A DNA stretch of 64,000 nucleotides from a virus. A program made the translations under genes and the position numbers. The stretch covers positions 1 through 64,000 of IMG/VR virus record IMGVR_UViG_3300027969_000060. The stretch is one strand, 5' to 3'. Of the stretch, positions 1 through 64,000 are shown one piece after another; position 1 is the stretch's first letter; every line of letters starts with the position of its first letter. Under the pieces are notes generated by a model, which worked only from the letters and a program-made list of their open reading frames with translations, made no database searches and was not told where the DNA came from.

Positions 1-80
1 TGTGGAGTTCCAGCCGGCCATGGATTAGTTACACCATCAGCTTCTTTAATTATATCAATATATTCGCGTAACGATTTCAT
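1..80 (-). CDS. Partial CDS, probable internal head protein (N-terminus only)
   Basis: Only the first 26 codons are inside the window; the gene continues past position 1. The start ATG is the complement of 78-80 and a Shine-Dalgarno AAGGAA lies just upstream. The peptide starts MKSLREYIDIIKEADG, which parallels the start of the next gene (YIDIVNEA against YIDIIKEA), so the two are paralogous at least at the N-terminus; both later have an N-P-W tripeptide. The amphipathic start ending in I-K-E resembles the T4 capsid-targeting sequence cut by prohead protease gp21 after (L/I)-x-E. That reading is inference. The function of the rest is unknown. Confidence 0.7.
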   Translation of the reverse strand, partial: MKSLREYIDIIKEADGVTNPWPAGTP

Positions 81-81
81 A

Positions 82-870
82 TTATTTCCTTGCTAGTTCT
101 ACAATACGTGCTAATGTTTGATCTTCTCTGTACGTAACAGATTCTTCAAAATTACCTGCTGAAAAATCCATGCCACTTTGCGTCACCATTGGGTTTCCGT
201 TTGAATAATCAGGTGCTGGTGTTGGCCTTGTGCCTTGGCCGCCAAATTGTTTCTGAGCTGCCTGAGTAGCTGGACCCATAACACCGTCAGCTTTAATTTT
301 TGCGCCTTTAGCAATTAAGTCTTGCTGAATTTTTAACACTGCCGGATCAGACTTAGCTGGAACTCTAGGTCTAGCTGCCTGTTGTGCCGCAGGAGCACCA
401 GCTGTTACTGTAGTTGGGGCGCCTGTTTCTGGATTAATACCATTTGGCATTGTTACGTTCTGACCGGTTGCAGGATCAACACCGTTAGCTTTTTGTGCCG
501 CTGCCAATTGTTCTGGAGACTGTGCTGGTGCCGCAGGAGCTGCCGCAGGAGCTGCCGCAGGAGCTGCCGCAGGAGCTGCCGCAGGAGCTGCCGCGCCTTT
601 CTTAGGAGCACGAGCAAGAATAAATTTATCAGTAGGATCAGCACCACCTAACCATTTTTGGTCTTCTGGTGTTAGCTTAGACCAAGCCGCTGCCTTAGCA
701 GGATCGTTAGTCCATGGATTTGCCGGCCCAGCTGGTGCTGCCACAGGAGCAGGAGTGCCAGTAGTTACAGGAGCACCGGAGCCGCTTGTTACAGGAACCC
801 CAGATCCAGATACTACGTTTGCTTCATTGACAATATCAATATAATGTCTTAAACCTTTAAATGTATTCAT
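82..870 (-). CDS. Probable virion or internal head protein with a peptidoglycan-binding-like domain
   Basis: 262 aa. The N-terminus (MNTFKGLRHYIDIVNEA) looks like a T4-type capsid-targeting leader and is paralogous to the next gene. A Gly/Ser/Pro/Ala-rich stretch follows, with an in-frame APAA run at about residues 94-115 coded by a 12-bp tandem repeat. Residues about 175-208 fit the repeat of the PG_binding_1 fold (LKIQQDL...KADGVMGPATQAAQKQFG), in which the D-G-x-x-G-P-x-T core is characteristic. Such domains bind the cell wall in endolysins and phage structural proteins; no catalytic domain is visible. The start is supported by a Shine-Dalgarno AAGGAA. The stop is one base from the start of the next gene, so the two are co-transcribed. 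Role in virion entry or lysis is inference. Confidence 0.75.
   Translation of the reverse strand: MNTFKGLRHYIDIVNEANVVSGSGVPVTSGSGAPVTTGTPAPVAAPAGPANPWTNDPAKAAAWSKLTPEDQKWLGGADPTDKFILARAPKKGAAAPAAAPAAAPAAAPAAAPAAPAQSPEQLAAAQKANGVDPATGQNVTMPNGINPETGAPTTVTAGAPAAQQAARPRVPAKSDPAVLKIQQDLIAKGAKIKADGVMGPATQAAQKQFGGQGTRPTPAPDYSNGNPMVTQSGMDFSAGNFEESVTYREDQTLARIVELARK
530..589. repeat. 12-bp tandem repeat, five copies
   Basis: Five contiguous, essentially perfect copies of GCCGCAGGAGCT (plus-strand reading), in frame within the 262-aa gene. They encode an Ala/Pro linker. Copy number could vary by slippage without breaking the frame. Confidence 0.9.
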
Positions 871-879
871 AATTTTTCC

Positions 880-3525
880 TTAATTCTTTGGTAATTTTGA
901 TAGTATTGATTTCATTAACTCCGCAGGATTCATTTGTCCTCCTGGGAATTGGATGTTCTGGTTGGGCATACCTTGTTGAGCATTCGTAAATTGACCGCCA
1001 ACCAATTTTTGAATTTTTTTAGCCATATCATCTGGATTATTAAAATCTAATTCTTCATCTCCAAATTTAAGTTTCATGTTTTTAGCCATGTCGTTAAATT
1101 TAGTTCCTAGATCACCTGATGAATTAGCCATGTCGTTAAATTTGCCCATTACATCATCATAAGATGCAGGTTGACCGTTAATTGTGCCTGTGCTAGTAGA
1201 TGAGTTAGTAGATGTATTAGTGTTCGATGAATGCGGGCCTTGTAATTTAGCAATCAACGCATTGAGCTGGTCTAAACGAGGGTCTGCGCCTGCTTCGTCA
1301 ACTTCAATATTATGATTTGGTACGCCTGCTAAACGAATAATATCAACATGTTGATTGTGTGCGCTACCAGGATCTTTCATGTCAATAAATTTCATGACTC
1401 TTGTTAACTCTTCTGGGTTAACTTCCCCAAATGCACCGTCTTCAAACTGTTTCTTTAATTTAATTTTAATTCTTTCAGCGCCAAGTGGGAATGTACCGTT
1501 TTCTTTATTGTAGAATCCAGAGATAAATTTCATCATCTCATGAAGACCGTCTACTATCTCGCCGTCAAATCCAAAGTCTTCTGGACTCATGCCAGATTCT
1601 TTAATAGCATCGTGTAATGTAATTTCTCTAGATCCAAGATCCATTTTAGTATCAAGAGTTGCGCCTGCGTCTTTAGCTTTCTTAATTGCTTTGGCCATAC
1701 CTTGATGTGCTAGATGTTTAGCAGTACTGTGTCCTAATCCATGCTTACCGGCTTTAGCAATAGGATTCTTTCTAGGAGGATCAGGATCAAACGGTGGATC
1801 TTCGCTTTCTGGTAGAGGTGTTGGTTCTGTTGCTGGGGGTGTTGCACCTAATGCGCCGCCATCTGCTACCGCTTCTGGACCGCCTGGTAATGCAGGAGCA
1901 GGTTCAGTTGCCGCTGGAACTGGGGCCGGAGCCGGTGCTGCCGCAGGAGCAGGAGGTTGTTGTACTTCAGGATTGCCGCCATCAAAATGTATACGTGTTG
2001 CAATGTCTGGATCTCTTTGTAAAATAAATTGCTGTACTAAAGGACGTACATCTAAATCTGGATCAATATCACGTAATGAATTTAAAAATTCTACGTCGTC
2101 AATTAGGCCACGTAAACTTTCAATTGCATTAACACCTTCTGGGCCACCTTTTAATTCTTTAGAAAGAATTTGATTTAATTTTTCAATGGCGGCGTTTTGT
2201 GCATCTTTATTAGGACTAAAAATTTCATCTTTATCTTCACGAATAATATTATTCATAAAGTTTTCGTATGCTAACTCGAGATTTAAACTTTCATATACGT
2301 CAAACTCTTCTGCACCGGGAATCTTTTTGCCTGTTTCTATTTCGTGTTGTTTGGCCGCATGTCTAGCTGATTTACCTGCTTTTGAAGCAGAATCTTCATC
2401 GGGTGTGTCACTGTTAAAATAATCATCATGACGTTTTTTATGTTCTTTATAACGGTGATGCCAATCTGTTTTTATTGCAGTCTCAGTTTTAAATGATTCA
2501 TCAACTAAATCTTCAGCATTGAGTTCTAACACAGGCAACTCGGACTCGTCAACAAACTTATAAATGTATGGAAATACTGCTTTTAGTTCTTCGTTAAATG
2601 TTCGGATAGTCAAACGATCGATTAGATCGTTTGCAACTGCTTCGGGAATCATTTGTTCTTCTTGTTCTTCAAATGCTTCTACAAATGATTGGTAATATGC
2701 CGGGCGTTGTAATTTGTGAATAGTTTCTTTAATTTCTTCAATGCGCTCAATAACACGCTCTGTTACATTACCCATTGCTTCGCTGATTTGTTCTTGGCGA
2801 TTAACATATCCTTTAAACTTACGCAGACTTGCAAGCTCTTCTGACAAATTGCAAATATGTTTACCAATAGCATCGTATGGATTACCACCAGCTTTAATAT
2901 GTTCTGCCAATGCACGAGCACCATTTAAATGTTTGTAAGGATAACGGAACCGTTCGCCTTGATTGTTTTCAACATATATACTGTCAATGTGCATAGTGCG
3001 GCCAGCAGCCAAATCTAAATTGATTGGTTGTGTATGCTTAACCACTAGTCTCGCTTCCCCTAGATCTTGGTAGCTCATTCTAGCATTGCCGTACATTTTA
3101 CTTTCCATAACTGGTTCTTGAGGCATAACTGGTTCTTCCTTACGTTTTGCTTGAAACTCGTAATCTCGTTTATCCATATTACTCTTTCCAATGTTTTGTA
3201 CATCAAAATTTAAGAGTCTATCTTTAGCAAATTGTCTAAAACTACGGATGAATTTATAAGCATTATGATGTGTAGTATCGTCGTCATCGTTGACTAAATC
3301 TCCACTTACTTGCACCACAATTCCGTCATCGGCATCTAATGTAATAGCAATAGTTCCCAAAGGTTCACCGTCTTCGGTGTACTCGAATTCAAAAAATCGA
3401 GCTTTAGGAATATCTTCTTTTTTGCTTAATACAGCGGCATTTTCGTCCCCAATCTTGATGTTGGGGAAACGTGTTTGTATCTTTCCATACAAATCTTTAG
3501 CGATCTTATCTAAATTTGCGTCCAT
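880..3525 (-). CDS. Large conserved-looking protein of unknown function, probably virion-associated
   Basis: 881 aa. No family was recognised. The N-terminal 500 residues are mixed alpha/beta and highly charged. A Pro/Ala-rich linker at about residues 516-585 separates them from a C-terminal part that includes a Ser/Thr/Asn tract near residues 765-780 and ends in an Asn/Gln-rich tail. The gene lies directly downstream of gp17, where portal gp20 or head-core genes often sit in T4-like phages, but none of the portal sequence features are visible. Its start has no Shine-Dalgarno; instead a late-promoter octamer CATAAATA ends 5 nt before the ATG, predicting a leaderless transcript. A head or neck-associated structural role is inference from position. 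Confidence 0.8.
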   Translation of the reverse strand: MDANLDKIAKDLYGKIQTRFPNIKIGDENAAVLSKKEDIPKARFFEFEYTEDGEPLGTIAITLDADDGIVVQVSGDLVNDDDDTTHHNAYKFIRSFRQFAKDRLLNFDVQNIGKSNMDKRDYEFQAKRKEEPVMPQEPVMESKMYGNARMSYQDLGEARLVVKHTQPINLDLAAGRTMHIDSIYVENNQGERFRYPYKHLNGARALAEHIKAGGNPYDAIGKHICNLSEELASLRKFKGYVNRQEQISEAMGNVTERVIERIEEIKETIHKLQRPAYYQSFVEAFEEQEEQMIPEAVANDLIDRLTIRTFNEELKAVFPYIYKFVDESELPVLELNAEDLVDESFKTETAIKTDWHHRYKEHKKRHDDYFNSDTPDEDSASKAGKSARHAAKQHEIETGKKIPGAEEFDVYESLNLELAYENFMNNIIREDKDEIFSPNKDAQNAAIEKLNQILSKELKGGPEGVNAIESLRGLIDDVEFLNSLRDIDPDLDVRPLVQQFILQRDPDIATRIHFDGGNPEVQQPPAPAAAPAPAPVPAATEPAPALPGGPEAVADGGALGATPPATEPTPLPESEDPPFDPDPPRKNPIAKAGKHGLGHSTAKHLAHQGMAKAIKKAKDAGATLDTKMDLGSREITLHDAIKESGMSPEDFGFDGEIVDGLHEMMKFISGFYNKENGTFPLGAERIKIKLKKQFEDGAFGEVNPEELTRVMKFIDMKDPGSAHNQHVDIIRLAGVPNHNIEVDEAGADPRLDQLNALIAKLQGPHSSNTNTSTNSSTSTGTINGQPASYDDVMGKFNDMANSSGDLGTKFNDMAKNMKLKFGDEELDFNNPDDMAKKIQKLVGGQFTNAQQGMPNQNIQFPGGQMNPAELMKSILSKLPKN

Positions 3526-3529
3526 GTTA

Positions 3530-3537
3530 TATTTATG
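3530..3537 (-). promoter_or_regulatory. T4-type late promoter, leaderless configuration
   Basis: CATAAATA on the minus strand, just beyond the gp17 stop. With T4 late spacing (octamer at -13 to -6), transcription would start within a base of the ATG of the 881-aa gene. No Shine-Dalgarno lies between. Confidence 0.6.
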
Positions 3538-3538
3538 C

Positions 3539-5131
3539 TTAGTTACTAGAAATGAATATAGGCAACGGTGCTTCCCAATCTTCGTCGGCTGTTGCTTCTA
3601 TTGTAAGTTTTTCAAAAACTCCCGGATCCCATTCGGCTAAAATTACAGTCATACGTACAATCAGCAGTAGTGCAGATACTAAGTCGTCATGCTGTCCGTC
3701 TTTAGCTTTAAACGTAACACCCAAAGCAATGAATGTTTTAAGTTCACTTAATAGGGTTTTGCTGTGTATTGTCATTTTATTTTCTTCAATAAAGTACTTT
3801 AAACGACTACAAGCTGATATTTTGTTGCCATGGGTAGTATTAAATCCTTTGCGGAATTTACGTACATGCCCTTTTCGAACAGGCTCGCTTAGGAATAATC
3901 CGGGAAATGTTTCTTCACCTAGGTTAGCAATAACAACTAGGGCCGCCTCGCCGATTGTGTTATTTTCAACACTCCAGTAGATATTATCGTTGTATTCTTC
4001 GCCAATTTCTTCTTTAATGTATCTAATTACATCTCTAAATAATTTAACTTGATCTTGTACAATAGTTAAATTATGTTGCCATTCAGCACATTGAATCATG
4101 CTAGGTAACTCAAATACCTGTATACCCGCAAAGTCGCCTCCTGTTCCTAAACTAGGATCTAGGCCAATAAGATAAATGTTTCCCGGCGTTGGCTTCTTAT
4201 ACCAGCGAACTTGTCCTGTTTTAAACTGCGGCTCTCTTCCTACCAGTTCTGCTAGTTTAATAGAACTAATTAATGTTTCATCAAAGATTAAAAACTCACA
4301 ACCATATTCTCGACGGAACTTTTCTTCACCGATACGACCCATTTCAACTTCTTTCCATTTATCATCTCTATCAGGGTGTTCGTGCCATTCAGCTCGAAAT
4401 CCGTGGAATCCATTACGGCCTAATCCATCAGTACGTTCGTTGCCAAACACATCAAACAAATCTTTTGATTCTTTCCATATAGTAGCAAATGTATCTTCGT
4501 CTGAATTTGGTGTGCTTGTAATAATTGCACGGCCACCAGTTGCTAGTGTAGGGGATATTGAAGTCCAAAACTCTTCCGCAATGTTCGGTTGCACAAATGC
4601 AAACTCATCGCAATATAGTAATGATATAGACATACCACGACCTGTTGTACCTGTTGTTGTCTGCGCAACAATTCGTGATCCGTTGTCAAATTCTATACTT
4701 TGTTTGTTATAACTAACAACACCACAGCGTATGAAATCTTCGCATAATTCGTATCCATAACGAATACGTTGCATAATTTCCTGGGCGCCTGTGTATTTGT
4801 GCGCGGCGACTAGAATTGTTTGATCAGGATGAAACATAGCGTACCATAGCAAGTATGCTGATGCGCATGTTGTCTTGCCGCTCTGACGGGGTAGCATATT
4901 GATATTGAATCGAAAATCGTGATAACTGCCCAACAATCGTTCCTGGTATTCAAAAGGCTGAAATTTCATTTTACCTCTTACAGGATGCTGGATATGAAAA
5001 AAGTTCTGGGCAAAGTGCAAATAGCCGTAATCGGGGTCAGCACACTTCAATAAGTGCGTAACTTGGTCTTCGCTAAACTTTTCTTTTGTGTGCGCTTTTT
5101 TGGTTAAGACGCCGTCGAGTGATTTTGCCAT
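3539..5131 (-). CDS. terL: Terminase large subunit (gp17-like)
   Basis: 530 aa. This is the ATPase/nuclease motor that pumps DNA into the prohead and cuts the concatemer. Visible motifs: Walker A LPRQSGKTT (residues 80-88), Walker B SLLYCDEF (170-177), coupling motif ITSTPNS (204-210). A C-terminal RNase H-like nuclease has acidic residues in LIGLDPS (D325), WSVENN (E389) and QHDDLVSA (D482/D483). Length is near the 610 aa of T4 gp17, with a shorter N-terminus. The gene follows an intrinsic terminator and has its own late-promoter octamer TGTAAATA, whose predicted start point is exactly the A of the ATG. No Shine-Dalgarno is present. Its small-subunit partner is at 6442-6930. Confidence 0.97.
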   Translation of the reverse strand: MAKSLDGVLTKKAHTKEKFSEDQVTHLLKCADPDYGYLHFAQNFFHIQHPVRGKMKFQPFEYQERLLGSYHDFRFNINMLPRQSGKTTCASAYLLWYAMFHPDQTILVAAHKYTGAQEIMQRIRYGYELCEDFIRCGVVSYNKQSIEFDNGSRIVAQTTTGTTGRGMSISLLYCDEFAFVQPNIAEEFWTSISPTLATGGRAIITSTPNSDEDTFATIWKESKDLFDVFGNERTDGLGRNGFHGFRAEWHEHPDRDDKWKEVEMGRIGEEKFRREYGCEFLIFDETLISSIKLAELVGREPQFKTGQVRWYKKPTPGNIYLIGLDPSLGTGGDFAGIQVFELPSMIQCAEWQHNLTIVQDQVKLFRDVIRYIKEEIGEEYNDNIYWSVENNTIGEAALVVIANLGEETFPGLFLSEPVRKGHVRKFRKGFNTTHGNKISACSRLKYFIEENKMTIHSKTLLSELKTFIALGVTFKAKDGQHDDLVSALLLIVRMTVILAEWDPGVFEKLTIEATADEDWEAPLPIFISSN

Positions 5132-5136
5132 ATGCT

Positions 5137-5144
5137 TATTTACA
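5137..5144 (-). promoter_or_regulatory. T4-type late promoter for terL, leaderless configuration
   Basis: TGTAAATA on the minus strand (7 of 8 to TATAAATA). The predicted +1 coincides with the A of the terL start codon at 5131. It lies just downstream of the terminator hairpin, so terL can be transcribed independently of upstream genes. Confidence 0.6.
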
Positions 5145-5145
5145 T

Positions 5146-5173
5146 AAAAAAAGGGCCATAAAGGCCCTTTTTT
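5146..5173. terminator. Two-way intrinsic terminator
   Basis: A7-GGGCC-ATAAA-GGCCC-T6: a GC stem of five pairs extended by A/T pairing, with U-tracts on both strands. It lies just after the stop of the 205-aa gene and ends minus-strand transcripts coming from gp16 and the head genes before terL. Confidence 0.88.
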
Positions 5174-5189
5174 GGATACTAGAAAATAG

Positions 5190-5807
5190 TTAGCCTTTTA
5201 GCCGACCATCAGCTTCTGCTGATTTTAACATGGCCGCACGGTCAGCATAGCTACCACGTTTGACATCTTTGGCTGCTGTCTTCTCACCTTTGGTAGGATC
5301 CTTAACATGTTTTAGTGCATCAAATTTATCTTCTTTAGCTTCTTTAATGTCGTTGTACATAGCTGATAATTTTTCAACTAATGATTCGTGCATCGGGTTC
5401 CCACCACCGTTAACTTTATGTGCTTCTCTACCGTCACTGGCTAAATCGTCGCCGTCAATTATATTTGTACCGGTAGTTGTAGGATTTGGTTCGTTAGCAT
5501 ATCCGTCTTCTAGATCTTGCATTTGAGAATCAAACTTGCTAGTACTGCCGATGATAATTTCGTCATCGCCGTGCATATCAGCTGGGCTTATACTATGGTC
5601 TCTGTCTTCGATGTTTTTTAAAATGCCCATTAAATCACGGATACCACCTGCGCCACTGCCATTCATGCTGACATTCATTGTTACTGAATCAGCTTGCTCT
5701 GGCCTAGGTCCTCCAATTGAAATACCCGGTAATGGCATTCCGCACTCTTCCATTGATTTACCTTCATCAATGTTTTTAATTTTTGTTAGTAGGTCTTGAA
5801 AGTTCAT
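5190..5807 (-). CDS. Putative internal head or prohead-core protein
   Basis: 205 aa, hydrophilic and rich in Asp, Gly and Lys; no family recognised. The N-terminus MNFQDLLTKIKNIDEG forms an amphipathic helix ending in I-D-E, matching the (L/I)-x-E cleavage motif of the T4 prohead protease. The middle is acidic and low in complexity, and the last 60 residues are a charged, helical Lys/Asp-rich segment. A Shine-Dalgarno AAGGAT precedes the ATG. It is one base from the stop of the 203-aa gene and sits between gp16 and gp17, with a terminator after it. Packaging inside the head is inference; it could instead act with the terminase. Confidence 0.72.
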   Translation of the reverse strand: MNFQDLLTKIKNIDEGKSMEECGMPLPGISIGGPRPEQADSVTMNVSMNGSGAGGIRDLMGILKNIEDRDHSISPADMHGDDEIIIGSTSKFDSQMQDLEDGYANEPNPTTTGTNIIDGDDLASDGREAHKVNGGGNPMHESLVEKLSAMYNDIKEAKEDKFDALKHVKDPTKGEKTAAKDVKRGSYADRAAMLKSAEADGRLKG

Positions 5808-5808
5808 A

Positions 5809-6420
5809 TTATAATCCTTTAGTAGTGGGCAATTTAACTTTCTTGCTGCCTACGGTACTTGTTGTTTTCTTTGTAGTCTTTGACTCTTTAGCATACTCTC
5901 TGTGTGCAGATTTTGCTAGTAGTTGATCGTTGACTCCGGTATATTCTTTGCCGGTATGTTTAGATTTGCTTAATTCTTTTAATAATGCCATCTTTTGTTT
6001 TTCACCAACTAAAGATTGTCCATCATTATTTGCTTCGTAATCTTTACCTAATAGTGTTTCACCTGACTTGTTGTCATGTTCATGATTAAGTTCGTCTTCT
6101 TCTTCTTCTTTTAAATTTCTTACACTAATTTTACTATCAGTGAATCCAGCACTAGCAATAGCATTTTTAACTTGTAAACTAGTTGTAGGATATGCTAATG
6201 TAACATCAAAAATAGTAACATTGGTATTCTTTAAAGATGGGAAGTCAATTGGACTTTCTTGAATCGGGGTTCTGCGAGGTGCTGAGCAATTTTCAAGTTT
6301 ATATTGCTCTAAAGCCATTTTAATTTTTTTAAGACTTTCTGGTTTAATTTCGCCAGCAAATCTTATTTTAAATTCGTAAACTTTTTTGCTTTCTGTTAGG
6401 TATTCTTTAAATGATTTCAT
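5809..6420 (-). CDS. Putative internal head protein with a capsid-targeting-like leader
   Basis: 203 aa. It starts MKSFKEYLTESKK, close to the T4 internal-protein leader (known form MKTYQEFIAEA) and with L-T-E as a candidate prohead-protease site. Residues about 14-105 look like a small alpha/beta domain (KVYEFKIRFAGEI...VTIFDVTLAYPTTS), then an acidic EEEEDE patch, then a Lys/Ser-rich basic tail (KESKTTKKTTSTVG) that could bind DNA. A late-promoter octamer AATAAATA overlaps the gp16 stop, and an AGGA Shine-Dalgarno lies before the ATG. No homologue is known to me. Injection with the DNA is inference. Confidence 0.72.
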   Translation of the reverse strand: MKSFKEYLTESKKVYEFKIRFAGEIKPESLKKIKMALEQYKLENCSAPRRTPIQESPIDFPSLKNTNVTIFDVTLAYPTTSLQVKNAIASAGFTDSKISVRNLKEEEEDELNHEHDNKSGETLLGKDYEANNDGQSLVGEKQKMALLKELSKSKHTGKEYTGVNDQLLAKSAHREYAKESKTTKKTTSTVGSKKVKLPTTKGL

Positions 6421-6438
6421 TGTACATTCCTGTTACTA

Positions 6439-6446
6439 TATTTATT
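6439..6446 (-). promoter_or_regulatory. T4-type late promoter (leadered)
   Basis: AATAAATA on the minus strand, overlapping the stop of the gp16-like gene. The predicted leader to the 203-aa gene is about 13 nt and includes an AGGA ribosome site. Confidence 0.55.
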
Positions 6447-6930
6447 TCATATTCTTTAATTTTTCAATTAAACTATTACGATCAGTAACAATAAATCCTT
6501 CACCGTTGATGTTAATTCCGGGATCTTCTCCGCCAATAGCATCCTGATCTAACTTTTGCTTTTTTAATTGAAGCTCAATTATCTTAAGTTTTTTGTCAAT
6601 TTTAGCTGATTTTGCATCAATAGCGTTCTTAAGCATGCCGCCTGCTACTTCAAAAATCCTGCTTGAATAACGTGCTTCTACGTTCATGCCCAAGTCCATT
6701 AGGTCATCATATGCATCGGTAGCACGTTGAGCAAGTGCATCTAATTCTGCATCAGCAATATCTCCCAGTCCTTTAACTTGTGGTAAACTAGCAGATATTT
6801 TGTCAAATTCTTCCATACTACGTAAAAAAGTTTCTGGCTTTGCGGCCATATCTTTTTGCTTTTTCTTTTCTTCTGCTTTGATAAGTTCTTTACTAGCTGG
6901 CAGATTTAAAATTTCTTCAAGTTTTTTCAT
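6442..6930 (-). CDS. terS: Terminase small subunit (gp16-like)
   Basis: 162 aa, close to the 164 aa of T4 gp16. The protein is almost wholly helical: an N-terminal LEEILNLPASKEL segment, a charged linker, then a central helical pair (YDDLMDLGMNVEARYSSRIF, then AKIDKKLKIIELQLKKQKL) typical of the oligomerising coiled-coil core of T4-like gp16. The C-terminus ends in an IVTDRNSLIEKL helix. The small subunit recognises DNA and stimulates the gp17 ATPase. Identification rests on this helical pattern, the length and the position two genes upstream of terL. There is no Shine-Dalgarno; a variant octamer GATAAGTA is placed so that transcription would begin at the start codon. Confidence 0.75.
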   Translation of the reverse strand: MKKLEEILNLPASKELIKAEEKKKQKDMAAKPETFLRSMEEFDKISASLPQVKGLGDIADAELDALAQRATDAYDDLMDLGMNVEARYSSRIFEVAGGMLKNAIDAKSAKIDKKLKIIELQLKKQKLDQDAIGGEDPGININGEGFIVTDRNSLIEKLKNMK

Positions 6931-6935
6931 ACTAA

Positions 6936-6943
6936 TACTTATC
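6936..6943 (-). promoter_or_regulatory. Variant late promoter, leaderless configuration
   Basis: GATAAGTA on the minus strand (two mismatches to TATAAATA). Its last base is 6 nt from the A of the gp16 ATG, the same spacing as at terL and the gp54-like gene. Weaker than the canonical octamers. Confidence 0.4.
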
Positions 6944-6945
6944 AG

Positions 6946-7857
6946 TTAGGGCCGTTCGTCAGGTTCAAAAATCTGTATATCTTTAAGTTTAGATCCGCTC
7001 TTATATTGTGAGGTCCAAATATATCCGTCTATTAATCCTAATTTTTTACAAAACTCTGAATTAAACACACCGTCTATTCTTAATGTAAATTTATTTTCGC
7101 TTTCAGTATCTACACCGTGATTATCAGCGGCATTAAATGTATACACTGGGCAATTATAATAGATTTTTTCTTTCTTTATCTCATCGTATACAAAAGCAGG
7201 CCTGTTTTTAGTAAATTGAATTGAAATATGATGCATCTTACTAGGTAATAATCCACTATCTCGGTGTATACAAACTGGATTGTTTTTAGAATTTTCAAAA
7301 ATTACAATTCTTCCTATCTCATCAAAAATGTTCCACGATTTAATCCAATTGTCAAGCAATGGAGTGTTTTCAATCCTTTCTCCGTTAGACTGAATTTTTG
7401 TAAAGTCAACAGCCCCCGATGCATTTCTAGAATTAAGATTTGGCCTCATAATAAACGTCATATTATTCCAACTAGGCTTTGCTAAACCAGTATTGTATAC
7501 ATAAGAGGTTATTTCTATATTTGTTTTTAAAGAAGCTCTAATATTTTCGGGAATGTATTGTTCAGCTCTCCATACATAGTAAGTTAAATATTTTTGATTG
7601 TTAATATCTTCAGGCACGTATGTGCTGTTGTATGCGTGATGAGATACTTTAGGATTTTTTATAATTTGTAATAGCTCTTGTTCAACGTCTCTAGCTTGGG
7701 TAGAGTCGACGTTAATAATATCAGAGAGATCAAAAAACGGATTTCCGCCTGTACCTATGCCAAGGATTCCAACTTCGTACCATTTAATAATCTTATATTG
7801 AAATTCTGGATTGATTTGTTTAAAACACGATATGGATGAGCGATCTTGATGTGGCAT
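6946..7857 (-). CDS. Fe(II)/2-oxoglutarate-dependent oxygenase-like protein
   Basis: 303 aa. The C-terminal half has the jelly-roll oxygenase signature: H198-x-D200 in VCIHRDSG, a distal H247 in NAADNHGVD and R260 in FTLRIDG, the usual iron facial triad plus 2OG-binding Arg. The substrate is unknown. T4-like phages of aquatic hosts carry many such enzymes; proposed roles are protein, nucleobase or glycan hydroxylation. The N-terminal 180 residues are not recognised. It lies between gp4 and gp16 in a late cluster, so action on a virion component or packaged DNA is possible (inference). The start lacks a Shine-Dalgarno; a CATAAGTA octamer predicts a leaderless transcript. Confidence 0.75.
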   Translation of the reverse strand: MPHQDRSSISCFKQINPEFQYKIIKWYEVGILGIGTGGNPFFDLSDIINVDSTQARDVEQELLQIIKNPKVSHHAYNSTYVPEDINNQKYLTYYVWRAEQYIPENIRASLKTNIEITSYVYNTGLAKPSWNNMTFIMRPNLNSRNASGAVDFTKIQSNGERIENTPLLDNWIKSWNIFDEIGRIVIFENSKNNPVCIHRDSGLLPSKMHHISIQFTKNRPAFVYDEIKKEKIYYNCPVYTFNAADNHGVDTESENKFTLRIDGVFNSEFCKKLGLIDGYIWTSQYKSGSKLKDIQIFEPDERP

Positions 7858-7862
7858 GCAAT

Positions 7863-7870
7863 TACTTATG
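7863..7870 (-). promoter_or_regulatory. Variant late promoter, leaderless configuration
   Basis: CATAAGTA on the minus strand. The predicted +1 is the A of the oxygenase ATG at 7857. It carries the same A-to-G change as the element before gp16. Confidence 0.42.
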
Positions 7871-7874
7871 CCAA

Positions 7875-8306
7875 TTAAGTCTGCTGGAATAAATCATTTT
7901 CGTTAAGTATACGGAATTTTATACCTTGTTGACGACACCAAAGTGACGCGGCCGCCCACTTTGCCTGATTCTTAACGAACTGTGCTTGGTTGTATTTGTT
8001 TTTCCCAACACGCTCTAAAATTGTTTGACTAGCTGGTTTAATTTCGATTAATTCAACAATCATCTTGCCTTTCTTATCTACATACTGTATAAAAAAGTCT
8101 GGCACATATATTGTATTTCTATTAGTGAGCGGGTCTCTGTAAGGTATACTGATTGCTTCGCTAGCCCATTTTTGTACACTTTTGTTTGTATCACAAAATC
8201 TCATAAAACTCCATTCCCAACTTGATCGGTACGTTGGCATCTTTGTACCAACATACTTGTCAGGTCGAGTCATTGTGAATTTACCTTGCGCAAATTTTGA
8301 AGCCAT
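7875..8306 (-). CDS. 4: Head completion protein (gp4-like nuclease fold)
   Basis: 143 aa against 150 in T4 gp4. The family signature is clear: KYVGTKMPTYRSSWEWSFMRFCD, then KWASEAISIPY, then VPDFFI and IEIKP. P69-D70 with E88-x-K90 forms a PD-(D/E)xK (TnsA-like) nuclease site. In T4, gp4 completes the filled head before tail joining. It overlaps no neighbour but is one base from the 123-aa gene upstream, with no promoter of its own, so it is read from the gp54-like or 123-aa transcript. Confidence 0.93.
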   Translation of the reverse strand: MASKFAQGKFTMTRPDKYVGTKMPTYRSSWEWSFMRFCDTNKSVQKWASEAISIPYRDPLTNRNTIYVPDFFIQYVDKKGKMIVELIEIKPASQTILERVGKNKYNQAQFVKNQAKWAAASLWCRQQGIKFRILNENDLFQQT

Positions 8307-8307
8307 A

Positions 8308-8679
8308 TTAAATTAATATGTTTCGTGATTCGTAGGTATCAACTAATGGTGCAATTCTATAACCTAGTAAACTAGTTTTTTCTCTATAAGCATTTAGTAC
8401 CTGTGCAACTACTTGGCTTAATTGAATCTCAGTTAATTTTTTTAATGAATCAACTAATTCAAATACGTTTACATTATCAACTCTAGCTTGATTTAATAAT
8501 ACAATACTTGTACTTCTAGCACTTTCTGCATCAAATCCATGTTTTAAAAAGAATCCTACAATTGCATCAATTTGGTTACTTGGAAAGCTGATTTGATTAA
8601 CAAAGAACTTGTCAAAGAAACTTTTAACTTCTGTACTGCTGTCATTTATGTTGTTGTAAGGTAAATTTATAGATGGCAT
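8308..8679 (-). CDS. Conserved T4-like virion protein of unknown role
   Basis: 123 aa, predicted mostly helical. It has the pattern of a small protein I recall next to tail and head-completion genes in marine T4-like phages, including a terminal block ending in a TSLLGYR-type motif. No enzymatic motif is visible. The start is 4 nt from the stop of the gp54-like gene and it reads directly into gp4, so it belongs to the same late transcript. Identification as a structural or assembly protein is from context only. Confidence 0.72.
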   Translation of the reverse strand: MPSINLPYNNINDSSTEVKSFFDKFFVNQISFPSNQIDAIVGFFLKHGFDAESARSTSIVLLNQARVDNVNVFELVDSLKKLTEIQLSQVVAQVLNAYREKTSLLGYRIAPLVDTYESRNILI

Positions 8680-8683
8680 ATTG

Positions 8684-9682
8684 TTAACCTAATTTAACTG
8701 GTAATGCGGCAATTGTATTAGTTATTGCATTTGCTACTGGAAATGCAATACCCTGTATGCCGCTCACGCCCTGCTGGGCAGATTTTACTAAGTTAGACAA
8801 TAGTCCCGGGGTACCTTGGGTGCCAGGCTCTTTTGTATTTTGATAACCATTGACAGTTGATGTTAAGTTATCTAAAAAGGCTTGTCCGTTGTTTTGTACA
8901 GCGCCGTTGCTTACAAAAGACGGACTTGCTGTTGTTAATCCTGCACCGCCTTGTAACGGGCTAGGTGTTGTATCATAGTGCTCTATTCCAAAGCCTTCTG
9001 GATCACCTGCAGATATCTGTCCTGACCCATAAGCCACTGCCTCGTATTGAATTACGGCAGTATTGTCGTTAACTTGTGTTCCTTGAGCAGAATCTAATGG
9101 ATTATGATTCCAGCTGGCAAAAATAGGATTAATTAATTTGTAACTAACGTATTCGTGTCTTGCTAATTGATAAATGGTTATATAATTAAAAAACGGTAGG
9201 ATACTGCCGTTATCAAACCCGTAGTTACCAGAAATGTAATTAGAATTTTTTGTAGCTGTTCTATTATATGCGCCAGCATTTTGTGCTTGGGTTGAATCAG
9301 CAAAATAATAGCTGTAATAATTTTGCCACAGTTGATTTATTAGCCCCATATTATCGTCATGGAATTTAATGTTTAAATTATTATACTTGTGACCTGTCAT
9401 CACATTTTTCTTTCTATTATATTGATTTAACGTTTCAGTACTAATAGTATAGTAAGGTAAGTCTACACTTTTAACTAACATGTTAATTTCATTTCTGTGG
9501 CGCTGTATAAGATCAATACTCTTCAACGCCGCAGGATTTATATTAAACGCTACATGGTATAGAAATTTAGTTTTAGGTAATAATCTAAAACCGTCATCGG
9601 AGAACAAACGAGCCGCGTGTTGTTGATCACGCAACTGAGTTGCCTCAGTAAGATTTAAATGTTGACTAGGTATGAATGCCAT
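8684..9682 (-). CDS. Tail-tube-fold protein, candidate baseplate-tube junction protein (gp54/gp48-like)
   Basis: 332 aa. The central 230 residues follow the T4 tube-protein pattern: a segment with VKSVDLPYYTISTETLNQYN, then YNNLNIKFHDD, a helix with IYQLARHEYVSYKL and a final strand block NTAVIQYEAVAYGSG. Gp54 (320 aa) and gp19 share this fold in T4, and the length favours gp54, which initiates tube polymerisation on the baseplate. The last 90 residues are Gly/Ser/Thr-rich. A paralogous tube gene (gp19) lies immediately upstream. A terminator separates them and a late octamer AATAAATA sits exactly in the leaderless position. Assignment between gp54, gp48 and a second tube protein is uncertain. 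Confidence 0.62.
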   Translation of the reverse strand: MAFIPSQHLNLTEATQLRDQQHAARLFSDDGFRLLPKTKFLYHVAFNINPAALKSIDLIQRHRNEINMLVKSVDLPYYTISTETLNQYNRKKNVMTGHKYNNLNIKFHDDNMGLINQLWQNYYSYYFADSTQAQNAGAYNRTATKNSNYISGNYGFDNGSILPFFNYITIYQLARHEYVSYKLINPIFASWNHNPLDSAQGTQVNDNTAVIQYEAVAYGSGQISAGDPEGFGIEHYDTTPSPLQGGAGLTTASPSFVSNGAVQNNGQAFLDNLTSTVNGYQNTKEPGTQGTPGLLSNLVKSAQQGVSGIQGIAFPVANAITNTIAALPVKLG

Positions 9683-9687
9683 AACAA

Positions 9688-9695
9688 TATTTATT
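9688..9695 (-). promoter_or_regulatory. T4-type late promoter, leaderless configuration
   Basis: AATAAATA on the minus strand; predicted +1 is the A of the ATG at 9682. No Shine-Dalgarno is present between octamer and start. Confidence 0.6.
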
Positions 9696-9730
9696 TAAAT
9701 AATAAACTACGCAGTTAATACACAGTCAAT

Positions 9731-9753
9731 AAAAAGCCCACATCATGTGGGCT
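9731..9753 (-). terminator. Intrinsic terminator after gp19
   Basis: Minus-strand AGCCCACAT-G-ATGTGGGCT followed by TTTTA. The inner pairs give a long stem and the U-tract is on the minus strand. It lies just past the gp19 stop and isolates the tube transcript from the gp54-like gene. Confidence 0.85.
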
Positions 9754-9758
9754 AATTA

Positions 9759-10397
9759 TTAACCGATCTGGCCGCCGCCGCCGGTAATGTTTGTGCTACG
9801 TGTTTGTTTGAAGTTAGGTGTACCAACTCCAGCAGTAGCGCCAATTTGTACACAGTTGTCTGGCTGAATTGTTAAAGTAATTTCTGCTTGTGTCTGTACA
9901 GTATAGTCTAATGCTTCGTAGTTTGACACTTGTATGTAGCAACCGTAACATTCCCAAGTTTCTAAAACTTGTGGAGTTGTTGCGCCGTTGCCGCCGTCTA
10001 ACATTTCAACACGCATAGTAAACTTATAGTCACCGCCTGACGCCGCTGAACTTTGTTCAAAGAAATCAAACTGCTTTTGTAGCTGTTCACCAACTAGTTT
10101 GCTTACAGCACCAGTTACATCATCACGTAATTTGATAGCCATAGATGACCATACTGGTTTGCCGGCAAAGTTAACAGTTGAGTTATAAACACCAATAGTT
10201 TGGTTAGCAAACGTGACAGTTGGTCGAACTGCTGTAGCAACTTGTTTGGTTAGTTCTGTAGTACCTGATGAAACGCCAAAGTTTTCAAACATAATTCTAA
10301 AGCGATATTTTAGCTTTGGCATCAACATACCTTGTGAGGCTGCTGATTGTCCTGAAGCTAACGGTACTGTAAATCTCGATAATGATGCAATTGACAT
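9759..10397 (-). CDS. 19: Tail tube protein (gp19-like)
   Basis: 212 aa; T4 gp19 is 163 aa. It follows gp18 directly, as in T4. The core has the tube pattern: KLKYRFRIMFENFG, TKQVATAVRPTVTF, STVNFAGKPVWSSMAIKLRDD, a helix rich in Gln/Phe, then YKFTMRVEMLDG and the strand LETWECYGCYIQVSNYEALDY. It forms the inner tube of the contractile tail. A GGAG Shine-Dalgarno lies upstream, inside the gp18 stop region, so it is translated from the gp18 transcript and also ends at the following terminator. Confidence 0.93.
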   Translation of the reverse strand: MSIASLSRFTVPLASGQSAASQGMLMPKLKYRFRIMFENFGVSSGTTELTKQVATAVRPTVTFANQTIGVYNSTVNFAGKPVWSSMAIKLRDDVTGAVSKLVGEQLQKQFDFFEQSSAASGGDYKFTMRVEMLDGGNGATTPQVLETWECYGCYIQVSNYEALDYTVQTQAEITLTIQPDNCVQIGATAGVGTPNFKQTRSTNITGGGGQIG

Positions 10398-10412
10398 ATT
10401 CTTATGCTCCGT

Positions 10413-13400
10413 TTATTTGCCTAGGCCTTTGATCTCACCAGTATTCTTCAAGCGTAATGGAATGTAAATAAACTCCACTGCTTTTACTGGCTCAATTGCA
10501 ATGTCTAGATATAGTTCACTACGATCGATTCTAGATGGTGTGTTGTTTGATTCGTCACACACTACTAGGTAATCATACAATGCACGTTGTCCTACTAATT
10601 CTAACAATAGGCTTTCTGCGGCTTGTTTAATTTCGTCTCGTGTAATTTTGTCGTTTGGTTCAAATACATATGGTTTTGCCAACTGCGCAAACTGTCTACG
10701 TAAGTAAATTACTAAACGTGCTACGTTAATACGATCTAAACTACTTGCATTCTTAGCGCGAGTGTATTGTCCGTAGTTAACAAGACCTGTTCCTGTAATG
10801 AATGTTAATGGATTAACCTTAACACTTGCTAGCGTATCACGCTGGCCGTTATTCAATGCAACTGATTGGAATTCACCTTCGCTAGTGATATAACCAACTG
10901 CTGTTGCGTTAGTAATACCGCCTCGACGTGTTCCTGCCGGTGCAAACCATGGATAAGAAACGTTATCGCTTAGTGCAATAGTGCGTAGCATCATGTGGCT
11001 TGGAGGAATAACTACGTTGTTACCTAAGTTATCACTTGTGAAACCCCATGGATAGAAACAACCTAAATACTCGTCAAAGCTAACTAAACCACCATCGTTA
11101 TCTTCTAACGCTCCTGCTAAGTTATTACCCCAGTTGCTTAATGTTGTAGCATCTGGTGTTAAACGAGCAGGTGTATCTCCAACTACGAATGCTGTTAGAC
11201 CACGATCGTAGTTCAAGCTGACCATTTCACCAATTAGTTCTGGATATCCTGGGCAAGCAATTAAGTTAAACACACGTGATTCTTCATCACGGATTTGTTG
11301 GTTGCTGTTAACTAATGCTTGTAGTGCTTGTACAACAACTTTACGCTGTGCCTTGCGACCAAATGTACCACTGCCATCTTCTTGATTGCCAGCTTCACTT
11401 ACCCAACGGTGTGGATAGTATTCTGTCATCGGATCGCCACCGGCGCCACCAATTCTATAGTTAGTTTCAGTTGTGTCAATATAATCACGTACAAAACGCT
11501 TAACGTTGAAACCGCTTCTGCGTAGGTTCCATAACAACATACCTTTTGGATATAGTGCAGGATCCGGAGCGTCAAAGTCTAAGAAATTATATGTCAATAG
11601 ATTAGCAATTGAGTCCGATTCAATATCGTTGCCTGCACCTGACCAACGTGCATCAGCAAATAAAATTCCATCTTCTGTTGTTTGATCAGAATTATCAACT
11701 GCCACCCATTTCTTAGTTACATAGTTGAATTTGTAGATCTTTGGGAAATTTTCTAAATCACTAGTGTCGACCCAAATATCACCGTGGGCTAGTTCAGTTT
11801 CGCCGTCTGTACGATCAGCCGCTGTTGGCTTACTAGCACGTACAAATGGACCTGCTGGATCTGTTGCTGGGCCACCTACTGCTGTTTGGTCAAAGTTGGC
11901 ATACCCAACCCATGTTGTACCGTTATGGATCATAATGTCCACTTCGTCAATCATTGAGTTGTACCATAAACGTCCATCGGCTGGAAGTGTTGTTGGCTCA
12001 GTTGGGGTTGCTACTGCAAATCCCACGCCAGCAATAGTTGAAGACCATAATGATACTTGATAAGTTGCATCACCGCTTGGATCATCATATAAATGTGCAG
12101 TAGTGCCTACGGCCATAATCGAGTCTAGTGTGGCTCCGTTATCTGTAATTCTAAAATCACCGCCTAATTTGTGGCTAATTGTTACAATACCCGATGTTGC
12201 ATCGTATTCTGCAAGTATATTAGTTAATCCTGCTAGACCAATTTCTTCAGCTAGTGTTTCACCGTCTGTGCTATCGCCCAGTGCTGTAAATGTAATCGCT
12301 AAACTTGGACCAGATAATTCTGTACTGCCTTTTAAAGATTCGCTAATTGTAAAGTTTATAACGTCGTCTTCGGCAAATCCACCACTTATGAAACTTGTAG
12401 TTTTAAGAGTTGTAGCGCCAACACCGTTGCGATAGAACAACTTAAAGTTAGCCATGATATCGCCGGCACCATTTGTACCTTGTTCTGCATCGTCAAACTT
12501 AACATATAATGAATTCAATGCTAAATTAATGCCGCCGCCGGTTGGGTCTAATTTTGCAAGGGCTGTAGCATTGTCTGCATATAATGGAGCCCTTGAGTCA
12601 ACCCAAGCTGCCGAAGCTGAATTGTAATAACGTACCTTCCAGTTTGCACCTAAGTTAGGAGTTGTTGTCTTAACCCAAACTGAACCAGTTGCATTACCGT
12701 TATTGTACACTTCTGTAGTTCTCTTAAAATTAGGAATATCAGTATGTGGCTTAATATTCAATGCAGGGGCTTTAAATGTTAATGTTGCACCTGATTGTGA
12801 AGCTTGACTAATTAATCCAAGTTGGTAAAGTACGCTAGTTATGCCGGTTCCAGAACCGCTAATAACAATATTATTGCCATTGCCTGTAGAATAAAGTTCT
12901 AATCTACCGTTTACCTTGGCTGCTGTAACACCTAGAATGCTTGCATCATTGATGTTTTTAACAAGGCCGGCACTTACGCCGTCACCTAAAACAGTTGCGG
13001 CGCCAATGTTTACAGTACTACCATTGATTATAATAGAACCGGCATTTAGTGTTGGGTTAGATGCTGTACCACGTACAGTTGCCCAACTCTTAGCCCATAA
13101 GTCTGATCCAACTTCATGCCATTCACCGCTAGTGTTTTTAAAATATAATGTAATGGATGTTGTTGTAGCATCAATAGCATAATCACCGGCTGCGCCGATA
13201 CTAGCCTTAGGAGCACTGCCAGCACCAGATGATAATTTTGATGCGTTTGTAATTACTATTGGATATTGTACAGTAAATGTTTGACCGCCGGATACTGATT
13301 GGCTATCGCTGTTCCACTGGAAAATACCGTAGTTTGTTGCGTCAGTTTCAAACCAGTAAGTATTATTTTCTGGTTCGCCTGCTGGCGGTTCTGCGCTAGC

Positions 13401-13763
13401 ATCTAGCTGGGTAGTGTCAATATCTGCACGTACTACAAAAGCACGATTACTTACACCTAAATAACTATATGCGGCTTGTAATCCGTATTCGTTCTGTTCA
13501 CCAGCATGAATAGGATTGTTATTAGCATCAGTTTTAAATACTGGTGTACCAAAAGTATCTGCTAAATCTTTCTGGCTTGTTAGTAAATAAACCTTGCCAG
13601 CATTTGCTGTTACTGTACCAAGTGCGGTTCCTGTTGCTGAACCATTTTGCTTGCCTTCGGCAGAAGCGACGATAATTAAAGGGGTTGTGCCAGGTGCAGA
13701 CGGTGTATAGAACGATTCGTCTATTACTGTAACTGCTACGCCTGGTGAACTTAATTGAGCCAT
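10413..13763 (-). CDS. 18: Tail sheath protein (gp18-like), greatly enlarged
   Basis: 1116 aa against 659 in T4. The N-terminus MAQLSSPGVAVTVIDESFY and the C-terminal 400 residues (from about 700: NFLDFDAPDPALYPKG..., VFNLIACPGYPEL at about 826, FYPWGF, TRAKNASSLDRINVARLVIY, ending KNTGEIKGLGK) are typical sheath core. Residues about 150-700 are an inserted beta-rich, Ala/Thr/Gly-rich region with repeats of the INTWYN/SMIDEVDIMIHNGTTW type (strand-turn-Trp). Such inserts in sheath proteins are expected to face outward and may decorate the tail. A perfect late promoter TATAAATA and a GGAGAT Shine-Dalgarno precede it. The enzyme-free structural role is certain; the insert's role is not. Confidence 0.95.
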   Translation of the reverse strand: MAQLSSPGVAVTVIDESFYTPSAPGTTPLIIVASAEGKQNGSATGTALGTVTANAGKVYLLTSQKDLADTFGTPVFKTDANNNPIHAGEQNEYGLQAAYSYLGVSNRAFVVRADIDTTQLDASAEPPAGEPENNTYWFETDATNYGIFQWNSDSQSVSGGQTFTVQYPIVITNASKLSSGAGSAPKASIGAAGDYAIDATTTSITLYFKNTSGEWHEVGSDLWAKSWATVRGTASNPTLNAGSIIINGSTVNIGAATVLGDGVSAGLVKNINDASILGVTAAKVNGRLELYSTGNGNNIVISGSGTGITSVLYQLGLISQASQSGATLTFKAPALNIKPHTDIPNFKRTTEVYNNGNATGSVWVKTTTPNLGANWKVRYYNSASAAWVDSRAPLYADNATALAKLDPTGGGINLALNSLYVKFDDAEQGTNGAGDIMANFKLFYRNGVGATTLKTTSFISGGFAEDDVINFTISESLKGSTELSGPSLAITFTALGDSTDGETLAEEIGLAGLTNILAEYDATSGIVTISHKLGGDFRITDNGATLDSIMAVGTTAHLYDDPSGDATYQVSLWSSTIAGVGFAVATPTEPTTLPADGRLWYNSMIDEVDIMIHNGTTWVGYANFDQTAVGGPATDPAGPFVRASKPTAADRTDGETELAHGDIWVDTSDLENFPKIYKFNYVTKKWVAVDNSDQTTEDGILFADARWSGAGNDIESDSIANLLTYNFLDFDAPDPALYPKGMLLWNLRRSGFNVKRFVRDYIDTTETNYRIGGAGGDPMTEYYPHRWVSEAGNQEDGSGTFGRKAQRKVVVQALQALVNSNQQIRDEESRVFNLIACPGYPELIGEMVSLNYDRGLTAFVVGDTPARLTPDATTLSNWGNNLAGALEDNDGGLVSFDEYLGCFYPWGFTSDNLGNNVVIPPSHMMLRTIALSDNVSYPWFAPAGTRRGGITNATAVGYITSEGEFQSVALNNGQRDTLASVKVNPLTFITGTGLVNYGQYTRAKNASSLDRINVARLVIYLRRQFAQLAKPYVFEPNDKITRDEIKQAAESLLLELVGQRALYDYLVVCDESNNTPSRIDRSELYLDIAIEPVKAVEFIYIPLRLKNTGEIKGLGK

Positions 13764-13796
13764 TTGTTGATCTCCAATGAATACTATTTCTACATG

Positions 13797-13804
13797 TATT
13801 TATA
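13797..13804 (-). promoter_or_regulatory. T4-type late promoter for gp18
   Basis: A perfect TATAAATA on the minus strand. Predicted leader is about 28 nt and contains the GGAGAT ribosome site. This is the strongest consensus match in the left half. Confidence 0.75.
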
Positions 13805-13865
13805 GGATTTTGACTTTTTGTACTTGTTATACCATTCAAAAAAGGGGTCAAAAAGGTTTAGTTTT

Positions 13866-13873
13866 TTTAAATA
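13866..13873 (+). promoter_or_regulatory. Possible late promoter, leaderless configuration
   Basis: TTTAAATA on the plus strand (one mismatch), 5 nt from the chosen ATG of the zinc protein, as for gp14 and the 881-aa gene. It sits in an A/T-rich stretch, so chance occurrence is more likely here. Confidence 0.35.
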
Positions 13874-13877
13874 CAGT

Positions 13878-14213
13878 ATGAGACCGTTATGTATATGTGG
13901 CCAAAGGCCTTGTGCTGTTAATTATAAAAAAAACAACAAAATCTATTACCGTAGTTTGTGTGAACAATGTTTAGCACACGGAACATATCACGGAATACCA
14001 AGATGGTCTAGGGCTGGTTATAAGATAAAACCAGTCTGTGACAAATGCGGATTTAAATCACCACACCAAGAAGTTTTTAGTGTATTTCACGTGGACGGCA
14101 ATCTTGATAATTGCCGTCCTGCTAATCTAAAAACAGTTTGTTCTAACTGTGCTCGAGTCCTGCATAAGGAAGGTGTTCGCTGGCGACAAGGGGATCTTGT
14201 ACCAGATCTTTAA
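13878..14213 (+). CDS. Small zinc-binding protein with an HNH-like C-terminal half
   Basis: 111 aa from the internal ATG at 13878; an upstream ATG at 13818 would add 20 residues but they look unlike the family. Cysteines C5, C7 and C12 with C28-x-x-C31 form one likely zinc site; C54-x-x-C57 and C88-x-x-C91 form another, with the HNH-like phrase FHVDGNLDNCRPANL between them. I recall similar small proteins with a CGQRPCAVNY start in marine T4-like phages. The catalytic HNH His-Asn-His set is not complete, so nuclease activity is doubtful. Its last 71 nt overlap the end of the convergent dNMP kinase gene. Confidence 0.7.
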   Translation: MRPLCICGQRPCAVNYKKNNKIYYRSLCEQCLAHGTYHGIPRWSRAGYKIKPVCDKCGFKSPHQEVFSVFHVDGNLDNCRPANLKTVCSNCARVLHKEGVRWRQGDLVPDL

Positions 14214-14823
14214 CTTTAGCAAACAACTCATCTATTGTACTATCGTTAGTTAATACCGCATCAAATTTAGTGCCAACCCAGGCTGTTTCGCTAGCATGAA
14301 TACCTAGGTTTTGCATACGAGTTTTTGCTATCATATAATTCATACAACGATCGCCGGCATTCATATCACACGCATCTTGATACCAAACTGGATCATCACC
14401 ACGTTTTACACAAATAACAATGCCGCCGGCATTTTTAATTGATTTGATTTCGTTAGGAAAACGACAGTCTGAAATGACAATATCGTCCTTGCTATTACGG
14501 AGTTTGTTTTCTACGCTGGCAATCCAGATATCGTCGTGAAATCCATGCCTACAAACTTCAGTTCCCCAGAATTGTAACACCCAACGTGGAGTAAGGTTAG
14601 GCATCATCAAACGTTCTGCCCACCATGGATCAACTTGTTCTCGCCATTCACGGGCCATTTTTGTGCGCCCTTCTAGCATAGTACGGTCCCAACCAAATAC
14701 GTGGGCTACTGCATCTTTTAAACTGTTGGCGAAGCTTTCTCGTCGGAAACCATGGAAGTTAGTTAGATAGTCTGCAATAGTATCTTTACCACTGCCAATA
14801 AATCCGCATACGCCAATAATCAT
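14143..14823 (-). CDS. 1: Deoxynucleoside monophosphate kinase (gp1-like)
   Basis: 226 aa. A P-loop GFIGSGKDT (residues 7-15) opens the protein, followed by a LID/NMP-type arrangement with VISDCRFPNE and the typical ending of a phage dNMP kinase. It phosphorylates dNMPs to dNDPs for phage DNA synthesis and belongs to the family of T4 gp1 (241 aa). This is an early function placed among late structural genes, and it alone has a sigma70-type promoter (TTGACC-17-TATACT) and a strong AGGGGAT Shine-Dalgarno. The final 20 or so codons overlap antisense with the zinc protein. Confidence 0.88.
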   Translation of the reverse strand: MIIGVCGFIGSGKDTIADYLTNFHGFRRESFANSLKDAVAHVFGWDRTMLEGRTKMAREWREQVDPWWAERLMMPNLTPRWVLQFWGTEVCRHGFHDDIWIASVENKLRNSKDDIVISDCRFPNEIKSIKNAGGIVICVKRGDDPVWYQDACDMNAGDRCMNYMIAKTRMQNLGIHASETAWVGTKFDAVLTNDSTIDELFAKVKDLVQDPLVASEHLPYAGLEHS

Positions 14824-14846
14824 AAGAATCCCCTGTAAGTTGTGTT

Positions 14847-14875
14847 AGTATATAACACTTTTGCACAGGGGTCAA
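14847..14875 (-). promoter_or_regulatory. Sigma70-type (early) promoter for the dNMP kinase
   Basis: Minus-strand TTGACC, exact 17-nt spacer, TATACT. Transcription would start near 14840 and give a short leader with the AGGGGAT ribosome site. It is the only clear host-type promoter found in the window. Confidence 0.82.
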
Positions 14876-14883
14876 ATTATTTA

Positions 14884-15654
14884 TTAGCCAATTACAAATG
14901 TTAACGGAGTTCCGCCCGAAACCATATTGTCAATTTCTTTGTCCAGGGCGGTTAGTTCTTCTTTGCCAGCTGATAGCAAAGCCGTACCGTTCATTGTAAT
15001 ACCGCCACCGCCAGGGCCAGCAATACTGGCAAATTTGCTACGTGCTTCACCTAGCATTAGTTTACAAACTGCTAGAGTATAATCGTATAACCACTGCTTT
15101 GCATAGATATCAGTTAGCAATACCCAATCTGGGCGATAATTATGACATCGAATTAAAATTTGTTCACCTTGAGCAAACGGGCGTTGTAAGATAGTTAAAA
15201 TATGGCTTTGCGATTTCCATTTAAATTCGATATAGCTACCAAACATACGCCCTACTAACTTTTGGTATCCAGCAAATAACTCGTAGGTTGCTAGTCCACC
15301 CATCATAGTGCCTGATAGCAAGTAGGTGTTTGTGTACGCCAAGTTGAACGGCTCGAACAATGTTCCGCCTGCACCCAAACCACTACGGCTACCAATTGCA
15401 CGTCTAAAAATGCTTTGTACTTCTACAACTTCATCAGGAAGCCTATACTCGTTTTGATCTTGTATAAGTTCTAAGAACATATAGCTTTCTTCAACAGCAT
15501 TACTGCTACGTTGTCTAAAACGTGTTATAGCACGATTAAGTGCCGTTTCGTAATGTTTAGGATCTAGCTCTACTTCGATCATGCCGTCGCCTAGCATGTC
15601 TTTAACATACTCAAACACTTTGTTACGTTCAATTAATGAGGTGGAATCTGACAT
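14884..15654 (-). CDS. 13: Neck protein (gp13-like)
   Basis: 256 aa against 309 in T4. The N-terminus has the gp13 pattern: a leading helix, MIEVELDPKHYETALNRAIT, then RFRQRSSNAVEESYMFLELI and LPDEVVEVQSIFRR. The middle is beta-rich, with a Gly-rich loop after residue 190. Gp13 forms the neck with gp14 and joins tail to head. Assignment is also supported by its position beside gp14, which here is divergent rather than in tandem as in T4. The start uses a CTAAATA-type late promoter and a GGAGAG Shine-Dalgarno at the very end of the leader. Confidence 0.72.
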   Translation of the reverse strand: MSDSTSLIERNKVFEYVKDMLGDGMIEVELDPKHYETALNRAITRFRQRSSNAVEESYMFLELIQDQNEYRLPDEVVEVQSIFRRAIGSRSGLGAGGTLFEPFNLAYTNTYLLSGTMMGGLATYELFAGYQKLVGRMFGSYIEFKWKSQSHILTILQRPFAQGEQILIRCHNYRPDWVLLTDIYAKQWLYDYTLAVCKLMLGEARSKFASIAGPGGGGITMNGTALLSAGKEELTALDKEIDNMVSGGTPLTFVIG

Positions 15655-15671
15655 TTTTTACTCTCCATTCA

Positions 15672-15679
15672 TATTTAGC
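15672..15679 (-). promoter_or_regulatory. T4-type late promoter for gp13
   Basis: GCTAAATA on the minus strand. The predicted mRNA starts GGAGAG, about 12 nt before the ATG. Back to back with the gp14 promoter. Confidence 0.55.
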
Positions 15680-15683
15680 TAAC

Positions 15684-15691
15684 GATAAATA
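15684..15691 (+). promoter_or_regulatory. T4-type late promoter for gp14, leaderless configuration
   Basis: GATAAATA on the plus strand. The predicted +1 falls within a base of the ATG at 15696, and no Shine-Dalgarno lies between. Only 4 nt separate it from the gp13 octamer on the other strand, so one short region fires both ways. Confidence 0.6.
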
Positions 15692-15695
15692 TCAT

Positions 15696-17258
15696 ATGCC
15701 AAGACTCTCACTGTATAAGCCCGAACGAGGGCAGGACTATAAATTTATAGATCGCCAAATTTCTGAAATGTTTCAGGTTGGCGGTACTGATGTATATTTG
15801 CACAAATACCTAGGGCCTAAAAATCCCACTAACGGTACCTTAGATCAACCAATTTATACCACTCAAAACGTGGCAAATATTCAAGATTTGTTGTTCTTAG
15901 AAAACCGTGATAGAAAATATGGTACAGAAATTTATCGTATTCGTGGCCTGTATAATGTTGCAAATATCGACTTTAACCTAAGTCAGTTTGGTTTATTCTT
16001 AGACCAAGACACTGTATTCATGACAGTGCATATTAACGATTTTATCAAATATATTGGTCGTAAACCTATGAGTGGTGACGTAGTTGAATTACCACATTTA
16101 AGAGATCAGTTTGCGCTTGGTGATGCAGATATAAGTCTTCCTAGATACTTTGTAATTGAAGACGTGGGGCGGGCTAGCGAGGGATTCTCAGCTACATGGT
16201 ATCCTCATTTATACAGATTAAAACTTAAGAAACTTACAAACAATCAACAATTTGCTGATATTCTTAACATGCCAGCAGGTGCCGACCTTGATAAATTTGC
16301 TGGGGATTATGATCCTGAAGTTACATATCATGCTGGTGAAATTATTAGATATAATGGAACACTATATACTGTTACAGCAGATACCACAGGCAATGTTCCA
16401 CCAAACACTAGTTTCTTTAGTGAATACAACAATACGTTAGAAAGTATTTTAAGTACTCGCGCAAAAGAATTAGAAATTAATGATAGAATCTTGCAACAAG
16501 CAGAAGTTGATGCTCCCAAGAGCGGATATGAGACTAGACAATTTTATACACTAGCTGTTGGAACAGATGGCAAACCAATTTTAAATACTGCTGATGCTAC
16601 TAATTTTGATGCTAGTAATAGTACTATTACCGCACAAGAAAGTAGTGCTAGGCCGGTTAGAACAGGCTACACTGGATATCTAGTTGGTGATGGGTTCCCG
16701 GTAAACGGTCACGATTTTGGTCATGGAATTCAATTTCCCGAAGGAGCCGTTACTGATGATTTCTTTTTGCGTACTGATTTTTTACCAAACAGATTATTTC
16801 GATTCAATGGTAGTCGTTGGACAAAAATTGAAGATGCTGTGCGCATGTCAATGACTAATGACAGTAATCGTCAAACTTTGAAAACCGGATTTATTAATAA
16901 TACTGAATACATTTATAATGAACCAACTAGTATTATTGATTCAGTTGCCTTAGAGCGTGGTGATATTGTTATAGATACTATTATTGATTATGCAACAGCA
17001 CCGTATATTCGATTAAAATTATCAGTTGTTATTCTAGGGTTCTCAACAGCCGACTATTCAAATATACTGTCATCATATTCATATACCAACCCAGTTACAC
17101 TAGTGGTAAGTGATAAAGTTAGAATCACGTTGCCGATTATAAACGGTGATCAAATTGTAATACCCGAGACTGGAATTTGGAGTGTTGGTTTATACAATAA
17201 TAGAGAAGAAGTAAGACAGAGTCTTAGTAAAGCTCTTCGACCTAAGGCGGATCTATAA
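15696..17258 (+). CDS. 14: Neck protein (gp14-like) with a long C-terminal extension
   Basis: 520 aa from ATG 15696 (an earlier ATG at 15636 overlaps the gp13 start and is not used). The first 190 residues match T4 gp14: FIDRQISEMFQVGGTDVYLH, IYRIRGLYNVANIDFNLSQFG, TVFMTVHINDFIKYIGRKP, then the DVGRASEGFSATWYPHLYRL strand. T4 gp14 is 256 aa, so about 260 residues are extra. Residues about 200-240 (YDPEVTYHAGEIIRYNGTLY) resemble a CBM5/12-type chitin-binding repeat like those in the giant fibres. Its stop overlaps the next start as TAATG, implying coupled translation with gp15. Confidence 0.86.
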   Translation: MPRLSLYKPERGQDYKFIDRQISEMFQVGGTDVYLHKYLGPKNPTNGTLDQPIYTTQNVANIQDLLFLENRDRKYGTEIYRIRGLYNVANIDFNLSQFGLFLDQDTVFMTVHINDFIKYIGRKPMSGDVVELPHLRDQFALGDADISLPRYFVIEDVGRASEGFSATWYPHLYRLKLKKLTNNQQFADILNMPAGADLDKFAGDYDPEVTYHAGEIIRYNGTLYTVTADTTGNVPPNTSFFSEYNNTLESILSTRAKELEINDRILQQAEVDAPKSGYETRQFYTLAVGTDGKPILNTADATNFDASNSTITAQESSARPVRTGYTGYLVGDGFPVNGHDFGHGIQFPEGAVTDDFFLRTDFLPNRLFRFNGSRWTKIEDAVRMSMTNDSNRQTLKTGFINNTEYIYNEPTSIIDSVALERGDIVIDTIIDYATAPYIRLKLSVVILGFSTADYSNILSSYSYTNPVTLVVSDKVRITLPIINGDQIVIPETGIWSVGLYNNREEVRQSLSKALRPKADL

Positions 17259-18748
17259 TGCAACATTTTTATGATGGTCAAATTAGACGTTACATTACAC
17301 AAACTATTCGTGTACTTAGTAACTTTGTAGTTAAGTACGGTGATGGTAGTTTAGTTCGCGTACCAGTTATGTATGGTGATGCTGATCGTCAAGTAGCTAG
17401 TATTATGCGCAATAATTCAGAAAATTCAGTGAATAGTGCTCCAAGAATTAGTGTTTATATATCTGGATTGGACATTGATCGTACTAGACTAAGTGATTCT
17501 TCCTATGTAGGGAAAATGCATTTTAGAGAACGAGAAATTGATACTTCTACAGATCCAGATAGTTACACAACGCAAGAAGGTAAAAACTATACAGTAGAAC
17601 GGTTAATGCCTACTCCGTTTAAATTAACTATGAAGGTTGATATTTGGTCAACTAGCACTGATCAAAAATTACAAATACTTGAACAAATTCTTGTATTGTT
17701 TAATCCTAGTCTTGAATTACAAACTAGCGACAACTACATAGACTGGACTAGCCTTACTGTTTTAGAATTAGCATCGTTAACCTGGAGTAATAAATCTATT
17801 CCAGTAGGAACAGATACACCAATTGACGTTGCTACAATGACTTTAGAAACACCTATCTGGATTAGTCCGCCGGTTAAAGTTAAGCACCTTGGTGTTATTA
17901 CAAATATTATTGCTAGTATTTACGAACGTGCAGAAGTTGATGATGATATGTATGTAGACGGTTTAGGTAATCCTCTTGGCGGTTCAGAAGTAACATTAGG
18001 TTCAATGTTGTCATCAGATAGAATTACAATTTCAAATTATCACATACAAGTATACAACGGTAAAGCATTATTATTAGGTAAAAATGAAAATGTTGTTCCG
18101 GCAGGACTTACATTAGAAATTCCTGTGCGGCAAGGTCCGCCCTTAAGTTGGGATTTGCTATTTGCAGAATATCCCGGAAAACTCAAAGCTGGATCTAGTA
18201 GAATATTTTTAGTACAGCAAGATGGCACTGAAGTTGTTGGCACAATTGCTGTTAATCAACTTGATCCTACAATACTTGCAATTAACTGGGATCCTGATAC
18301 ATACCCAAAAAATTATGGAATTGATAGTGACGGTAGAATACAATATATTGACTCAGAGTATGATCCTGGGTCAAGCAACAGGCCGGCAAGTCCGGGTACA
18401 TTTGACGCTATCATTGATCCCCAGAAAGTATGGCCGGGGCACGGTATGCAAAATGTAGTAGCTGGGGATAGGTTTTTAATTATAGAAGATATAGGTGCAG
18501 AAGGCAACGAAGACGGCCCGGATGCATGGAAATCAACCGCAGACAACGATTTTATAGCTAAGGCCAACGACATCATCGAGTGGGACGGCAATCAATGGAG
18601 CGTAATATTTGATAGCACTCACAAATCTCAAGTTTTGCTCTATCAAACGAATATATACACTGGAGTACAGTATGCATGGCATGGCGTCATGTGGACCAAG
18701 TCATTCGAAGGTGAATATAGGGCAGGACGATGGAGAATAGAACTTTAA
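17258..18748 (+). CDS. 15: Tail sheath terminator/stabiliser (gp15-like)
   Basis: 496 aa; T4 gp15 is 272 aa. The N-terminal half matches gp15: HFYDGQIRRYITQTIRVLSN, VRVPVMYGDADRQVASIM, NSAPRISVYISGLDIDRTRL, and the segment around WSTSTDQKLQILEQILVLFN, ending with ETPIWISPPVK. Gp15 caps the sheath and joins tail to neck. The C-terminal 250 residues are extra, with WHGVMWTKSFEGEYRAGRW at the end. It is coupled to gp14 by a one-base overlap of stop and start and overlaps the following oxygenase by 19 nt. Confidence 0.88.
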   Translation: MQHFYDGQIRRYITQTIRVLSNFVVKYGDGSLVRVPVMYGDADRQVASIMRNNSENSVNSAPRISVYISGLDIDRTRLSDSSYVGKMHFREREIDTSTDPDSYTTQEGKNYTVERLMPTPFKLTMKVDIWSTSTDQKLQILEQILVLFNPSLELQTSDNYIDWTSLTVLELASLTWSNKSIPVGTDTPIDVATMTLETPIWISPPVKVKHLGVITNIIASIYERAEVDDDMYVDGLGNPLGGSEVTLGSMLSSDRITISNYHIQVYNGKALLLGKNENVVPAGLTLEIPVRQGPPLSWDLLFAEYPGKLKAGSSRIFLVQQDGTEVVGTIAVNQLDPTILAINWDPDTYPKNYGIDSDGRIQYIDSEYDPGSSNRPASPGTFDAIIDPQKVWPGHGMQNVVAGDRFLIIEDIGAEGNEDGPDAWKSTADNDFIAKANDIIEWDGNQWSVIFDSTHKSQVLLYQTNIYTGVQYAWHGVMWTKSFEGEYRAGRWRIEL

Positions 18749-19386
18749 CAGATATAAGTCATATTGCACAAGTTGTAGATGACTTTTTACCAGAAGCGTT
18801 CCAAAACGAGATTCAAAAAACTATTGAGCTAATGCCGTGGTTTTGGACCGAGGCAATTTCGTTATTTCCAGAAGATAGATACAAAGATGCAGGATTGCCG
18901 TTTGAAGACCCTAGGGTGTCAGACGCATTTGCCTTTGCGCATGTTTGTTTTTCAGACGGTCGTGTCCAGTCACAATATTACGAGTTCTTTAGAACAATAC
19001 TTAGATTTTTAGAATTAAAATTAGGTATTGAAGTGGTTGAGGTTATTAGAATTCGTCTTCGTCTTACTCCACAATTTCCTGGGCATAAAGAAGGCATGTT
19101 TAATGCTCCCCACGTTGACATTGGATCAACTCAAAAATTTAGAACCCTAGTGTACTATGTTAACAATAGCGATGGTGATACTGTTATCTTTAATAAAAAA
19201 TACGAACATGATGGAAACCCAGTTGTATTAAATAAAAATCAACCAGACCTCCTGCCTATTTTTACTAACACTCCTAAAAAAGGATCAGGTCTATATTTTG
19301 ATGGACAATATTATCATGCTGGTAATTCTCCATTAACTGTTAGAAGCAGATGTATTATTAATTTTGATTTTAGGATAAAAGAATAA
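18730..19386 (+). CDS. Fe(II)/2-oxoglutarate oxygenase, prolyl-hydroxylase-like
   Basis: 218 aa. Complete 2OG-oxygenase signature: H128-x-D130 in APHVDIGS, VYYVNNSDGDTVIF strands, distal H196 in FDGQYYHAGNS and R205 in PLTVR. Enzymes of this kind are frequent in T4-like marine phages and hydroxylate proteins or nucleic-acid bases; the substrate here is not known. It overlaps the gp15 end by 19 nt and touches the Nudix gene, so it is translated as part of the gp14-gp15 transcript and may modify a virion protein. That last point is inference. Confidence 0.85.
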   Translation: MENRTLTDISHIAQVVDDFLPEAFQNEIQKTIELMPWFWTEAISLFPEDRYKDAGLPFEDPRVSDAFAFAHVCFSDGRVQSQYYEFFRTILRFLELKLGIEVVEVIRIRLRLTPQFPGHKEGMFNAPHVDIGSTQKFRTLVYYVNNSDGDTVIFNKKYEHDGNPVVLNKNQPDLLPIFTNTPKKGSGLYFDGQYYHAGNSPLTVRSRCIINFDFRIKE

Positions 19387-19830
19387 GTGACAGTAACAAA
19401 AGATAAAATTGTTTGTAGCGGTGCGCTATTTTATTCTAGGAATGCCGGTAGGGTATTATTATTACAGAAAGCGCAAGGTAAACACGAGGGCACCTGGGGG
19501 CTTGTAGGCGGTACTACTAACGAAGGTGAAAATCCCTGGCAAGGTTTACAGCGTGAAATTGCTGAAGAAATTGGTTCAATACCTGCTATTATTAAAACCC
19601 TACCATTAGAAACATTTGTATCTAACGATGCTGTTTTTAATTTCCATACCTACTTCTGCATCATTGACAACGAATTTATTCCTATCTTAAGTGATGAGCA
19701 TACTGCATGGGGATGGTTTGACCTAAACTCATTACCTAAACCAGTACATAGTGGGCTAAGTCTTAGTCTGCGTAATAAAATTATACAGACTAAGATTCAA
19801 ACTATCATCGATATCATCGATATTGTTTAA
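19387..19830 (+). CDS. Nudix hydrolase
   Basis: 147 aa, starting with GTG directly after the oxygenase stop. The Nudix box is exact: G42-x5-E48-x7-R56-E57-I-A-E60-E61-I-G63. The family hydrolyses nucleoside diphosphates linked to another moiety (oxidised dNTPs, NDP-sugars, cap-like or NAD-like molecules); the substrate cannot be read here. Its TAA shares the palindromic TTAA with the stop of the convergent 2619-aa gene, so the two genes end on the same four bases. Confidence 0.88.
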   Translation: MTVTKDKIVCSGALFYSRNAGRVLLLQKAQGKHEGTWGLVGGTTNEGENPWQGLQREIAEEIGSIPAIIKTLPLETFVSNDAVFNFHTYFCIIDNEFIPILSDEHTAWGWFDLNSLPKPVHSGLSLSLRNKIIQTKIQTIIDIIDIV

Positions 19831-22800
19831 GCCTGTGCTTCACCCCAACGCACAACCAAGTTAGTCGGAATATTTCCAGCACCCGAAGCACGATATACGT
19901 TAATGGCTAATACGTCTGGGCCATTTGGATATGTTCCTCTGCCACCTAATGTAGTATTAGTCAACTCTTTCAACTCTGACAAATCTAGTGAGCTAGTAGT
20001 ACCCGGAGCCGCAATAAACGAAAATACAGTTTCACCCGGTTGTGCGTAAGGCGGTAGACCGAACTGGAATGTAATTGTGCTACCGTTTGAAATGGCTATA
20101 ATTGAACTTTGTGTAAAGTTTATACGATAATATTGTACGCTGGCAAATGATGATAGTGCGCCAATGCTTGCAACTTTTGTACCAGACGGAAACTTAGTTG
20201 GATCAACGATTTCAGTACCAGCAGTTGCACCATAAGTAGCAACTAATGTTTCCCAACTTGCTTTTGTAAAATACAAGAACGAAGTATTAGTTGCAATCAC
20301 CGCTGGTGTAAATGCTATTGTAGAAGCGGCGGTAATAGTACTAGTTGCCGTTTTACTCAATGTTAATGTATAGTACGGAGTAAATGTAAATGTTACCGCA
20401 ACACTGGATGCCTGTGCTGCCAACAATCCAGTATTAAACGTCACTGTATAATAGTTAACACCTGCAAAAGTTTTTACAGCACTAATATTTGAAATTGAAG
20501 TCCCGTTAGCAAACTTAGCAAGGTCATTAACAGTATTACCAACTACCGCTGATCCAATTGGTAATCCAGTCCAACTAGATTGCGTAAAGTTTAATGTTGT
20601 TGCAAGAGATGATGCTTGACCAGTTACAAAGAATGTAGTAGTCGAAGTAGCCAAGTGCGACGATGTTGCGTTTTGGCTCATTGTTAATGTATAATATGAT
20701 AAGCCAGCCGCAATTGCTGGACCTGCAACGTTGGTAACAGTAGTACCTACCGGGTAGTCGGCACTATATATTGCCGAGGTTACAATTCCATTAAGAGCTC
20801 CCCAGCTAGCTTGGGTGACAAATAAAACATTACTACCGCTAATTGTACCGGCAAATGCACCTACAAATTGACTAATACTAACTTGATATGTGCCTACACC
20901 GCCTGATGTCCCAGATAGCTGGGCAGTAATTCGAGTACTTGCGGCTGTTGTTCCGCCAGTTATTGTAGTGTTTGAACTAATGTATCCTGTAACTATACCT
21001 GATACAGTTAGTGTTGTTCCACTAATTGAACAATTACTTGCGGTGGCGCCACCGCCTTGATTAAAAATAGCATTATTAGGAACTGTTACAGTTCCAGTAA
21101 TAAGACCTAATGTTGTTGCAATTGGGGATGGGTTTTCAGTTACGGTTGAAACTGTTGTTCCGCTTGGATATTTTGTTTCACTTGCCGCAACTGAGAATCC
21201 GGTAGTGGCTCCTAAGGTATCCCAGCTGGCCTTATCTAAGTAAAGTATGTTTGAACCAATTGCACTTGCAAAGGCTGCGTTGCTTGGTACTGTTGCTGTT
21301 CCAGTTAATGCCGCAGTAGTTGTGGCAGTACTAGTGGCAGTGGTTGCGCCGCCAGCCCATGATACAGAACCACCAGGGGCTACTTGCGCAAAACTTGGTT
21401 GACCACCTGCTGAACTTCCTGCTAGCCCTGCCCAAGAAATTGCCGTTGGATCTACTGGATAGTTTTGTGGATTTAAAATACCTTCAACAACTAGACCACC
21501 AGTACCTGTATCTGATGTCACTTCGATTGCTTTTAACAACAACTGCGCACGATTAATAAGTTCTCTATCACCTAAGTCGCCAATAATAGCGTTTGACACA
21601 CTTGGTGCTAGTCGAATCAAGAATGCAGTTTGTTTTGTAGTTGATACTTGAATACCGGTAGACGCATAGTTAAACAAATATCCGCGATCTTCGTCAAAGC
21701 GTCCGTCTGTTAACATTGCACTACCCCAGTGACTAATAATTGGACTAATAGTATTGCTGACTAAAATCACACCAGTGTTAACTTCATGAACTGTTGCAGT
21801 ACCTGCACGGAATGTACGCTGGGCACCGCCGACAAAGTTAGTCATTGGGCCTGCTCTAGTACATCCAATTAATGAGTTGCCTGATTTGCCAGTAAACACT
21901 ATTAGTTCGTTATCAACATAGACTACGCCTGATTCATTAGGAAATGCACTTGCATCGTACAATGGGAGTGTTGTTTGAGTAGCAGTTACTGACTGCCGCA
22001 ATTTTCCAATTGCACCTTCATTAATAACTTCGTAACGCACCGGCATGTTACCAGTGCGCATGTAGGCTTCTGTGTTTACGTTTGAGTTACGAATACGATG
22101 GCAGAATACGTAATTACCGTCTGAGCCACGTAACATGTAGTCAATAAATCCAGCGCCGTACCATGACCATTGCATACCGATCATCTGCATTTTTGTAATG
22201 TCAAGATTATAGCCGCTCGGCCCGGTACCGTCTAACCGATCTAAATTAAATTCGCTTTGGTTAATAATTAAATCTTGCACTAGACAAAGTTTACCGCTTA
22301 CGCAATTGCTTGCGCCGCGATAGTCAGGAGTAACTGACATTGATGTTTGACTATATACGTTAGATACAACGTGAGTCATGCCTTTAATAACAATGCGGTC
22401 GCCTGCTTTACATTGATCACGGAAACGTGTGTTTACACCAGTTAATACGTTGCTGTCTTTAGCAATACTTGCCACGCCAGCTAACTGTAAGGTACTTGAA
22501 CGACGACCAACAGCTAATTGTGTTCCATCGTATTGCCAGAACATACCGTTTTGATCGTCATATGTTCCAGCGCGGACCGTTGCACCGTGCCACCCAAGGA
22601 TTGACATCTGTGCCGCAGTAGTAATTGTAGCATATACATTAGCTAATGTTGTTTGTGCTTGAACTTTAAATTGACGTTCTGTAACAATGTCAGTGATTGT
22701 ATATTCGCCGTTGTAGCCAGCTGTGTCAACGCCAATGATTCTAACTCGGCCGCCAACTTGGCACCCGTGATCAACGTCGTCAGTTGTAAACGTAATGTAA

Positions 22801-25800
22801 GAACCAACTGCTGTCCCTGTAGCACCTGCTGATTGCAAACTATAGCTTGGCGCAAATAGTGCGCCCGTAGTATACATAATACCTTTACCAGATTGGTAAC
22901 GAATATATTTCTTACTCATACGAATTGCTTGTGCGCCATGCTGTGGGCCACCAGTACCTAACTGTACACCACCGTCATACGGCCTATGAATAAAGTAACT
23001 GTCCGGTCTTGAATAAACAGTACCTACTAAACTAGTTCCAGTATCAATAGTACCGGTTGTCCTAGCAGTGTATCGAACAACGGTTGAGCTTGGGACACTT
23101 TCTACATAAAAAGGTCCTTTGGCCAGTGCATGATTAGTGCCGGATGATGTTATATCAACTAGTACAGTTGCGCCTGGTACCAGTCCGTGAGCTGAGGAAA
23201 ATGTTAATTGTAATGTTGCAATAGCACTTGTGCTAATACTTGTTGCATCTGGTATACTTGCTATTGTAGATTCACTTAACGATACCGCTGAATAAAAGTC
23301 AACGGCAGCACCAAGAACAGCAGTTCCACTTGCAGTAGCAGATGTCACTATTCCAGCGGCGGTACTAGTAACTGTAACGGTTACATTGTTTGTTGGTGTT
23401 GCGCCATCAAAGTTTGCACCAGCAAATAGAATTTTGTCATTAATTTCGTATCCAGTACCAGCTATATTAGGTACCGCAGTAGTGTATGCTCCGCCTGCTC
23501 GAGTAATATCAAAAGATGCATTTATACCTGGAGCAATTTTAGTTGCTGACAAACTAGTAAATGCCGCATCAACAGATGATGGAGTTCCTGCTGTATTAAA
23601 TGCAAGAATGCCGCCGCCAAAAGAATCTGCGCTAGTAACAGTTAATGTTAGGTCATTTCCTGGAGTTGTTCCTCCAAGTTGAGTACCGTAAATTTTAATA
23701 ATTTCACCGAATGAAAAAGTTGAACCTGGATTATTAATAATAACATCATACGTACCGCTCAACGTGCTAACATCAAATGTTGCATTAATGCCAGATGCAC
23801 TAGTTGTATCAAATGCTAGTGCAGAGTATGATCTCTCTCCACTAACACTGGTACCCGAAACAACATCTACAACGTTAATTAGTCCGCCTACAAAATTTCC
23901 AGTACCTGTAATCGAAGCCGCATAAATTGATCCAACGCCTGCACCAGAGCCTGTTAGATTATTAAACAAGTTAATACCGTTACTAAGATCAACATCAACA
24001 ACAGTAATTGTTAAATTATTTGCAGGTGTTGTGCCACCCAAACTTGTACCTGCGATAGTAATAACATCTCCAGGAGTGTAACCTGTACCCGGAGTGGTAA
24101 CTGTTAGTGCGTATAGGGCTCCAGTGCGTACTACAGTAAATTGAGCACCTGTGCCCGGAGTTCCCGTGGCAGATGTTTGTAATACTCCAGTATATGTTCT
24201 TGTAACTGTGGTCACAGTGACCACAGCATTATTAGCTGGGGCAGTACCACCTAAGTTAGTACCTAGTAGTGTAACAGTTTCGCCAACAGCATAGCCAGTT
24301 CCATTTGAATGAATAGCTAGAGAATATACATTAGTAGGGCTAATTAGAATGTCAAATGCCGCGCCAGTTCCCGATGCACTAGCAGTTCCACTAACAGTTG
24401 AAAAGGTATCTAAGTTAGTTATAGAAGTAATCTTAAGGATTAAATCGTTTGCAGGTGTTGTGCCGCCTAAGTCAGAGCCTAACAATTTAATTCTTGAATT
24501 TAGTACATAGTTGGTGCCGGGACTAGTTACTGTAATATTTGAATAATTTCCAGCTACTCGATCAACACTGAAAACTGCACCAGCTCCTGCTGGAATAATA
24601 TTTGTTCCTGTTTTATTTAAATAGGTTTGTGTTGCACCGCCCCTTACTGAAGTCAACGGTTGTGTAAATATAATAGTATTGCCAATTATGCCGCTTACAA
24701 AAACAGCAGTGCCAGTGCCATTGTCAATAGCCATTCCTTCTAATATTCCAGCTGTATCTACAAAAGAAACAGATGTATCGCCAATCGCTGCCGGAATGCT
24801 AACACTTGCTGTTACTATACCACCAGTACCAACAGTACCCGTTATCTGGGTACCTGGATTAATTCCAGTAGCAGTAATTGGAGCACCAAGTGAAGGTAAT
24901 GCGCCAGTAACTGCAATTTGATCAGTGCCTGATGTAGTTATATATTTTGTTGTAAATGATCCGGTAATACCGTTACTAAACACACTAACAACCGGTTGTC
25001 CAATACTTGCGCCTGTATAAAACGCACCTTTACGTAATTGCGTATAGGTTGTTGCAAGAACTTGGCCATTGCTTGTTCCTACTTTAGCTGTTGAGTAGTA
25101 TGAAAATGTGGTTGGGCTACCTATTGAAATTACAATAAACGTGCCCTCTGCACGACTAAATCCGCTAATGGTATTTGCTAATGCACGAATAGTAATAGGA
25201 GTACCTGCACTAAATCCGTGTGCTCCTGATGTAGTAACTGTGATTAATGAGTTGCCGATACCGGCAGTGCCTGCAGACGCATCTGTTACTACAGTTACTA
25301 CTGCGGTGTCAGATCCTGGAATTTCATATACTGATGGGTATCCACGAGCAACGCCAATCGCTTGCCACTTAGTTGGCTGTAAGCCGTACTCAAAGTCAGC
25401 GTCAAGCATGGACTGTGGCTGTGCAACACGCATACGTTCAATAGCGTCTGTGCCAAAGTCATACGGTCTAGTTTTTTGTTCTTCTGCTTCAATAAAAATT
25501 TGTATATCGTCTGTACTAGAACAGGTACTTGTATCGGCTTGTAATTCTAATACAGTGATGTAATCGGTAACATTAATATATGCTGGATAGTCATCATCTT
25601 GATCAACTCCATTACTATTATGGGGTGAATCAAACGTTGCAGTTGCTCCTAAATTACCGTCACTAAAATTGTAAATAATTTGATTGTTTACACTGTTGGT
25701 AATTAATAATAGTTTATCAAGTGGGTAGTAACCTTGTAATTTAATACTAGTCACGCCGCCTTGAACTGCAGGTAAACTACTTAGACCATTTTGAATAACA

Positions 25801-27686
25801 GAAGTAACAACTCCAGATAGTGTAGTGATTCTTGCACGACTGCCAGCTTCACCAGCAATGCCGCTTAATAATACTCTTGGTTCAGTGTTTTGTAAAGCAG
25901 TATAACTTGTAACAAGGTCAATAATATCAGCCTTATTAGTTTCAATAGCTGTCTTAGCTGTTTGTAATCCGGCAGTAGCCCATGTTACATCTGGAAACGT
26001 TTCGACTATGCTAGTAAGATATGCAAGGGCGGCTGCTTTTGAACCAGAATTAATAACATCTGCAGTAATTTGAACTAGACCCTGGCATGATGTTGCTGTG
26101 CCAGCATTGGCATTGTTACCGGTAGTAATTTGTGTTTCAGTATTGGGACTAGCTCCAGTTGTTGTTTTAGTAACAGTTTGTCCTTGAACCACTTGGCCAA
26201 TAATTGCCTTTAATCTTCCATAGGCTGCAACAGTTACTGCCTTATGTGAAGCAAGGATTCCTGGGGAGCCGTCTGCAAAACTATAGAAAAAGAATTTTGA
26301 TTGAGAATATGTAGCTTGATTGCTGTCATATAAAATATCATAGCAAATTGCATCAACTGCATAGTGTACATCTCTAGTACACTTTGCAGGATCGTGATCA
26401 GCTGCCGGATATGTTGCTGCCACCCATGCGTTAACTTCTGCCGCTAAGAACTCTCTATTGGCAATAATTTTATCTTTGGCAGCTATTTGACTTGCAGTTG
26501 CGCTGGTTGGATTAGGAAATACCAATGGATCTGCCGCTGTACGACCGTTTTGTATGATATTAACCACTTCAGCAAAGAAAGTATTCGATCTGCTAAGAGC
26601 AGTAGCATCAGAAGATACCGCAGTTAGATTTGAAACGGCATTACCTGCTGCCAGTATACTAGTAATAACATTACTACTAGTTTCTAAAGAATTGTATTCT
26701 GCTAGACCTAAAAATACTTGGTTATAATTTGTGCCTAAGGCAACATCATATCTTACGCCATCTAGTAAGTATCCAATGTCTCTGGCACACTTGCCGCCGT
26801 CAAATATTACATTGTTAATTAAATTACGGATGAAAGTATGGGTAGCAATCTCTGGTTTTCGATCGCCGTCAACTTGCGGTATTTCTCCGTTCCAATACTT
26901 GCTACTCATTAATCTTGTACGAACATTTCCACCGTATCTTAAATCGTGTGTGTATGCCTTAACAACATATCCTATGTCGCGCTCGCACTTTGGTCCATCA
27001 TACGTATATCCTGGGAAATTATATACTGAATATACTGTTGTAGGTAATGTTGATAAACCACCATTGATAACATTACTAATGGTATTTTGACAGCCGGCCA
27101 TTTGTGCTATTGCGCCTGCTTCGGCGGCACCGCCTGTGGTATATTGAATCCGTGTATTTCCTACGCTAACCGGACTTAGTGTAATGGCATTTAGTACAAA
27201 CCCTATAATAATATTCCACAAGCGTGTTTGGATTGCAACTTCTACCGCAGGAGCTATAATTTGAATAACTCCGCTTAGATAATATTGGCTTGCTACAAAA
27301 GTTAGACGTTCGTTCCCGCCGTATCTAATATCATAGATAATAGCATCGATAAGGTATCCCATATCTCGCTTACATTTTTCAATTTCTGTAGTTCCGTAGG
27401 TATAGTTATAAAATGTTCCGCCAGCACTGGCAGCGGCAACTTGGGCAGTAGTCCATGCACTCACTTCGTCAATGATAAACAGTTTATTATTTGTTAGTAG
27501 AGTAACAGCTTTAGGATAAAGATTGTTGGCACTATCAACAATAACTTGTTGTGCAATATAAGCGTTTGCTTCTTTTTTAATAAAATCTAAATTAGCATCT
27601 AACAAAGAATATGCATTGGGGTACGCATTACTTGCGTTTGACACTCCCGGTTGAAATACATAATTTGCTATTCTTTTCTTTGACAT
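19827..27686 (-). CDS. Giant modular tail-fibre-like protein, 2619 aa
   Basis: Mosaic structural protein, probably a long fibre or adhesin carrier. Residues 1-500 hold four copies of a conserved Cys/Arg/Asp module (KCKRDMGYLIDAIIYDIRYGGN near residue 105; others near 235, 299 and 434) joined by Ala/Gln-rich helices. Residues about 1050-1450 carry five copies of a beta module ending in the phrase GTxLGGTTPANDLTITV. The C-terminal part has repeated LYFTKASWxTL/PSGTxV blocks. No enzymatic motif was recognised. A late promoter CATAAATA and a GGAGAT Shine-Dalgarno precede it. It ends convergently against the Nudix gene. A host-binding role is inference from family and context. Confidence 0.85.
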   Translation of the reverse strand: MSKKRIANYVFQPGVSNASNAYPNAYSLLDANLDFIKKEANAYIAQQVIVDSANNLYPKAVTLLTNNKLFIIDEVSAWTTAQVAAASAGGTFYNYTYGTTEIEKCKRDMGYLIDAIIYDIRYGGNERLTFVASQYYLSGVIQIIAPAVEVAIQTRLWNIIIGFVLNAITLSPVSVGNTRIQYTTGGAAEAGAIAQMAGCQNTISNVINGGLSTLPTTVYSVYNFPGYTYDGPKCERDIGYVVKAYTHDLRYGGNVRTRLMSSKYWNGEIPQVDGDRKPEIATHTFIRNLINNVIFDGGKCARDIGYLLDGVRYDVALGTNYNQVFLGLAEYNSLETSSNVITSILAAGNAVSNLTAVSSDATALSRSNTFFAEVVNIIQNGRTAADPLVFPNPTSATASQIAAKDKIIANREFLAAEVNAWVAATYPAADHDPAKCTRDVHYAVDAICYDILYDSNQATYSQSKFFFYSFADGSPGILASHKAVTVAAYGRLKAIIGQVVQGQTVTKTTTGASPNTETQITTGNNANAGTATSCQGLVQITADVINSGSKAAALAYLTSIVETFPDVTWATAGLQTAKTAIETNKADIIDLVTSYTALQNTEPRVLLSGIAGEAGSRARITTLSGVVTSVIQNGLSSLPAVQGGVTSIKLQGYYPLDKLLLITNSVNNQIIYNFSDGNLGATATFDSPHNSNGVDQDDDYPAYINVTDYITVLELQADTSTCSSTDDIQIFIEAEEQKTRPYDFGTDAIERMRVAQPQSMLDADFEYGLQPTKWQAIGVARGYPSVYEIPGSDTAVVTVVTDASAGTAGIGNSLITVTTSGAHGFSAGTPITIRALANTISGFSRAEGTFIVISIGSPTTFSYYSTAKVGTSNGQVLATTYTQLRKGAFYTGASIGQPVVSVFSNGITGSFTTKYITTSGTDQIAVTGALPSLGAPITATGINPGTQITGTVGTGGIVTASVSIPAAIGDTSVSFVDTAGILEGMAIDNGTGTAVFVSGIIGNTIIFTQPLTSVRGGATQTYLNKTGTNIIPAGAGAVFSVDRVAGNYSNITVTSPGTNYVLNSRIKLLGSDLGGTTPANDLILKITSITNLDTFSTVSGTASASGTGAAFDILISPTNVYSLAIHSNGTGYAVGETVTLLGTNLGGTAPANNAVVTVTTVTRTYTGVLQTSATGTPGTGAQFTVVRTGALYALTVTTPGTGYTPGDVITIAGTSLGGTTPANNLTITVVDVDLSNGINLFNNLTGSGAGVGSIYAASITGTGNFVGGLINVVDVVSGTSVSGERSYSALAFDTTSASGINATFDVSTLSGTYDVIINNPGSTFSFGEIIKIYGTQLGGTTPGNDLTLTVTSADSFGGGILAFNTAGTPSSVDAAFTSLSATKIAPGINASFDITRAGGAYTTAVPNIAGTGYEINDKILFAGANFDGATPTNNVTVTVTSTAAGIVTSATASGTAVLGAAVDFYSAVSLSESTIASIPDATSISTSAIATLQLTFSSAHGLVPGATVLVDITSSGTNHALAKGPFYVESVPSSTVVRYTARTTGTIDTGTSLVGTVYSRPDSYFIHRPYDGGVQLGTGGPQHGAQAIRMSKKYIRYQSGKGIMYTTGALFAPSYSLQSAGATGTAVGSYITFTTDDVDHGCQVGGRVRIIGVDTAGYNGEYTITDIVTERQFKVQAQTTLANVYATITTAAQMSILGWHGATVRAGTYDDQNGMFWQYDGTQLAVGRRSSTLQLAGVASIAKDSNVLTGVNTRFRDQCKAGDRIVIKGMTHVVSNVYSQTSMSVTPDYRGASNCVSGKLCLVQDLIINQSEFNLDRLDGTGPSGYNLDITKMQMIGMQWSWYGAGFIDYMLRGSDGNYVFCHRIRNSNVNTEAYMRTGNMPVRYEVINEGAIGKLRQSVTATQTTLPLYDASAFPNESGVVYVDNELIVFTGKSGNSLIGCTRAGPMTNFVGGAQRTFRAGTATVHEVNTGVILVSNTISPIISHWGSAMLTDGRFDEDRGYLFNYASTGIQVSTTKQTAFLIRLAPSVSNAIIGDLGDRELINRAQLLLKAIEVTSDTGTGGLVVEGILNPQNYPVDPTAISWAGLAGSSAGGQPSFAQVAPGGSVSWAGGATTATSTATTTAALTGTATVPSNAAFASAIGSNILYLDKASWDTLGATTGFSVAASETKYPSGTTVSTVTENPSPIATTLGLITGTVTVPNNAIFNQGGGATASNCSISGTTLTVSGIVTGYISSNTTITGGTTAASTRITAQLSGTSGGVGTYQVSISQFVGAFAGTISGSNVLFVTQASWGALNGIVTSAIYSADYPVGTTVTNVAGPAIAAGLSYYTLTMSQNATSSHLATSTTTFFVTGQASSLATTLNFTQSSWTGLPIGSAVVGNTVNDLAKFANGTSISNISAVKTFAGVNYYTVTFNTGLLAAQASSVAVTFTFTPYYTLTLSKTATSTITAASTIAFTPAVIATNTSFLYFTKASWETLVATYGATAGTEIVDPTKFPSGTKVASIGALSSFASVQYYRINFTQSSIIAISNGSTITFQFGLPPYAQPGETVFSFIAAPGTTSSLDLSELKELTNTTLGGRGTYPNGPDVLAINVYRASGAGNIPTNLVVRWGEAQA

Positions 27687-27704
27687 TTATATCTCCAAGT
27701 CTTG

Positions 27705-27712
27705 TATTTATG
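27705..27712 (-). promoter_or_regulatory. T4-type late promoter for the 2619-aa gene
   Basis: CATAAATA on the minus strand with about 13 nt of leader containing GGAGAT. Confidence 0.65.
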
Positions 27713-28190
27713 AAAGGGCTACTGCCAGAGCCGCTGCCAAGGCTTTGATGTTTTGTGTACCAACATATAAGTCAGTCGTTGCAGTCAATGTGGTAAAAGT
27801 TCCAGTTGCCGGAGTATCTACACCAATGCTAATATTATCTAAAGTTCCAGTTGTGCCTGAAGTAAGTGTTATAGCACCAGACGGTGTTATAGTAAGGCTA
27901 TTGGAGTTAATTTCAATTAATGGTGCTGTTAAGTTAATAAGTGTATCTGATAAAATATTAATATCTGATCCTGCATCTACACTAAGTCCAGCTAACGTAC
28001 CAACACTAGTTAAACTACTGTTAACAACTGAACTAGCTAGTGTAGTTGTACTTAATACATCAGAGCCGTTGATCTTTAGTGTGCCCGTAGCGTCAAGGGT
28101 AGTTACCGAAAAATTACCGGAGCCGTCGACAGAAAACCCCGGGCTTCTAAAACCCGAAGTTGACGTTAGTTGTTTTTGTATTACACCCAT
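27708..28190 (-). CDS. Small fibre-like structural protein
   Basis: 160 aa, beta-strand-rich, Thr/Ser/Leu-rich with repeated TLxATGTLKIxGS-type strands. It resembles a short piece of the shaft seen in the 1650- and 1067-aa proteins (the NITVTSG/LDATGTLKI style) but lacks their leader. Late octamer AATAAATA at 28218-28225 precedes it; only a weak GGAA ribosome site is visible. It lies directly upstream of the 2619-aa gene and is probably assembled with it. Confidence 0.7.
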   Translation of the reverse strand: MGVIQKQLTSTSGFRSPGFSVDGSGNFSVTTLDATGTLKINGSDVLSTTTLASSVVNSSLTSVGTLAGLSVDAGSDINILSDTLINLTAPLIEINSNSLTITPSGAITLTSGTTGTLDNISIGVDTPATGTFTTLTATTDLYVGTQNIKALAAALAVALS

Positions 28191-28217
28191 TGTTGTTCCA
28201 GTTCGTGATTATATCTA

Positions 28218-28225
28218 TATTTATT
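28218..28225 (-). promoter_or_regulatory. T4-type late promoter
   Basis: AATAAATA on the minus strand, about 22 nt of leader before the 160-aa gene. Confidence 0.55.
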
Positions 28226-28244
28226 CGGTATCATGCACATAATT

Positions 28245-29207
28245 TTACACCTCTTGTACAACATAGGTTAATGTAACTGTTATTGCAGATGTTGTACCAC
28301 CGTTGTTATAAATTTTTAAATAAGCACTAGTAGTTACTGGTGATTCTGCATTATATCCGGCAACTGCTGGGCTCATGAATACTAGGTCTGCACTAGCAGT
28401 AATAACTTCTGCTACTACACCGGCGCCTGGTAAGGGATCTGTTGAAATTGTTCTAGATGCATCTGATGTCCTAGCTGCCGAACTAGTGTACAAAGTTACC
28501 CATGCTGCCGAAGACGTTTGTATACTATAAAGCAGATAGCCTTTTGCTATTGCTACGTTTGCTGTTGTACTTGCTCCAGATGCTAAACTCACAGTAGTCG
28601 ATACTGCAGATCTACTAACAGCCGCAGTAGATGATATTACTCCGCCGCTGATAGTAATGCTTGTTCCGTCAACTTTAACGCCGCCTAATACACCACCACT
28701 ACCTACTCCAGCTGTTGGCAAAACGTATGTTGATCCACTGCCGCCACCTTCTGTATTTCCACCAGTACCGGCAGTATAACCTGGGCCCGTCGAAACAGCC
28801 AACGGCGGAGTTAATGGATTAATTGTTTCACCGTAGAATGCCAGCATTGTAACTTTTACACCTAAAAATATCGGGTCAGTTGGGCTAGCTTTTAATGAAA
28901 AAATACTATTGGTTACAGAGGCATCCAACGTGATTAATTCGTCATCAATGCTAGTTCTTCCATATACGTTGTAGCTAGCTTGATCTGGTCTTGCTACTAC
29001 ATTTATGTGCATCACTTCTTTTTTGTTTGAGTTGTGTTCTACTGTAAGTAGATAAGAGGCTGTTGAAAATTCACCGACGTGCCAACTATCAAGTACGGTA
29101 TTTGGAAATACTTGTACCCAATCACCCTTATAGGTTAGGGCAGGCTTTCTTAAAAATTTTAAAATACCCTTCGCACTAGTGGTAAAAAATGAAGATAAAT
29201 TGCTCAT
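28245..29207 (-). CDS. Probable tail-fibre-associated structural protein
   Basis: 320 aa using the ATG complement of 29205-29207, which follows a late promoter and an AAGAGA ribosome site; a longer open frame starting at 29411 overlaps the divergent glycosyltransferase and is rejected. Residues 1-140 form a beta-rich domain (LTYKGDWVQVFPNTVLDSW...VMHINVVARPDQASYNVYG). A Gly-rich linker (residues about 150-175) and a Ser/Thr/Ala-rich C-terminal domain follow. No family was recognised. It faces the plus-strand sugar/carbamoyl cassette across a short divergent gap. Confidence 0.72.
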   Translation of the reverse strand: MSNLSSFFTTSAKGILKFLRKPALTYKGDWVQVFPNTVLDSWHVGEFSTASYLLTVEHNSNKKEVMHINVVARPDQASYNVYGRTSIDDELITLDASVTNSIFSLKASPTDPIFLGVKVTMLAFYGETINPLTPPLAVSTGPGYTAGTGGNTEGGGSGSTYVLPTAGVGSGGVLGGVKVDGTSITISGGVISSTAAVSRSAVSTTVSLASGASTTANVAIAKGYLLYSIQTSSAAWVTLYTSSAARTSDASRTISTDPLPGAGVVAEVITASADLVFMSPAVAGYNAESPVTTSAYLKIYNNGGTTSAITVTLTYVVQEV

Positions 29208-29226
29208 TATTAGTCTCTTTATAGTA

Positions 29227-29234
29227 TATTTAGC
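29227..29234 (-). promoter_or_regulatory. T4-type late promoter
   Basis: GCTAAATA on the minus strand, about 14 nt of leader before the 320-aa gene. The plus-strand cassette starts within 70 nt on the other side. Confidence 0.5.
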
Positions 29235-29301
29235 TGACTCAAAACTCTTGCTTTCCTTTCTAAAATCTGCTAAATTATAGTATATTATTATAGGACGGTT
29301 T

Positions 29302-30303
29302 ATGACCCAACGAGCAAAAGCATTTTTTATCAACGGTGGCGCTGGCAGAGTAGTATGTTCAATCCCTGCACTTGAAAAGTATGCTGAAGAACACGGCAAC
29401 GATTTTATCATTGTTTGCGAAGGCCCAACAGATTTTTATAAGGGTCATCCAATTTTACACGAACGAGCCTACGACCATTGGCACAAAAACCTCTTTGAAG
29501 ACAAGCTAATTAATATGGATTTAGTCAGTCCAGAACCATACAGAGTTTGGGAATACTACAATCAAAAATGTTCAATTGCACAGGCATATGATATTGCAAT
29601 TAATAATAAAGGTATAAGAGACTTACCAAAGCCAACTATGAAACTTTCCAACGAAGAAATGTTTACTGGTTTTAATGTACTGGCTGAAGTTAAAGAAAAG
29701 ACCAAGAAAGATAAAGTAATAGTGTTCCAGCCGTTTGGTCGGGGCGTACAGTCACAAAACAATGTTATTTTTGATCCGTCTGCTCGCAGTTTTGAAGGTC
29801 AAAGTGTTATTAATATTGTTAAAGAACTACAGAAAAAATATGCTGTGATTCTTATGAGTGAACTGGGCATTGATTTCCAAAAACATGGATGTAAAGATCC
29901 CGTAGCACATCCTCAAGGTATTAATTTGCGCCAGTGGGCTGGGGTTATTGCCAATGCAGATTACTTCTTAGGTTGTGATTCTGTGGGGCAACACCTAGCA
30001 TACGCACTAGATAAGCCTGCTACAATTGTAGTAGGATCTACGTTTGCAATTAATGTGTCATTTCCAGATTACGAAAAGTTTGATGTATTAGATATGGGTG
30101 GTAGTATTCGTCGATACAGTCCAATACGTATTACCATGGACGAAGTTGCAGATCGAGGTAACGACGGTATTATGTTAATGAATGACAAAGTCGAAGAAGC
30201 TATTGTAAAATCAGTAGTTGACGGCGTTAAAAAGTTTAATAATACTAATAAGGCTCAACCAATAACAGCTACTACCCCTGCGGCTCCTGCTTGCGGACAC
30301 TAA
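29302..30303 (+). CDS. Glycosyltransferase family 9-like protein
   Basis: 333 aa. GT-B fold features: an N-terminal NGGAGRVVCSIPALEKYAEEH (the GGxGD...P pattern with Asp replaced by Arg) and the GT9 donor-site phrase ADYFLGCDSVGQHLAYALDK then PATIVVGST. GT9 enzymes include ADP-heptose:LPS heptosyltransferases; here the donor and acceptor are unknown. The tail is Asn/Thr/Pro/Ala-rich. First gene of a three-gene plus-strand cassette that sits alone inside a minus-strand fibre region. A GGACGG ribosome site is visible; the promoter is unclear (TTGCTT-17-TAAATT is only a weak match). Confidence 0.8.
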   Translation: MTQRAKAFFINGGAGRVVCSIPALEKYAEEHGNDFIIVCEGPTDFYKGHPILHERAYDHWHKNLFEDKLINMDLVSPEPYRVWEYYNQKCSIAQAYDIAINNKGIRDLPKPTMKLSNEEMFTGFNVLAEVKEKTKKDKVIVFQPFGRGVQSQNNVIFDPSARSFEGQSVINIVKELQKKYAVILMSELGIDFQKHGCKDPVAHPQGINLRQWAGVIANADYFLGCDSVGQHLAYALDKPATIVVGSTFAINVSFPDYEKFDVLDMGGSIRRYSPIRITMDEVADRGNDGIMLMNDKVEEAIVKSVVDGVKKFNNTNKAQPITATTPAAPACGH

Positions 30304-30304
30304 T

Positions 30305-31225
30305 ATGGCCAAACGGGTATTTGTTTTTGGTTGTAGTTATACATGTTATAGTTGGCCAACTTGGGCTAACATGCTGGAACTTGAATATGGTCACATTGAA
30401 AACTGGGGACTACCTGGGCTTGGCAATCGTGCTATTGCCGAACGACTTGCAGAATGTCATGCTAAAAATACATTTACTGCCGATGACCTAGTTATTGTAC
30501 AATGGTCTGGTCATTTACGAAATGATTGGTGGCATCAAGAACCAGTATTAAATCGTACACGAGGGTGGAAAACCTATGGTAGTATTTTTAACTATCATAA
30601 TGATAAACTCTATGATAAAAAATGGATCGACACCTTTTTTTACGAACCTGCATTTTTAATGCATACACTTAACAATATTGTGTTATCTCAGGCATTGTTA
30701 AAATCTACAGGTTGCCAATGGTACATGACCAGCATGAGTGATATTCGTAATATGGGTTCAGATATGCGAGTTAATACTACATACGGAGAGCGCAGTCCTC
30801 TTATTGATAAGCACAAATCTCAAGGTTCATACACTGCATGGGAAATGGTACCCACTCTTAAAATATATGACAAATCGATATGGCAAGATCACAAAGATCA
30901 CTGGTTAATGCCTTTAGAACTATTCTGTCAATCACATGTTGAATTAACTTTTGACTTTTTAGATAAAACAAATGTCCATTTCCTTGATATACACCCCAGT
31001 GTCGCCCAACATAGATTATGGTTAGAGCAAGAATTAGGTAGCAAATTAGGTATAAAAGATGTTACACTAGCACTAGCACAAGACTTAGTAGATGGTATTA
31101 ATATAGTACATAAAAAATTTAAGTATGATAAGTCAGCATTTGAATATGCATTAGCAAGAAAACAGGGATTCCCTCAAGCGGCAATTGATAAAATGAATTG
31201 GCCAGGAAGCCCGTTAGGATTTTAA
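30305..31225 (+). CDS. SGNH/GDSL-type hydrolase-like protein
   Basis: 306 aa. The N-terminus has the SGNH block I serine in FVFGCSYTC (Ser near residue 11), a Gly/Asn block in GLPGLGNRA and the catalytic D-x-H in FLDIHPSVAQH near residues 225-235. SGNH enzymes act as esterases, acetyl-transferring enzymes or deacetylases on glycans and lipids. The protein is rich in Trp and contains no membrane segment. It is one base from the glycosyltransferase and 9 nt from the carbamoyltransferase, so it is probably part of one operon. Substrate: unknown. Confidence 0.75.
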   Translation: MAKRVFVFGCSYTCYSWPTWANMLELEYGHIENWGLPGLGNRAIAERLAECHAKNTFTADDLVIVQWSGHLRNDWWHQEPVLNRTRGWKTYGSIFNYHNDKLYDKKWIDTFFYEPAFLMHTLNNIVLSQALLKSTGCQWYMTSMSDIRNMGSDMRVNTTYGERSPLIDKHKSQGSYTAWEMVPTLKIYDKSIWQDHKDHWLMPLELFCQSHVELTFDFLDKTNVHFLDIHPSVAQHRLWLEQELGSKLGIKDVTLALAQDLVDGINIVHKKFKYDKSAFEYALARKQGFPQAAIDKMNWPGSPLGF

Positions 31226-31234
31226 AGGATAAAC

Positions 31235-33043
31235 ATGAAAGAACTTAGAAAAGATATATGGATTGCAGGTATTACCCGTGGGCATAATAGTAGTGTATGC
31301 TTGTTAAAAAACGGTGAAATCATTTTTAGTATAGAAGAAGAGCGCCTATCTAGAGCGAAGTATGACGGTGGGCCATATGCCGCTATGCTTAAAATTCTTG
31401 AATATACTGATAAGTTAGACTATATTGCTATTGCACATACACAGTCTTTATCAGAAACTGCTGGTAAAGTTGATTTTTCAGGCGAAGATGTCTATACCGG
31501 ACTTGCAAGAAAATTAGGATTAATTAGTCGGAAAGAAAATCCATTTAAACATCCACAAGTTATTGACATGAGTTCAGTACATCATAAATTACATGCCGCA
31601 TGTGCATTTTATCGCAGTGGATTTAAAGAAGCAGTGGGTGTTATTGTTGACGGCGCTGGTACATTTGTACCATTGCAAATTAGCAATGATGATCACCAGT
31701 GGACTGGATGGGAAACTGAATCAGTTTTCGATTGTCAATATCCAGCATGGTTTAAGACTGTTTATAAGCATATTGGCACACGTGGGCCACATCCTGGTGT
31801 TCTTGCTACAGAATTTGATAGTAGCATTTACCAAGAACCGGGACAAACGCACGAAGCATTAGTAACTGATCGTGCTGGTATTACTAAAGTATACGAAGCG
31901 GTAACACAATACTGCGGGTGGGCGCCAATCGAAGCTGGCAAAACTATGGGACTATTTCCATACGGTGGCCCTAACGACGCTATTCCGCCACTATTTGACG
32001 AGACAACAATTGCTCCATTGCCAAATAGAAATATAATTATTCCTACTTACCCTAATGGCGCGGTAGTTAACATTGGATTATATGATGCTCTTAAAGATTA
32101 CGGTGATGGCGGTGATGTAACACTACTACAAAATCGTAGAGATTTAGCATATGCTTGCCAAACTCAAACCCAAGCTCAAGTTGTAAAGTTAATTCGTAAA
32201 GCAGTTGCAATGACTGGACAAAAGAATGTTGTTATTAGCGGTGGCTATGGTTTAAATTGTGTTGCTAACTATCATTATTTAGAAGCATTAAAGGATGACG
32301 GTATTAACATTTATGTCGAGCCAATTAGTAACGATGCTGGCACTGCTATCGGCGCCGCTATTATGATGTATAAGAATTTAGTTCCAGCAGGTGACATTGA
32401 TTATACTAAAAATAGACTATATTTAGGATTTCAATATAATTATACCGATGCATATTTACAAAAATATGTTGAGTCGCACGGTGTTGAGATCACAGATGCA
32501 ACACACGAAGACGTAGTTGAATTATTATTGAATAAAAACATTGTTAGTATGTTCCAAGGTCGTAGTGAAAACGGGCCACGTGCATTAGGTAATCGTAGTA
32601 TATTGTTTAATCCCACGTATATTGACGGCAAGGATTTTGTAAACCAAGTTAAAAATAGAGAATATTTCCGACCGTTTGCAGGTTCTATTATGCAGGATCA
32701 TGTGCATGAATGGTTTGATTTACGAGGTATGGAAGATAGTCCTTATATGATGTATGCTGTTAACTGCCAACCTGGCATCGAAGAAAAGATTCCTGCTATT
32801 ATTCACATAGATGGAACTTGTCGTATTCAAACAGTTACAGAAGAACAGAACAAACACTATTATGATTTGATCAAAGTATTCCATAGTCGTACAGGAGTAC
32901 CTATCTTGTTTAATACCAGCTTTAACCTAGGTGGTGATCCGTTAGTAGAAACATTAGATGATGCAATTGATACATTATCTAGATGTAACATTGAATATTT
33001 GTATTTGCCAGAATACAGTAAATTAATTAAAGTAGCTAACTAA
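31235..33043 (+). CDS. Carbamoyltransferase, NodU/CmcH/TobZ family
   Basis: 602 aa. Complete two-domain enzyme. The N-terminal Kae1-like half carries GITRGHNSSVCLL, the H-x-x-x-H pair in VHHKLHAA (about H115/H119) and VIVDGAG (about D137), which in TobZ bind the carbamoyl-adenylate. The C-terminal half has GRSENGPRALGNRS (about 441-455), YFRPFAGS and VPILFNTSFNLGG. The family moves carbamoyl from carbamoyl phosphate to hydroxyl groups of sugars and antibiotics. An AAAGGATAAAC ribosome site is present. Together with the glycosyltransferase and SGNH protein it suggests glycan or virion decoration; the acceptor is unknown. The gene ends at a two-way terminator. Confidence 0.9.
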   Translation: MKELRKDIWIAGITRGHNSSVCLLKNGEIIFSIEEERLSRAKYDGGPYAAMLKILEYTDKLDYIAIAHTQSLSETAGKVDFSGEDVYTGLARKLGLISRKENPFKHPQVIDMSSVHHKLHAACAFYRSGFKEAVGVIVDGAGTFVPLQISNDDHQWTGWETESVFDCQYPAWFKTVYKHIGTRGPHPGVLATEFDSSIYQEPGQTHEALVTDRAGITKVYEAVTQYCGWAPIEAGKTMGLFPYGGPNDAIPPLFDETTIAPLPNRNIIIPTYPNGAVVNIGLYDALKDYGDGGDVTLLQNRRDLAYACQTQTQAQVVKLIRKAVAMTGQKNVVISGGYGLNCVANYHYLEALKDDGINIYVEPISNDAGTAIGAAIMMYKNLVPAGDIDYTKNRLYLGFQYNYTDAYLQKYVESHGVEITDATHEDVVELLLNKNIVSMFQGRSENGPRALGNRSILFNPTYIDGKDFVNQVKNREYFRPFAGSIMQDHVHEWFDLRGMEDSPYMMYAVNCQPGIEEKIPAIIHIDGTCRIQTVTEEQNKHYYDLIKVFHSRTGVPILFNTSFNLGGDPLVETLDDAIDTLSRCNIEYLYLPEYSKLIKVAN

Positions 33044-33044
33044 C

Positions 33045-33070
33045 AAAAAAGCACCCTAGGGTGCTTTTTT
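33045..33070. terminator. Two-way intrinsic terminator between convergent genes
   Basis: AAAAAA-GCACCC-TAGGGTGC-TTTTTT: a seven- to eight-pair GC-rich palindrome with A and T tracts on both sides. It ends the plus-strand cassette and the minus-strand tail gene array from the other direction. Confidence 0.92.
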
Positions 33071-33077
33071 ATTGTAC

Positions 33078-34082
33078 TTAGAATACATTTCCATCAATGT
33101 GGGCTAATGGATTTCCCAACGGCTTAGTAGGATCTGCTGGATCAAAGTCTGGGTGACCGTTTGTACCATCTACTCCGCCTGTACCGTCTGGTGCTGTATA
33201 TGCCCCAATCTTGTGTGGTTCGGTTCCCGGACACGGACTAAATGCCACTTCATCGTTGTAACCTGCTGTAGGTGCTAATACTAACGGCTTATCTAATTCA
33301 ACAACTTTATTAACTGGGTCTACACTAACTACACGAGTATGATCACTGAAAATATCAGTAGTAGGCCAACCACGAACACCAATATCGTCACCAATATTAA
33401 TACTAGCAGTGCTAACTACTTTAATTGAAGTTTGCCCTGGAGTATTAAGCGGTGCGGATGCAGACAAATCTAAAAAAGTATGCACATTAGATGCGCCGTG
33501 AATTTGCGGCATATCACGTAACAGTTGACGATGCTCTTCCCAAGGCTCTCTAACCCTAGCAGGTACGTATTCGTGTACTTTATCATCAGATATCATTAAC
33601 AAATTATTACGCCACAATCTTAGACGATCCCAATCTGAGTGATTACCCTTCCACGGAAAAGTAGATACACTTGGAGGAACACCGTCTGGTGTAAACTCAA
33701 TGTCCTGAATATCGTGGGTGTGATCTGGTGGTGGATGCAACGGACGTTTGTATGTTAATCCGTCTGGTAATAATTCCTCATGCTGATCTAAATCTGCATA
33801 ATCTGGTTTTTCAATTTCGCAATGTGCTAAAGCGCATAGCAATGGATTTTCTTCGCAATTGACATGTACGTGATACTCATCAAGTGCAACCGGAATGTTA
33901 TCCTTATCATGATCGTGTGTTAAAAATTTACCAGCATACTTGTTTGTCTCTGATTTTACAACTAGACACACTTCGTCTGGACCAATATAAGTCCATTCTG
34001 CTGTCTTACCTAATGTTCTTTCTTGACTTAGATAATCATCGGGTAAGTTATATGTAAAAACTTTAGTAATAATATTTGCCAT
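33078..34082 (-). CDS. Tail-assembly-chaperone-like protein with a long C-terminal extension
   Basis: 334 aa. Residues about 1-130 are shared with the 227-aa paralogue (for example the YNLPDDYL start block and the DHTHDIQDIEF strand). Residues about 150-195 match the phage tail-assembly-chaperone (APC) pattern: LRLWRNNLLMISDDKV, then WEEHRQLLRDMPQ. The C-terminal 135 residues are extra and Asp/Pro/Gly-rich, ending in a short beta segment. In phages with polyglycine adhesins such proteins fold or attach the adjacent adhesin. It follows the 34089 adhesin gene by 6 nt. Acting as its chaperone is inference. Confidence 0.72.
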   Translation of the reverse strand: MANIITKVFTYNLPDDYLSQERTLGKTAEWTYIGPDEVCLVVKSETNKYAGKFLTHDHDKDNIPVALDEYHVHVNCEENPLLCALAHCEIEKPDYADLDQHEELLPDGLTYKRPLHPPPDHTHDIQDIEFTPDGVPPSVSTFPWKGNHSDWDRLRLWRNNLLMISDDKVHEYVPARVREPWEEHRQLLRDMPQIHGASNVHTFLDLSASAPLNTPGQTSIKVVSTASINIGDDIGVRGWPTTDIFSDHTRVVSVDPVNKVVELDKPLVLAPTAGYNDEVAFSPCPGTEPHKIGAYTAPDGTGGVDGTNGHPDFDPADPTKPLGNPLAHIDGNVF

Positions 34083-34088
34083 TTTAAA

Positions 34089-34841
34089 TTATCCGTATGT
34101 TACTGAAACAAATCCGTTTGCGCCAATTGCACTATAACAGCAAACGTTTGCCGATGCAACTGCACTTGGGCCGCCGCCGCCCGGAATCATAGTACAACCC
34201 CAACTTTGTCCGCCACCCCACTGGCAACCATGTCCTGTGACACTAGGGCCTGAAGCAGTTGCTGGGGCATATGGCGCTTGGCCTGCCGCATGCATTCCGC
34301 AGTATTGTGTTAGTTTAGCAGATCCTTGATATCCGGGAATATTTAAATCTCCACCGTTAGCACAAGAACAACAATATTGAATTCTACAACCAGTATAGCA
34401 ACTCCAATATCTCCAGCAATCTGTACAACCCTGGCCGCCGCCTGCGGCACAGAAGTTACTTAATCCGTAACCATTTACATATGATGTAAATCCACTACAA
34501 CCAGCAGTTGATTGTGAACAACCGCTTGAACTACCGGCACAGATTGTATATTGACATCCCGCTAGAGTGCCGGTAGTAGCATAAACTGTTTTTATTGAGT
34601 ATGCGCCTGCACCACCACCAAAGCCCGTAGTACAACAACAGCTATTACCACCTGATCCGCCGCCACCCCACATTTCAAATGTAACAAAAGTTGTTCCTGC
34701 TGGAACAGTCCATAGACAGCATTTTCCGCCATTTAATGCGTTAATACTGGCGCATTCATTATAAACAATAAATTCTTGAGGGAAATTTGTACTAGTTACC
34801 GTAGCAGTTACCGTATACAGTAGTGATCTTAAATTTGACAT
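34089..34841 (-). CDS. Gly/Cys-rich adhesin-like tail protein
   Basis: 250 aa with about 23 Cys. A shared N-terminal strand block (CCLWTVPAGTTFVTFEMWGGG) is followed by Gly-rich loops with CC and CCC pairs and an ending ANGFVSVTYG. This resembles the polyglycine-sandwich adhesins of phages (T-even gp38-type) and the glycine-rich domain of many tail proteins, but the high Cys content is unusual. Paralogous to the two next adhesins. A Shine-Dalgarno AAGGAT precedes the ATG. It is followed by an APC-like protein. Binding the host surface is inference. Confidence 0.75.
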   Translation of the reverse strand: MSNLRSLLYTVTATVTSTNFPQEFIVYNECASINALNGGKCCLWTVPAGTTFVTFEMWGGGGSGGNSCCCTTGFGGGAGAYSIKTVYATTGTLAGCQYTICAGSSSGCSQSTAGCSGFTSYVNGYGLSNFCAAGGGQGCTDCWRYWSCYTGCRIQYCCSCANGGDLNIPGYQGSAKLTQYCGMHAAGQAPYAPATASGPSVTGHGCQWGGGQSWGCTMIPGGGGPSAVASANVCCYSAIGANGFVSVTYG

Positions 34842-34850
34842 TCTTTATCC

Positions 34851-35603
34851 TTATTTGTATGTGATAATTACAAGTCCGCCAGCACCAAGACTGCCATACT
34901 GGCATGATCCGTCGTGGGTGTTAGCTGTTCCGCCACCACCACCTGGGAACGATCCGCAACCGTTCATAAATGTTCCGCAAGCAATACGACAATGATCTTG
35001 TGATACACGTAGTCCGCCACCAATATATGTTGGTTCAGGAGTATAATGGAACGCTGAAAAACCACAACTTGTGTTATGTGCGGCACCGGTAGGGCCGCAA
35101 AGAGCAAAATCATGCCCGCAAGCACAGCCGCAAATACAACTGATACAGTGATAACATCCGTTGTTTGCTACAAAACACTGTGTAAATCCACCAGAGCCGC
35201 CTTGCGCACACAAGCATAGTGGATATGTTGCACTTGGGTTACACGCATATGAATCAAAACCTTTGGCTCCTCGACAATCAGGAGTACAATTTGTAGTACC
35301 CGCGGCACATATAGTATATGATTGTCCAGGTACTACTCGAATAGTTTTACGAGCATATGTTCCGGCACCACCACCCATTTGTGCATGTTGGCAACAACAT
35401 GCACCACCACCACCACCACCACCACCCCAGAGTTCAAATTTTGCCCAAGTAGCGTTTGCTGGAACTACCCATAGGCAACATTTGCCGCCGTTTGACGGCG
35501 TTGCATTGTCAGCAGGATAGACATAAACAACGTTATACGGATTGTTGACTGTTACGCTTTGTAGAAATCTTGAGTCAGGAAATAAATCTCTTAAATTTGA
35601 CAT
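34851..35603 (-). CDS. Gly/Cys-rich adhesin-like tail protein
   Basis: 250 aa with about 24 Cys. Same architecture as its neighbour: CCLWVVPANATWAKFELWGGG, eight Gly in a row before ACCC, scattered CxC and CC pairs (including a CYHCISCICGCACGHD stretch), ending GGLVIITYK. Gly runs are coded by a CAC/ACC triplet run on the plus strand at 35402-35427. The start has a GGGGGT ribosome site next to the stop of the 227-aa gene, suggesting coupling. Confidence 0.75.
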   Translation of the reverse strand: MSNLRDLFPDSRFLQSVTVNNPYNVVYVYPADNATPSNGGKCCLWVVPANATWAKFELWGGGGGGGGACCCQHAQMGGGAGTYARKTIRVVPGQSYTICAAGTTNCTPDCRGAKGFDSYACNPSATYPLCLCAQGGSGGFTQCFVANNGCYHCISCICGCACGHDFALCGPTGAAHNTSCGFSAFHYTPEPTYIGGGLRVSQDHCRIACGTFMNGCGSFPGGGGGTANTHDGSCQYGSLGAGGLVIITYK

Positions 35604-35606
35604 CGA

Positions 35607-36290
35607 TTATACCCCCGGTTGATTAATCGGTGGATCAGTTGGAGGTAATTCTTCTCTTTCAGGATCTGACGGAAACGGAACCTTCCACGGATCAACGCCG
35701 GCAAATACAGCAGGGATATCTCTTAATATTTGACGATATTCTTCCCACATTGCAATTTTATCGGGCATGGCTTTTTGAATTCTAGTATCAGTAGTTGATA
35801 GCAATTGATTACGCCACTTAATTAAATCATCCCACGTAGTATGCGGTTTTTTCCAGCAATCTGGATATGTAAATTCAAATTCTGCTGTTTCTTCGTTCCA
35901 CTTAATTTCGTTGAGTTCATAAGTATGATCAGGTGCTTGTGGATCAGGAGTACTGTATGTGCTACCGTCTGGTAATATATCTACTTTCTGTGGAAGAGTA
36001 GCATAATTATGTTCGTTATGTATCATAGCTGAGATAAGTGGATTAACCTCTGCATCTACTAACACTTTAATTTGGCCAGCTGGTGTTGGTACATCTGCAC
36101 CATTGTCGCGTTCTGTATAGTGAAAGCGGCTGATAATTTTTTTAGTAGTTGCATCTGCAAATATCCACAAGTAACGCGGGCCTGAATAAGACCAAGTGCC
36201 CTTGCGTTGTAAATCATTTGTTAAATGTAAGTATTCATCTGGTAAATCGTACTCAAATGTTTTGTTTTCAATTCTTGTAATTTCTGGCAT
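35607..36290 (-). CDS. Tail-assembly-chaperone-like protein
   Basis: 227 aa. C-terminal 90 residues fit phage tail-assembly chaperones: WDDLIKWRNQLLSTTDTRI, MWEEYRQILRDIPAVF, then a WKVPFPSDPE ending. The N-terminal 130 residues are paralogous to the 334-aa protein (the ENKTFEYDLPDEYLH block). It sits between the second and third Gly/Cys-rich adhesins, so each adhesin set has a nearby chaperone candidate. A Shine-Dalgarno AAAAGGG lies before the ATG. Confidence 0.75.
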   Translation of the reverse strand: MPEITRIENKTFEYDLPDEYLHLTNDLQRKGTWSYSGPRYLWIFADATTKKIISRFHYTERDNGADVPTPAGQIKVLVDAEVNPLISAMIHNEHNYATLPQKVDILPDGSTYSTPDPQAPDHTYELNEIKWNEETAEFEFTYPDCWKKPHTTWDDLIKWRNQLLSTTDTRIQKAMPDKIAMWEEYRQILRDIPAVFAGVDPWKVPFPSDPEREELPPTDPPINQPGV

Positions 36291-36303
36291 TTTTTTTACC
36301 CTT

Positions 36304-37074
36304 TTAACCGTATGTTATTAAAACTAATCCGCCGGTGCCCCAGCCGCCCCAACAGCAAGGACCACCGCAGGCTTGGCCTGATGCGCCCGGGCCGCCTGGC
36401 CATGTTGTCATTTGTCCATGATAATAGTAACATCCTGATACTGTCATACCAACTCCACAAGAGTCAGCTCCGTGACGCATATTTGGAGTATATTTTAAAC
36501 CTGTTTGTGTATATGGAAGTGCCGCACTTGTACAGAAGTTGTTCTGCATGTCACCGTTGGATACACTTGGCAGTGCTAGGTCGTAGCCACCACCCTGACA
36601 TCCTTGCCAGCAACCTGGTACGCAAATACCTGTACATGCCTGACCGCCCATTCGATGACATACTGTACATCCGCCTGAGCCGCCACCGGCGCAAGACGAT
36701 GTTGCTAATGTACAGCAAAGTACAAAACTTGGGAATCCGCAACCACCGCAACACTGCTGACTACAGCATCCTGATCCAGCGGCACAAATAATAAAAAATG
36801 AATTAGCTGAATTTACTGCCAACGTTTTTTTAGCATATTGGCCTGTTCCAGGATTACGATACGGCCCCATACAGCAACATGCTCCGCCACCATCACCACC
36901 TGCTCCCCACATTTCAAACGTGGCCCAAGTGGTTCCTGAAGGAATTAACCAGCAACAGCATCTTCCGCCATCCTGCGCACTAGTACCTTCTCGTCCGTTA
37001 AACACAGCAAGTTGCTGTTGTTTATAACTAGAGCTAATTGGCGTAGTAAGTATTAAATCTCGTAATGTTGACAT
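36304..37074 (-). CDS. Gly/Cys-rich adhesin-like tail protein
   Basis: 256 aa with about 27 Cys. It opens with CCCWLIPSGTTWATFEMWGAG followed by CCC, CC, C-x-x-C pairs, and closes with a Gly-rich block ending GTGGLVLITYG. It is the most Cys-rich of the three paralogues and differs most at the N-terminus. An AGAGAG ribosome site precedes it; the octamer ATTAAATA upstream is only a weak late-promoter match. Confidence 0.74.
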   Translation of the reverse strand: MSTLRDLILTTPISSSYKQQQLAVFNGREGTSAQDGGRCCCWLIPSGTTWATFEMWGAGGDGGGACCCMGPYRNPGTGQYAKKTLAVNSANSFFIICAAGSGCCSQQCCGGCGFPSFVLCCTLATSSCAGGGSGGCTVCHRMGGQACTGICVPGCWQGCQGGGYDLALPSVSNGDMQNNFCTSAALPYTQTGLKYTPNMRHGADSCGVGMTVSGCYYYHGQMTTWPGGPGASGQACGGPCCWGGWGTGGLVLITYG

Positions 37075-37087
37075 TGTAACTCTCTTA

Positions 37088-37414
37088 TTATTTAATAATT
37101 AACCAACCCAATGCTGTTGAATACACTAATGTAGTTGTAGAGTTATTAACGTTGATTGTTAAATTCTCTGCTAATAGTTGAATATTAGCTGGCCCGTTCC
37201 TTGCAATAGTTATGTTGCTACCAGACGAATTGCCAAATGCGTCAATAACTTGCACCGTGTCGCCGTCGATACAGCTTGTACTAACGGGCAATGTAATTGT
37301 TTGGCCGCCAGCAGTGCATAGTATACGATCATTAACTATTGCTGTGTAAGCAGTACCAGCATTAATTCTAGTTACTGTGCCAGCAGTTCCTGTTGTTGTA
37401 ATATATCTTCCCAT
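37088..37414 (-). CDS. Small beta-rich fibre-like protein
   Basis: 108 aa. Strand-rich with Asn/Thr-rich turns (VSTSCIDGDTVQVIDAFG, SGSNITIARNGPANIQLL, LVYSTALGWLIIK). It looks like a single domain of a fibre shaft or a small adhesin; no family was recognised. A late promoter CATAAATA overlaps the stop of the preceding gene, and an AAGGAAC Shine-Dalgarno lies before the ATG. Confidence 0.65.
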   Translation of the reverse strand: MGRYITTTGTAGTVTRINAGTAYTAIVNDRILCTAGGQTITLPVSTSCIDGDTVQVIDAFGNSSGSNITIARNGPANIQLLAENLTINVNNSTTTLVYSTALGWLIIK

Positions 37415-37435
37415 TTCAATGTTCCTTTATCAGTG

Positions 37436-37443
37436 TATTTATG
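37436..37443 (-). promoter_or_regulatory. T4-type late promoter
   Basis: CATAAATA on the minus strand, overlapping the stop of the 106-aa gene; about 16 nt of leader to the 108-aa gene. Confidence 0.6.
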
Positions 37444-37759
37444 CTGTTGGGGTCTCAATACCCATTGCTACTGCTGAACAGTTGGCTGTGCTGGTTTGCA
37501 CAACTATGTTTTTACCAGCATCTACTACTATACCTGTTCTTTCAAGTACACCTTTTGGTAGAATTTCAGTGTCGTATTCTAAATATTCGTCGTTAGCTGG
37601 AGTTGTTGTTGTAGATAGTGATACCCTACAAGTAACTGCCGAGTTAGATCTATTACAAATAGACACTGTTACCACTGCAAACGTTGTTGCAGGGCATGTG
37701 TATAGTGTAGCGTTTGTTGCTGCCGAAAGGTTTGCAGTACCTAATCTTCCTGTTGCCAT
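37439..37759 (-). CDS. Small beta-sandwich protein, family member 1 of 3
   Basis: 106 aa. Beta-rich, with the motif FAVVTVSICNRSNSAVTCRV then a late strand pair NIVVQTSTANCSAVAMG. It is weakly paralogous to the genes at 52837-53166 and 62281-62601: all three share length, an internal C/V-x-N-x strand block and a late VxTSxxN-type block, and each sits next to a giant fibre gene. Function unknown; attachment or assembly role is inference. Confidence 0.68.
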   Translation of the reverse strand: MATGRLGTANLSAATNATLYTCPATTFAVVTVSICNRSNSAVTCRVSLSTTTTPANDEYLEYDTEILPKGVLERTGIVVDAGKNIVVQTSTANCSAVAMGIETPTA

Positions 37760-37773
37760 AATTTATTTCTCCG

Positions 37774-40700
37774 TTATCCTAAAAGTAAGAAGTCCATTGC
37801 TACTGGCAACCCGTTAATTCCGCCAGTGAAGTTCATTGTTGCTGTTACGTTAATCTGCACACCAGTAGTAGTACTAATACTATTACCAGCAATGTAGATA
37901 ACACCAGCCGTTAGTGTATTTACGTTCAATGCACTTGATCCGCCACCAATTTGGCTACTAATATATGATTTAATAGCTTTTTGCGTTGGAACAATGTTGT
38001 CACTGTTGGCTGTAAAATACTGGTCTGTTGAGAAACTAGTAATAGTTGCTCCAGATCCGCCTAGTGCCACAGAACCCAGTGTTAGTGAGTTCAAACCTGC
38101 TAGATTAAATGCGTCAGCATTAATACTTGCTACACCCGTTGCTTGCTGAACACTAAACAAAGTACCAACGCGGAAGTTACCGTCTTGGTCTGTACTTGTG
38201 TAGAACACGCGACCACCACCGTTACCTACTGTTTCATTAGCTGGAATAGCTGGCTGTGTCGGGGTTCCTGGATAGTTAGTAGTAGTGGTGTTACCCGTTC
38301 CAATACTTAAAAAGTCATGTCCAGTTAAACGAACTTGACTGTATTTTAATCTCAAGGTAATCAATGTACCGTGAGTAGGATTATTAGAAGCTGTTAATGC
38401 TGGACTTATTTGGAAACGAGCACTATATGGAGTTGAGCCGCCTGCCGCAGTCCATCCCTGATAACTATTTCTATCGGTACCTAAGAAGTTATTTACTGCA
38501 ACTAGTTTATAATAAGTTCCATTAAGTGCAAATTGTACATTTGATCCAGGTGTTGGTGAACTTGGTAAATTATATACGTTGACATAATATCCTGTTTGAT
38601 ATATGTCTGCGTACCCGTTACCAGTTACTGTTGCTGTAGCAGTAGCATACTGGCTACCTCTGTTTGTAAACGTTGGGCTAGCCAATGCTCCGTTACCAAT
38701 ACGAATCTGCCAAGTTGCTGCCGAAGTATAGTTAGGATCAATTAAAGTCATAGTTGGCGTTACAGCATAACCACTGCCTGGCTCTATAATTCTAACTTCA
38801 CTAATTGCACCGTTAGATACCTTAACGCGAGCTTGTGTTGTCGCGCCCATTACTACACTATTAGCGACTAATGATGTAGTACGTACAAACGCCCACTGCG
38901 GTGTTCGTGTTGGATTACCGTAGGCAAGCGCAGTCCAAGTAGCGGCTGTGCTTAGAGCTTGTTGATACCATGTATATCCATTGTCAGAAGTTACAATAGT
39001 AGCAGTTGATGTTGTTCCTGCAATAGCAACAAATAATCCAGCACCGTATCTAACTTTAGACCAGTTACTAGCTTGGATTGTTCCTTGTGCAGATTGTACC
39101 CATGTTATACCGTCTTTACTGTATGCAGAAATTGTGCTACCTGATGCAACTGCAACAAATGTGCCATCGCCAAATGCAACACTAGACCAAGTTGCTGATG
39201 TTGGTAGTGAACGAGTGGTCCATGATAGTCCATCTGAACTTGAAGCAGCCTGTGTGCCGCCGCTGGCAATTGCTACATAAACGCCGTTACCATAAGCAAC
39301 GCCGGTCCATGTTGTATTTGCAGGCAATGCCGCAGTATTTGACCAACTTGTACCGTTAGTACTATAGGCCGCTGTTGCTGTTCCACTAGCAACCGCCATA
39401 AACTGTCCGTTACCGTAGGTAATTGCTGACCAGTTAGCGTTTGTAAGAAGTCCGCCAGTTGTCCATGCTACTGTTGGGTCGGTTGTGTTTGCTGTAGCTG
39501 TACCATTAGATACTGCTACCCACCGTCCTGCACCATAAGCAATTGCAGTCCATGATGCACTTGCAATGGCTCCGCCTGCTATAAATGTGGTTCCATTAGC
39601 ACTAATTTGTGTGCCTGTGCCACTTGTCGGAATTGCAACAAAGTATCCACCAGATCCTACGCCATCATATGTAAAGTTTTGGATAGCTCCTGCAGGTGAA
39701 CTAACATTATTAACTGTAAGTACAACATTATTTGCACTTGTTCCGCCTAGGTTAGTACCTAAGATTGTTAATGTGTCACCTACAGTATATCCTGTTCCTG
39801 CACCACTTACTGATACAGTATAAGCAAGTCCAGATTTTACTACGTTAAATGTAGCACTAGATCCTGTGCCGCCACTAACAGTAATACTGCTGAAGGTAGT
39901 AATCCAATCGCCGTAGGCCATATCGGCCCATGTGCCACTTGTTGAAGTAGTAGCAGTAGCAGTATATGTTGGACTGGTAAATACCACTCTTGGTTCAATG
40001 ATATATGCTGTGGTTAAATCTAATGAAGATGAAATGGTTGTACCTGGTACTATATGATCCCATCCCGGTTGATGAATTAACACACTTTGGCCTGTTGTAG
40101 CCGACACTGTTTGAGCAGTTGTTGAACTTGATAGTGTACCTACGCTGATAGTTGTGCCGCCAGGAATAACGCCTATAGCATAATATGTTGTAAATGCTAA
40201 TAACCCGCCAATTGCCGAGCTTAATATAACTGGCATAGTATTGTACGCAGGAGTTGCTCTAGACAAGGTTAGCGTATTTTGTGTACCAGTAGTTGCACCA
40301 CTAGTTGTTTGGCTAATACTAACTTGCCAAGTACTTGCAGTTGTTCCTGTACCTGTTAAGTTAGCAACAATATATGTACCAGCTGTGGTTGTTCCACCTG
40401 TAACAAACATACCTGGAACAATTGTTCCTACGCTGACAGCAGATACTGTTAATGTTGTGCCACTAATTCCCGAACTTACAAATGTCGTAGACGATGTTGT
40501 TGTCGCTGTTACAGTAGTGTAAGGGAAGCTTTCTTTGGCAACTGAGCCAAACTTAGTACCTGAGTTATAATTTATAAAGTAACCTTGTTGGCCAACACCT
40601 GAACCACCAGTGACCATTACTCGCATACCAACATAGGCTGCACTAATTGCCGAATCAGTTGCTGCCAGTGTAATTCCTAGCGCCGTTCCGCCCTGTGCCA

Positions 40701-43700
40701 CGTTAGTAATAGATGCATAATTAGCACCGTTACTTAACAATCTTCCTTCAAATACTGCGCCGTCACGGAATTCATCACCTACTGCTGTGGCTCCAAAACC
40801 TGTTCCACCAATATTTCCCACATAACTAGCAGTTGAATAATTTGTTCCTGCATTAGTAAACTCAAGTCGATAGATTTGATTAACGCTGTCAGTTAATGCA
40901 AGACCAATTTGTGCATGTGTGTAACGATTGTTTACCGATGCATAAATTGGAGTTTCGTAAGTATCAACACCTTCAGCTAACGAACCATATGTGCCATATG
41001 AGTTATTACCGTTAGTAGCTCGCATTTTGCCGCCAAGCTCTGCTAAGTAGCCTGCATATGAATAGTAGGCAAACACAGAAACAAGTTCTGTTAATGCATT
41101 TGAACCAGTACACCATACTCCAATACCATCGCTGATAATAGTAGTATAGTCGTTAGCAACAATAGATTTATTTCCGCCTGCATGTAGTGATGAATCAATT
41201 TTCATTCCTATACAACCAGTACCAAATAATGTTAAGTTTTGAGTATAGGGTGAGCGAGTTGAAATCCAAGCATTATAATCTGTTGGGCCATATCCTGGAT
41301 CTAAGCTAGAATAGGCACCTGCTGTTGGTCTACGGGTTCCATATATATTAGGTGCGCCTATAGTACCGGTTAATCCGGTAACTGTCATGTTACGTAACCC
41401 CGTTGAATTACGTAGATAGAACATGTCAGACTGAATAGAGCCGCTAACTGCATTTTTATAGCTAACAATAGATCGTAAAGACTTATAATTACCAAGATAA
41501 TTTATGTCATATATCCAGCCGTTGACATATTCTGTCATATCGCGTTGGCATGCTGCCTGACTAAACTGGTATCGAACAGTCATTGATCCTGATCCGTTAT
41601 TAATAATTAACGGACTTGTGCCGACCGATGTGCTAGCTACAGTAAATTCTGTTCCCGACGGCACTGTTAATACATAGTAAGTACTGCCTAATATTACACC
41701 TCCGAGCAACGAACCGCCTGTAAATGTTACAGGATCACCTATAGTGAAATTGTGTGCAGAACTTGTTGTAAATCTGCCGGTTGATTGAGTTGTAGTTGTT
41801 ACTGTGCCGCCGTAACTTTGAGTTACCCAAGCCGTTGCTTCGTTAGCTAAGAATGCTGTATTAGCTCTTAAAATTTCAACACCCTTAATAGTACTTAACA
41901 CATTATTATATGTGTTTGTACCAGCGTATTCAAATCCACCACCTGCGGTAGCAGTTAATAAACTAGAAGTATTTGTTAAAGTAATTGGAGTTGCACTGCC
42001 AAAGGTCGATGTTACTTGAATTGTAGTTGCGTCAACAATAGAAATAATCCAATAAGTCTGATTAACACTGATGCCGCCTGTTGAGCCGTTAAACACAATT
42101 GGCATTCCTACCACCATACCTGCAGTCGATCCAACTGTAATATTTCCACCAACAGCGGTAGCTGAAGCAGTTGTTGTTATAGTACCAGCAATTGATAGAA
42201 TCATATCGTCAATAATTGTACCGATCTGTGTGGCACTGCCGTAGGCTGCAATTTGTCTAGCTTTTTGTGCAATAAAATTAACAGCACCAATTTCTGCTGT
42301 TAACTGATTATTAATAACATACTGAGCACTAGTTGTTGCTCTGTAATATGCCATACCGGCTTTAACAGAGTTAAAGTTTGTACCAAACACTAGGTCGTAA
42401 CTTAATGCGTCAACAATATATCCTGTATCTCGTGAACACGTTGCCGAGTTAAAGTTCATTGATTGATAGAACTTCTGGACCCATGCTACTGTATCAGCTT
42501 GAATTTCTGATCGTGCCGCTTGCAATGCATTGTATCCGTTTTGTAATGCGGTTGAAGACAACGCAATGGCCGCTGTTGGTGCGACAGTTGCAGGTGCTGT
42601 ACCATTAGTAATCCAGTCAATTATATCTTGGATACGAGCTTGTGCAAATGTTGCCGCACCTGCTGAACCTGCTGTGCCAGCTGTGGTTTGTGTTGGGTTA
42701 GCACCACTTACTGCAACCGGGCTTCCGCTCGAACCAACTGTTTGGCTGGCACTAACTGTCCATGTTGAACCGGAACCAGCGCCGCCAGCAATGTAACCAG
42801 TAATATAAGTACCGGCTGTAGATCCAACCATAGTTAGAACATGTCCAACCATGATAGTTCCAGTAACTGCTGAACTGATAGTTAATGTAGTTCCACTGAT
42901 GTAACCAGTTGTACTAAATGTAGTGTTAGGACTGTTAACTGTAGGTGTAGTCTTTAAAACAATGTTTGAAATCATTGTTTTTAAAGTTGTGTATGCGGCT
43001 AATGTTGCTGTCTTTTCTGTTGACGCAATATTTAACGCAGAACTTGTAAAATATGAACTACCAGCAATTAATGTCTGGGTATTGCCGCCATAGGTCATAT
43101 CATATTGTAATGCATCTAACAAGTAACCAATATCACGTTGGCAGGTTGCTACGTTAATTGCATTGTATACTGATAGATAATTGTTAAACAAATACTGGCT
43201 GATATAAGTTTTAATATATTGATAGTTTTGAACAACCTGTGCCTTACCATCACCGTATCCTGTTAAGAATCCAACGTTATATCCTGTTGGATTTGTAAAT
43301 GTAAATGCTGGCGCCGCTGTGATTGTATTTTGTAAAATATTTCTAATAGTTGCGCCGTTAGTTAATACTGACGAAACTGCCGCAGTACTACCAACATCAC
43401 CCACGGGCAATGTAGTAACTTGAGCGGTTGTGTTTCCTGTAGTAGGAGTAACTGTACCGTTAGCAACAAGCGTTGGAATGATCGCTTTCATGCGAGTCAA
43501 TACTGAAATCGTTTTTGGTTTGTCGTTTACTAAGTTTGTAACTGCACCTGCTGGCTGTATTACACTTGAACGAAGTTCATCACCAACTACCGCAGTATTT
43601 CTTGGAACAACTATAGGTAAAATTTCTAAATATGTTCCTGTCTTAACACTAATTGTTGTTCCTGGATTAATTACAGATGGAATTGCCGATGTTGTTCCTG

Positions 43701-46458
43701 CGCTTAGTCCTGTTGTAATAATTGACACTAAGGTTGTCAGTGTAGTCGTAGTACCTGACTCAGAAGTTAGGCTAGTATCTATAATTTGCTCTGCTTGGTT
43801 AGCCAGTAATACTCCGTTTAGTGTTTGATAATTTGCTACAGGTGCAGAATTAACTAGTACCTTATTTGAAACAGTTACTAGATAATTTAGTGCGCCAACA
43901 AACGCAGTAATATCATATGCATAAACACCGCTAATATAAGCATTACCTGCACTGGTAAAATATGCTAATGCCGCAGATGTTGTTTTAAATGTTCCGCTAT
44001 GACTTATATCAAAAATCAATGCATCAAGAATAATACCTGCATCGCGTTCTGTCTTAGATGAACTATACACATACGAACCAGTCATTGAGCCTGAACCAGC
44101 AGTTAATGTTCTACGAGTTACATCTGCATAATTATTTTTAATACCAAATGTTGTAGTGTTAGGAATATCAAATATGTAGTAGGTTACGCCGGCAGTTACA
44201 CCGCCAGTTGTTCCCGTAAAGCTAATTGGCATGCCAACATATAAACCTGCAGTTGAATTACATGTGAATACTGTTGTTGATGCAGATGCTACTGTTGTAG
44301 TATTTGTATACTGAACAAAATTATTAACCTCTTTAGTTATAAATTGTTTATTTTTAGCTAGTAATGCGGCAGCATTGGGATTCAAATAGCCGTCCTCAAC
44401 TTGTTTTGCCGCATAGCGAACAGTTCTCCAGGGTTTATCCATAGTTAACCCTTGGCCGTTTCCAAGAACGTCAACACCGTTCAATGCAACATACACTACA
44501 TTATTAATAACACCAAAATAAGACCATGCCGGAGTATTGTTGTTTACACGTAGTACTTGTCCATCAGTGCCGATTGGTAGGCGAGTTGGGCCAGCACCGC
44601 CATAATAAATTGTATCACCTTGGGTTGTCAATATAGAAGTAATCGAACCAACTGACATTACGTTCCAGTAAGTACCTGTTGTGTCGTTATCAGGGCGGTT
44701 GCCGTTTGATCCGGTATGAGCTAATATACAAATATAAGTGTTAACACCCATCAGTACTGCATCACCTAATACATAATCAACACCAGTTTTCCATGATACT
44801 GCAACCCCAGCAACTGACACTGCGGTTATAGCCCCACTAGGTGCAGTGACTGTGATAATAATATCATTAGCTGGAGTAATACCGCCAACTTGAGTACCTA
44901 ATATTTTAATAGTGTTACTAGTTGCATATCCAGATCCTGTAGCATTGACTGTAACTGTATATTTTGTGTTAGACAACGCAACATCGAATGTTGCGCTAGT
45001 GCCTGTACCGACAATGTTTGTGCCACTTAGGCCTGTAAATGTTTGGCCCGTTGCCGCCCATTTAACACCACTATTTAAGCGTGACCAGTAGGTTAGGTTT
45101 GGTGGGGTATTGCCGGTGTGGTCAAGGATTGCTACATAGGTGTAACCGTTTAGTCTTACTACCTGGCCAACTTTATATGCAGTTGCATTTGACCAGTCGC
45201 CCTGGAAACTAAATCCAGTAGTAAATAAATCCCAATCAGAAATATAAGCAGTAGGAGTTTTATTAGTATTATTTGTTTTAGCTACGTATGCATATCCACC
45301 ATAGGATACTATGTCACCTGGTTGGTAAACTTCTGAGCTTGACCAACTATTTTCAAATTCTAATCCGCCAACAAATATAACCCAGTTTGCTTCTGCAAAT
45401 GTACCGGAAGATGTATGGTCAGTTGTACAAATCCAAAGGTCTGCTCCAAATTTTACAATATCGTTTTTGCGATAGCGAACAGCGGCACCTGTGATTGTAA
45501 TTTGTGCTCCAACACTGCCTGTTGTTTGTGAAAAGTTTACAGTATATGTTCCGGTAGTTCCTGGGAATGTACCAGTTAACAATTCAGTAATAGTAGTTCC
45601 AGAGGTTACTCCAGCACCAGATAATACTTGACCAATAGATAAATGTCCAGATGATACTGCACTAACAGTTAATGTTGTTCCAGAAATATATCCAGTAACG
45701 CTGGCGCCTGATGACCAGTAACCTAAATATTTAATACCTTTATGGAACGGATCCCATAGCCCCTGATCTGCTTCTAAACCTGATGCAAGAGTGGCGGCAG
45801 ATTGATGGCCTGTATTACATACGTAAGTGATGCCACCGTATAAAATAACATCGTTTTGTTTGTAACGTGTATTAATAGTCCACTGGCCAATCCAATCAAA
45901 TCCTTTGGCGTAAATATCCCATTTACTTAGGTCTTGTTCGAGACCATCAGAGTCAGTATTGTTAGTAGCTGAACTTGTATGCCCAGTATTACAGATATAA
46001 CTGATACCACCGTATCTAACAACGTCATCTGTTTTGTATCGAGTACCGGTAGTCCAGTCGTTCTTCCAGTCTAAACTTGCGGCAAATAAATCCCATTTAT
46101 TTTGATCTGCTTCCAAGCCCGCAGTTACTTCTGGGCTAGTACCAGATGTTGCTAGTACATTGCTTTGATGTCCGGTGTTACATAAGTAAACTCTGCCGCC
46201 AAATCGTACTAGGTCGTTAATCTTGTAATATGTATCAGTATCCCAATCGCCCTTCCAGCTTGTGCCGTCAGCAATTTGGTTCCAACGTGTCGGACCATGG
46301 TTTAGGTCGACGTAGAAATCTGCATTGGCAGTATGTCCTGCTACGCAAACAAACGTCTTACCACCGTATCTTACAACATCGTCTTTTACGTATGTTGTAG
46401 ATGCACTCCAGTTGTTTTTCCAAACAAAGCGGATTCTACCTAGTTTAAATTCAGCCAT
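37774..46458 (-). CDS. Giant modular tail-fibre-like protein, 2894 aa
   Basis: Largest gene in the window. Residues 1-700 hold eight CBM5/12-like repeats ([19 protein letters not shown] style), the fifth and eighth each interrupted by an inserted unrelated module. Cys/Arg/Asp modules lie near residues 804, 1106, 1341 and 1637. Residues about 1690-1840 look like a right-handed beta-helix ([20 protein letters not shown]). Residues about 2300-2525 form a run of YGNGxFVAVASG blades, likely a beta-propeller. The C-terminus has [20 protein letters not shown] then [14 protein letters not shown], shared with the other giants. A late promoter AATAAATA and a CGGAGC site precede it. Host binding or depolymerase role is inference. 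Confidence 0.85.
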
Positions 46459-46484
46459 TCAATGCTCCGATTTTCATTATATTG

Positions 46485-46492
46485 TATTTATT
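46485..46492 (-). promoter_or_regulatory. T4-type late promoter
   Basis: AATAAATA on the minus strand, about 21 nt of leader before the 2894-aa gene, in the gap after the 1973-aa gene. Confidence 0.6.
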
Positions 46493-46512
46493 CATTTGTT
46501 AATATTGCTTTT

Positions 46513-49500
46513 TTACTTTCCTGCATCGCTGCCGCCAACGGAAAATCCGTGTGCAAAGAAGCTTTTAGCTAACATAGTTCCGTTAATACCTTTTGTCATT
46601 CTCATAGAGTTTCTAACAAATAGTTGTTGCTGGGTTGACGAGTAAATCCTATTAGGACCACCAACACCAAATGTACCTGCAACAATTGCGCCTGCTTGTG
46701 CATTTGCACCACCACCTGCAATGTTTCTAGCAATATAGGCTTTGATTGCTCTCTGAGTCGGGACAATACTATCACTATTTGCTGTAAAATAACTATCAGT
46801 ACTAAACTGTGTAATTACTACAGAGTTTGTTCCTAACTGGAATCCGCCAAGTGACAGTGTTTGTAGACCTGTTAAACTCAACTGATCTGCTGAAATTGTA
46901 ACAATACCAGATGCTTGTTGTACCGCAAACAAGTTACCAACTTTAAAGTTGCCGTCTTGGTCTGTTGAAGTTTGGAATACTCGTCCTCCGTTATTTTCAG
47001 CAATTTGCTGGTATGGAAGTGCTGTATTAACATCAACATTTGGATAATTCGTCGTTTCTTTATTTCCAGTACCAATTAACAAGAAGTCATGTCCTGTAAT
47101 ACGGCACTGGCTATATTTTTGTCGAATATTGATACTTGTATTATGCTCAGGTGCTAATAAAATAGTCAACGGAGGACTTATTTGGAATTGCGCTTTATTT
47201 GCACCTAAGTCGGTAATAAGAACAATTCGATACTGATTAGGGTTACCGTTGATTGTTAAAGCGGCGCCTGGAGTTGGTAAAAATCCTAAGTTAGAAACTG
47301 TTAAGAATTTGCTAGGTTGATATATATCAGCATAGCCGTCTCCTGATTGAACTGTTATAACTGTTGTCGATGTCCTGTATCCTGTACCTCGATTAACAAA
47401 AGTTGGATTTCCCAAGACCTTGTTACCTATTCGCGCTAGTGTTGTAACAAATGATGTTGGATTAGGATCAGTAACCCCTAGTGTAGCTGAAATATATCCA
47501 CTGCCGGGCTCTAACAGTTTAATAGCACTAATTTTATTAGAAGCTACAGTAGCTCGACCAAACGCCTGAGCTCCGCATGCCACGGCTAATCCGCTAGCCG
47601 ACGAAGATACTACGGAAAATAGTGGAGTTGAGTTAGTATTACCAAATGCAACGCTTGCCCACGATCCAGACGATGATAAGGTACGTTGAGTCCATACAAT
47701 ACCGTCAGGACTAGATAGCGCGGTCGAAGTCCCGTTGCCGACTACTATAAAAGTTCCTTGGCCGTATGTAATTTGTTGCCAGGATGCTGTTACAGGCATT
47801 GTGCTAGCTGTCCAAAGTTTGCCATCGAATGAGTATGCGGCTGCACTTCCTCCAGTGGAAATTGCAACAAATCTACCATTTCCCCATATAACAGAAATCC
47901 AGTTTGACGAAGTTGGTAGCTGAACGTTAGTCTGCGTTATGCCGCCGTCTGTAGAATATGTTGTAAGCCACGTTGTTCCGTTGTCTAATGAGTATGTGGC
48001 AATATTACTACTTCCTGCAATAGCAACCCACACACCAATGTTACTGTATGCAATAGATTTCCAACTAGCAGTAGTAGGTAATGTTACTGCGCTCCATGTT
48101 GATCCATTAATAGAGCTTGAAGCAACTGCACTACTTGTAGTTTGTAAAGCAATATAATTATTATTACCCCATGCAATATCAGCGTGGCCGCCACCTAATG
48201 TAGTGTTACCCGAAGTCCAAGATGTACCATCAATAGAATATGCTATACTGCTACTATTAGAAGTTATTGCATAGAAAAATCCGCCGACAAATTTTAGTTT
48301 TGCATACGTTCCGGTGGGCAAGGCAGTACCTGTAGTCCAAGCTGTTCCATTTAATGAATTTGCAGTTGCTCCTGTTGAGGTCATTGCAATATATTTTCCG
48401 TTGCCGTATGTAACTGATACCCAGCCAGTAGTAGGTAATGTTACCGCGCTTGAAGAATAGCTTGGTTGGCTAAATCTAACACATGGCTCAATTGAATATA
48501 CGCTGGTTGAATCTAATAAGGCAACCGCCGGGGTGCCGCTAACAATATTTTGCCATCCTACTGCATGTACATCCATCTTTGTTCCATAAGTTTGTGTAGT
48601 TACTGATTGAATTGTTCCGCCAAAACTTGTAGATATTGAAAACTTTGTTGCTGAATAGTTTGTTGCAATTACATAATAAATTTGTCCTGCTGTTAAGCCG
48701 CCTAACATTCCGCCAGCTACTGTGGCCATTTGTCCCGAACCGTTAGTTAATGTTTTTACTGGACCTTGATAGGTATCACTAATAGTAATTTGATTTCCTA
48801 TAATTGCATTAATAATATAATACGTTGCTCCACTTACAATTCCGCCAAATGTTGTTCCGGAAAACACAATTTGTTCTCCAATAACCATTCCTGCAGAGGA
48901 GGTTAGGGTTATTAAATTATTAGTTCCAGTAATTGTAATTGGTACTGCTTGACTACCAACTACTTGTGCTACACTAATTTGCCAAGTACTTCCGCTACCG
49001 GTTCCGGCATTATTAGCTGTGATGTATGTGCCGCTAGTTACCCCAGCCCCAGTCAAGGTCATACCAACTGCAACGGCTCCGGCACCCATTGAAACAACAT
49101 ATAATGTGTTGCCTGCAATATAAGCAGTAGTCATTGTAGCAATAGTACGAATAGTCTGGAAAGCAGTAGTATTTTGTTGAGTAGGAACAAAAACAATTGC
49201 ACTGCCGGGAGTAAATCCAGCGGTTGTTGGTACATTAATTGTATTATCTATAGCGGAGGTAGACGACGATGTTTGTTGTGTAACACTTTCATTGGCAATG
49301 GTTGCAATTTTACCAACAGCATCGTAGCCTGCAATGTATCCGTATTGTCCAACACCAGTACCAGATGTAACTATTAATCTCATACCATAGTAAGTAGCAA
49401 ACGTATTTTGATCGTTACTTGCAATGGTAATTGTTTGAGTATTTCCAGCCTGTGCTTGGTTAACTGCGGTGATATATCCTAATCCACCTGCGGCAAAATC

Positions 49501-52434
49501 GCTACCTAAAATTCTAACTTCATATACTCCACCATCGCGGAACTCGTCACCGACTGCAATTGCGCCGGTTCCTGATCCGCCAAACGCATAAGTTACACCA
49601 GTATATTCTTGCCCAGCATTAGAATATTCAAATTTTAAAATTTTGTTAGTTGCTTCACCAATAAACGCGGCAGCAATCTGAGCTTGTTGATTTCTGTTAT
49701 TTACAGTTGCAGTGATTGGACTTTCTGTTGTATCATATCCTTCGGCAACGCAACCAAAATTTCCATAAGATGTGTTACCGTTAGTAGCACGAATACGTCC
49801 GCCGTCTTCTGCTAGGTAACCGCAATGGCCGTAATATGAGAACACTGATACTAATTCTGTTAATGATCCTGTTCCAGTACACCAAGCACCAATTCCAGCA
49901 GATAAAATTGTTGTAAAGTCGTTAGCAACAATAGATTTATTACCACCGTTGTGTAATGTTCCATCAATCTTTACGCCAACACATCCTTGTCCAAACATTG
50001 ATACGTTTTGGGCATAAGGAGATTTTGTAGTAATTTGCACTGATGTATCATTTGGGCCAGTGCCTGGATCCAGTGATACGTAAGCTCCCGCTGTTGGGCG
50101 TCTTGTTCCGTAACTATTAGGGCTACCTAATCCGCCAAGTAAACCAGTTAAGGTCATGTTTCGAATACCAGTTGCATTTGCAACTAAGAACATATTTTTA
50201 ATTGCATCTCCGCCATACACATTAACTGTTTGACTAGTTGACTCAGATAAACTAACTGCGGCTGTACCGCCGTTAATGTTAGAAATTTTAAAACTTGTTG
50301 GAGTTATAGTTGAACCAATAACATAGTATGTTTGGCCAATTGTTAGTCCAGCAAATCCACCTGCTATAACAGCCATTGCTCCTTGAGCATCGGTTACTGC
50401 AAACGTCGGGCCGTTATAACTTGCACTAATTGTAATAGTTTGTGTTGCCGAGTCGTATGTTTTAATATAATATACTTGGCCTGAAACCAGCCCACCAAGA
50501 CTTGCACCGTTAAACACAATAGTTTCATTTACATATAAATTAGCAACATACGCTAACGTAATTTTATTAGTTGAGGCAACTGTGGCAAGAGCTGTAGTAA
50601 TTAATGTTTCAACTACAAACTGAATAGGATCGTTTGCTGATATACCAACAGTAGTGTTTAATGTAATTATTCCTGTTGCGCTACTTGATGCAGTAGCAAT
50701 ACAGTTAATAATTTTTGCTGGTTGGATTACTGTTCCGCGAAGTTCATCGCCTACTAGAGCAACACCTGCTGGTACCCTGATTGGCAATGTTTCACCGTAT
50801 GTACCAGTTTTAATAAAAATTGTGGCAGGTCCAGCAACTTGACTACACGCATATTTTACAGTTTTCCACGGAGTAGATATTGTTGTACCGTATGATGCAG
50901 TGTCAACTCCGGTAGGTGACACGTAATAGACCTTTCCAATAATTCCCCAATTATCCCATGACGGGATCGGCAGGTAATTGTTAGTACTGAGTGTTCTAGT
51001 CTTTAATAAATTTCCTTCACCACCAATAGGAGTTGCGGTCCACTGACTGTTGTTATAGGTTTGAATATCACCTTGATATTGTAATGTTTCAAACTGATCA
51101 CCTCGAACATATATAACCCAATATATGTTTGTGGTATCTTGTGCTGGAGCTAATATTGCACCAGAAGTATGTTTAACAAGACAAATATAAGAAGTTGAAT
51201 AATAAGTAACAACGTCGCCGACTACATATACTTGATCTGCGGCCCAGCCGCCGCGCCAGTACATACCTGGATTTACTAATTCCCATTTACTAGTATCTGT
51301 AGGTTCAATACTTACGCTATCCATGATCGCAACATACAAATATCCATCTCTTCGAATAAGGTCGCCAGTGCGATAATTACCAACCGAGGTCCAATCGCCC
51401 ATTATGTTGTAATTTTTAACTACTAGTGTCCAACTGATTAGGTCGGTTGACGGAATATTATTAATATTATTTTGAACATTGCTTGTATACTGATATCCAC
51501 CATATGTAACAACATCGCCTTTATCGTAAGCTATTGAATTTAACCATGCATTTGCAAATTCTAAGCCTGGAACCCAAATTTTAAAACTTGCTGTATCAAA
51601 AGTACTAGTCGATTGGTGTGCAACAATACAGATATATAAATCTGGTCCTTGTTTTACTACATCGTTCAACTTGTATCGTGTCAGTGCCTGCCACGTAAAT
51701 TTGTAATCTATTCCAGTGTGTACAATTTCCCATTTTAAAATGTCAGGATCTATACCAACAGTTGCAGTTGCTCCGCTAATGTGTGCATCAGTACACTTAT
51801 AAATAATCCCGCCGTATCGAACTACATCACTTAGTTTGTAACGAGTCAAAGGAGCCCAGTCAGTCTTCCAATCATTGGCATACAGGACTGCATCCCAGTA
51901 TGCTTGATGAGATTCAAGGCCGCCTGGGAACGATGTAGTAGATGAACTAGTATGACCAAAATTACATCTATAAATTGTTCCGCCGTATCGAACTAGATCG
52001 TTTAATCGATAACGAGTATTAATGGTCCATGCTTTGAGCCAGTCGTCTGTGACTGCATAACGTGCCCACTTGCTTTGGTCTACTTCAAGTCCGCTGGCAA
52101 TAGTTGTTGCTGAGGTATGGCTAGTAATACAAATATAGACAATGCTGTTATATCGAATATAATCACCAAGGTTATATAGTGTATTAGTTGACCAAGTGTT
52201 CCTCCACTCGTAGCCGTCTAACCATAATTGCCATTTTGGCGCGGCCTCGTCTGGCGTTGTAGAAACATCAATATAATTTAAATCGGTATTAAAATCTGCA
52301 GACGAAGTATGCCCAACTAGACATACGTATGATTTACCACGGTAACGAACAATATCGTCTTTGGTATATGCCGTGTTGGTTACCCATGTATCTTTCCATG
52401 TAAATCTAATTCGGTTTATCTTAAAATCTGCCAT
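46513..52434 (-). CDS. Giant modular tail-fibre-like protein, 1973 aa
   Basis: Paralogue of the 2894-aa protein with the same plan but without the four Cys/Arg/Asp modules. Eight CBM5/12-like repeats (KDTWVTNTAYTKDDIVRYRG style) run from residue 1 to about 430, uninterrupted. A beta-helix block with MFGQGCVGVKIDGTLHNGGN follows, then a propeller-like run (WVSVTYGNGKYIAMTSTG and further blades) and the shared C-terminal [20 protein letters not shown] and DSIVPTQRAIKAYI. The perfect TATAAATA promoter and GAGGT site precede it. The stop is followed by a GC-rich gap before the 2894-aa gene. Fibre role is inference. Confidence 0.85.
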   Translation of the reverse strand: MADFKINRIRFTWKDTWVTNTAYTKDDIVRYRGKSYVCLVGHTSSADFNTDLNYIDVSTTPDEAAPKWQLWLDGYEWRNTWSTNTLYNLGDYIRYNSIVYICITSHTSATTIASGLEVDQSKWARYAVTDDWLKAWTINTRYRLNDLVRYGGTIYRCNFGHTSSSTTSFPGGLESHQAYWDAVLYANDWKTDWAPLTRYKLSDVVRYGGIIYKCTDAHISGATATVGIDPDILKWEIVHTGIDYKFTWQALTRYKLNDVVKQGPDLYICIVAHQSTSTFDTASFKIWVPGLEFANAWLNSIAYDKGDVVTYGGYQYTSNVQNNINNIPSTDLISWTLVVKNYNIMGDWTSVGNYRTGDLIRRDGYLYVAIMDSVSIEPTDTSKWELVNPGMYWRGGWAADQVYVVGDVVTYYSTSYICLVKHTSGAILAPAQDTTNIYWVIYVRGDQFETLQYQGDIQTYNNSQWTATPIGGEGNLLKTRTLSTNNYLPIPSWDNWGIIGKVYYVSPTGVDTASYGTTISTPWKTVKYACSQVAGPATIFIKTGTYGETLPIRVPAGVALVGDELRGTVIQPAKIINCIATASSSATGIITLNTTVGISANDPIQFVVETLITTALATVASTNKITLAYVANLYVNETIVFNGASLGGLVSGQVYYIKTYDSATQTITISASYNGPTFAVTDAQGAMAVIAGGFAGLTIGQTYYVIGSTITPTSFKISNINGGTAAVSLSESTSQTVNVYGGDAIKNMFLVANATGIRNMTLTGLLGGLGSPNSYGTRRPTAGAYVSLDPGTGPNDTSVQITTKSPYAQNVSMFGQGCVGVKIDGTLHNGGNKSIVANDFTTILSAGIGAWCTGTGSLTELVSVFSYYGHCGYLAEDGGRIRATNGNTSYGNFGCVAEGYDTTESPITATVNNRNQQAQIAAAFIGEATNKILKFEYSNAGQEYTGVTYAFGGSGTGAIAVGDEFRDGGVYEVRILGSDFAAGGLGYITAVNQAQAGNTQTITIASNDQNTFATYYGMRLIVTSGTGVGQYGYIAGYDAVGKIATIANESVTQQTSSSTSAIDNTINVPTTAGFTPGSAIVFVPTQQNTTAFQTIRTIATMTTAYIAGNTLYVVSMGAGAVAVGMTLTGAGVTSGTYITANNAGTGSGSTWQISVAQVVGSQAVPITITGTNNLITLTSSAGMVIGEQIVFSGTTFGGIVSGATYYIINAIIGNQITISDTYQGPVKTLTNGSGQMATVAGGMLGGLTAGQIYYVIATNYSATKFSISTSFGGTIQSVTTQTYGTKMDVHAVGWQNIVSGTPAVALLDSTSVYSIEPCVRFSQPSYSSSAVTLPTTGWVSVTYGNGKYIAMTSTGATANSLNGTAWTTGTALPTGTYAKLKFVGGFFYAITSNSSSIAYSIDGTSWTSGNTTLGGGHADIAWGNNNYIALQTTSSAVASSSINGSTWSAVTLPTTASWKSIAYSNIGVWVAIAGSSNIATYSLDNGTTWLTTYSTDGGITQTNVQLPTSSNWISVIWGNGRFVAISTGGSAAAYSFDGKLWTASTMPVTASWQQITYGQGTFIVVGNGTSTALSSPDGIVWTQRTLSSSGSWASVAFGNTNSTPLFSVVSSSASGLAVACGAQAFGRATVASNKISAIKLLEPGSGYISATLGVTDPNPTSFVTTLARIGNKVLGNPTFVNRGTGYRTSTTVITVQSGDGYADIYQPSKFLTVSNLGFLPTPGAALTINGNPNQYRIVLITDLGANKAQFQISPPLTILLAPEHNTSINIRQKYSQCRITGHDFLLIGTGNKETTNYPNVDVNTALPYQQIAENNGGRVFQTSTDQDGNFKVGNLFAVQQASGIVTISADQLSLTGLQTLSLGGFQLGTNSVVITQFSTDSYFTANSDSIVPTQRAIKAYIARNIAGGGANAQAGAIVAGTFGVGGPNRIYSSTQQQLFVRNSMRMTKGINGTMLAKSFFAHGFSVGGSDAGK

Positions 52435-52462
52435 TATCTACCTCAATATTTTTAATTTTGTA

Positions 52463-52470
52463 TATTTATA
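52463..52470 (-). promoter_or_regulatory. T4-type late promoter
   Basis: A perfect TATAAATA on the minus strand overlapping the stop of the 119-aa gene; about 23 nt of leader with GAGGT before the 1973-aa gene. Confidence 0.72.
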
Positions 52471-52825
52471 CGCCGCTTGGGTACTGGTATTTTGTATCTA
52501 CTCTTACAACTAGTTGTCCGTCATCATCAATATAATAATACAAATTTCTGTTGTCCCAACGCATTTGTTCAAAATTTAAATTTTCAAAAACTAGCTCGTG
52601 TATTGCATCGCGGCCCTCAAAGAAATCTACACCTACTTCAAAATCTGGATAGTTGCCGTCTGCTGTTCCGTCGTTGTTAATCTGAATACTGTCTTCTCTA
52701 CTAAGTTGATTAACTCGTGTAAAATACAATACTCCGTCATCTGTTCTGCGTAGGGCATAAAAGTACTTGGGAGTATCTCCCAATACATCTTCTTGTGACC
52801 TGCCAAATTGATAATTGCTTGCCAT
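52466..52825 (-). CDS. Small conserved structural protein of unknown role
   Basis: 119 aa, acidic and Tyr/Asp-rich (YFYALRRTDDGVLYFTRVNQ, then RWDNRNLYYYIDDDGQLVV). No family was recognised with confidence; I recall similar small proteins in cyanophage tail regions. It lies between the 1973-aa fibre and a beta-sandwich protein, with an AAGGAG ribosome site 8 nt before the ATG. Co-assembly with the fibres is inference. Confidence 0.65.
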   Translation of the reverse strand: MASNYQFGRSQEDVLGDTPKYFYALRRTDDGVLYFTRVNQLSREDSIQINNDGTADGNYPDFEVGVDFFEGRDAIHELVFENLNFEQMRWDNRNLYYYIDDDGQLVVRVDTKYQYPSGV

Positions 52826-52836
52826 AATAAATCTCC

Positions 52837-53166
52837 TTAAACAATCTCGGCGTAACTAGCAATTAGATCAATGCTATTTGCCGTATCGCTTACTATTGTC
52901 ATTGTTGTACTTTCTGCTAGAATAATCTTTTCACCATTTGTTACTATCTTTGCACTAGTATACGGATCTATTACTAGTCCTTTGATATAGTACCCGGTTA
53001 CTGCGGTTGAATCAGTTATAGTGATGTCAACTATCACAACTTCGTCTGTAGTGTTTGCTAGATTGCAACCGATCAATGTAAATCTGTTGCCGGGACTAGT
53101 TTCTAATACATCAACAGGTGTTGTACCGATGTTCTTTGCTACTTTTGTTCTAAAGAATGATGCCAT
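52837..53166 (-). CDS. Small beta-sandwich protein, family member 2 of 3
   Basis: 109 aa. Beta-rich: FTLIGCNLANTTDEVVIVDI, YYIKGLVIDPYTSAKIV, IILAESTTMTIVSDTANSID. It matches the 106-aa proteins at 37439 and 62281 in length, in the central CN-type strand and in the late T-x-VSDT-type block. A GGAT-type ribosome site precedes the ATG, and the stop is close to the 119-aa gene. Function unknown. Confidence 0.68.
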   Translation of the reverse strand: MASFFRTKVAKNIGTTPVDVLETSPGNRFTLIGCNLANTTDEVVIVDITITDSTAVTGYYIKGLVIDPYTSAKIVTNGEKIILAESTTMTIVSDTANSIDLIASYAEIV

Positions 53167-53172
53167 AATTTT

Positions 53173-56100
53173 TTATCCAAATATGAGCGCGGAAGCAATA
53201 CCAATCTCTGTTGCTTCTAAACTCGTTACGCCGCCGGATGCACCTGCAACACTTGACCAAGTTACTCCGTTAAATACTTCTACTAAGTTGTCGTATGTAT
53301 TAAATCGAATCATTCCAATTTCAGGAACTGCAGGCCGATCATTTAATACATCACCGCTTGGAATAACTACACCATTAGAGCCCGCAATCCGTACATACCC
53401 TGTTCCTGTTTCGGAAAATTCTGTAATTGCTCCGCTTACAATATTAGTAATTGTATTGTTAAAAATCTTTAAGTTACCTAAGCGAACCCCGCCGGTACCT
53501 GTTGTTGTTAAATTAAGATTGCTATCTGCTAATACAGGTGTAATAGTATTGCTATATAAATCTAAATTAACTGTTTGAAAACGCTGGGTAAACAATTTTG
53601 TACTGTCTATTGTTGCTGTTAAGTTACCGTCAGCATAAAAATAAAGTGTATTGTCGTTTGCGCCAGGGGTTGCTTCTGCAATAATCTTGGTATTACCATC
53701 AACGTCTTGCAGGCCGCCTAATTTTACCCAATAACCATTATTATATCCTTCATACCTAGTTAGGTCTGAGTTATAACGAATCATACCGTTTGACGGAGTT
53801 CCTGGTTGTTGAGCAGTTGTTCCAACTGGAACTTGAATACTTTGATTACTATTAATTATTACACCGCCGGTGCCTTGTGGTACTAATGTAATATTTGAGT
53901 CTGTAACAATGCTTTGTATATTGTTGTCGCTAAACTTAATGCCTTCTAATACAACATTGCCGATGCCATTGGCCCTTAATTCTAAATCTAAATCTGTCAC
54001 AGTTGTAGAAATTACATTATTCTCAAGTCTAATTTGCGATAATTGCAAATATGTTGAGCCGGTAATATTACCAGTAACTTGCGTATTACCGCTAGTAACA
54101 AAATTACCAGTTTGATTAATGTTACCAGTCTGCGTAATGTTGCCTGTAACTGTTGTATTTTTTAGATATGTAGTACCGCTAGTTACTGTAAGATTTTGAG
54201 TTACTGTTAAGTTTTGATCAATTTGTACATTGTTGCTTGGAATATAAATTCTTCCTGCACCTGCGGCAGTTAGTGTTAAATCATCATTTCCAATAGATGT
54301 ACTAATTTGATTAGAATCAATAATTACGCCGTCAATTTCAGCACGACTTAAGAACGCTGTATTCCACCGTAATAAACTTGTGCCTAAATCATAGAACGCT
54401 GTCAGTGACGGAATTAAACTACTGTCAATGCTAGCAACAAAATTAATAGTGTCAGTACTTTGATCACCAATAGTAATATTTCCGCCAATGGTAATATCGC
54501 CTGTAACATCTAAGTTACCTGTAACAAACGTATTGTTTTGTAAATTAATTACACCGTTGGCAGCAGTAACATCAATTTGCCCTGTGGTAGAATCAATGTT
54601 ATTATCGTGTATTCTGATATTACCAGTAGTAATATCAGTTGAAGTAATAGTTGTAGTATGTGTACCGTCAGTGAATGTAACACCGGTTAAACTAGTAACA
54701 GTTAAGTTTTGATTGTTAAATAAAACTTCGCCAGTTTTTTGATTAATATAAAAATTGTCACCAACTTTGAAGTTTCCTTCATTGTCAACACTAGTATAAT
54801 AAATCTTTGCATCGTTTAATTCTACTACTTCATTAGCGGCAATACGATCGTTAGGATCGTTTGTTGATAGTTTTCCAGCACCTATGTATGCAAAGTTTTG
54901 TGAAATTAAGTAAGCAATAACACCGGGGCCGTCCCCGTACACCCCATAATTACCATAGACACTGGCTGATGCAATTGAACGAATCTCAGCACCGAAGTCT
55001 GAGTAGTCGGCAAAGTCAATTAATGTTGCGGTGCCACCGGCACTAGTTCTTAAGTCTTGGAATGTAATGCCATCGTCTAAAATAGTTGTAGAATTATTGT
55101 TACCGTTAAAATGTAATAATAATACTGTTCCTAAATCGCCTGTCAATGCTGTAGTGGGCGCAGTAAACGTTGTCGTATATCTTGCTACACCTTTACTAAT
55201 TTTTACATCGTCAATATAACCAGTGAATCCGTATGCTCCGCTGTAGTCAGCACCAATGCGTAATGGTTTGGTTGTTCCGTAGTCAGTTATGTCGGCCCAA
55301 GAAGAACCCGACTGTGTGCCATTTAAATATATTTTTGTTGAGGCGTTTCTTCTAACTAATGCTACGTGTGTCCAGGTTGACAACGATACTGTTGCGGCTG
55401 TGGTGATAGTTATAACGCCGTTTACATACAAGTACAGTTGATTGCTAGTATTGATAGCTAGATAAATTGATTTTTCAATAGCGGCTGATCTAAAATCAAA
55501 TAGTGTTCGATATGTTCCGGCTGCTGTAGGATAAATCCACCCCTCAATAGTAAAGTCAGTTGCTGTTCCGTAGGAAGCGTCGTCAACAATGGTTGAATTT
55601 CCGTTGACTAATAATTTAGTATTAAAGTCGTCAACAAATGCTGTAGTAGTAGGAGTAAATGTTGCGGTATATCTTGCGGTATTGCTTACTCTAAAGTCAT
55701 CAATATAACCATTAAATGCTGTTGTTCCGTTGTATTGAGCACCGACTACTAAGGGCTTTGTAGTTCCATAGTTAGTTGTATCAGTATAGGTAGCGGTAGA
55801 TACCACACCATTTATAAAGAATCTTGTCACTCCACTAGCACGAGAGATAGCAACGTGATTCCAAGCATTATTAGTATGAGCATTACTACTTGTTAATACA
55901 AATGCGCCATTTACAAATAATCTTAAAGAGCCTGAACCGTTAGACTGAACAACAACGGAGTTTTCAGTTAGGGTTGTTCTTGTATCAAACAAATATTGTG
56001 TAGATACTGCTGTTTTATAGAACCAGCCTTCAATAGTAAAGTCCCCAGTTCCAAATCCATAATCTGTATCTGTAGCAAGACTAAGATAGTCACCTGTACC

Positions 56101-58125
56101 GTCAAACGCAATACTACTGCCGCCAAACTTGCTTTGTGTTGCGCTGACTGCGGCGTTGCCGTTGACTGTAATTGTCTTAGGTAGTCTTGATATAGTTGAC
56201 GGAAAAGCAAAGTCTGGTTGGGTTGCTATACTAGCATAATCGCCTGTGCCGTCTAGTGCCAAACTTGCCGTGCCAAATTTCTTAACTGCTGTGGAAAGTT
56301 TAGCGTTGCCTTGAGCGTATACTGTTTTTCCTGCACGGTCTGTAATTGTTTCAAATCCTAGTTGTCTGCCAGTAAGATTTACATAATTCCCGTCAATACT
56401 TGAAATAACACCGCTAGCTAACAGTGTTGAGCCGTTAGTATCATAGTAACTTACAGTATTTCCTACTGCCCAAGTACCCACTCTTGTATTAATTCTTAAG
56501 TGTGTTTTACCTTGTTGTGCAAAACCATAATTATTTGATGATGCATACATACCGCGAGTTGCAAAGTATGTAAACGAGTTTAACCACTCAACTCGAACGC
56601 CGTTAGTTGCGGTGATAGTATCAACACCCGGAGTAATAAACGTTGCGTTATGAAACAGCATACTTGCTTCTTTGCTTAGTACATTTGCGTATGCCCCGTC
56701 AATATATGCGCCTTTACCTGCGTTACCTGCGTTAAATCCCAATGGGTCACTTAGGCTAGTTACTGAACCTTTTGTAATAACCGATACGTTTCGAATATAT
56801 GGACTACGACTACTTACAGTTAATCCGCTAGCAAAACGGAAAGCGTATCCGTTATCTGGAAATACTCGTGTGCTACCATTACAACTAAATGTTAAGTTTG
56901 ATAAGAAGATAGTACCGGTAGCTGTGCCGCCAGCATGAGTAACAGTTGTTATTCCTGTTAAGTAATTATAAGTTGCTGTAATAACAGCATAGTCAGTGCC
57001 GTTAACGTTAACTGTGCCGCCACTAGTATAAGTATGTGCAAACGGTGATGTTCCAGCATTAAATGTTACGGATCCGCTAGATGCACTAGTAACTGTAAAA
57101 TAATTTCCGTTGCTAAAGAAATCAGCAACAGTTAAATCTTCAATTGTAGTTTCGCCGTTTAATACAAATGCATCATTGTATTGAGTTGCAACCGTTGGGA
57201 CAATTTTAACTGCTCGAATACCAGCGCCTCGAACAGATATACCTACATTAACTATTAGAGGAAATTCTTCAGTATAAATTCCTGGATAGATGTAAACTAC
57301 ATCACCGGAAGAAGCTAATGATAAAGCATGTTTAATTGTGAGTACAGGGTTATTTTCATGTAGTCCTGCATTGCTATCATTTCCTGCCTCTGCAACATAA
57401 ATGATATTTCCTTGAGGTAATGCTAAATCAATACCATTAACAGTAATGCTATTTGAATTAAAATTAGTTGCTTGTATGTCGTGTATGTAGGCTGTTTTCC
57501 ATGCTTGGGTAACACTACCTAAATCCCATTTAGGATCACCAATTGCATGACTTCCCGGGACTCCGGGATCACCAGCTTGCCATACTTCTGGAATTACATT
57601 ACTATTAATATCTGCATTAAAAATAACGTTGTCGTTATTAGCACTTCCAATAGTAATATCGCCATCGGCTGTAATATTTCCAGTAGCGTGTAAATTTCCG
57701 TTAACAAGCATATCGCTGTTAACATTAACTTGTCCGGTACCTGAAGTATTAAATTCTAAGTCAGCGTCAGCATCAGTAGTTGATATTGCGTTAGTAGTAA
57801 CTTGTAAATTGTCATTAACAAGTAATTTACCTTGATAAACTACTGGATTAGAACCACTAGGTTCTAAATTAATTGTTCCGTTAGAACTAGCAATTGTATC
57901 GCCGCTAATTGTAAATGTAGCAATGTCTGCTTGATTGTCTACTATTAAATTTGTAGTACGAGTTGTTCCGTTAACTTCTAGGTCGTGCCCGGGTGTTGCA
58001 GTATTAATACCAATACGGCCATTAACAACATCTAGATAAAGTAAGTTCGTCTCAAAAGCAAGATTCACACCTTCTCGAAGAAGGTTTGCCTTTAAGAGCG
58101 GACCCGTAATGCGACCAACAGCCAT
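53173..58125 (-). CDS. Giant tail-fibre-like protein with LamG-type modules, 1650 aa
   Basis: Shares its first 45 residues with the 1067-aa protein (GRITGPLLKANLL start, LLYLDVVNGRIGINTATPG). Residues about 230-370 include a beta-helix-like section (PGIYTEEFPLIVNVGISVRG). One LamG/concanavalin module covers about residues 650-835 (GGSSIAFDGTGDYLSLATDT, GDFTIEGWF, FNGYIDDFRVS); a second covers about 855-990 without the usual opening strand; a truncated opening (KKFGTASLALDGTGDYASIA) lies at 612-642. A KIYYTSVDNEGNFKVG block is shared with the other giants. It has a GAGGAG ribosome site, a late promoter GATAAATA at 58261 and a leader of about 130 nt. Host binding is inference. Confidence 0.86.
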   Translation of the reverse strand: MAVGRITGPLLKANLLREGVNLAFETNLLYLDVVNGRIGINTATPGHDLEVNGTTRTTNLIVDNQADIATFTISGDTIASSNGTINLEPSGSNPVVYQGKLLVNDNLQVTTNAISTTDADADLEFNTSGTGQVNVNSDMLVNGNLHATGNITADGDITIGSANNDNVIFNADINSNVIPEVWQAGDPGVPGSHAIGDPKWDLGSVTQAWKTAYIHDIQATNFNSNSITVNGIDLALPQGNIIYVAEAGNDSNAGLHENNPVLTIKHALSLASSGDVVYIYPGIYTEEFPLIVNVGISVRGAGIRAVKIVPTVATQYNDAFVLNGETTIEDLTVADFFSNGNYFTVTSASSGSVTFNAGTSPFAHTYTSGGTVNVNGTDYAVITATYNYLTGITTVTHAGGTATGTIFLSNLTFSCNGSTRVFPDNGYAFRFASGLTVSSRSPYIRNVSVITKGSVTSLSDPLGFNAGNAGKGAYIDGAYANVLSKEASMLFHNATFITPGVDTITATNGVRVEWLNSFTYFATRGMYASSNNYGFAQQGKTHLRINTRVGTWAVGNTVSYYDTNGSTLLASGVISSIDGNYVNLTGRQLGFETITDRAGKTVYAQGNAKLSTAVKKFGTASLALDGTGDYASIATQPDFAFPSTISRLPKTITVNGNAAVSATQSKFGGSSIAFDGTGDYLSLATDTDYGFGTGDFTIEGWFYKTAVSTQYLFDTRTTLTENSVVVQSNGSGSLRLFVNGAFVLTSSNAHTNNAWNHVAISRASGVTRFFINGVVSTATYTDTTNYGTTKPLVVGAQYNGTTAFNGYIDDFRVSNTARYTATFTPTTTAFVDDFNTKLLVNGNSTIVDDASYGTATDFTIEGWIYPTAAGTYRTLFDFRSAAIEKSIYLAINTSNQLYLYVNGVITITTAATVSLSTWTHVALVRRNASTKIYLNGTQSGSSWADITDYGTTKPLRIGADYSGAYGFTGYIDDVKISKGVARYTTTFTAPTTALTGDLGTVLLLHFNGNNNSTTILDDGITFQDLRTSAGGTATLIDFADYSDFGAEIRSIASASVYGNYGVYGDGPGVIAYLISQNFAYIGAGKLSTNDPNDRIAANEVVELNDAKIYYTSVDNEGNFKVGDNFYINQKTGEVLFNNQNLTVTSLTGVTFTDGTHTTTITSTDITTGNIRIHDNNIDSTTGQIDVTAANGVINLQNNTFVTGNLDVTGDITIGGNITIGDQSTDTINFVASIDSSLIPSLTAFYDLGTSLLRWNTAFLSRAEIDGVIIDSNQISTSIGNDDLTLTAAGAGRIYIPSNNVQIDQNLTVTQNLTVTSGTTYLKNTTVTGNITQTGNINQTGNFVTSGNTQVTGNITGSTYLQLSQIRLENNVISTTVTDLDLELRANGIGNVVLEGIKFSDNNIQSIVTDSNITLVPQGTGGVIINSNQSIQVPVGTTAQQPGTPSNGMIRYNSDLTRYEGYNNGYWVKLGGLQDVDGNTKIIAEATPGANDNTLYFYADGNLTATIDSTKLFTQRFQTVNLDLYSNTITPVLADSNLNLTTTGTGGVRLGNLKIFNNTITNIVSGAITEFSETGTGYVRIAGSNGVVIPSGDVLNDRPAVPEIGMIRFNTYDNLVEVFNGVTWSSVAGASGGVTSLEATEIGIASALIFG

Positions 58126-58255
58126 GAGCTCTCCTCGTACCCCGTGTTACACGGTTAACCACCTTTGAGCTTGCGCTCGCATCCTAAATTTTACTTAGGC
58201 TCTTTGCGGGTTTACCACAGTCGAATATCGTAAAAACTTGGTCAGTTCTTACAGT
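58126..58255 (-). ncRNA. Possible structured 5' leader RNA
   Basis: Predicted transcript from the late promoter at 58261-58268 down to the ATG of the 1650-aa gene; other leaders here are 0-28 nt. It holds three hairpins in a row: CCTAA/TTAGG with a 7-nt loop (58183-58199), GAGC-GCAA-GCUC with a GNRA tetraloop (58167-58178), and CCGTG-TAA-CACGG (58042-like position at 58142-58154). A possible closing pairing joins GTA..CCC near 58206-58215 to GGGGTAC near 58137-58143. The ribosome site GAGGAG and the GAGCTC before the ATG could pair with the tetraloop stem. No match to a known riboswitch was made. Confidence 0.35.
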
Positions 58256-58260
58256 AATAG

Positions 58261-58268
58261 TATTTATC
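58261..58268 (-). promoter_or_regulatory. T4-type late promoter with an unusually long leader
   Basis: GATAAATA on the minus strand, about 136 nt upstream of the ATG of the 1650-aa gene. Canonical octamer, but the spacing to the gene is unlike any other in the window. Confidence 0.55.
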
Positions 58269-58280
58269 GGATTGGGCTTT

Positions 58281-61200
58281 TTAGCCTAGGACAAGGCCCC
58301 ATAAGTCCATAATATCAAGGACTTCGGAGAGAGGTGCGGCCCCTAAAGTACCAACGGCTGGGATCCAATTAGTACCGTCAAAAACTTCCATATAGTTTAT
58401 TTGGCTGTTATATCTAACTTCGCCAAGAGCTGGAGTTAGTCTGCGTTGACTAGTATCACCATATGGAAATACTACTCCGGCGGTTCCTGTAAACTTTACA
58501 TACCCTGTGCCTGTACTTTGAAGTGTTACTGCTCCTGCGGCAGTATTTGTAATACTGTCGTCTTTAAATAATAACCCGTTAACATTTATAGAGCCTGTAC
58601 CTGTAGGTTGAAATACTGTATCAGAATTTGTAACAGGGTTGTTAATAGTATTTCCAGATAGTATAAAATTACCAACTTGCAGTACAGCATCTGACATCAT
58701 AGTTGATGTAATAGTTGCTTTAAGAGCGTTATTAACAACAAATCTTAATGTGTTATCATTAGTGCCGATGGTTAATTCTGGAGTAATATATGTATTTTTA
58801 TCAGTGCTGTAGACGTTTACAAAACTTTCAGTTCCGGTAGACAAATAACCTTCGTATGCTTGAGTTGTGCTATTTTGTCTAATTTCGCCAGGTGCAGAAA
58901 GTACCTTTGTTGAGTCATTACTATAGGGTATTTTTAAATATTTTGTTGAGTTAACTACTACATTGCCTGTTCCATTAGGAGTAAAATATATACTTTTTTG
59001 ACTGTTTGTAGTTGCACCAGTCCAGTTATTTGTAATAACATTATCTTTAATCTTTAACTTTTGGTCAACAATAATGCTACCGTTGTTATTAGCTACAACT
59101 TCTAAATCAGTTGCAGGCGCTATTGTAGTAATAATATTATTTTGTATTTTAATGCTAGGAACTTGGAAATATGATCCTGCTCCTAAAATATTAATATCAG
59201 CATTACCAAACAATCCAGTAATATAAGTATCGCCAGTTTGTCCAATATCGCCAGTAAGTGTTAGTGTTTTTGGAGATAATATTGTTCCAATTTCTACATA
59301 TTGTAGACTGGTTGTACCGTTAACAGTTGCCGTTGTTCCGCCTACTGTTAAACTTTGATCTGCTTGTACATCTGTAGATGTTACTTTAACTGTACCTGTG
59401 CCCGCGGCAACAAATCTTAAATCTGTTCCGCTAGTTAACGTAGAAATTGTATTGTTAGTTACTTGTGTAACACCGTCAATGTCTAGTGTAGTTAAAAAAG
59501 CAGTGCGCCATATTCTAGGATCAATAAGATCGTTATTGCCTAATGAGTATGTTCTATCAAGTTTAGGATTGATATTTTGTGTTAGTTTTGGAAATACAGT
59601 AACTAAATCGTATTTTGTATCACCTAAGTATACATTGCCGTCAACATACGTATTGCCGGTTACTCCAATGTTTCCAGTTACAAATACGTTTGTGTTAAGA
59701 TTAGTTGTACCGTTAGCGGCAAAAAAGTTTACTGGGCCTATTAACGACTGAATTTCATTATCGTGAATCCTGATATTTCCAGTTTGTATCTTTGTTGCAT
59801 CAATAATAGTTTGGCCGTTAGGGCTATCAAACGTAATATTTCCGCCAGCTGTAAAACTAATTGACTGTGCATTAAATGTTACATTACCAGTTTGTTGGTC
59901 AACATAAAATACATCACCGACTCGAAAATTACCCTTATGGTCCATGCTGTCATAGTACAGCTGGCCGCCATTAATTGCTATGATTTCATTGGCTTGTAAG
60001 GTTAACTGATCGTCATTTTGACTGTCAGTGCCCGACCCAATATAACCAAAGTTATGTCCAATTAAGTATCCTAACGTGTCTGCGCCATCAGCTCTTGCGC
60101 CATATGTACCATATACGTTAGCTGATCCAATACTGCGCATCTCTGCGCCAAATTTTAATCCTAAACTAGCAAAACCCAGTGTACCTTGTGTTAAATTTAT
60201 ACCTATGTTGGCAAAGTATGTAAACGAGTTTAACCACTCGACCCGGGCACCGTTTGTTGCTGTTATGCCGTCGGCACCTGGAACAATAAAGGTCACGGCA
60301 CTGAATAACATAGTTGCGGTGTTTGATGATGGGTCTGCTACACTGCCGTCTACTAATGCGCCTCTTCCTGCGTTAGGCGCCGTGTTAATAACTGTTATGT
60401 TTAGAACATAGGGACTACGAGTAGTAGTTGTAAATCCTTGTGCTAATCTAAATCCGTAACCGGTATCATTAACGCTATCGTACTTAACTCCACTAACTGC
60501 TAGATTGCTAACAGTTGTTTCTCCATTAAGCAAAAATGCATCTTTATCACTAGTTCCAACGGTTGGACTAATGGTAACTGCTCTAATGCCAGCACCACTT
60601 ACACTAACACCTTGTGGTATAGTTAGCGGAAATTCTTCAACATACGTACCTGGAAATATTACAATGTTATCTCCGGCAACGGCTTGACTTAGAGCATATT
60701 TTATTGTTCTATAAGTTGCGTGTAAATGGTCTCCGTAATAAAGATCGTCACCATTAATGCTAACATAGATAGTATTACCTTGTGTCAACAACATATCAAT
60801 GTTGTTAACGGTCAACGTGTCTAAGGTTGTAGTATCAACTTCAATTGTATCAACGTATAACTTTTTCCACTGCTGACTAAGTTTACCTAAATCCCAAAAG
60901 TTATCATCGTTGGGTATAAAATCACTGTTAATGTCGGCTTCAAATACTACATTGTCAGTGTTACTATCACCAATTGTAATAGTACCGTCCCAGGTAATGT
61001 TACCTGTTGCGTGTAAGTTACCATTGACATTTACCCTGTCGGTATTAAAAACTACTCGGCCAGTGCCATCGGCAGTTAATTCGATATGTGTATCAACACT
61101 ACGAGTAGTAATTGCACGATCAAACAGGGTTAACTGACTAGTACGTACTTCGTTAGCAGTTATTGTTGGGTTGCTGAGTTGGTCAGGTACAATGTAAATC

Positions 61201-61484
61201 CTGCCAAGATCGTTTTGAATTTTGTAAGATACAAATCTTACATTGTCAAATTCGGCTTGAGTATCAACAAATAGTTCAGCATCACCGTTAATGTACGGAT
61301 TTGTACTGGTACGAGTAGTACCTACTACCTCTAATCGTTGAGAAGGACCTGCGGTGTTAACGCCAATACGGCCGTTACTAACATCAAGATAGAGTAGATC
61401 AGTTTCAAATGCAAGATCTGCGCCTTGGCGAAGTAAGTTCTTCGCCAACAGCGGGCCGCTAATTCTACCTAATTCTGCTCCCAT
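58281..61484 (-). CDS. Tail-fibre-like protein, paralogue of the 1650-aa protein, 1067 aa
   Basis: Shorter relative without LamG modules. Same N-terminal block (GRISGPLLAKNLLRQG, LLYLDVSNGRIGVNTAGPS), the NGNLHATGNITWDG strand series, a beta-helix-like section near residues 260-330 and the QLYYDSMDHKGNFRVGDVFY block. A 29-nt stretch (60211-60239) is identical in the 1650-aa gene (56561-56589). Late promoter CATAAATA at 61502 and an AGGGGT ribosome site precede it. The stop is followed by a short GGCT/AGCC hairpin with no U-tract. Fibre role is inference. Confidence 0.84.
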   Translation of the reverse strand: MGAELGRISGPLLAKNLLRQGADLAFETDLLYLDVSNGRIGVNTAGPSQRLEVVGTTRTSTNPYINGDAELFVDTQAEFDNVRFVSYKIQNDLGRIYIVPDQLSNPTITANEVRTSQLTLFDRAITTRSVDTHIELTADGTGRVVFNTDRVNVNGNLHATGNITWDGTITIGDSNTDNVVFEADINSDFIPNDDNFWDLGKLSQQWKKLYVDTIEVDTTTLDTLTVNNIDMLLTQGNTIYVSINGDDLYYGDHLHATYRTIKYALSQAVAGDNIVIFPGTYVEEFPLTIPQGVSVSGAGIRAVTISPTVGTSDKDAFLLNGETTVSNLAVSGVKYDSVNDTGYGFRLAQGFTTTTRSPYVLNITVINTAPNAGRGALVDGSVADPSSNTATMLFSAVTFIVPGADGITATNGARVEWLNSFTYFANIGINLTQGTLGFASLGLKFGAEMRSIGSANVYGTYGARADGADTLGYLIGHNFGYIGSGTDSQNDDQLTLQANEIIAINGGQLYYDSMDHKGNFRVGDVFYVDQQTGNVTFNAQSISFTAGGNITFDSPNGQTIIDATKIQTGNIRIHDNEIQSLIGPVNFFAANGTTNLNTNVFVTGNIGVTGNTYVDGNVYLGDTKYDLVTVFPKLTQNINPKLDRTYSLGNNDLIDPRIWRTAFLTTLDIDGVTQVTNNTISTLTSGTDLRFVAAGTGTVKVTSTDVQADQSLTVGGTTATVNGTTSLQYVEIGTILSPKTLTLTGDIGQTGDTYITGLFGNADINILGAGSYFQVPSIKIQNNIITTIAPATDLEVVANNNGSIIVDQKLKIKDNVITNNWTGATTNSQKSIYFTPNGTGNVVVNSTKYLKIPYSNDSTKVLSAPGEIRQNSTTQAYEGYLSTGTESFVNVYSTDKNTYITPELTIGTNDNTLRFVVNNALKATITSTMMSDAVLQVGNFILSGNTINNPVTNSDTVFQPTGTGSINVNGLLFKDDSITNTAAGAVTLQSTGTGYVKFTGTAGVVFPYGDTSQRRLTPALGEVRYNSQINYMEVFDGTNWIPAVGTLGAAPLSEVLDIMDLWGLVLG

Positions 61485-61501
61485 AATTTACCCCTATAGT
61501 G

Positions 61502-61509
61502 TATTTATG
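61502..61509 (-). promoter_or_regulatory. T4-type late promoter
   Basis: CATAAATA on the minus strand; about 12 nt of leader with AGGGGT before the 1067-aa gene. Confidence 0.62.
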
Positions 61510-61517
61510 GGGAAATA

Positions 61518-62276
61518 TTATTTGTCAAAGCCTATCAATACAGTTATAGGTTTACCAATCATACTTAGATATTCTGGGTCTGATGTGAAATTTAAATAAT
61601 AACCAGTTGGCGCTGTAAATGTTATAGCATGTCCAGTAAGAATATTTCCACCAGTCACAGGATTGTTTAGTGTAACAGTAGTTCCGTTAGTTACAGTTGC
61701 AGTTGTATTTGGAAGCAAATACGGAGATCCAGTTACAGTTGACCCGTTAGGAATAGCCGCTGTACTTGTAAATGTTAAAGTGGTTGCGCCAGCATTTGAA
61801 TCTGCGGTAGTAACTAGCCCTGCTGTTGGATTTTGATCTACAACATAGTTAGTGTTATAAATTTGAAATACGTTTTCAATAAACACTAAAATATTTTGGC
61901 CGCCAAACTGTCCAGCACCCTGCCCACCTGTAGGCGGCACATTGCTTGATATGTTTGTTGGATCGTACATTGAATTTAACGGTCCATAAAAGTAACTATA
62001 TCCATCTAACTGCCCTAGACTCTGCTGGATAATTTTGCTTGCTTCTTTAAATTTTATTGCTCGCCAAGTTGCCGAGCTTCCTTGATAAACTTCAACTTCG
62101 TCTGTGCCGGTATTGTATCTTATATTTCCAGAAATAGGTGAAGTAATAGTGCCAGTGCTTTTTGGCAATGTCATTACTGTGCTGTCTGCTAGTGTAAAAT
62201 TGTTACTAGTGTCTAGCGCCACACGACTATCGTAAATTGCTCTACGGTTAAGTGTTAACGTTTTTAAAAATCTCAT
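61518..62276 (-). CDS. Structural protein of unknown role
   Basis: 252 aa. N-terminal segment with LADSTVMTLPKSTGTITSPI and NIRYNTGTDEVEVYQGSSAT, the latter reminiscent of the fibre C-terminal phrase IRYNSxxNxxEVFDG found in the 1650- and 1067-aa proteins. A Gly-rich segment (PPTGGQGAGQFGGQN) and strand-rich tail with VTGSPYLLPNTTATVTNG follow. No enzymatic motif. It is 5 nt from the next gene in the array and has no promoter of its own. Confidence 0.7.
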   Translation of the reverse strand: MRFLKTLTLNRRAIYDSRVALDTSNNFTLADSTVMTLPKSTGTITSPISGNIRYNTGTDEVEVYQGSSATWRAIKFKEASKIIQQSLGQLDGYSYFYGPLNSMYDPTNISSNVPPTGGQGAGQFGGQNILVFIENVFQIYNTNYVVDQNPTAGLVTTADSNAGATTLTFTSTAAIPNGSTVTGSPYLLPNTTATVTNGTTVTLNNPVTGGNILTGHAITFTAPTGYYLNFTSDPEYLSMIGKPITVLIGFDK

Positions 62277-62280
62277 TGTT

Positions 62281-62601
62281 TTATACCGCCAATGTACTTA
62301 CTGTTGCTGTTAACCCACTTGCTGAACAAATGGCTCTAACCTCATCTCCGGTTGCCAATACTAATTTTTCTTGGTCAAAACTAACAGTATCGCCCGCTGG
62401 AACTATCAGCGCATTAACAATCATATTTGATGAACTTGCAGTTGTTCCTGGACTTGGGACAGCGTATAATGTTAAAGTTCTATCAGCTACACCTGTATTA
62501 CAAACAATGATAGTAGTAACAGCTCGAGCGCCGGTACCTGAATCTAATTTGTCTGAGCTGCCTGCTGATGTTGCTGTAATTACTTTGTTATAAATTGCCA
62601 T
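62281..62601 (-). CDS. Small beta-sandwich protein, family member 3 of 3
   Basis: 106 aa: RAVTTIIVCNTGVADRTLTL, LIVPAGDTVSFDQEKLVL, DEVRAICSASGLTATVS. Relative of the 106- and 109-aa proteins at 37439 and 52837 by length, by the T-x-x-VCNT strand and by the late C-x-A/T-S block. An AAGGAAAG ribosome site precedes the ATG. Function unknown. Confidence 0.7.
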   Translation of the reverse strand: MAIYNKVITATSAGSSDKLDSGTGARAVTTIIVCNTGVADRTLTLYAVPSPGTTASSSNMIVNALIVPAGDTVSFDQEKLVLATGDEVRAICSASGLTATVSTLAV

Positions 62602-62610
62602 GTTCTTTCC

Positions 62611-63636
62611 TTAAAATAGTATACTAAACAATAGTGCTCTATTCTTAGCTACTAGTTCGTCTGAGTTTCCGTAATTGGTAAAATATATACCTGTTTTACC
62701 TGGTGCTGGTGTTGTATCTGAATCTTTTGTATAAATTTTTGTTGAACCATATATTGCAGTCGGGCTTAACCCTTTATCGTCTAGTTGTAATACTGCATCA
62801 ACTTCGAGAGTATCGGTAAGCGCACTTAGAATTAAATTATTTCCTATACTAACATTAGTGATAGTATCTTCAAATATGTTTATATTACTGACAGTTACAC
62901 CAGTAGCTGTTACAGAGGCTATTAAAGTGTGTGCAATTTCAAAATCAATGTGATTTCCGTATGCCCTAATTGATGATGTGGCCGCTGTAATACTACCACT
63001 AATAGGATAATAAAGTCGGTCAACGGTAGCAATACCGCCAGATGCCGCCACATAATCGTTAACATATTGTTTATTAGGTATATCGTTTGGATCAATTATA
63101 CGATCTTCGTAATTGCTTAGACCAACTGTAGAGTTAACAATTCTTAACTTAGTAAGACTGTTACCCATATCAAATACCATATCGTAAGAATCTGGGGGGC
63201 TAATACTAGCTAGTCGGAGGCCGCTTAGGGCAGTATCAGTTGTTTGTAGTACAAAAGTTCCGTCTACCTGATCATTTAAAATTGGATCATAGTGGCTAAT
63301 ATTTTCGTCAAATAATAATTCAGCATCATATATTGTGCCAGAAGAGTGTGTGCGCTGTCCTCGATCAATCCTAATACCAGAGGTGCTACCGTTTAAGGTA
63401 ACACCTACGTTTGGTTCGCCATTATTAAGGATAATGATGTTGTCAGCAATACTAGCGTTAGTTGATTCAATAGTAGTAGTAGTTCCTAAAACGTCAAGAT
63501 TACCGGTGATAACTACAGTACCACGAGGATTATACGGATCATCTAAATCAGCCGTACCAACATCTAGCCAGATTTTCCCCCCGGACTTTACCTGTAATCT
63601 ATAATTACTATCACTAACTTTTAGTATTCTTGACAT
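62611..63636 (-). CDS. Fibre-like structural protein
   Basis: 341 aa. Starts MSRILKVSDSNYRLQVKSGG, then GTVVITGNLDVLGTTTTIES and ASIADNIIILNNGEP, a strand series common in tail proteins of marine T4-like phages. The end includes PAPGKTGIYFTNYGNSDELV. No catalytic motif. It has an AAGGAT ribosome site and follows a hairpin that separates it from the partial gene at the right edge. Host-contact or shaft role is inference. Confidence 0.74.
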   Translation of the reverse strand: MSRILKVSDSNYRLQVKSGGKIWLDVGTADLDDPYNPRGTVVITGNLDVLGTTTTIESTNASIADNIIILNNGEPNVGVTLNGSTSGIRIDRGQRTHSSGTIYDAELLFDENISHYDPILNDQVDGTFVLQTTDTALSGLRLASISPPDSYDMVFDMGNSLTKLRIVNSTVGLSNYEDRIIDPNDIPNKQYVNDYVAASGGIATVDRLYYPISGSITAATSSIRAYGNHIDFEIAHTLIASVTATGVTVSNINIFEDTITNVSIGNNLILSALTDTLEVDAVLQLDDKGLSPTAIYGSTKIYTKDSDTTPAPGKTGIYFTNYGNSDELVAKNRALLFSILF

Positions 63637-63652
63637 TTATTATCCTTAAGTT

Positions 63653-63668
63653 GGGGACCTAAGTCCCC
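63653..63668. terminator. GC-rich hairpin without a U-tract
   Basis: GGGGAC-CTAA-GTCCCC, six perfect pairs, between the right-edge gene's stop and the 341-aa gene's ribosome site. No run of T follows on either strand, so it may be an RNA processing or stability element rather than a terminator. Confidence 0.45.
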
Positions 63669-63676
63669 ATGCCTAA

Positions 63677-64000
63677 TTAAGCGTTTTCAATCTGTACACG
63701 GTTACCAGATGCGGCTGCAAATGACCACTGAGCTGTTGTGCCATTGGCCACCAACCAGGTTGATTCATTATTTGTCCACTGTGTTAACAATGCTTTGTGC
63801 GCTGTTAGTTTAGTTACAAAATATGTGTTGCCATTGGCGTCAGTTGCTTTGATATAAGCTTCAAACGTTGCTGGAGTATCGTCGGCTACTAATTTACAAA
63901 CTGCTGTACCGTCAGTTGTTTTAACTTTGTAACGACGACCTGAAGTTTGTTTAATAATATCACCAACACGAACTGTAGCTTCAGCATCAATTTTAGCACG
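63677..64000 (-). CDS. Partial CDS, structural protein (C-terminus only)
   Basis: 107 codons read to the window edge, ending ...GNRVQIENA. The translated segment has a strand pattern with ATVRVGDIIKQTSGRRYKVK, FEAYIKATDANGNTYFVTKL and WLVANGTTAQWSFAAASG. No family was recognised, but the style fits the tail proteins around it. The start and most of the protein lie beyond 64000. Confidence 0.7.
   Translation of the reverse strand, partial: RAKIDAEATVRVGDIIKQTSGRRYKVKTTDGTAVCKLVADDTPATFEAYIKATDANGNTYFVTKLTAHKALLTQWTNNESTWLVANGTTAQWSFAAASGNRVQIENA

Follow-up and report, generated by a model that had tools for sequence, protein, structure and literature searches.

Late promoters and leaderless mRNAs in described phages

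Late transcription in phage T4 is a textbook, replication-coupled system that involves gp55, the co-activator gp33 and the clamp gp45. The T4 late octamer comprises 8 bp and starts at -13 (PMC2988020), and octamers of the form TATAAATA/NATAAATA have been described in T4, KVP40 and S-PM2 (PMC2984593), the form found in the cyanophage S-PM2 being NATAAATA. Leaderless phage mRNAs are already known elsewhere, as the middle and late mRNAs of the Thermus phage phiYS40 are described as mostly leaderless, and during infection by this phage host IF2 rises and IF3 falls (PMC3594737). Phage transcripts are also said, in a passing statement, to be often leaderless (PMC5312081). Bacterial leaderless mRNAs, such as that of lambda cI, carry their AUG at or near the 5' end, have no Shine-Dalgarno sequence (SD) and mostly bind 70S ribosomes (PMC9031893). 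Among the matches listed in a search of mainly non-subscription literature, none described T4-like phages with leaderless late mRNAs. In E. coli-like bacteria, leaderless translation generally counts as a minor route.

Judging from its sequence, a large T4-related phage from fresh water appears to begin many of its late mRNAs at the start codon, in a layout that it has in common with its relatives and also with a phage of ocean bacteria. The freshwater phage shares with T4-type late promoters the octamer class, their position at virion genes and an encoded sigma factor of the gp55 family, but differs in where the octamers lie. In T4 (bases 50001-70000 left out) all 59 ATAAATA sites are at least 12 nt away from an ORF-opening ATG, and of the 25 located 12-45 nt away, 22 are accompanied by an SD. 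Similarly, no site at 4 or 5 nt occurs in the cyanophages Syn9 (38 ATAAATA sites) and S-PM2 (59 sites), whereas a large subset does so here; genes with distant octamers carry an SD in 5/17 cases in Syn9 and 11/24 in S-PM2. Start-site work reportedly exists for Syn9. The late genes considered here are predicted to resemble those of phiYS40 in being leaderless, although that phage belongs to another lineage and host, and the pertinent passage of its description mentions neither a T4 octamer nor gp55 (PMC3594737). Unlike lambda cI, leaderlessness would here be coupled to a late sigma promoter and a virion gene set.

Octamers close to the start codons of seven genes

The window, a 64,000-nucleotide stretch of the phage record, contains seven genes with an octamer almost adjacent to the ATG, for which leaderless mRNAs are a strong prediction:

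880-3525, (-): 881-aa virion structural protein, predicted leaderless (phrog_13484, E 1.5e-15); octamer CATAAATA at 3530-3537, (-), 4 nt (TAAC) from the ATG
3539-5131, (-): terL, terminase large subunit, predicted leaderless (phrog_36964, E 2.5e-125); octamer TGTAAATA, one mismatch, at 5137-5144, (-), 5 nt from the ATG
6442-6930, (-): gp16-like terminase small subunit, predicted leaderless (phrog_445, E 6.2e-5; phrog_16202, E 4.6e-17); octamer GATAAGTA at 6936-6943, (-), 5 nt from the ATG
6946-7857, (-): 303-aa gene, initially named 'first oxygenase'; octamer CATAAGTA at 7863-7870, (-), 5 nt from the ATG
8684-9682, (-): tail-tube-family gene, initially named gp54-like, predicted leaderless (phrog_13438, E 1.6e-9); octamer AATAAATA at 9688-9695, (-), 5 nt from the ATG
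13878-14213, (+): ORF for a 111-aa Cys-rich, zinc-finger-like protein (zinc gene), predicted leaderless; octamer TTTAAATA, one mismatch, at 13866-13873, (+), 4 nt from the ATG
15696-17258, (+): virion protein, initially named gp14-like, predicted leaderless (phrog_11591, E 4.1e-82); octamer GATAAATA at 15684-15691, (+), 4 nt from the ATG

The initial annotation had reported these seven pairs, and their coordinates hold on re-examination, as does the absence of an SD, which is found at none of the seven genes. The octamer form it gave is present in five genes, with terL and the zinc gene each one base off; compared with the T4 late octamer TATAAATA, five of the seven read NATAARTA and two have one further mismatch. 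Its near-fixed spacing also stands, but the '5 or 6' nt reported counts up to the ATG itself, the intervening bases numbering four (881-aa, zinc, gp14) or five (terL, gp16, oxygenase, gp54-like). Comparison with PHROG and Pfam gave no match for the 303-aa or the Cys-rich protein. The latter gene is divergent from the tail sheath gene, and the gp14 ATG lies 41 nt from that of the divergent gp13 (15654). The longest ORF for gp14 opens at 15636, but its start was taken at 15696 because relatives have the common N-terminus MPRLSLY or MPRISLY at that point. Five of the seven genes have a same-strand gene closely upstream. Ahead of terL this interval holds a further element:

5146-5167, (-): intrinsic terminator made up of a hairpin (5153-5167) and a run of seven T, the end of which is 14 nt upstream of the terL ATG

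The hairpin has a free energy of -9.9 kcal/mol, computed in an identical relative (L007), and a hairpin with T-run is located 12-15 nt before the terL ATG in 77/82 relatives.

Octamers of the same type also occur further from start codons, where they represent putative leadered promoters:

13797-13803, (-): putative leadered late promoter, an internal contrast, at 33 nt from the ATG of the tail sheath gene, which has an SD
61502-61508, (-): putative leadered late promoter, 17 nt to the ATG of gene 58281-61484
52463-52469, (-): putative leadered late promoter, 28 nt to the ATG of gene 46513-52434
46485-46491, (-): putative leadered late promoter, 26 nt to the ATG of gene 37774-46458
37436-37442, (-): putative leadered late promoter, 21 nt to the ATG of gene 37088-37414
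28218-28224, (-): putative leadered late promoter, 27 nt to the ATG of gene 27708-28190
27705-27711, (-): putative leadered late promoter, 18 nt to the ATG of gene 19827-27686
6439-6445, (-): putative leadered late promoter, 18 nt to the ATG of gene 5809-6420

Longer leaders with an SD had been claimed for gp18, gp13 and the giant genes, and this was borne out. Across the clade, an SD accompanies 2/48 close octamers (ATAARTA at 4/5 nt) compared with 79/96 distant ones (p 7e-21).

Spacing, start-codon context and conservation

ATAARTA is depleted in the window, with 23 sites observed against 52.9 expected from shuffles, and 14 of these 23 precede a gene start by no more than 54 nt. Of the 91 candidate starts in the 108,991-base record, 9 are preceded by TAARTA at 4/5 nt; at distances of 0-3, 6 or 7 nt it precedes none. 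When the 36 nt upstream of each candidate start were shuffled 500 times, the mean was 0.43 and the maximum 3. The initial annotation had named this comparison as a possible refutation, and in this genome its proposal was not refuted. The counts in genome G001 (20; shuffle mean 1.40) and in the Pelagibacter phage HTVC008M (12; shuffle mean 1.53) likewise exceed the shuffle maximum. Taken alone, G003 is not significant (4 sites; shuffle maximum 5), nor by this test are the phages Mosig (6; maximum 9) and Melnitz (3; maximum 6), and close octamers do not exceed shuffles in PA5oct or in the parts of CBB, Atu_ph07 and Phosso that were analysed. Single candidate close-octamer sites are nonetheless present in PA5oct.

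Among 358 distinct ATAAATA contexts from the window and related loci, the next ORF-opening ATG follows at 4 nt in 76 and at 5 nt in 82, with 3, 4, 0 and 1 contexts at 0, 1, 2 and 3 nt, none at 6 nt and five at 7 nt. The 20 remaining arrangements of these letters place an ATG at 4-6 nt in 0-5% of cases, except TAAATAA (19%), which is the ATAAATA motif shifted. The base preceding the ATG is a pyrimidine at 79/88 close sites against 423/888 (p 1e-15), the 88 including some doubtful members: G004 1258 and G005 131576, which by eye seem to fall inside a longer ORF, and 26776 (+) of the present record (G000), antisense within the giant gene 19827-27686. Such a bias at -1 resembles a transcription-start signature. 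Start codons at 4/5-nt sites in seven genomes are ATG in 92 cases and GTG/TTG in 14, as raw counts that may include in-frame extensions and have no matched start-codon background.

Counting the spacing across relatives, as had been proposed, showed that, for five of the seven genes, 95-100% of the distinct upstream regions of orthologues retain 4/5 nt. TAARTA occupies this position in orthologues of the 881-aa gene (73/74), terL (78/82), gp16 (80/82), the gp54-like gene (58/58) and the zinc gene (47/49), and in 14/21 for gp14; for the oxygenase both distinct upstream regions have the close octamer (n=2 only). Across nine neighbouring gene families the corresponding figure is 1/497. Most exceptions swap the close octamer for an SD: all four in terL, and one of the two distinct gp16 exceptions, lack a close octamer and carry an SD-like stretch, and the other gp16 exception and both zinc exceptions combine TAARTA further away with an SD-like stretch. 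The sole 881-aa exception (L145) has neither an octamer nor a clear SD. A loose SD pattern is matched by 42/49 zinc upstream regions, by eye via an AAGG upstream of the octamer.

Proposed explanation and alternatives

The close octamers are very probably gp55-type late promoters with +1 at the A of the AUG, yielding leaderless mRNAs. Host RNA polymerase with the phage gp55-like sigma factor would read T4-type late octamers. For a defined group of late genes, octamer placement would be fixed so near the gene that +1 coincides with the A of the AUG or falls about one base off. The resulting mRNA would begin 5'-AUG, and therefore could not carry an SD, and the ribosome would bind the 5'-terminal AUG directly by the leaderless route. 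Where the promoter is further off (mostly at least 17 nt), an ordinary leadered mRNA with an SD would be made. Because the T4 octamer starts at -13, a 5-nt spacing places +1 on the A of the ATG; at 4 nt the same rule places it one base into the AUG, so that a one-base shift must be assumed. From sequence features we infer the exact +1, the promoter activity, its lateness and translation without a leader. The initial proposal of leaderless mRNAs is supported, as a prediction, by the conserved spacing, the opposite SD content of close and distant octamers, the pyrimidine at -1, the terL terminator and the gp55-type sigma factor. This factor is encoded at 80298-81131 of the record (phrog_12791, E 5.4e-73; phrog_234, E 1e-24) and is recovered by a phmmer query with T4 gp55 (E 2.2e-7), with no family matched in Pfam. 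A T4 gp45 query gave one match outside T4, in G005 (E 0.046), the record of the present phage being a fragment.

Start-site choice shifts by a base or two, and late promoters giving leaders of 1-3 nt, still translated in the leaderless manner, have a minor share of the probability, one that overlaps with the preferred explanation rather than excluding it. Eight gp14 exceptions, among those listed, have TAAATA 7 nt from the ATG, which would fit, and possibly produces, a 3-nt leader, yet the sharp dominance of 4/5 nt and the pyrimidine directly before the ATG are hardly explained by such leaders. It is improbable that the ATG-adjacent sequence is instead a translation enhancer (an A/U-rich or non-SD ribosome contact), with the mRNA starting further upstream. 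The five genes that closely follow a same-strand gene could be co-transcribed, and the octamer's TAA in orthologues of gp16 resembles, by eye, the stop codon of the upstream gene, which would allow reinitiation. The absence of an SD alone is not diagnostic, since gp4 orthologues mostly lack both octamer and SD (SD in 2/86), as the enhancer would permit, and many distant-octamer genes of Syn9 and S-PM2 also lack one. Against an enhancer stand the same octamer further upstream of SD-led genes, the start-like bias at -1 and the terminator 12-15 nt before terL, and no same-strand gene lies just upstream in the divergent gp14 and zinc pairs or those of G001 (38 and 28 nt between ATGs) and HTVC008M. 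Chance in AT-rich sequence is exceedingly improbable: the genomes compared have 38-40% G+C, and G003, Mosig and Melnitz fall within the shuffle range, but this genome, G001 and HTVC008M all exceed it and orthologues conserve the spacing. For the clade taken together, shuffles, permuted 7-mers and conservation rule it out, though not for G003 alone.

The same layout in other myophages

In HTVC008M, an ORF-opening ATG follows 9/45 ATAAATA sites after exactly 5 nt, with an SD at 2/9 and a pyrimidine at -1 in 8/9. On both strands, ATAAATA-N5-ATG occurs 9, 8 and 4 times in HTVC008M, Mosig and Melnitz, compared with 1, 0 and 0 for the reversed pattern. The annotated starts of the divergent HTVC008M genes gp2 and gp4 are 26 nt apart, and the gp2 relatives in Mosig (Pelagibacter) and Melnitz (Methylophilales) also have ATAAATA-N5-ATG. 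These three phages, assigned to the Kyanoviridae, differ from the freshwater clade in that mostly other genes are involved and the spacing is nearly always 5. Prediction of late promoters is reported to have been unsuccessful in pelagimyophage genomes (PMC7029224); they were predicted in Melnitz, the available passages making no mention of leaderlessness (PMC9004378).

A tentative extension, somewhat doubtful at present, is that in parts of the T4 superfamily the promoter-to-gene distance forms a two-state code (4-5 nt leaderless, longer SD-led) that arose at least twice, in the freshwater jumbo-phage clade and in the Pelagibacter/Methylophilales myophages. Late genes would thereby be divided by a single sigma factor between two routes of translation, orthologues would change state when one signal is lost and the other gained, and packaging and connector genes would be favoured late in infection, when ribosomes or initiation factors change. 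If leaderless initiation is indeed used, this phage group would rely on it for virion genes, including both terminase subunits, the connector and the tail. In uncultured phages, the octamer-ATG rule would offer a simple means of locating both late promoters and genuine gene starts. It may also help with pelagimyophages, for which late-promoter prediction is reported to have failed (PMC7029224). The cultured pair of HTVC008M and Pelagibacter HTCC1062 makes the prediction directly testable.

Candidate accessory genes

Scans of bacterial genomes for a host found no relative. Three phage-encoded helpers of initiation were considered and rejected. IF3 is present in Phosso and Atu_ph07 only (2/13 records), with no IF3 domain found in the examined parts of G000-G006. 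No tRNA genes were found in the record of this phage, and one initiator-like tRNA occurs in G001, with C1 x A72 by eye and an anticodon stem lacking the three G-C pairs. Ribosomal protein bS21 is encoded in 5/17 records (G001, HTVC008M, PA5oct, Phosso and Atu_ph07), including phages without the pattern.

Late-type octamers close to start codons

In the initial annotation, a near-fixed T4-late-type octamer was proposed to precede seven genes (the 881-aa virion gene, terL, gp16, the first oxygenase, and the gp54-like, zinc and gp14 genes), none of them with a Shine-Dalgarno (SD) sequence. Such an octamer is indeed found 4 or 5 nt before the ATG in 7/7, and an SD is absent before all seven; the form given for it, NATAARTA, holds in five, the octamers of terL and zinc each being one base off. 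The claim that the spacing is non-random is borne out by a test in which the 36 nt upstream of candidate ATG starts were shuffled 500 times and TAARTA was counted at 4 or 5 nt. The source record (G000; 108,991 bases, the window covering 1-64000) has 91 candidate starts (67 ORFs) and exceeds its shuffle maximum; among its freshwater relatives (G001-G006), the count in G003 is not significant.

TAARTA at 4 or 5 nt (genome: observed; shuffle mean; shuffle maximum)
G000: 9; 0.43; 3
G001: 20; 1.40; 6
G002: 8; 0.75; 5
G003: 4; 0.97; 5
G004: 14; 0.96; 6
G005: 10; 0.85; 4
G006: 8; 0.55; 4

Across 358 distinct contexts of ATAAATA in the relatives' loci and the window, the next ORF-opening ATG lies at 4 or 5 nt in 158 and at 6 nt in none. 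The twenty other permutations of these letters place 0-5% of their sites at 4-6 nt, with the exception of TAAATAA (19%), which is ATAAATA shifted. The same layout precedes AlgH/DUF179, epimerase and QueC-like genes in relatives, and further genes of G000:

64967-65434, 2OG-Fe(II) oxygenase, following a terminator-like hairpin (by eye)
67789-68415, head maturation protease
start at 69599, 79-aa gene

A short tandem repeat of unit gctgccgcagga (+ strand) was also noted by eye at about 530-596 of the window, within gene 82-870 (-).

Conservation and exceptions

Scanning viral contigs twice, with the best 80 of more than 570 relatives retained each time, yielded 156 distinct loci, so that close relatives dominate. 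Distinct 40-nt upstream sequences were compared for each gene, leaving out loci without 60 nt upstream or a nearby ATG. A loose SD pattern occurs in 84-100% of the upstreams of neighbouring genes, except p123 and gp4.

TAARTA at 4 or 5 nt among orthologues (gene: distinct upstreams; loose SD pattern where listed singly)
881-aa: 73/74; 5%
terL: 78/82; 5%
gp16: 80/82; 17%
oxygenase: 2/2; 0%
gp54-like: 58/58; 2%
zinc: 47/49; 86%
gp14: 14/21; 0%
neighbour p205: 0/70
neighbour p203: 0/73
neighbour gp4: 0/86; 2%
neighbour p123: 1/86; 47%
neighbour tube: 0/58
neighbour sheath: 0/45
neighbour dNMP kinase: 0/37
neighbour gp13: 0/27
neighbour gp15: 0/15

The high SD figure for zinc seems, by eye, to stem from an AAGG 5' of the octamer in relatives. 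Where the close octamer is absent, an SD-like stretch is present in the four terL exceptions (L059, L063, L083, L117) and in one of the two distinct gp16 exceptions (L078 and L084), whilst the other (L126) and both zinc exceptions (L127, L131) combine a more distant TAARTA with an SD-like stretch. All eight gp14 exceptions among those listed carry TAAATA at a distance of 7 nt, where the leader would be 3 nt long, and the single 881-aa exception (L145) has neither a clear octamer nor a clear SD.

Within the phage collection, the terL proteins nearest to that of G000 come from jumbo phages, at 53% identity (98% of the protein covered) for PA5oct and kin, 49% (99% covered) for Phosso and 54% (80% covered) for Atu_ph07.

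Two classes of putative promoter

Across G000-G006, an SD accompanies close ATAARTA (4 or 5 nt) at 2 of 48 sites, whereas it accompanies distant ATAARTA (12-45 nt) at 79 of 96 (Fisher p = 7e-21). Intermediates are sparse, with 73 TAARTA sites at offsets 4 and 5 compared with 32 over the eleven offsets 6-16. Transcription starts typically show a pyrimidine-purine step, and the base before the ATG is C or T at 79/88 close TAARTA sites (4 or 5 nt) versus 423/888 among the remaining ORFs that begin with ATG and span 100 codons or more (p = 1e-15). In the leadered class, this step is commonest where the purine sits five bases past the octamer (40/86), the other positions examined giving 17-30. The window holds four giant genes, and each of the first three follows a leadered late octamer at a distance of 18-28 nt:

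19827-27686, 2619 aa
37774-46458, 2894 aa
46513-52434, 1973 aa
53173-58125, 1650 aa

Little room is left for a leader at several close-octamer genes. In 77 of 82 relatives, a hairpin (-5 kcal/mol or better) and its trailing run of five or more T stop 12-15 nt short of the terL start codon. The ATGs of the divergent pairs 12956(-)/12995(+) and 25446(-)/25475(+) of G001 are separated by 38 and 28 nt, and those of the annotated head-closure and DNA-end-protector genes of HTVC008M (gp4 at 18943, +, and gp2 at 18916, -) by 26 nt, each gap holding two back-to-back octamers. For terL of G004, gp16 of G001 and G006, and zinc of G002, G004 and G006, all with 4-nt spacing, an in-frame stop stands two codons ahead of the ATG and makes it the first possible start.

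Distribution in other phages

ATAAATA was counted where it lies 4 or 5 nt ahead of an ATG that opens an ORF. There are no such sites in T4 (0/59, without bases 50001-70000), Syn9 (0/38), S-PM2 (0/59) or the parts taken of CBB (0/22), Atu_ph07 (0/30) and Phosso (0/8); PA5oct has 2/145 and HTVC008M 9/45. The looser TAARTA gives two in T4 and one each in Syn9, CBB (part) and Atu_ph07 (part). By the shuffle test HTVC008M stands out (12 observed; mean 1.53, maximum 6), and the counts for Mosig (6) and Melnitz (3) fall inside the shuffle range; the stricter ATAAATA-N5-ATG occurs eight times in Mosig and four in Melnitz, its reverse in neither, and is common to the gp2 relatives of HTVC008M, Mosig and Melnitz. 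As HTVC008M is assigned to the Kyanoviridae together with the pattern-free Syn9 and S-PM2, the layout probably arose at least twice.

In the cultured phage PA5oct, ATAAATA stands 5 nt ahead of the start codon of a structural protein gene (noted ESI-MS/MS; 144985-145854, L162:36095-36964) that lacks an obvious SD, making this gene a candidate for an isolated leaderless case.

Proposed mechanism and precedent

The promoter-like sequence, its placement, its conservation and the absence of an SD are direct observations, for which the best account is gp55-type promoters that would be positioned so that the mRNA starts at the start codon. This account predicts where the 5' end lies, that the promoters are active and act late, and that translation is leaderless. 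Among the genes of G000 is one for a gp55-type late sigma factor (80298-81131, -), which has no Pfam match; no firm match to gp45 was found. T4 late octamers begin at -13, according to an excerpt of PMC2988020, and a 5-nt spacer would therefore place +1 on the A of the ATG, with a 4-nt spacer requiring a one-base shift.

Excerpts of earlier work describe leaderless middle and late mRNAs in phiYS40 (PMC3594737), phage transcripts as often leaderless (PMC5312081) and leaderless translation as a known bacterial route (PMC9031893). Kasugamycin is reported in the abstract of PMC5230787 to leave leaderless mRNAs uninhibited. Leaderless mRNA from T4-type late promoters is not reported among the literature matches listed; by those matches, therefore, leaderless mRNAs are already known and T4-type late promoters would be new as their source. 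Such a layout would alter how a classic system is viewed and is testable in a cultured phage, HTVC008M, whose host is Pelagibacter HTCC1062.

Translation-related genes in relatives

In G001, 37 predicted tRNA genes are packed closely together (L166:2941-9450; about 42.7-49.3 kb), with one further at 19041; the tRNA at L166 3471-3544 appears initiator-like by eye (C1 start and A72). Of the seven clade genomes, four (L170:18067-18224, L178:17604-17763, L184:5027-5185, L206:9825-9982) carry a CAT-anticodon tRNA, presumably nearer tRNA-Ile2 than Met, paired with tRNA-Arg(TCT); G000 has no such pair. IF3 domains are encoded by Phosso (382560-382817, L223; E 1.8e-31) and Atu_ph07 (L224 256-501; E 2.1e-25), related jumbo phages that infect Sinorhizobium and Agrobacterium, respectively. 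Phage-encoded ribosomal protein bS21 (L277-L280) is found in 5/17 records, namely HTVC008M, G001, PA5oct, Atu_ph07 and Phosso.
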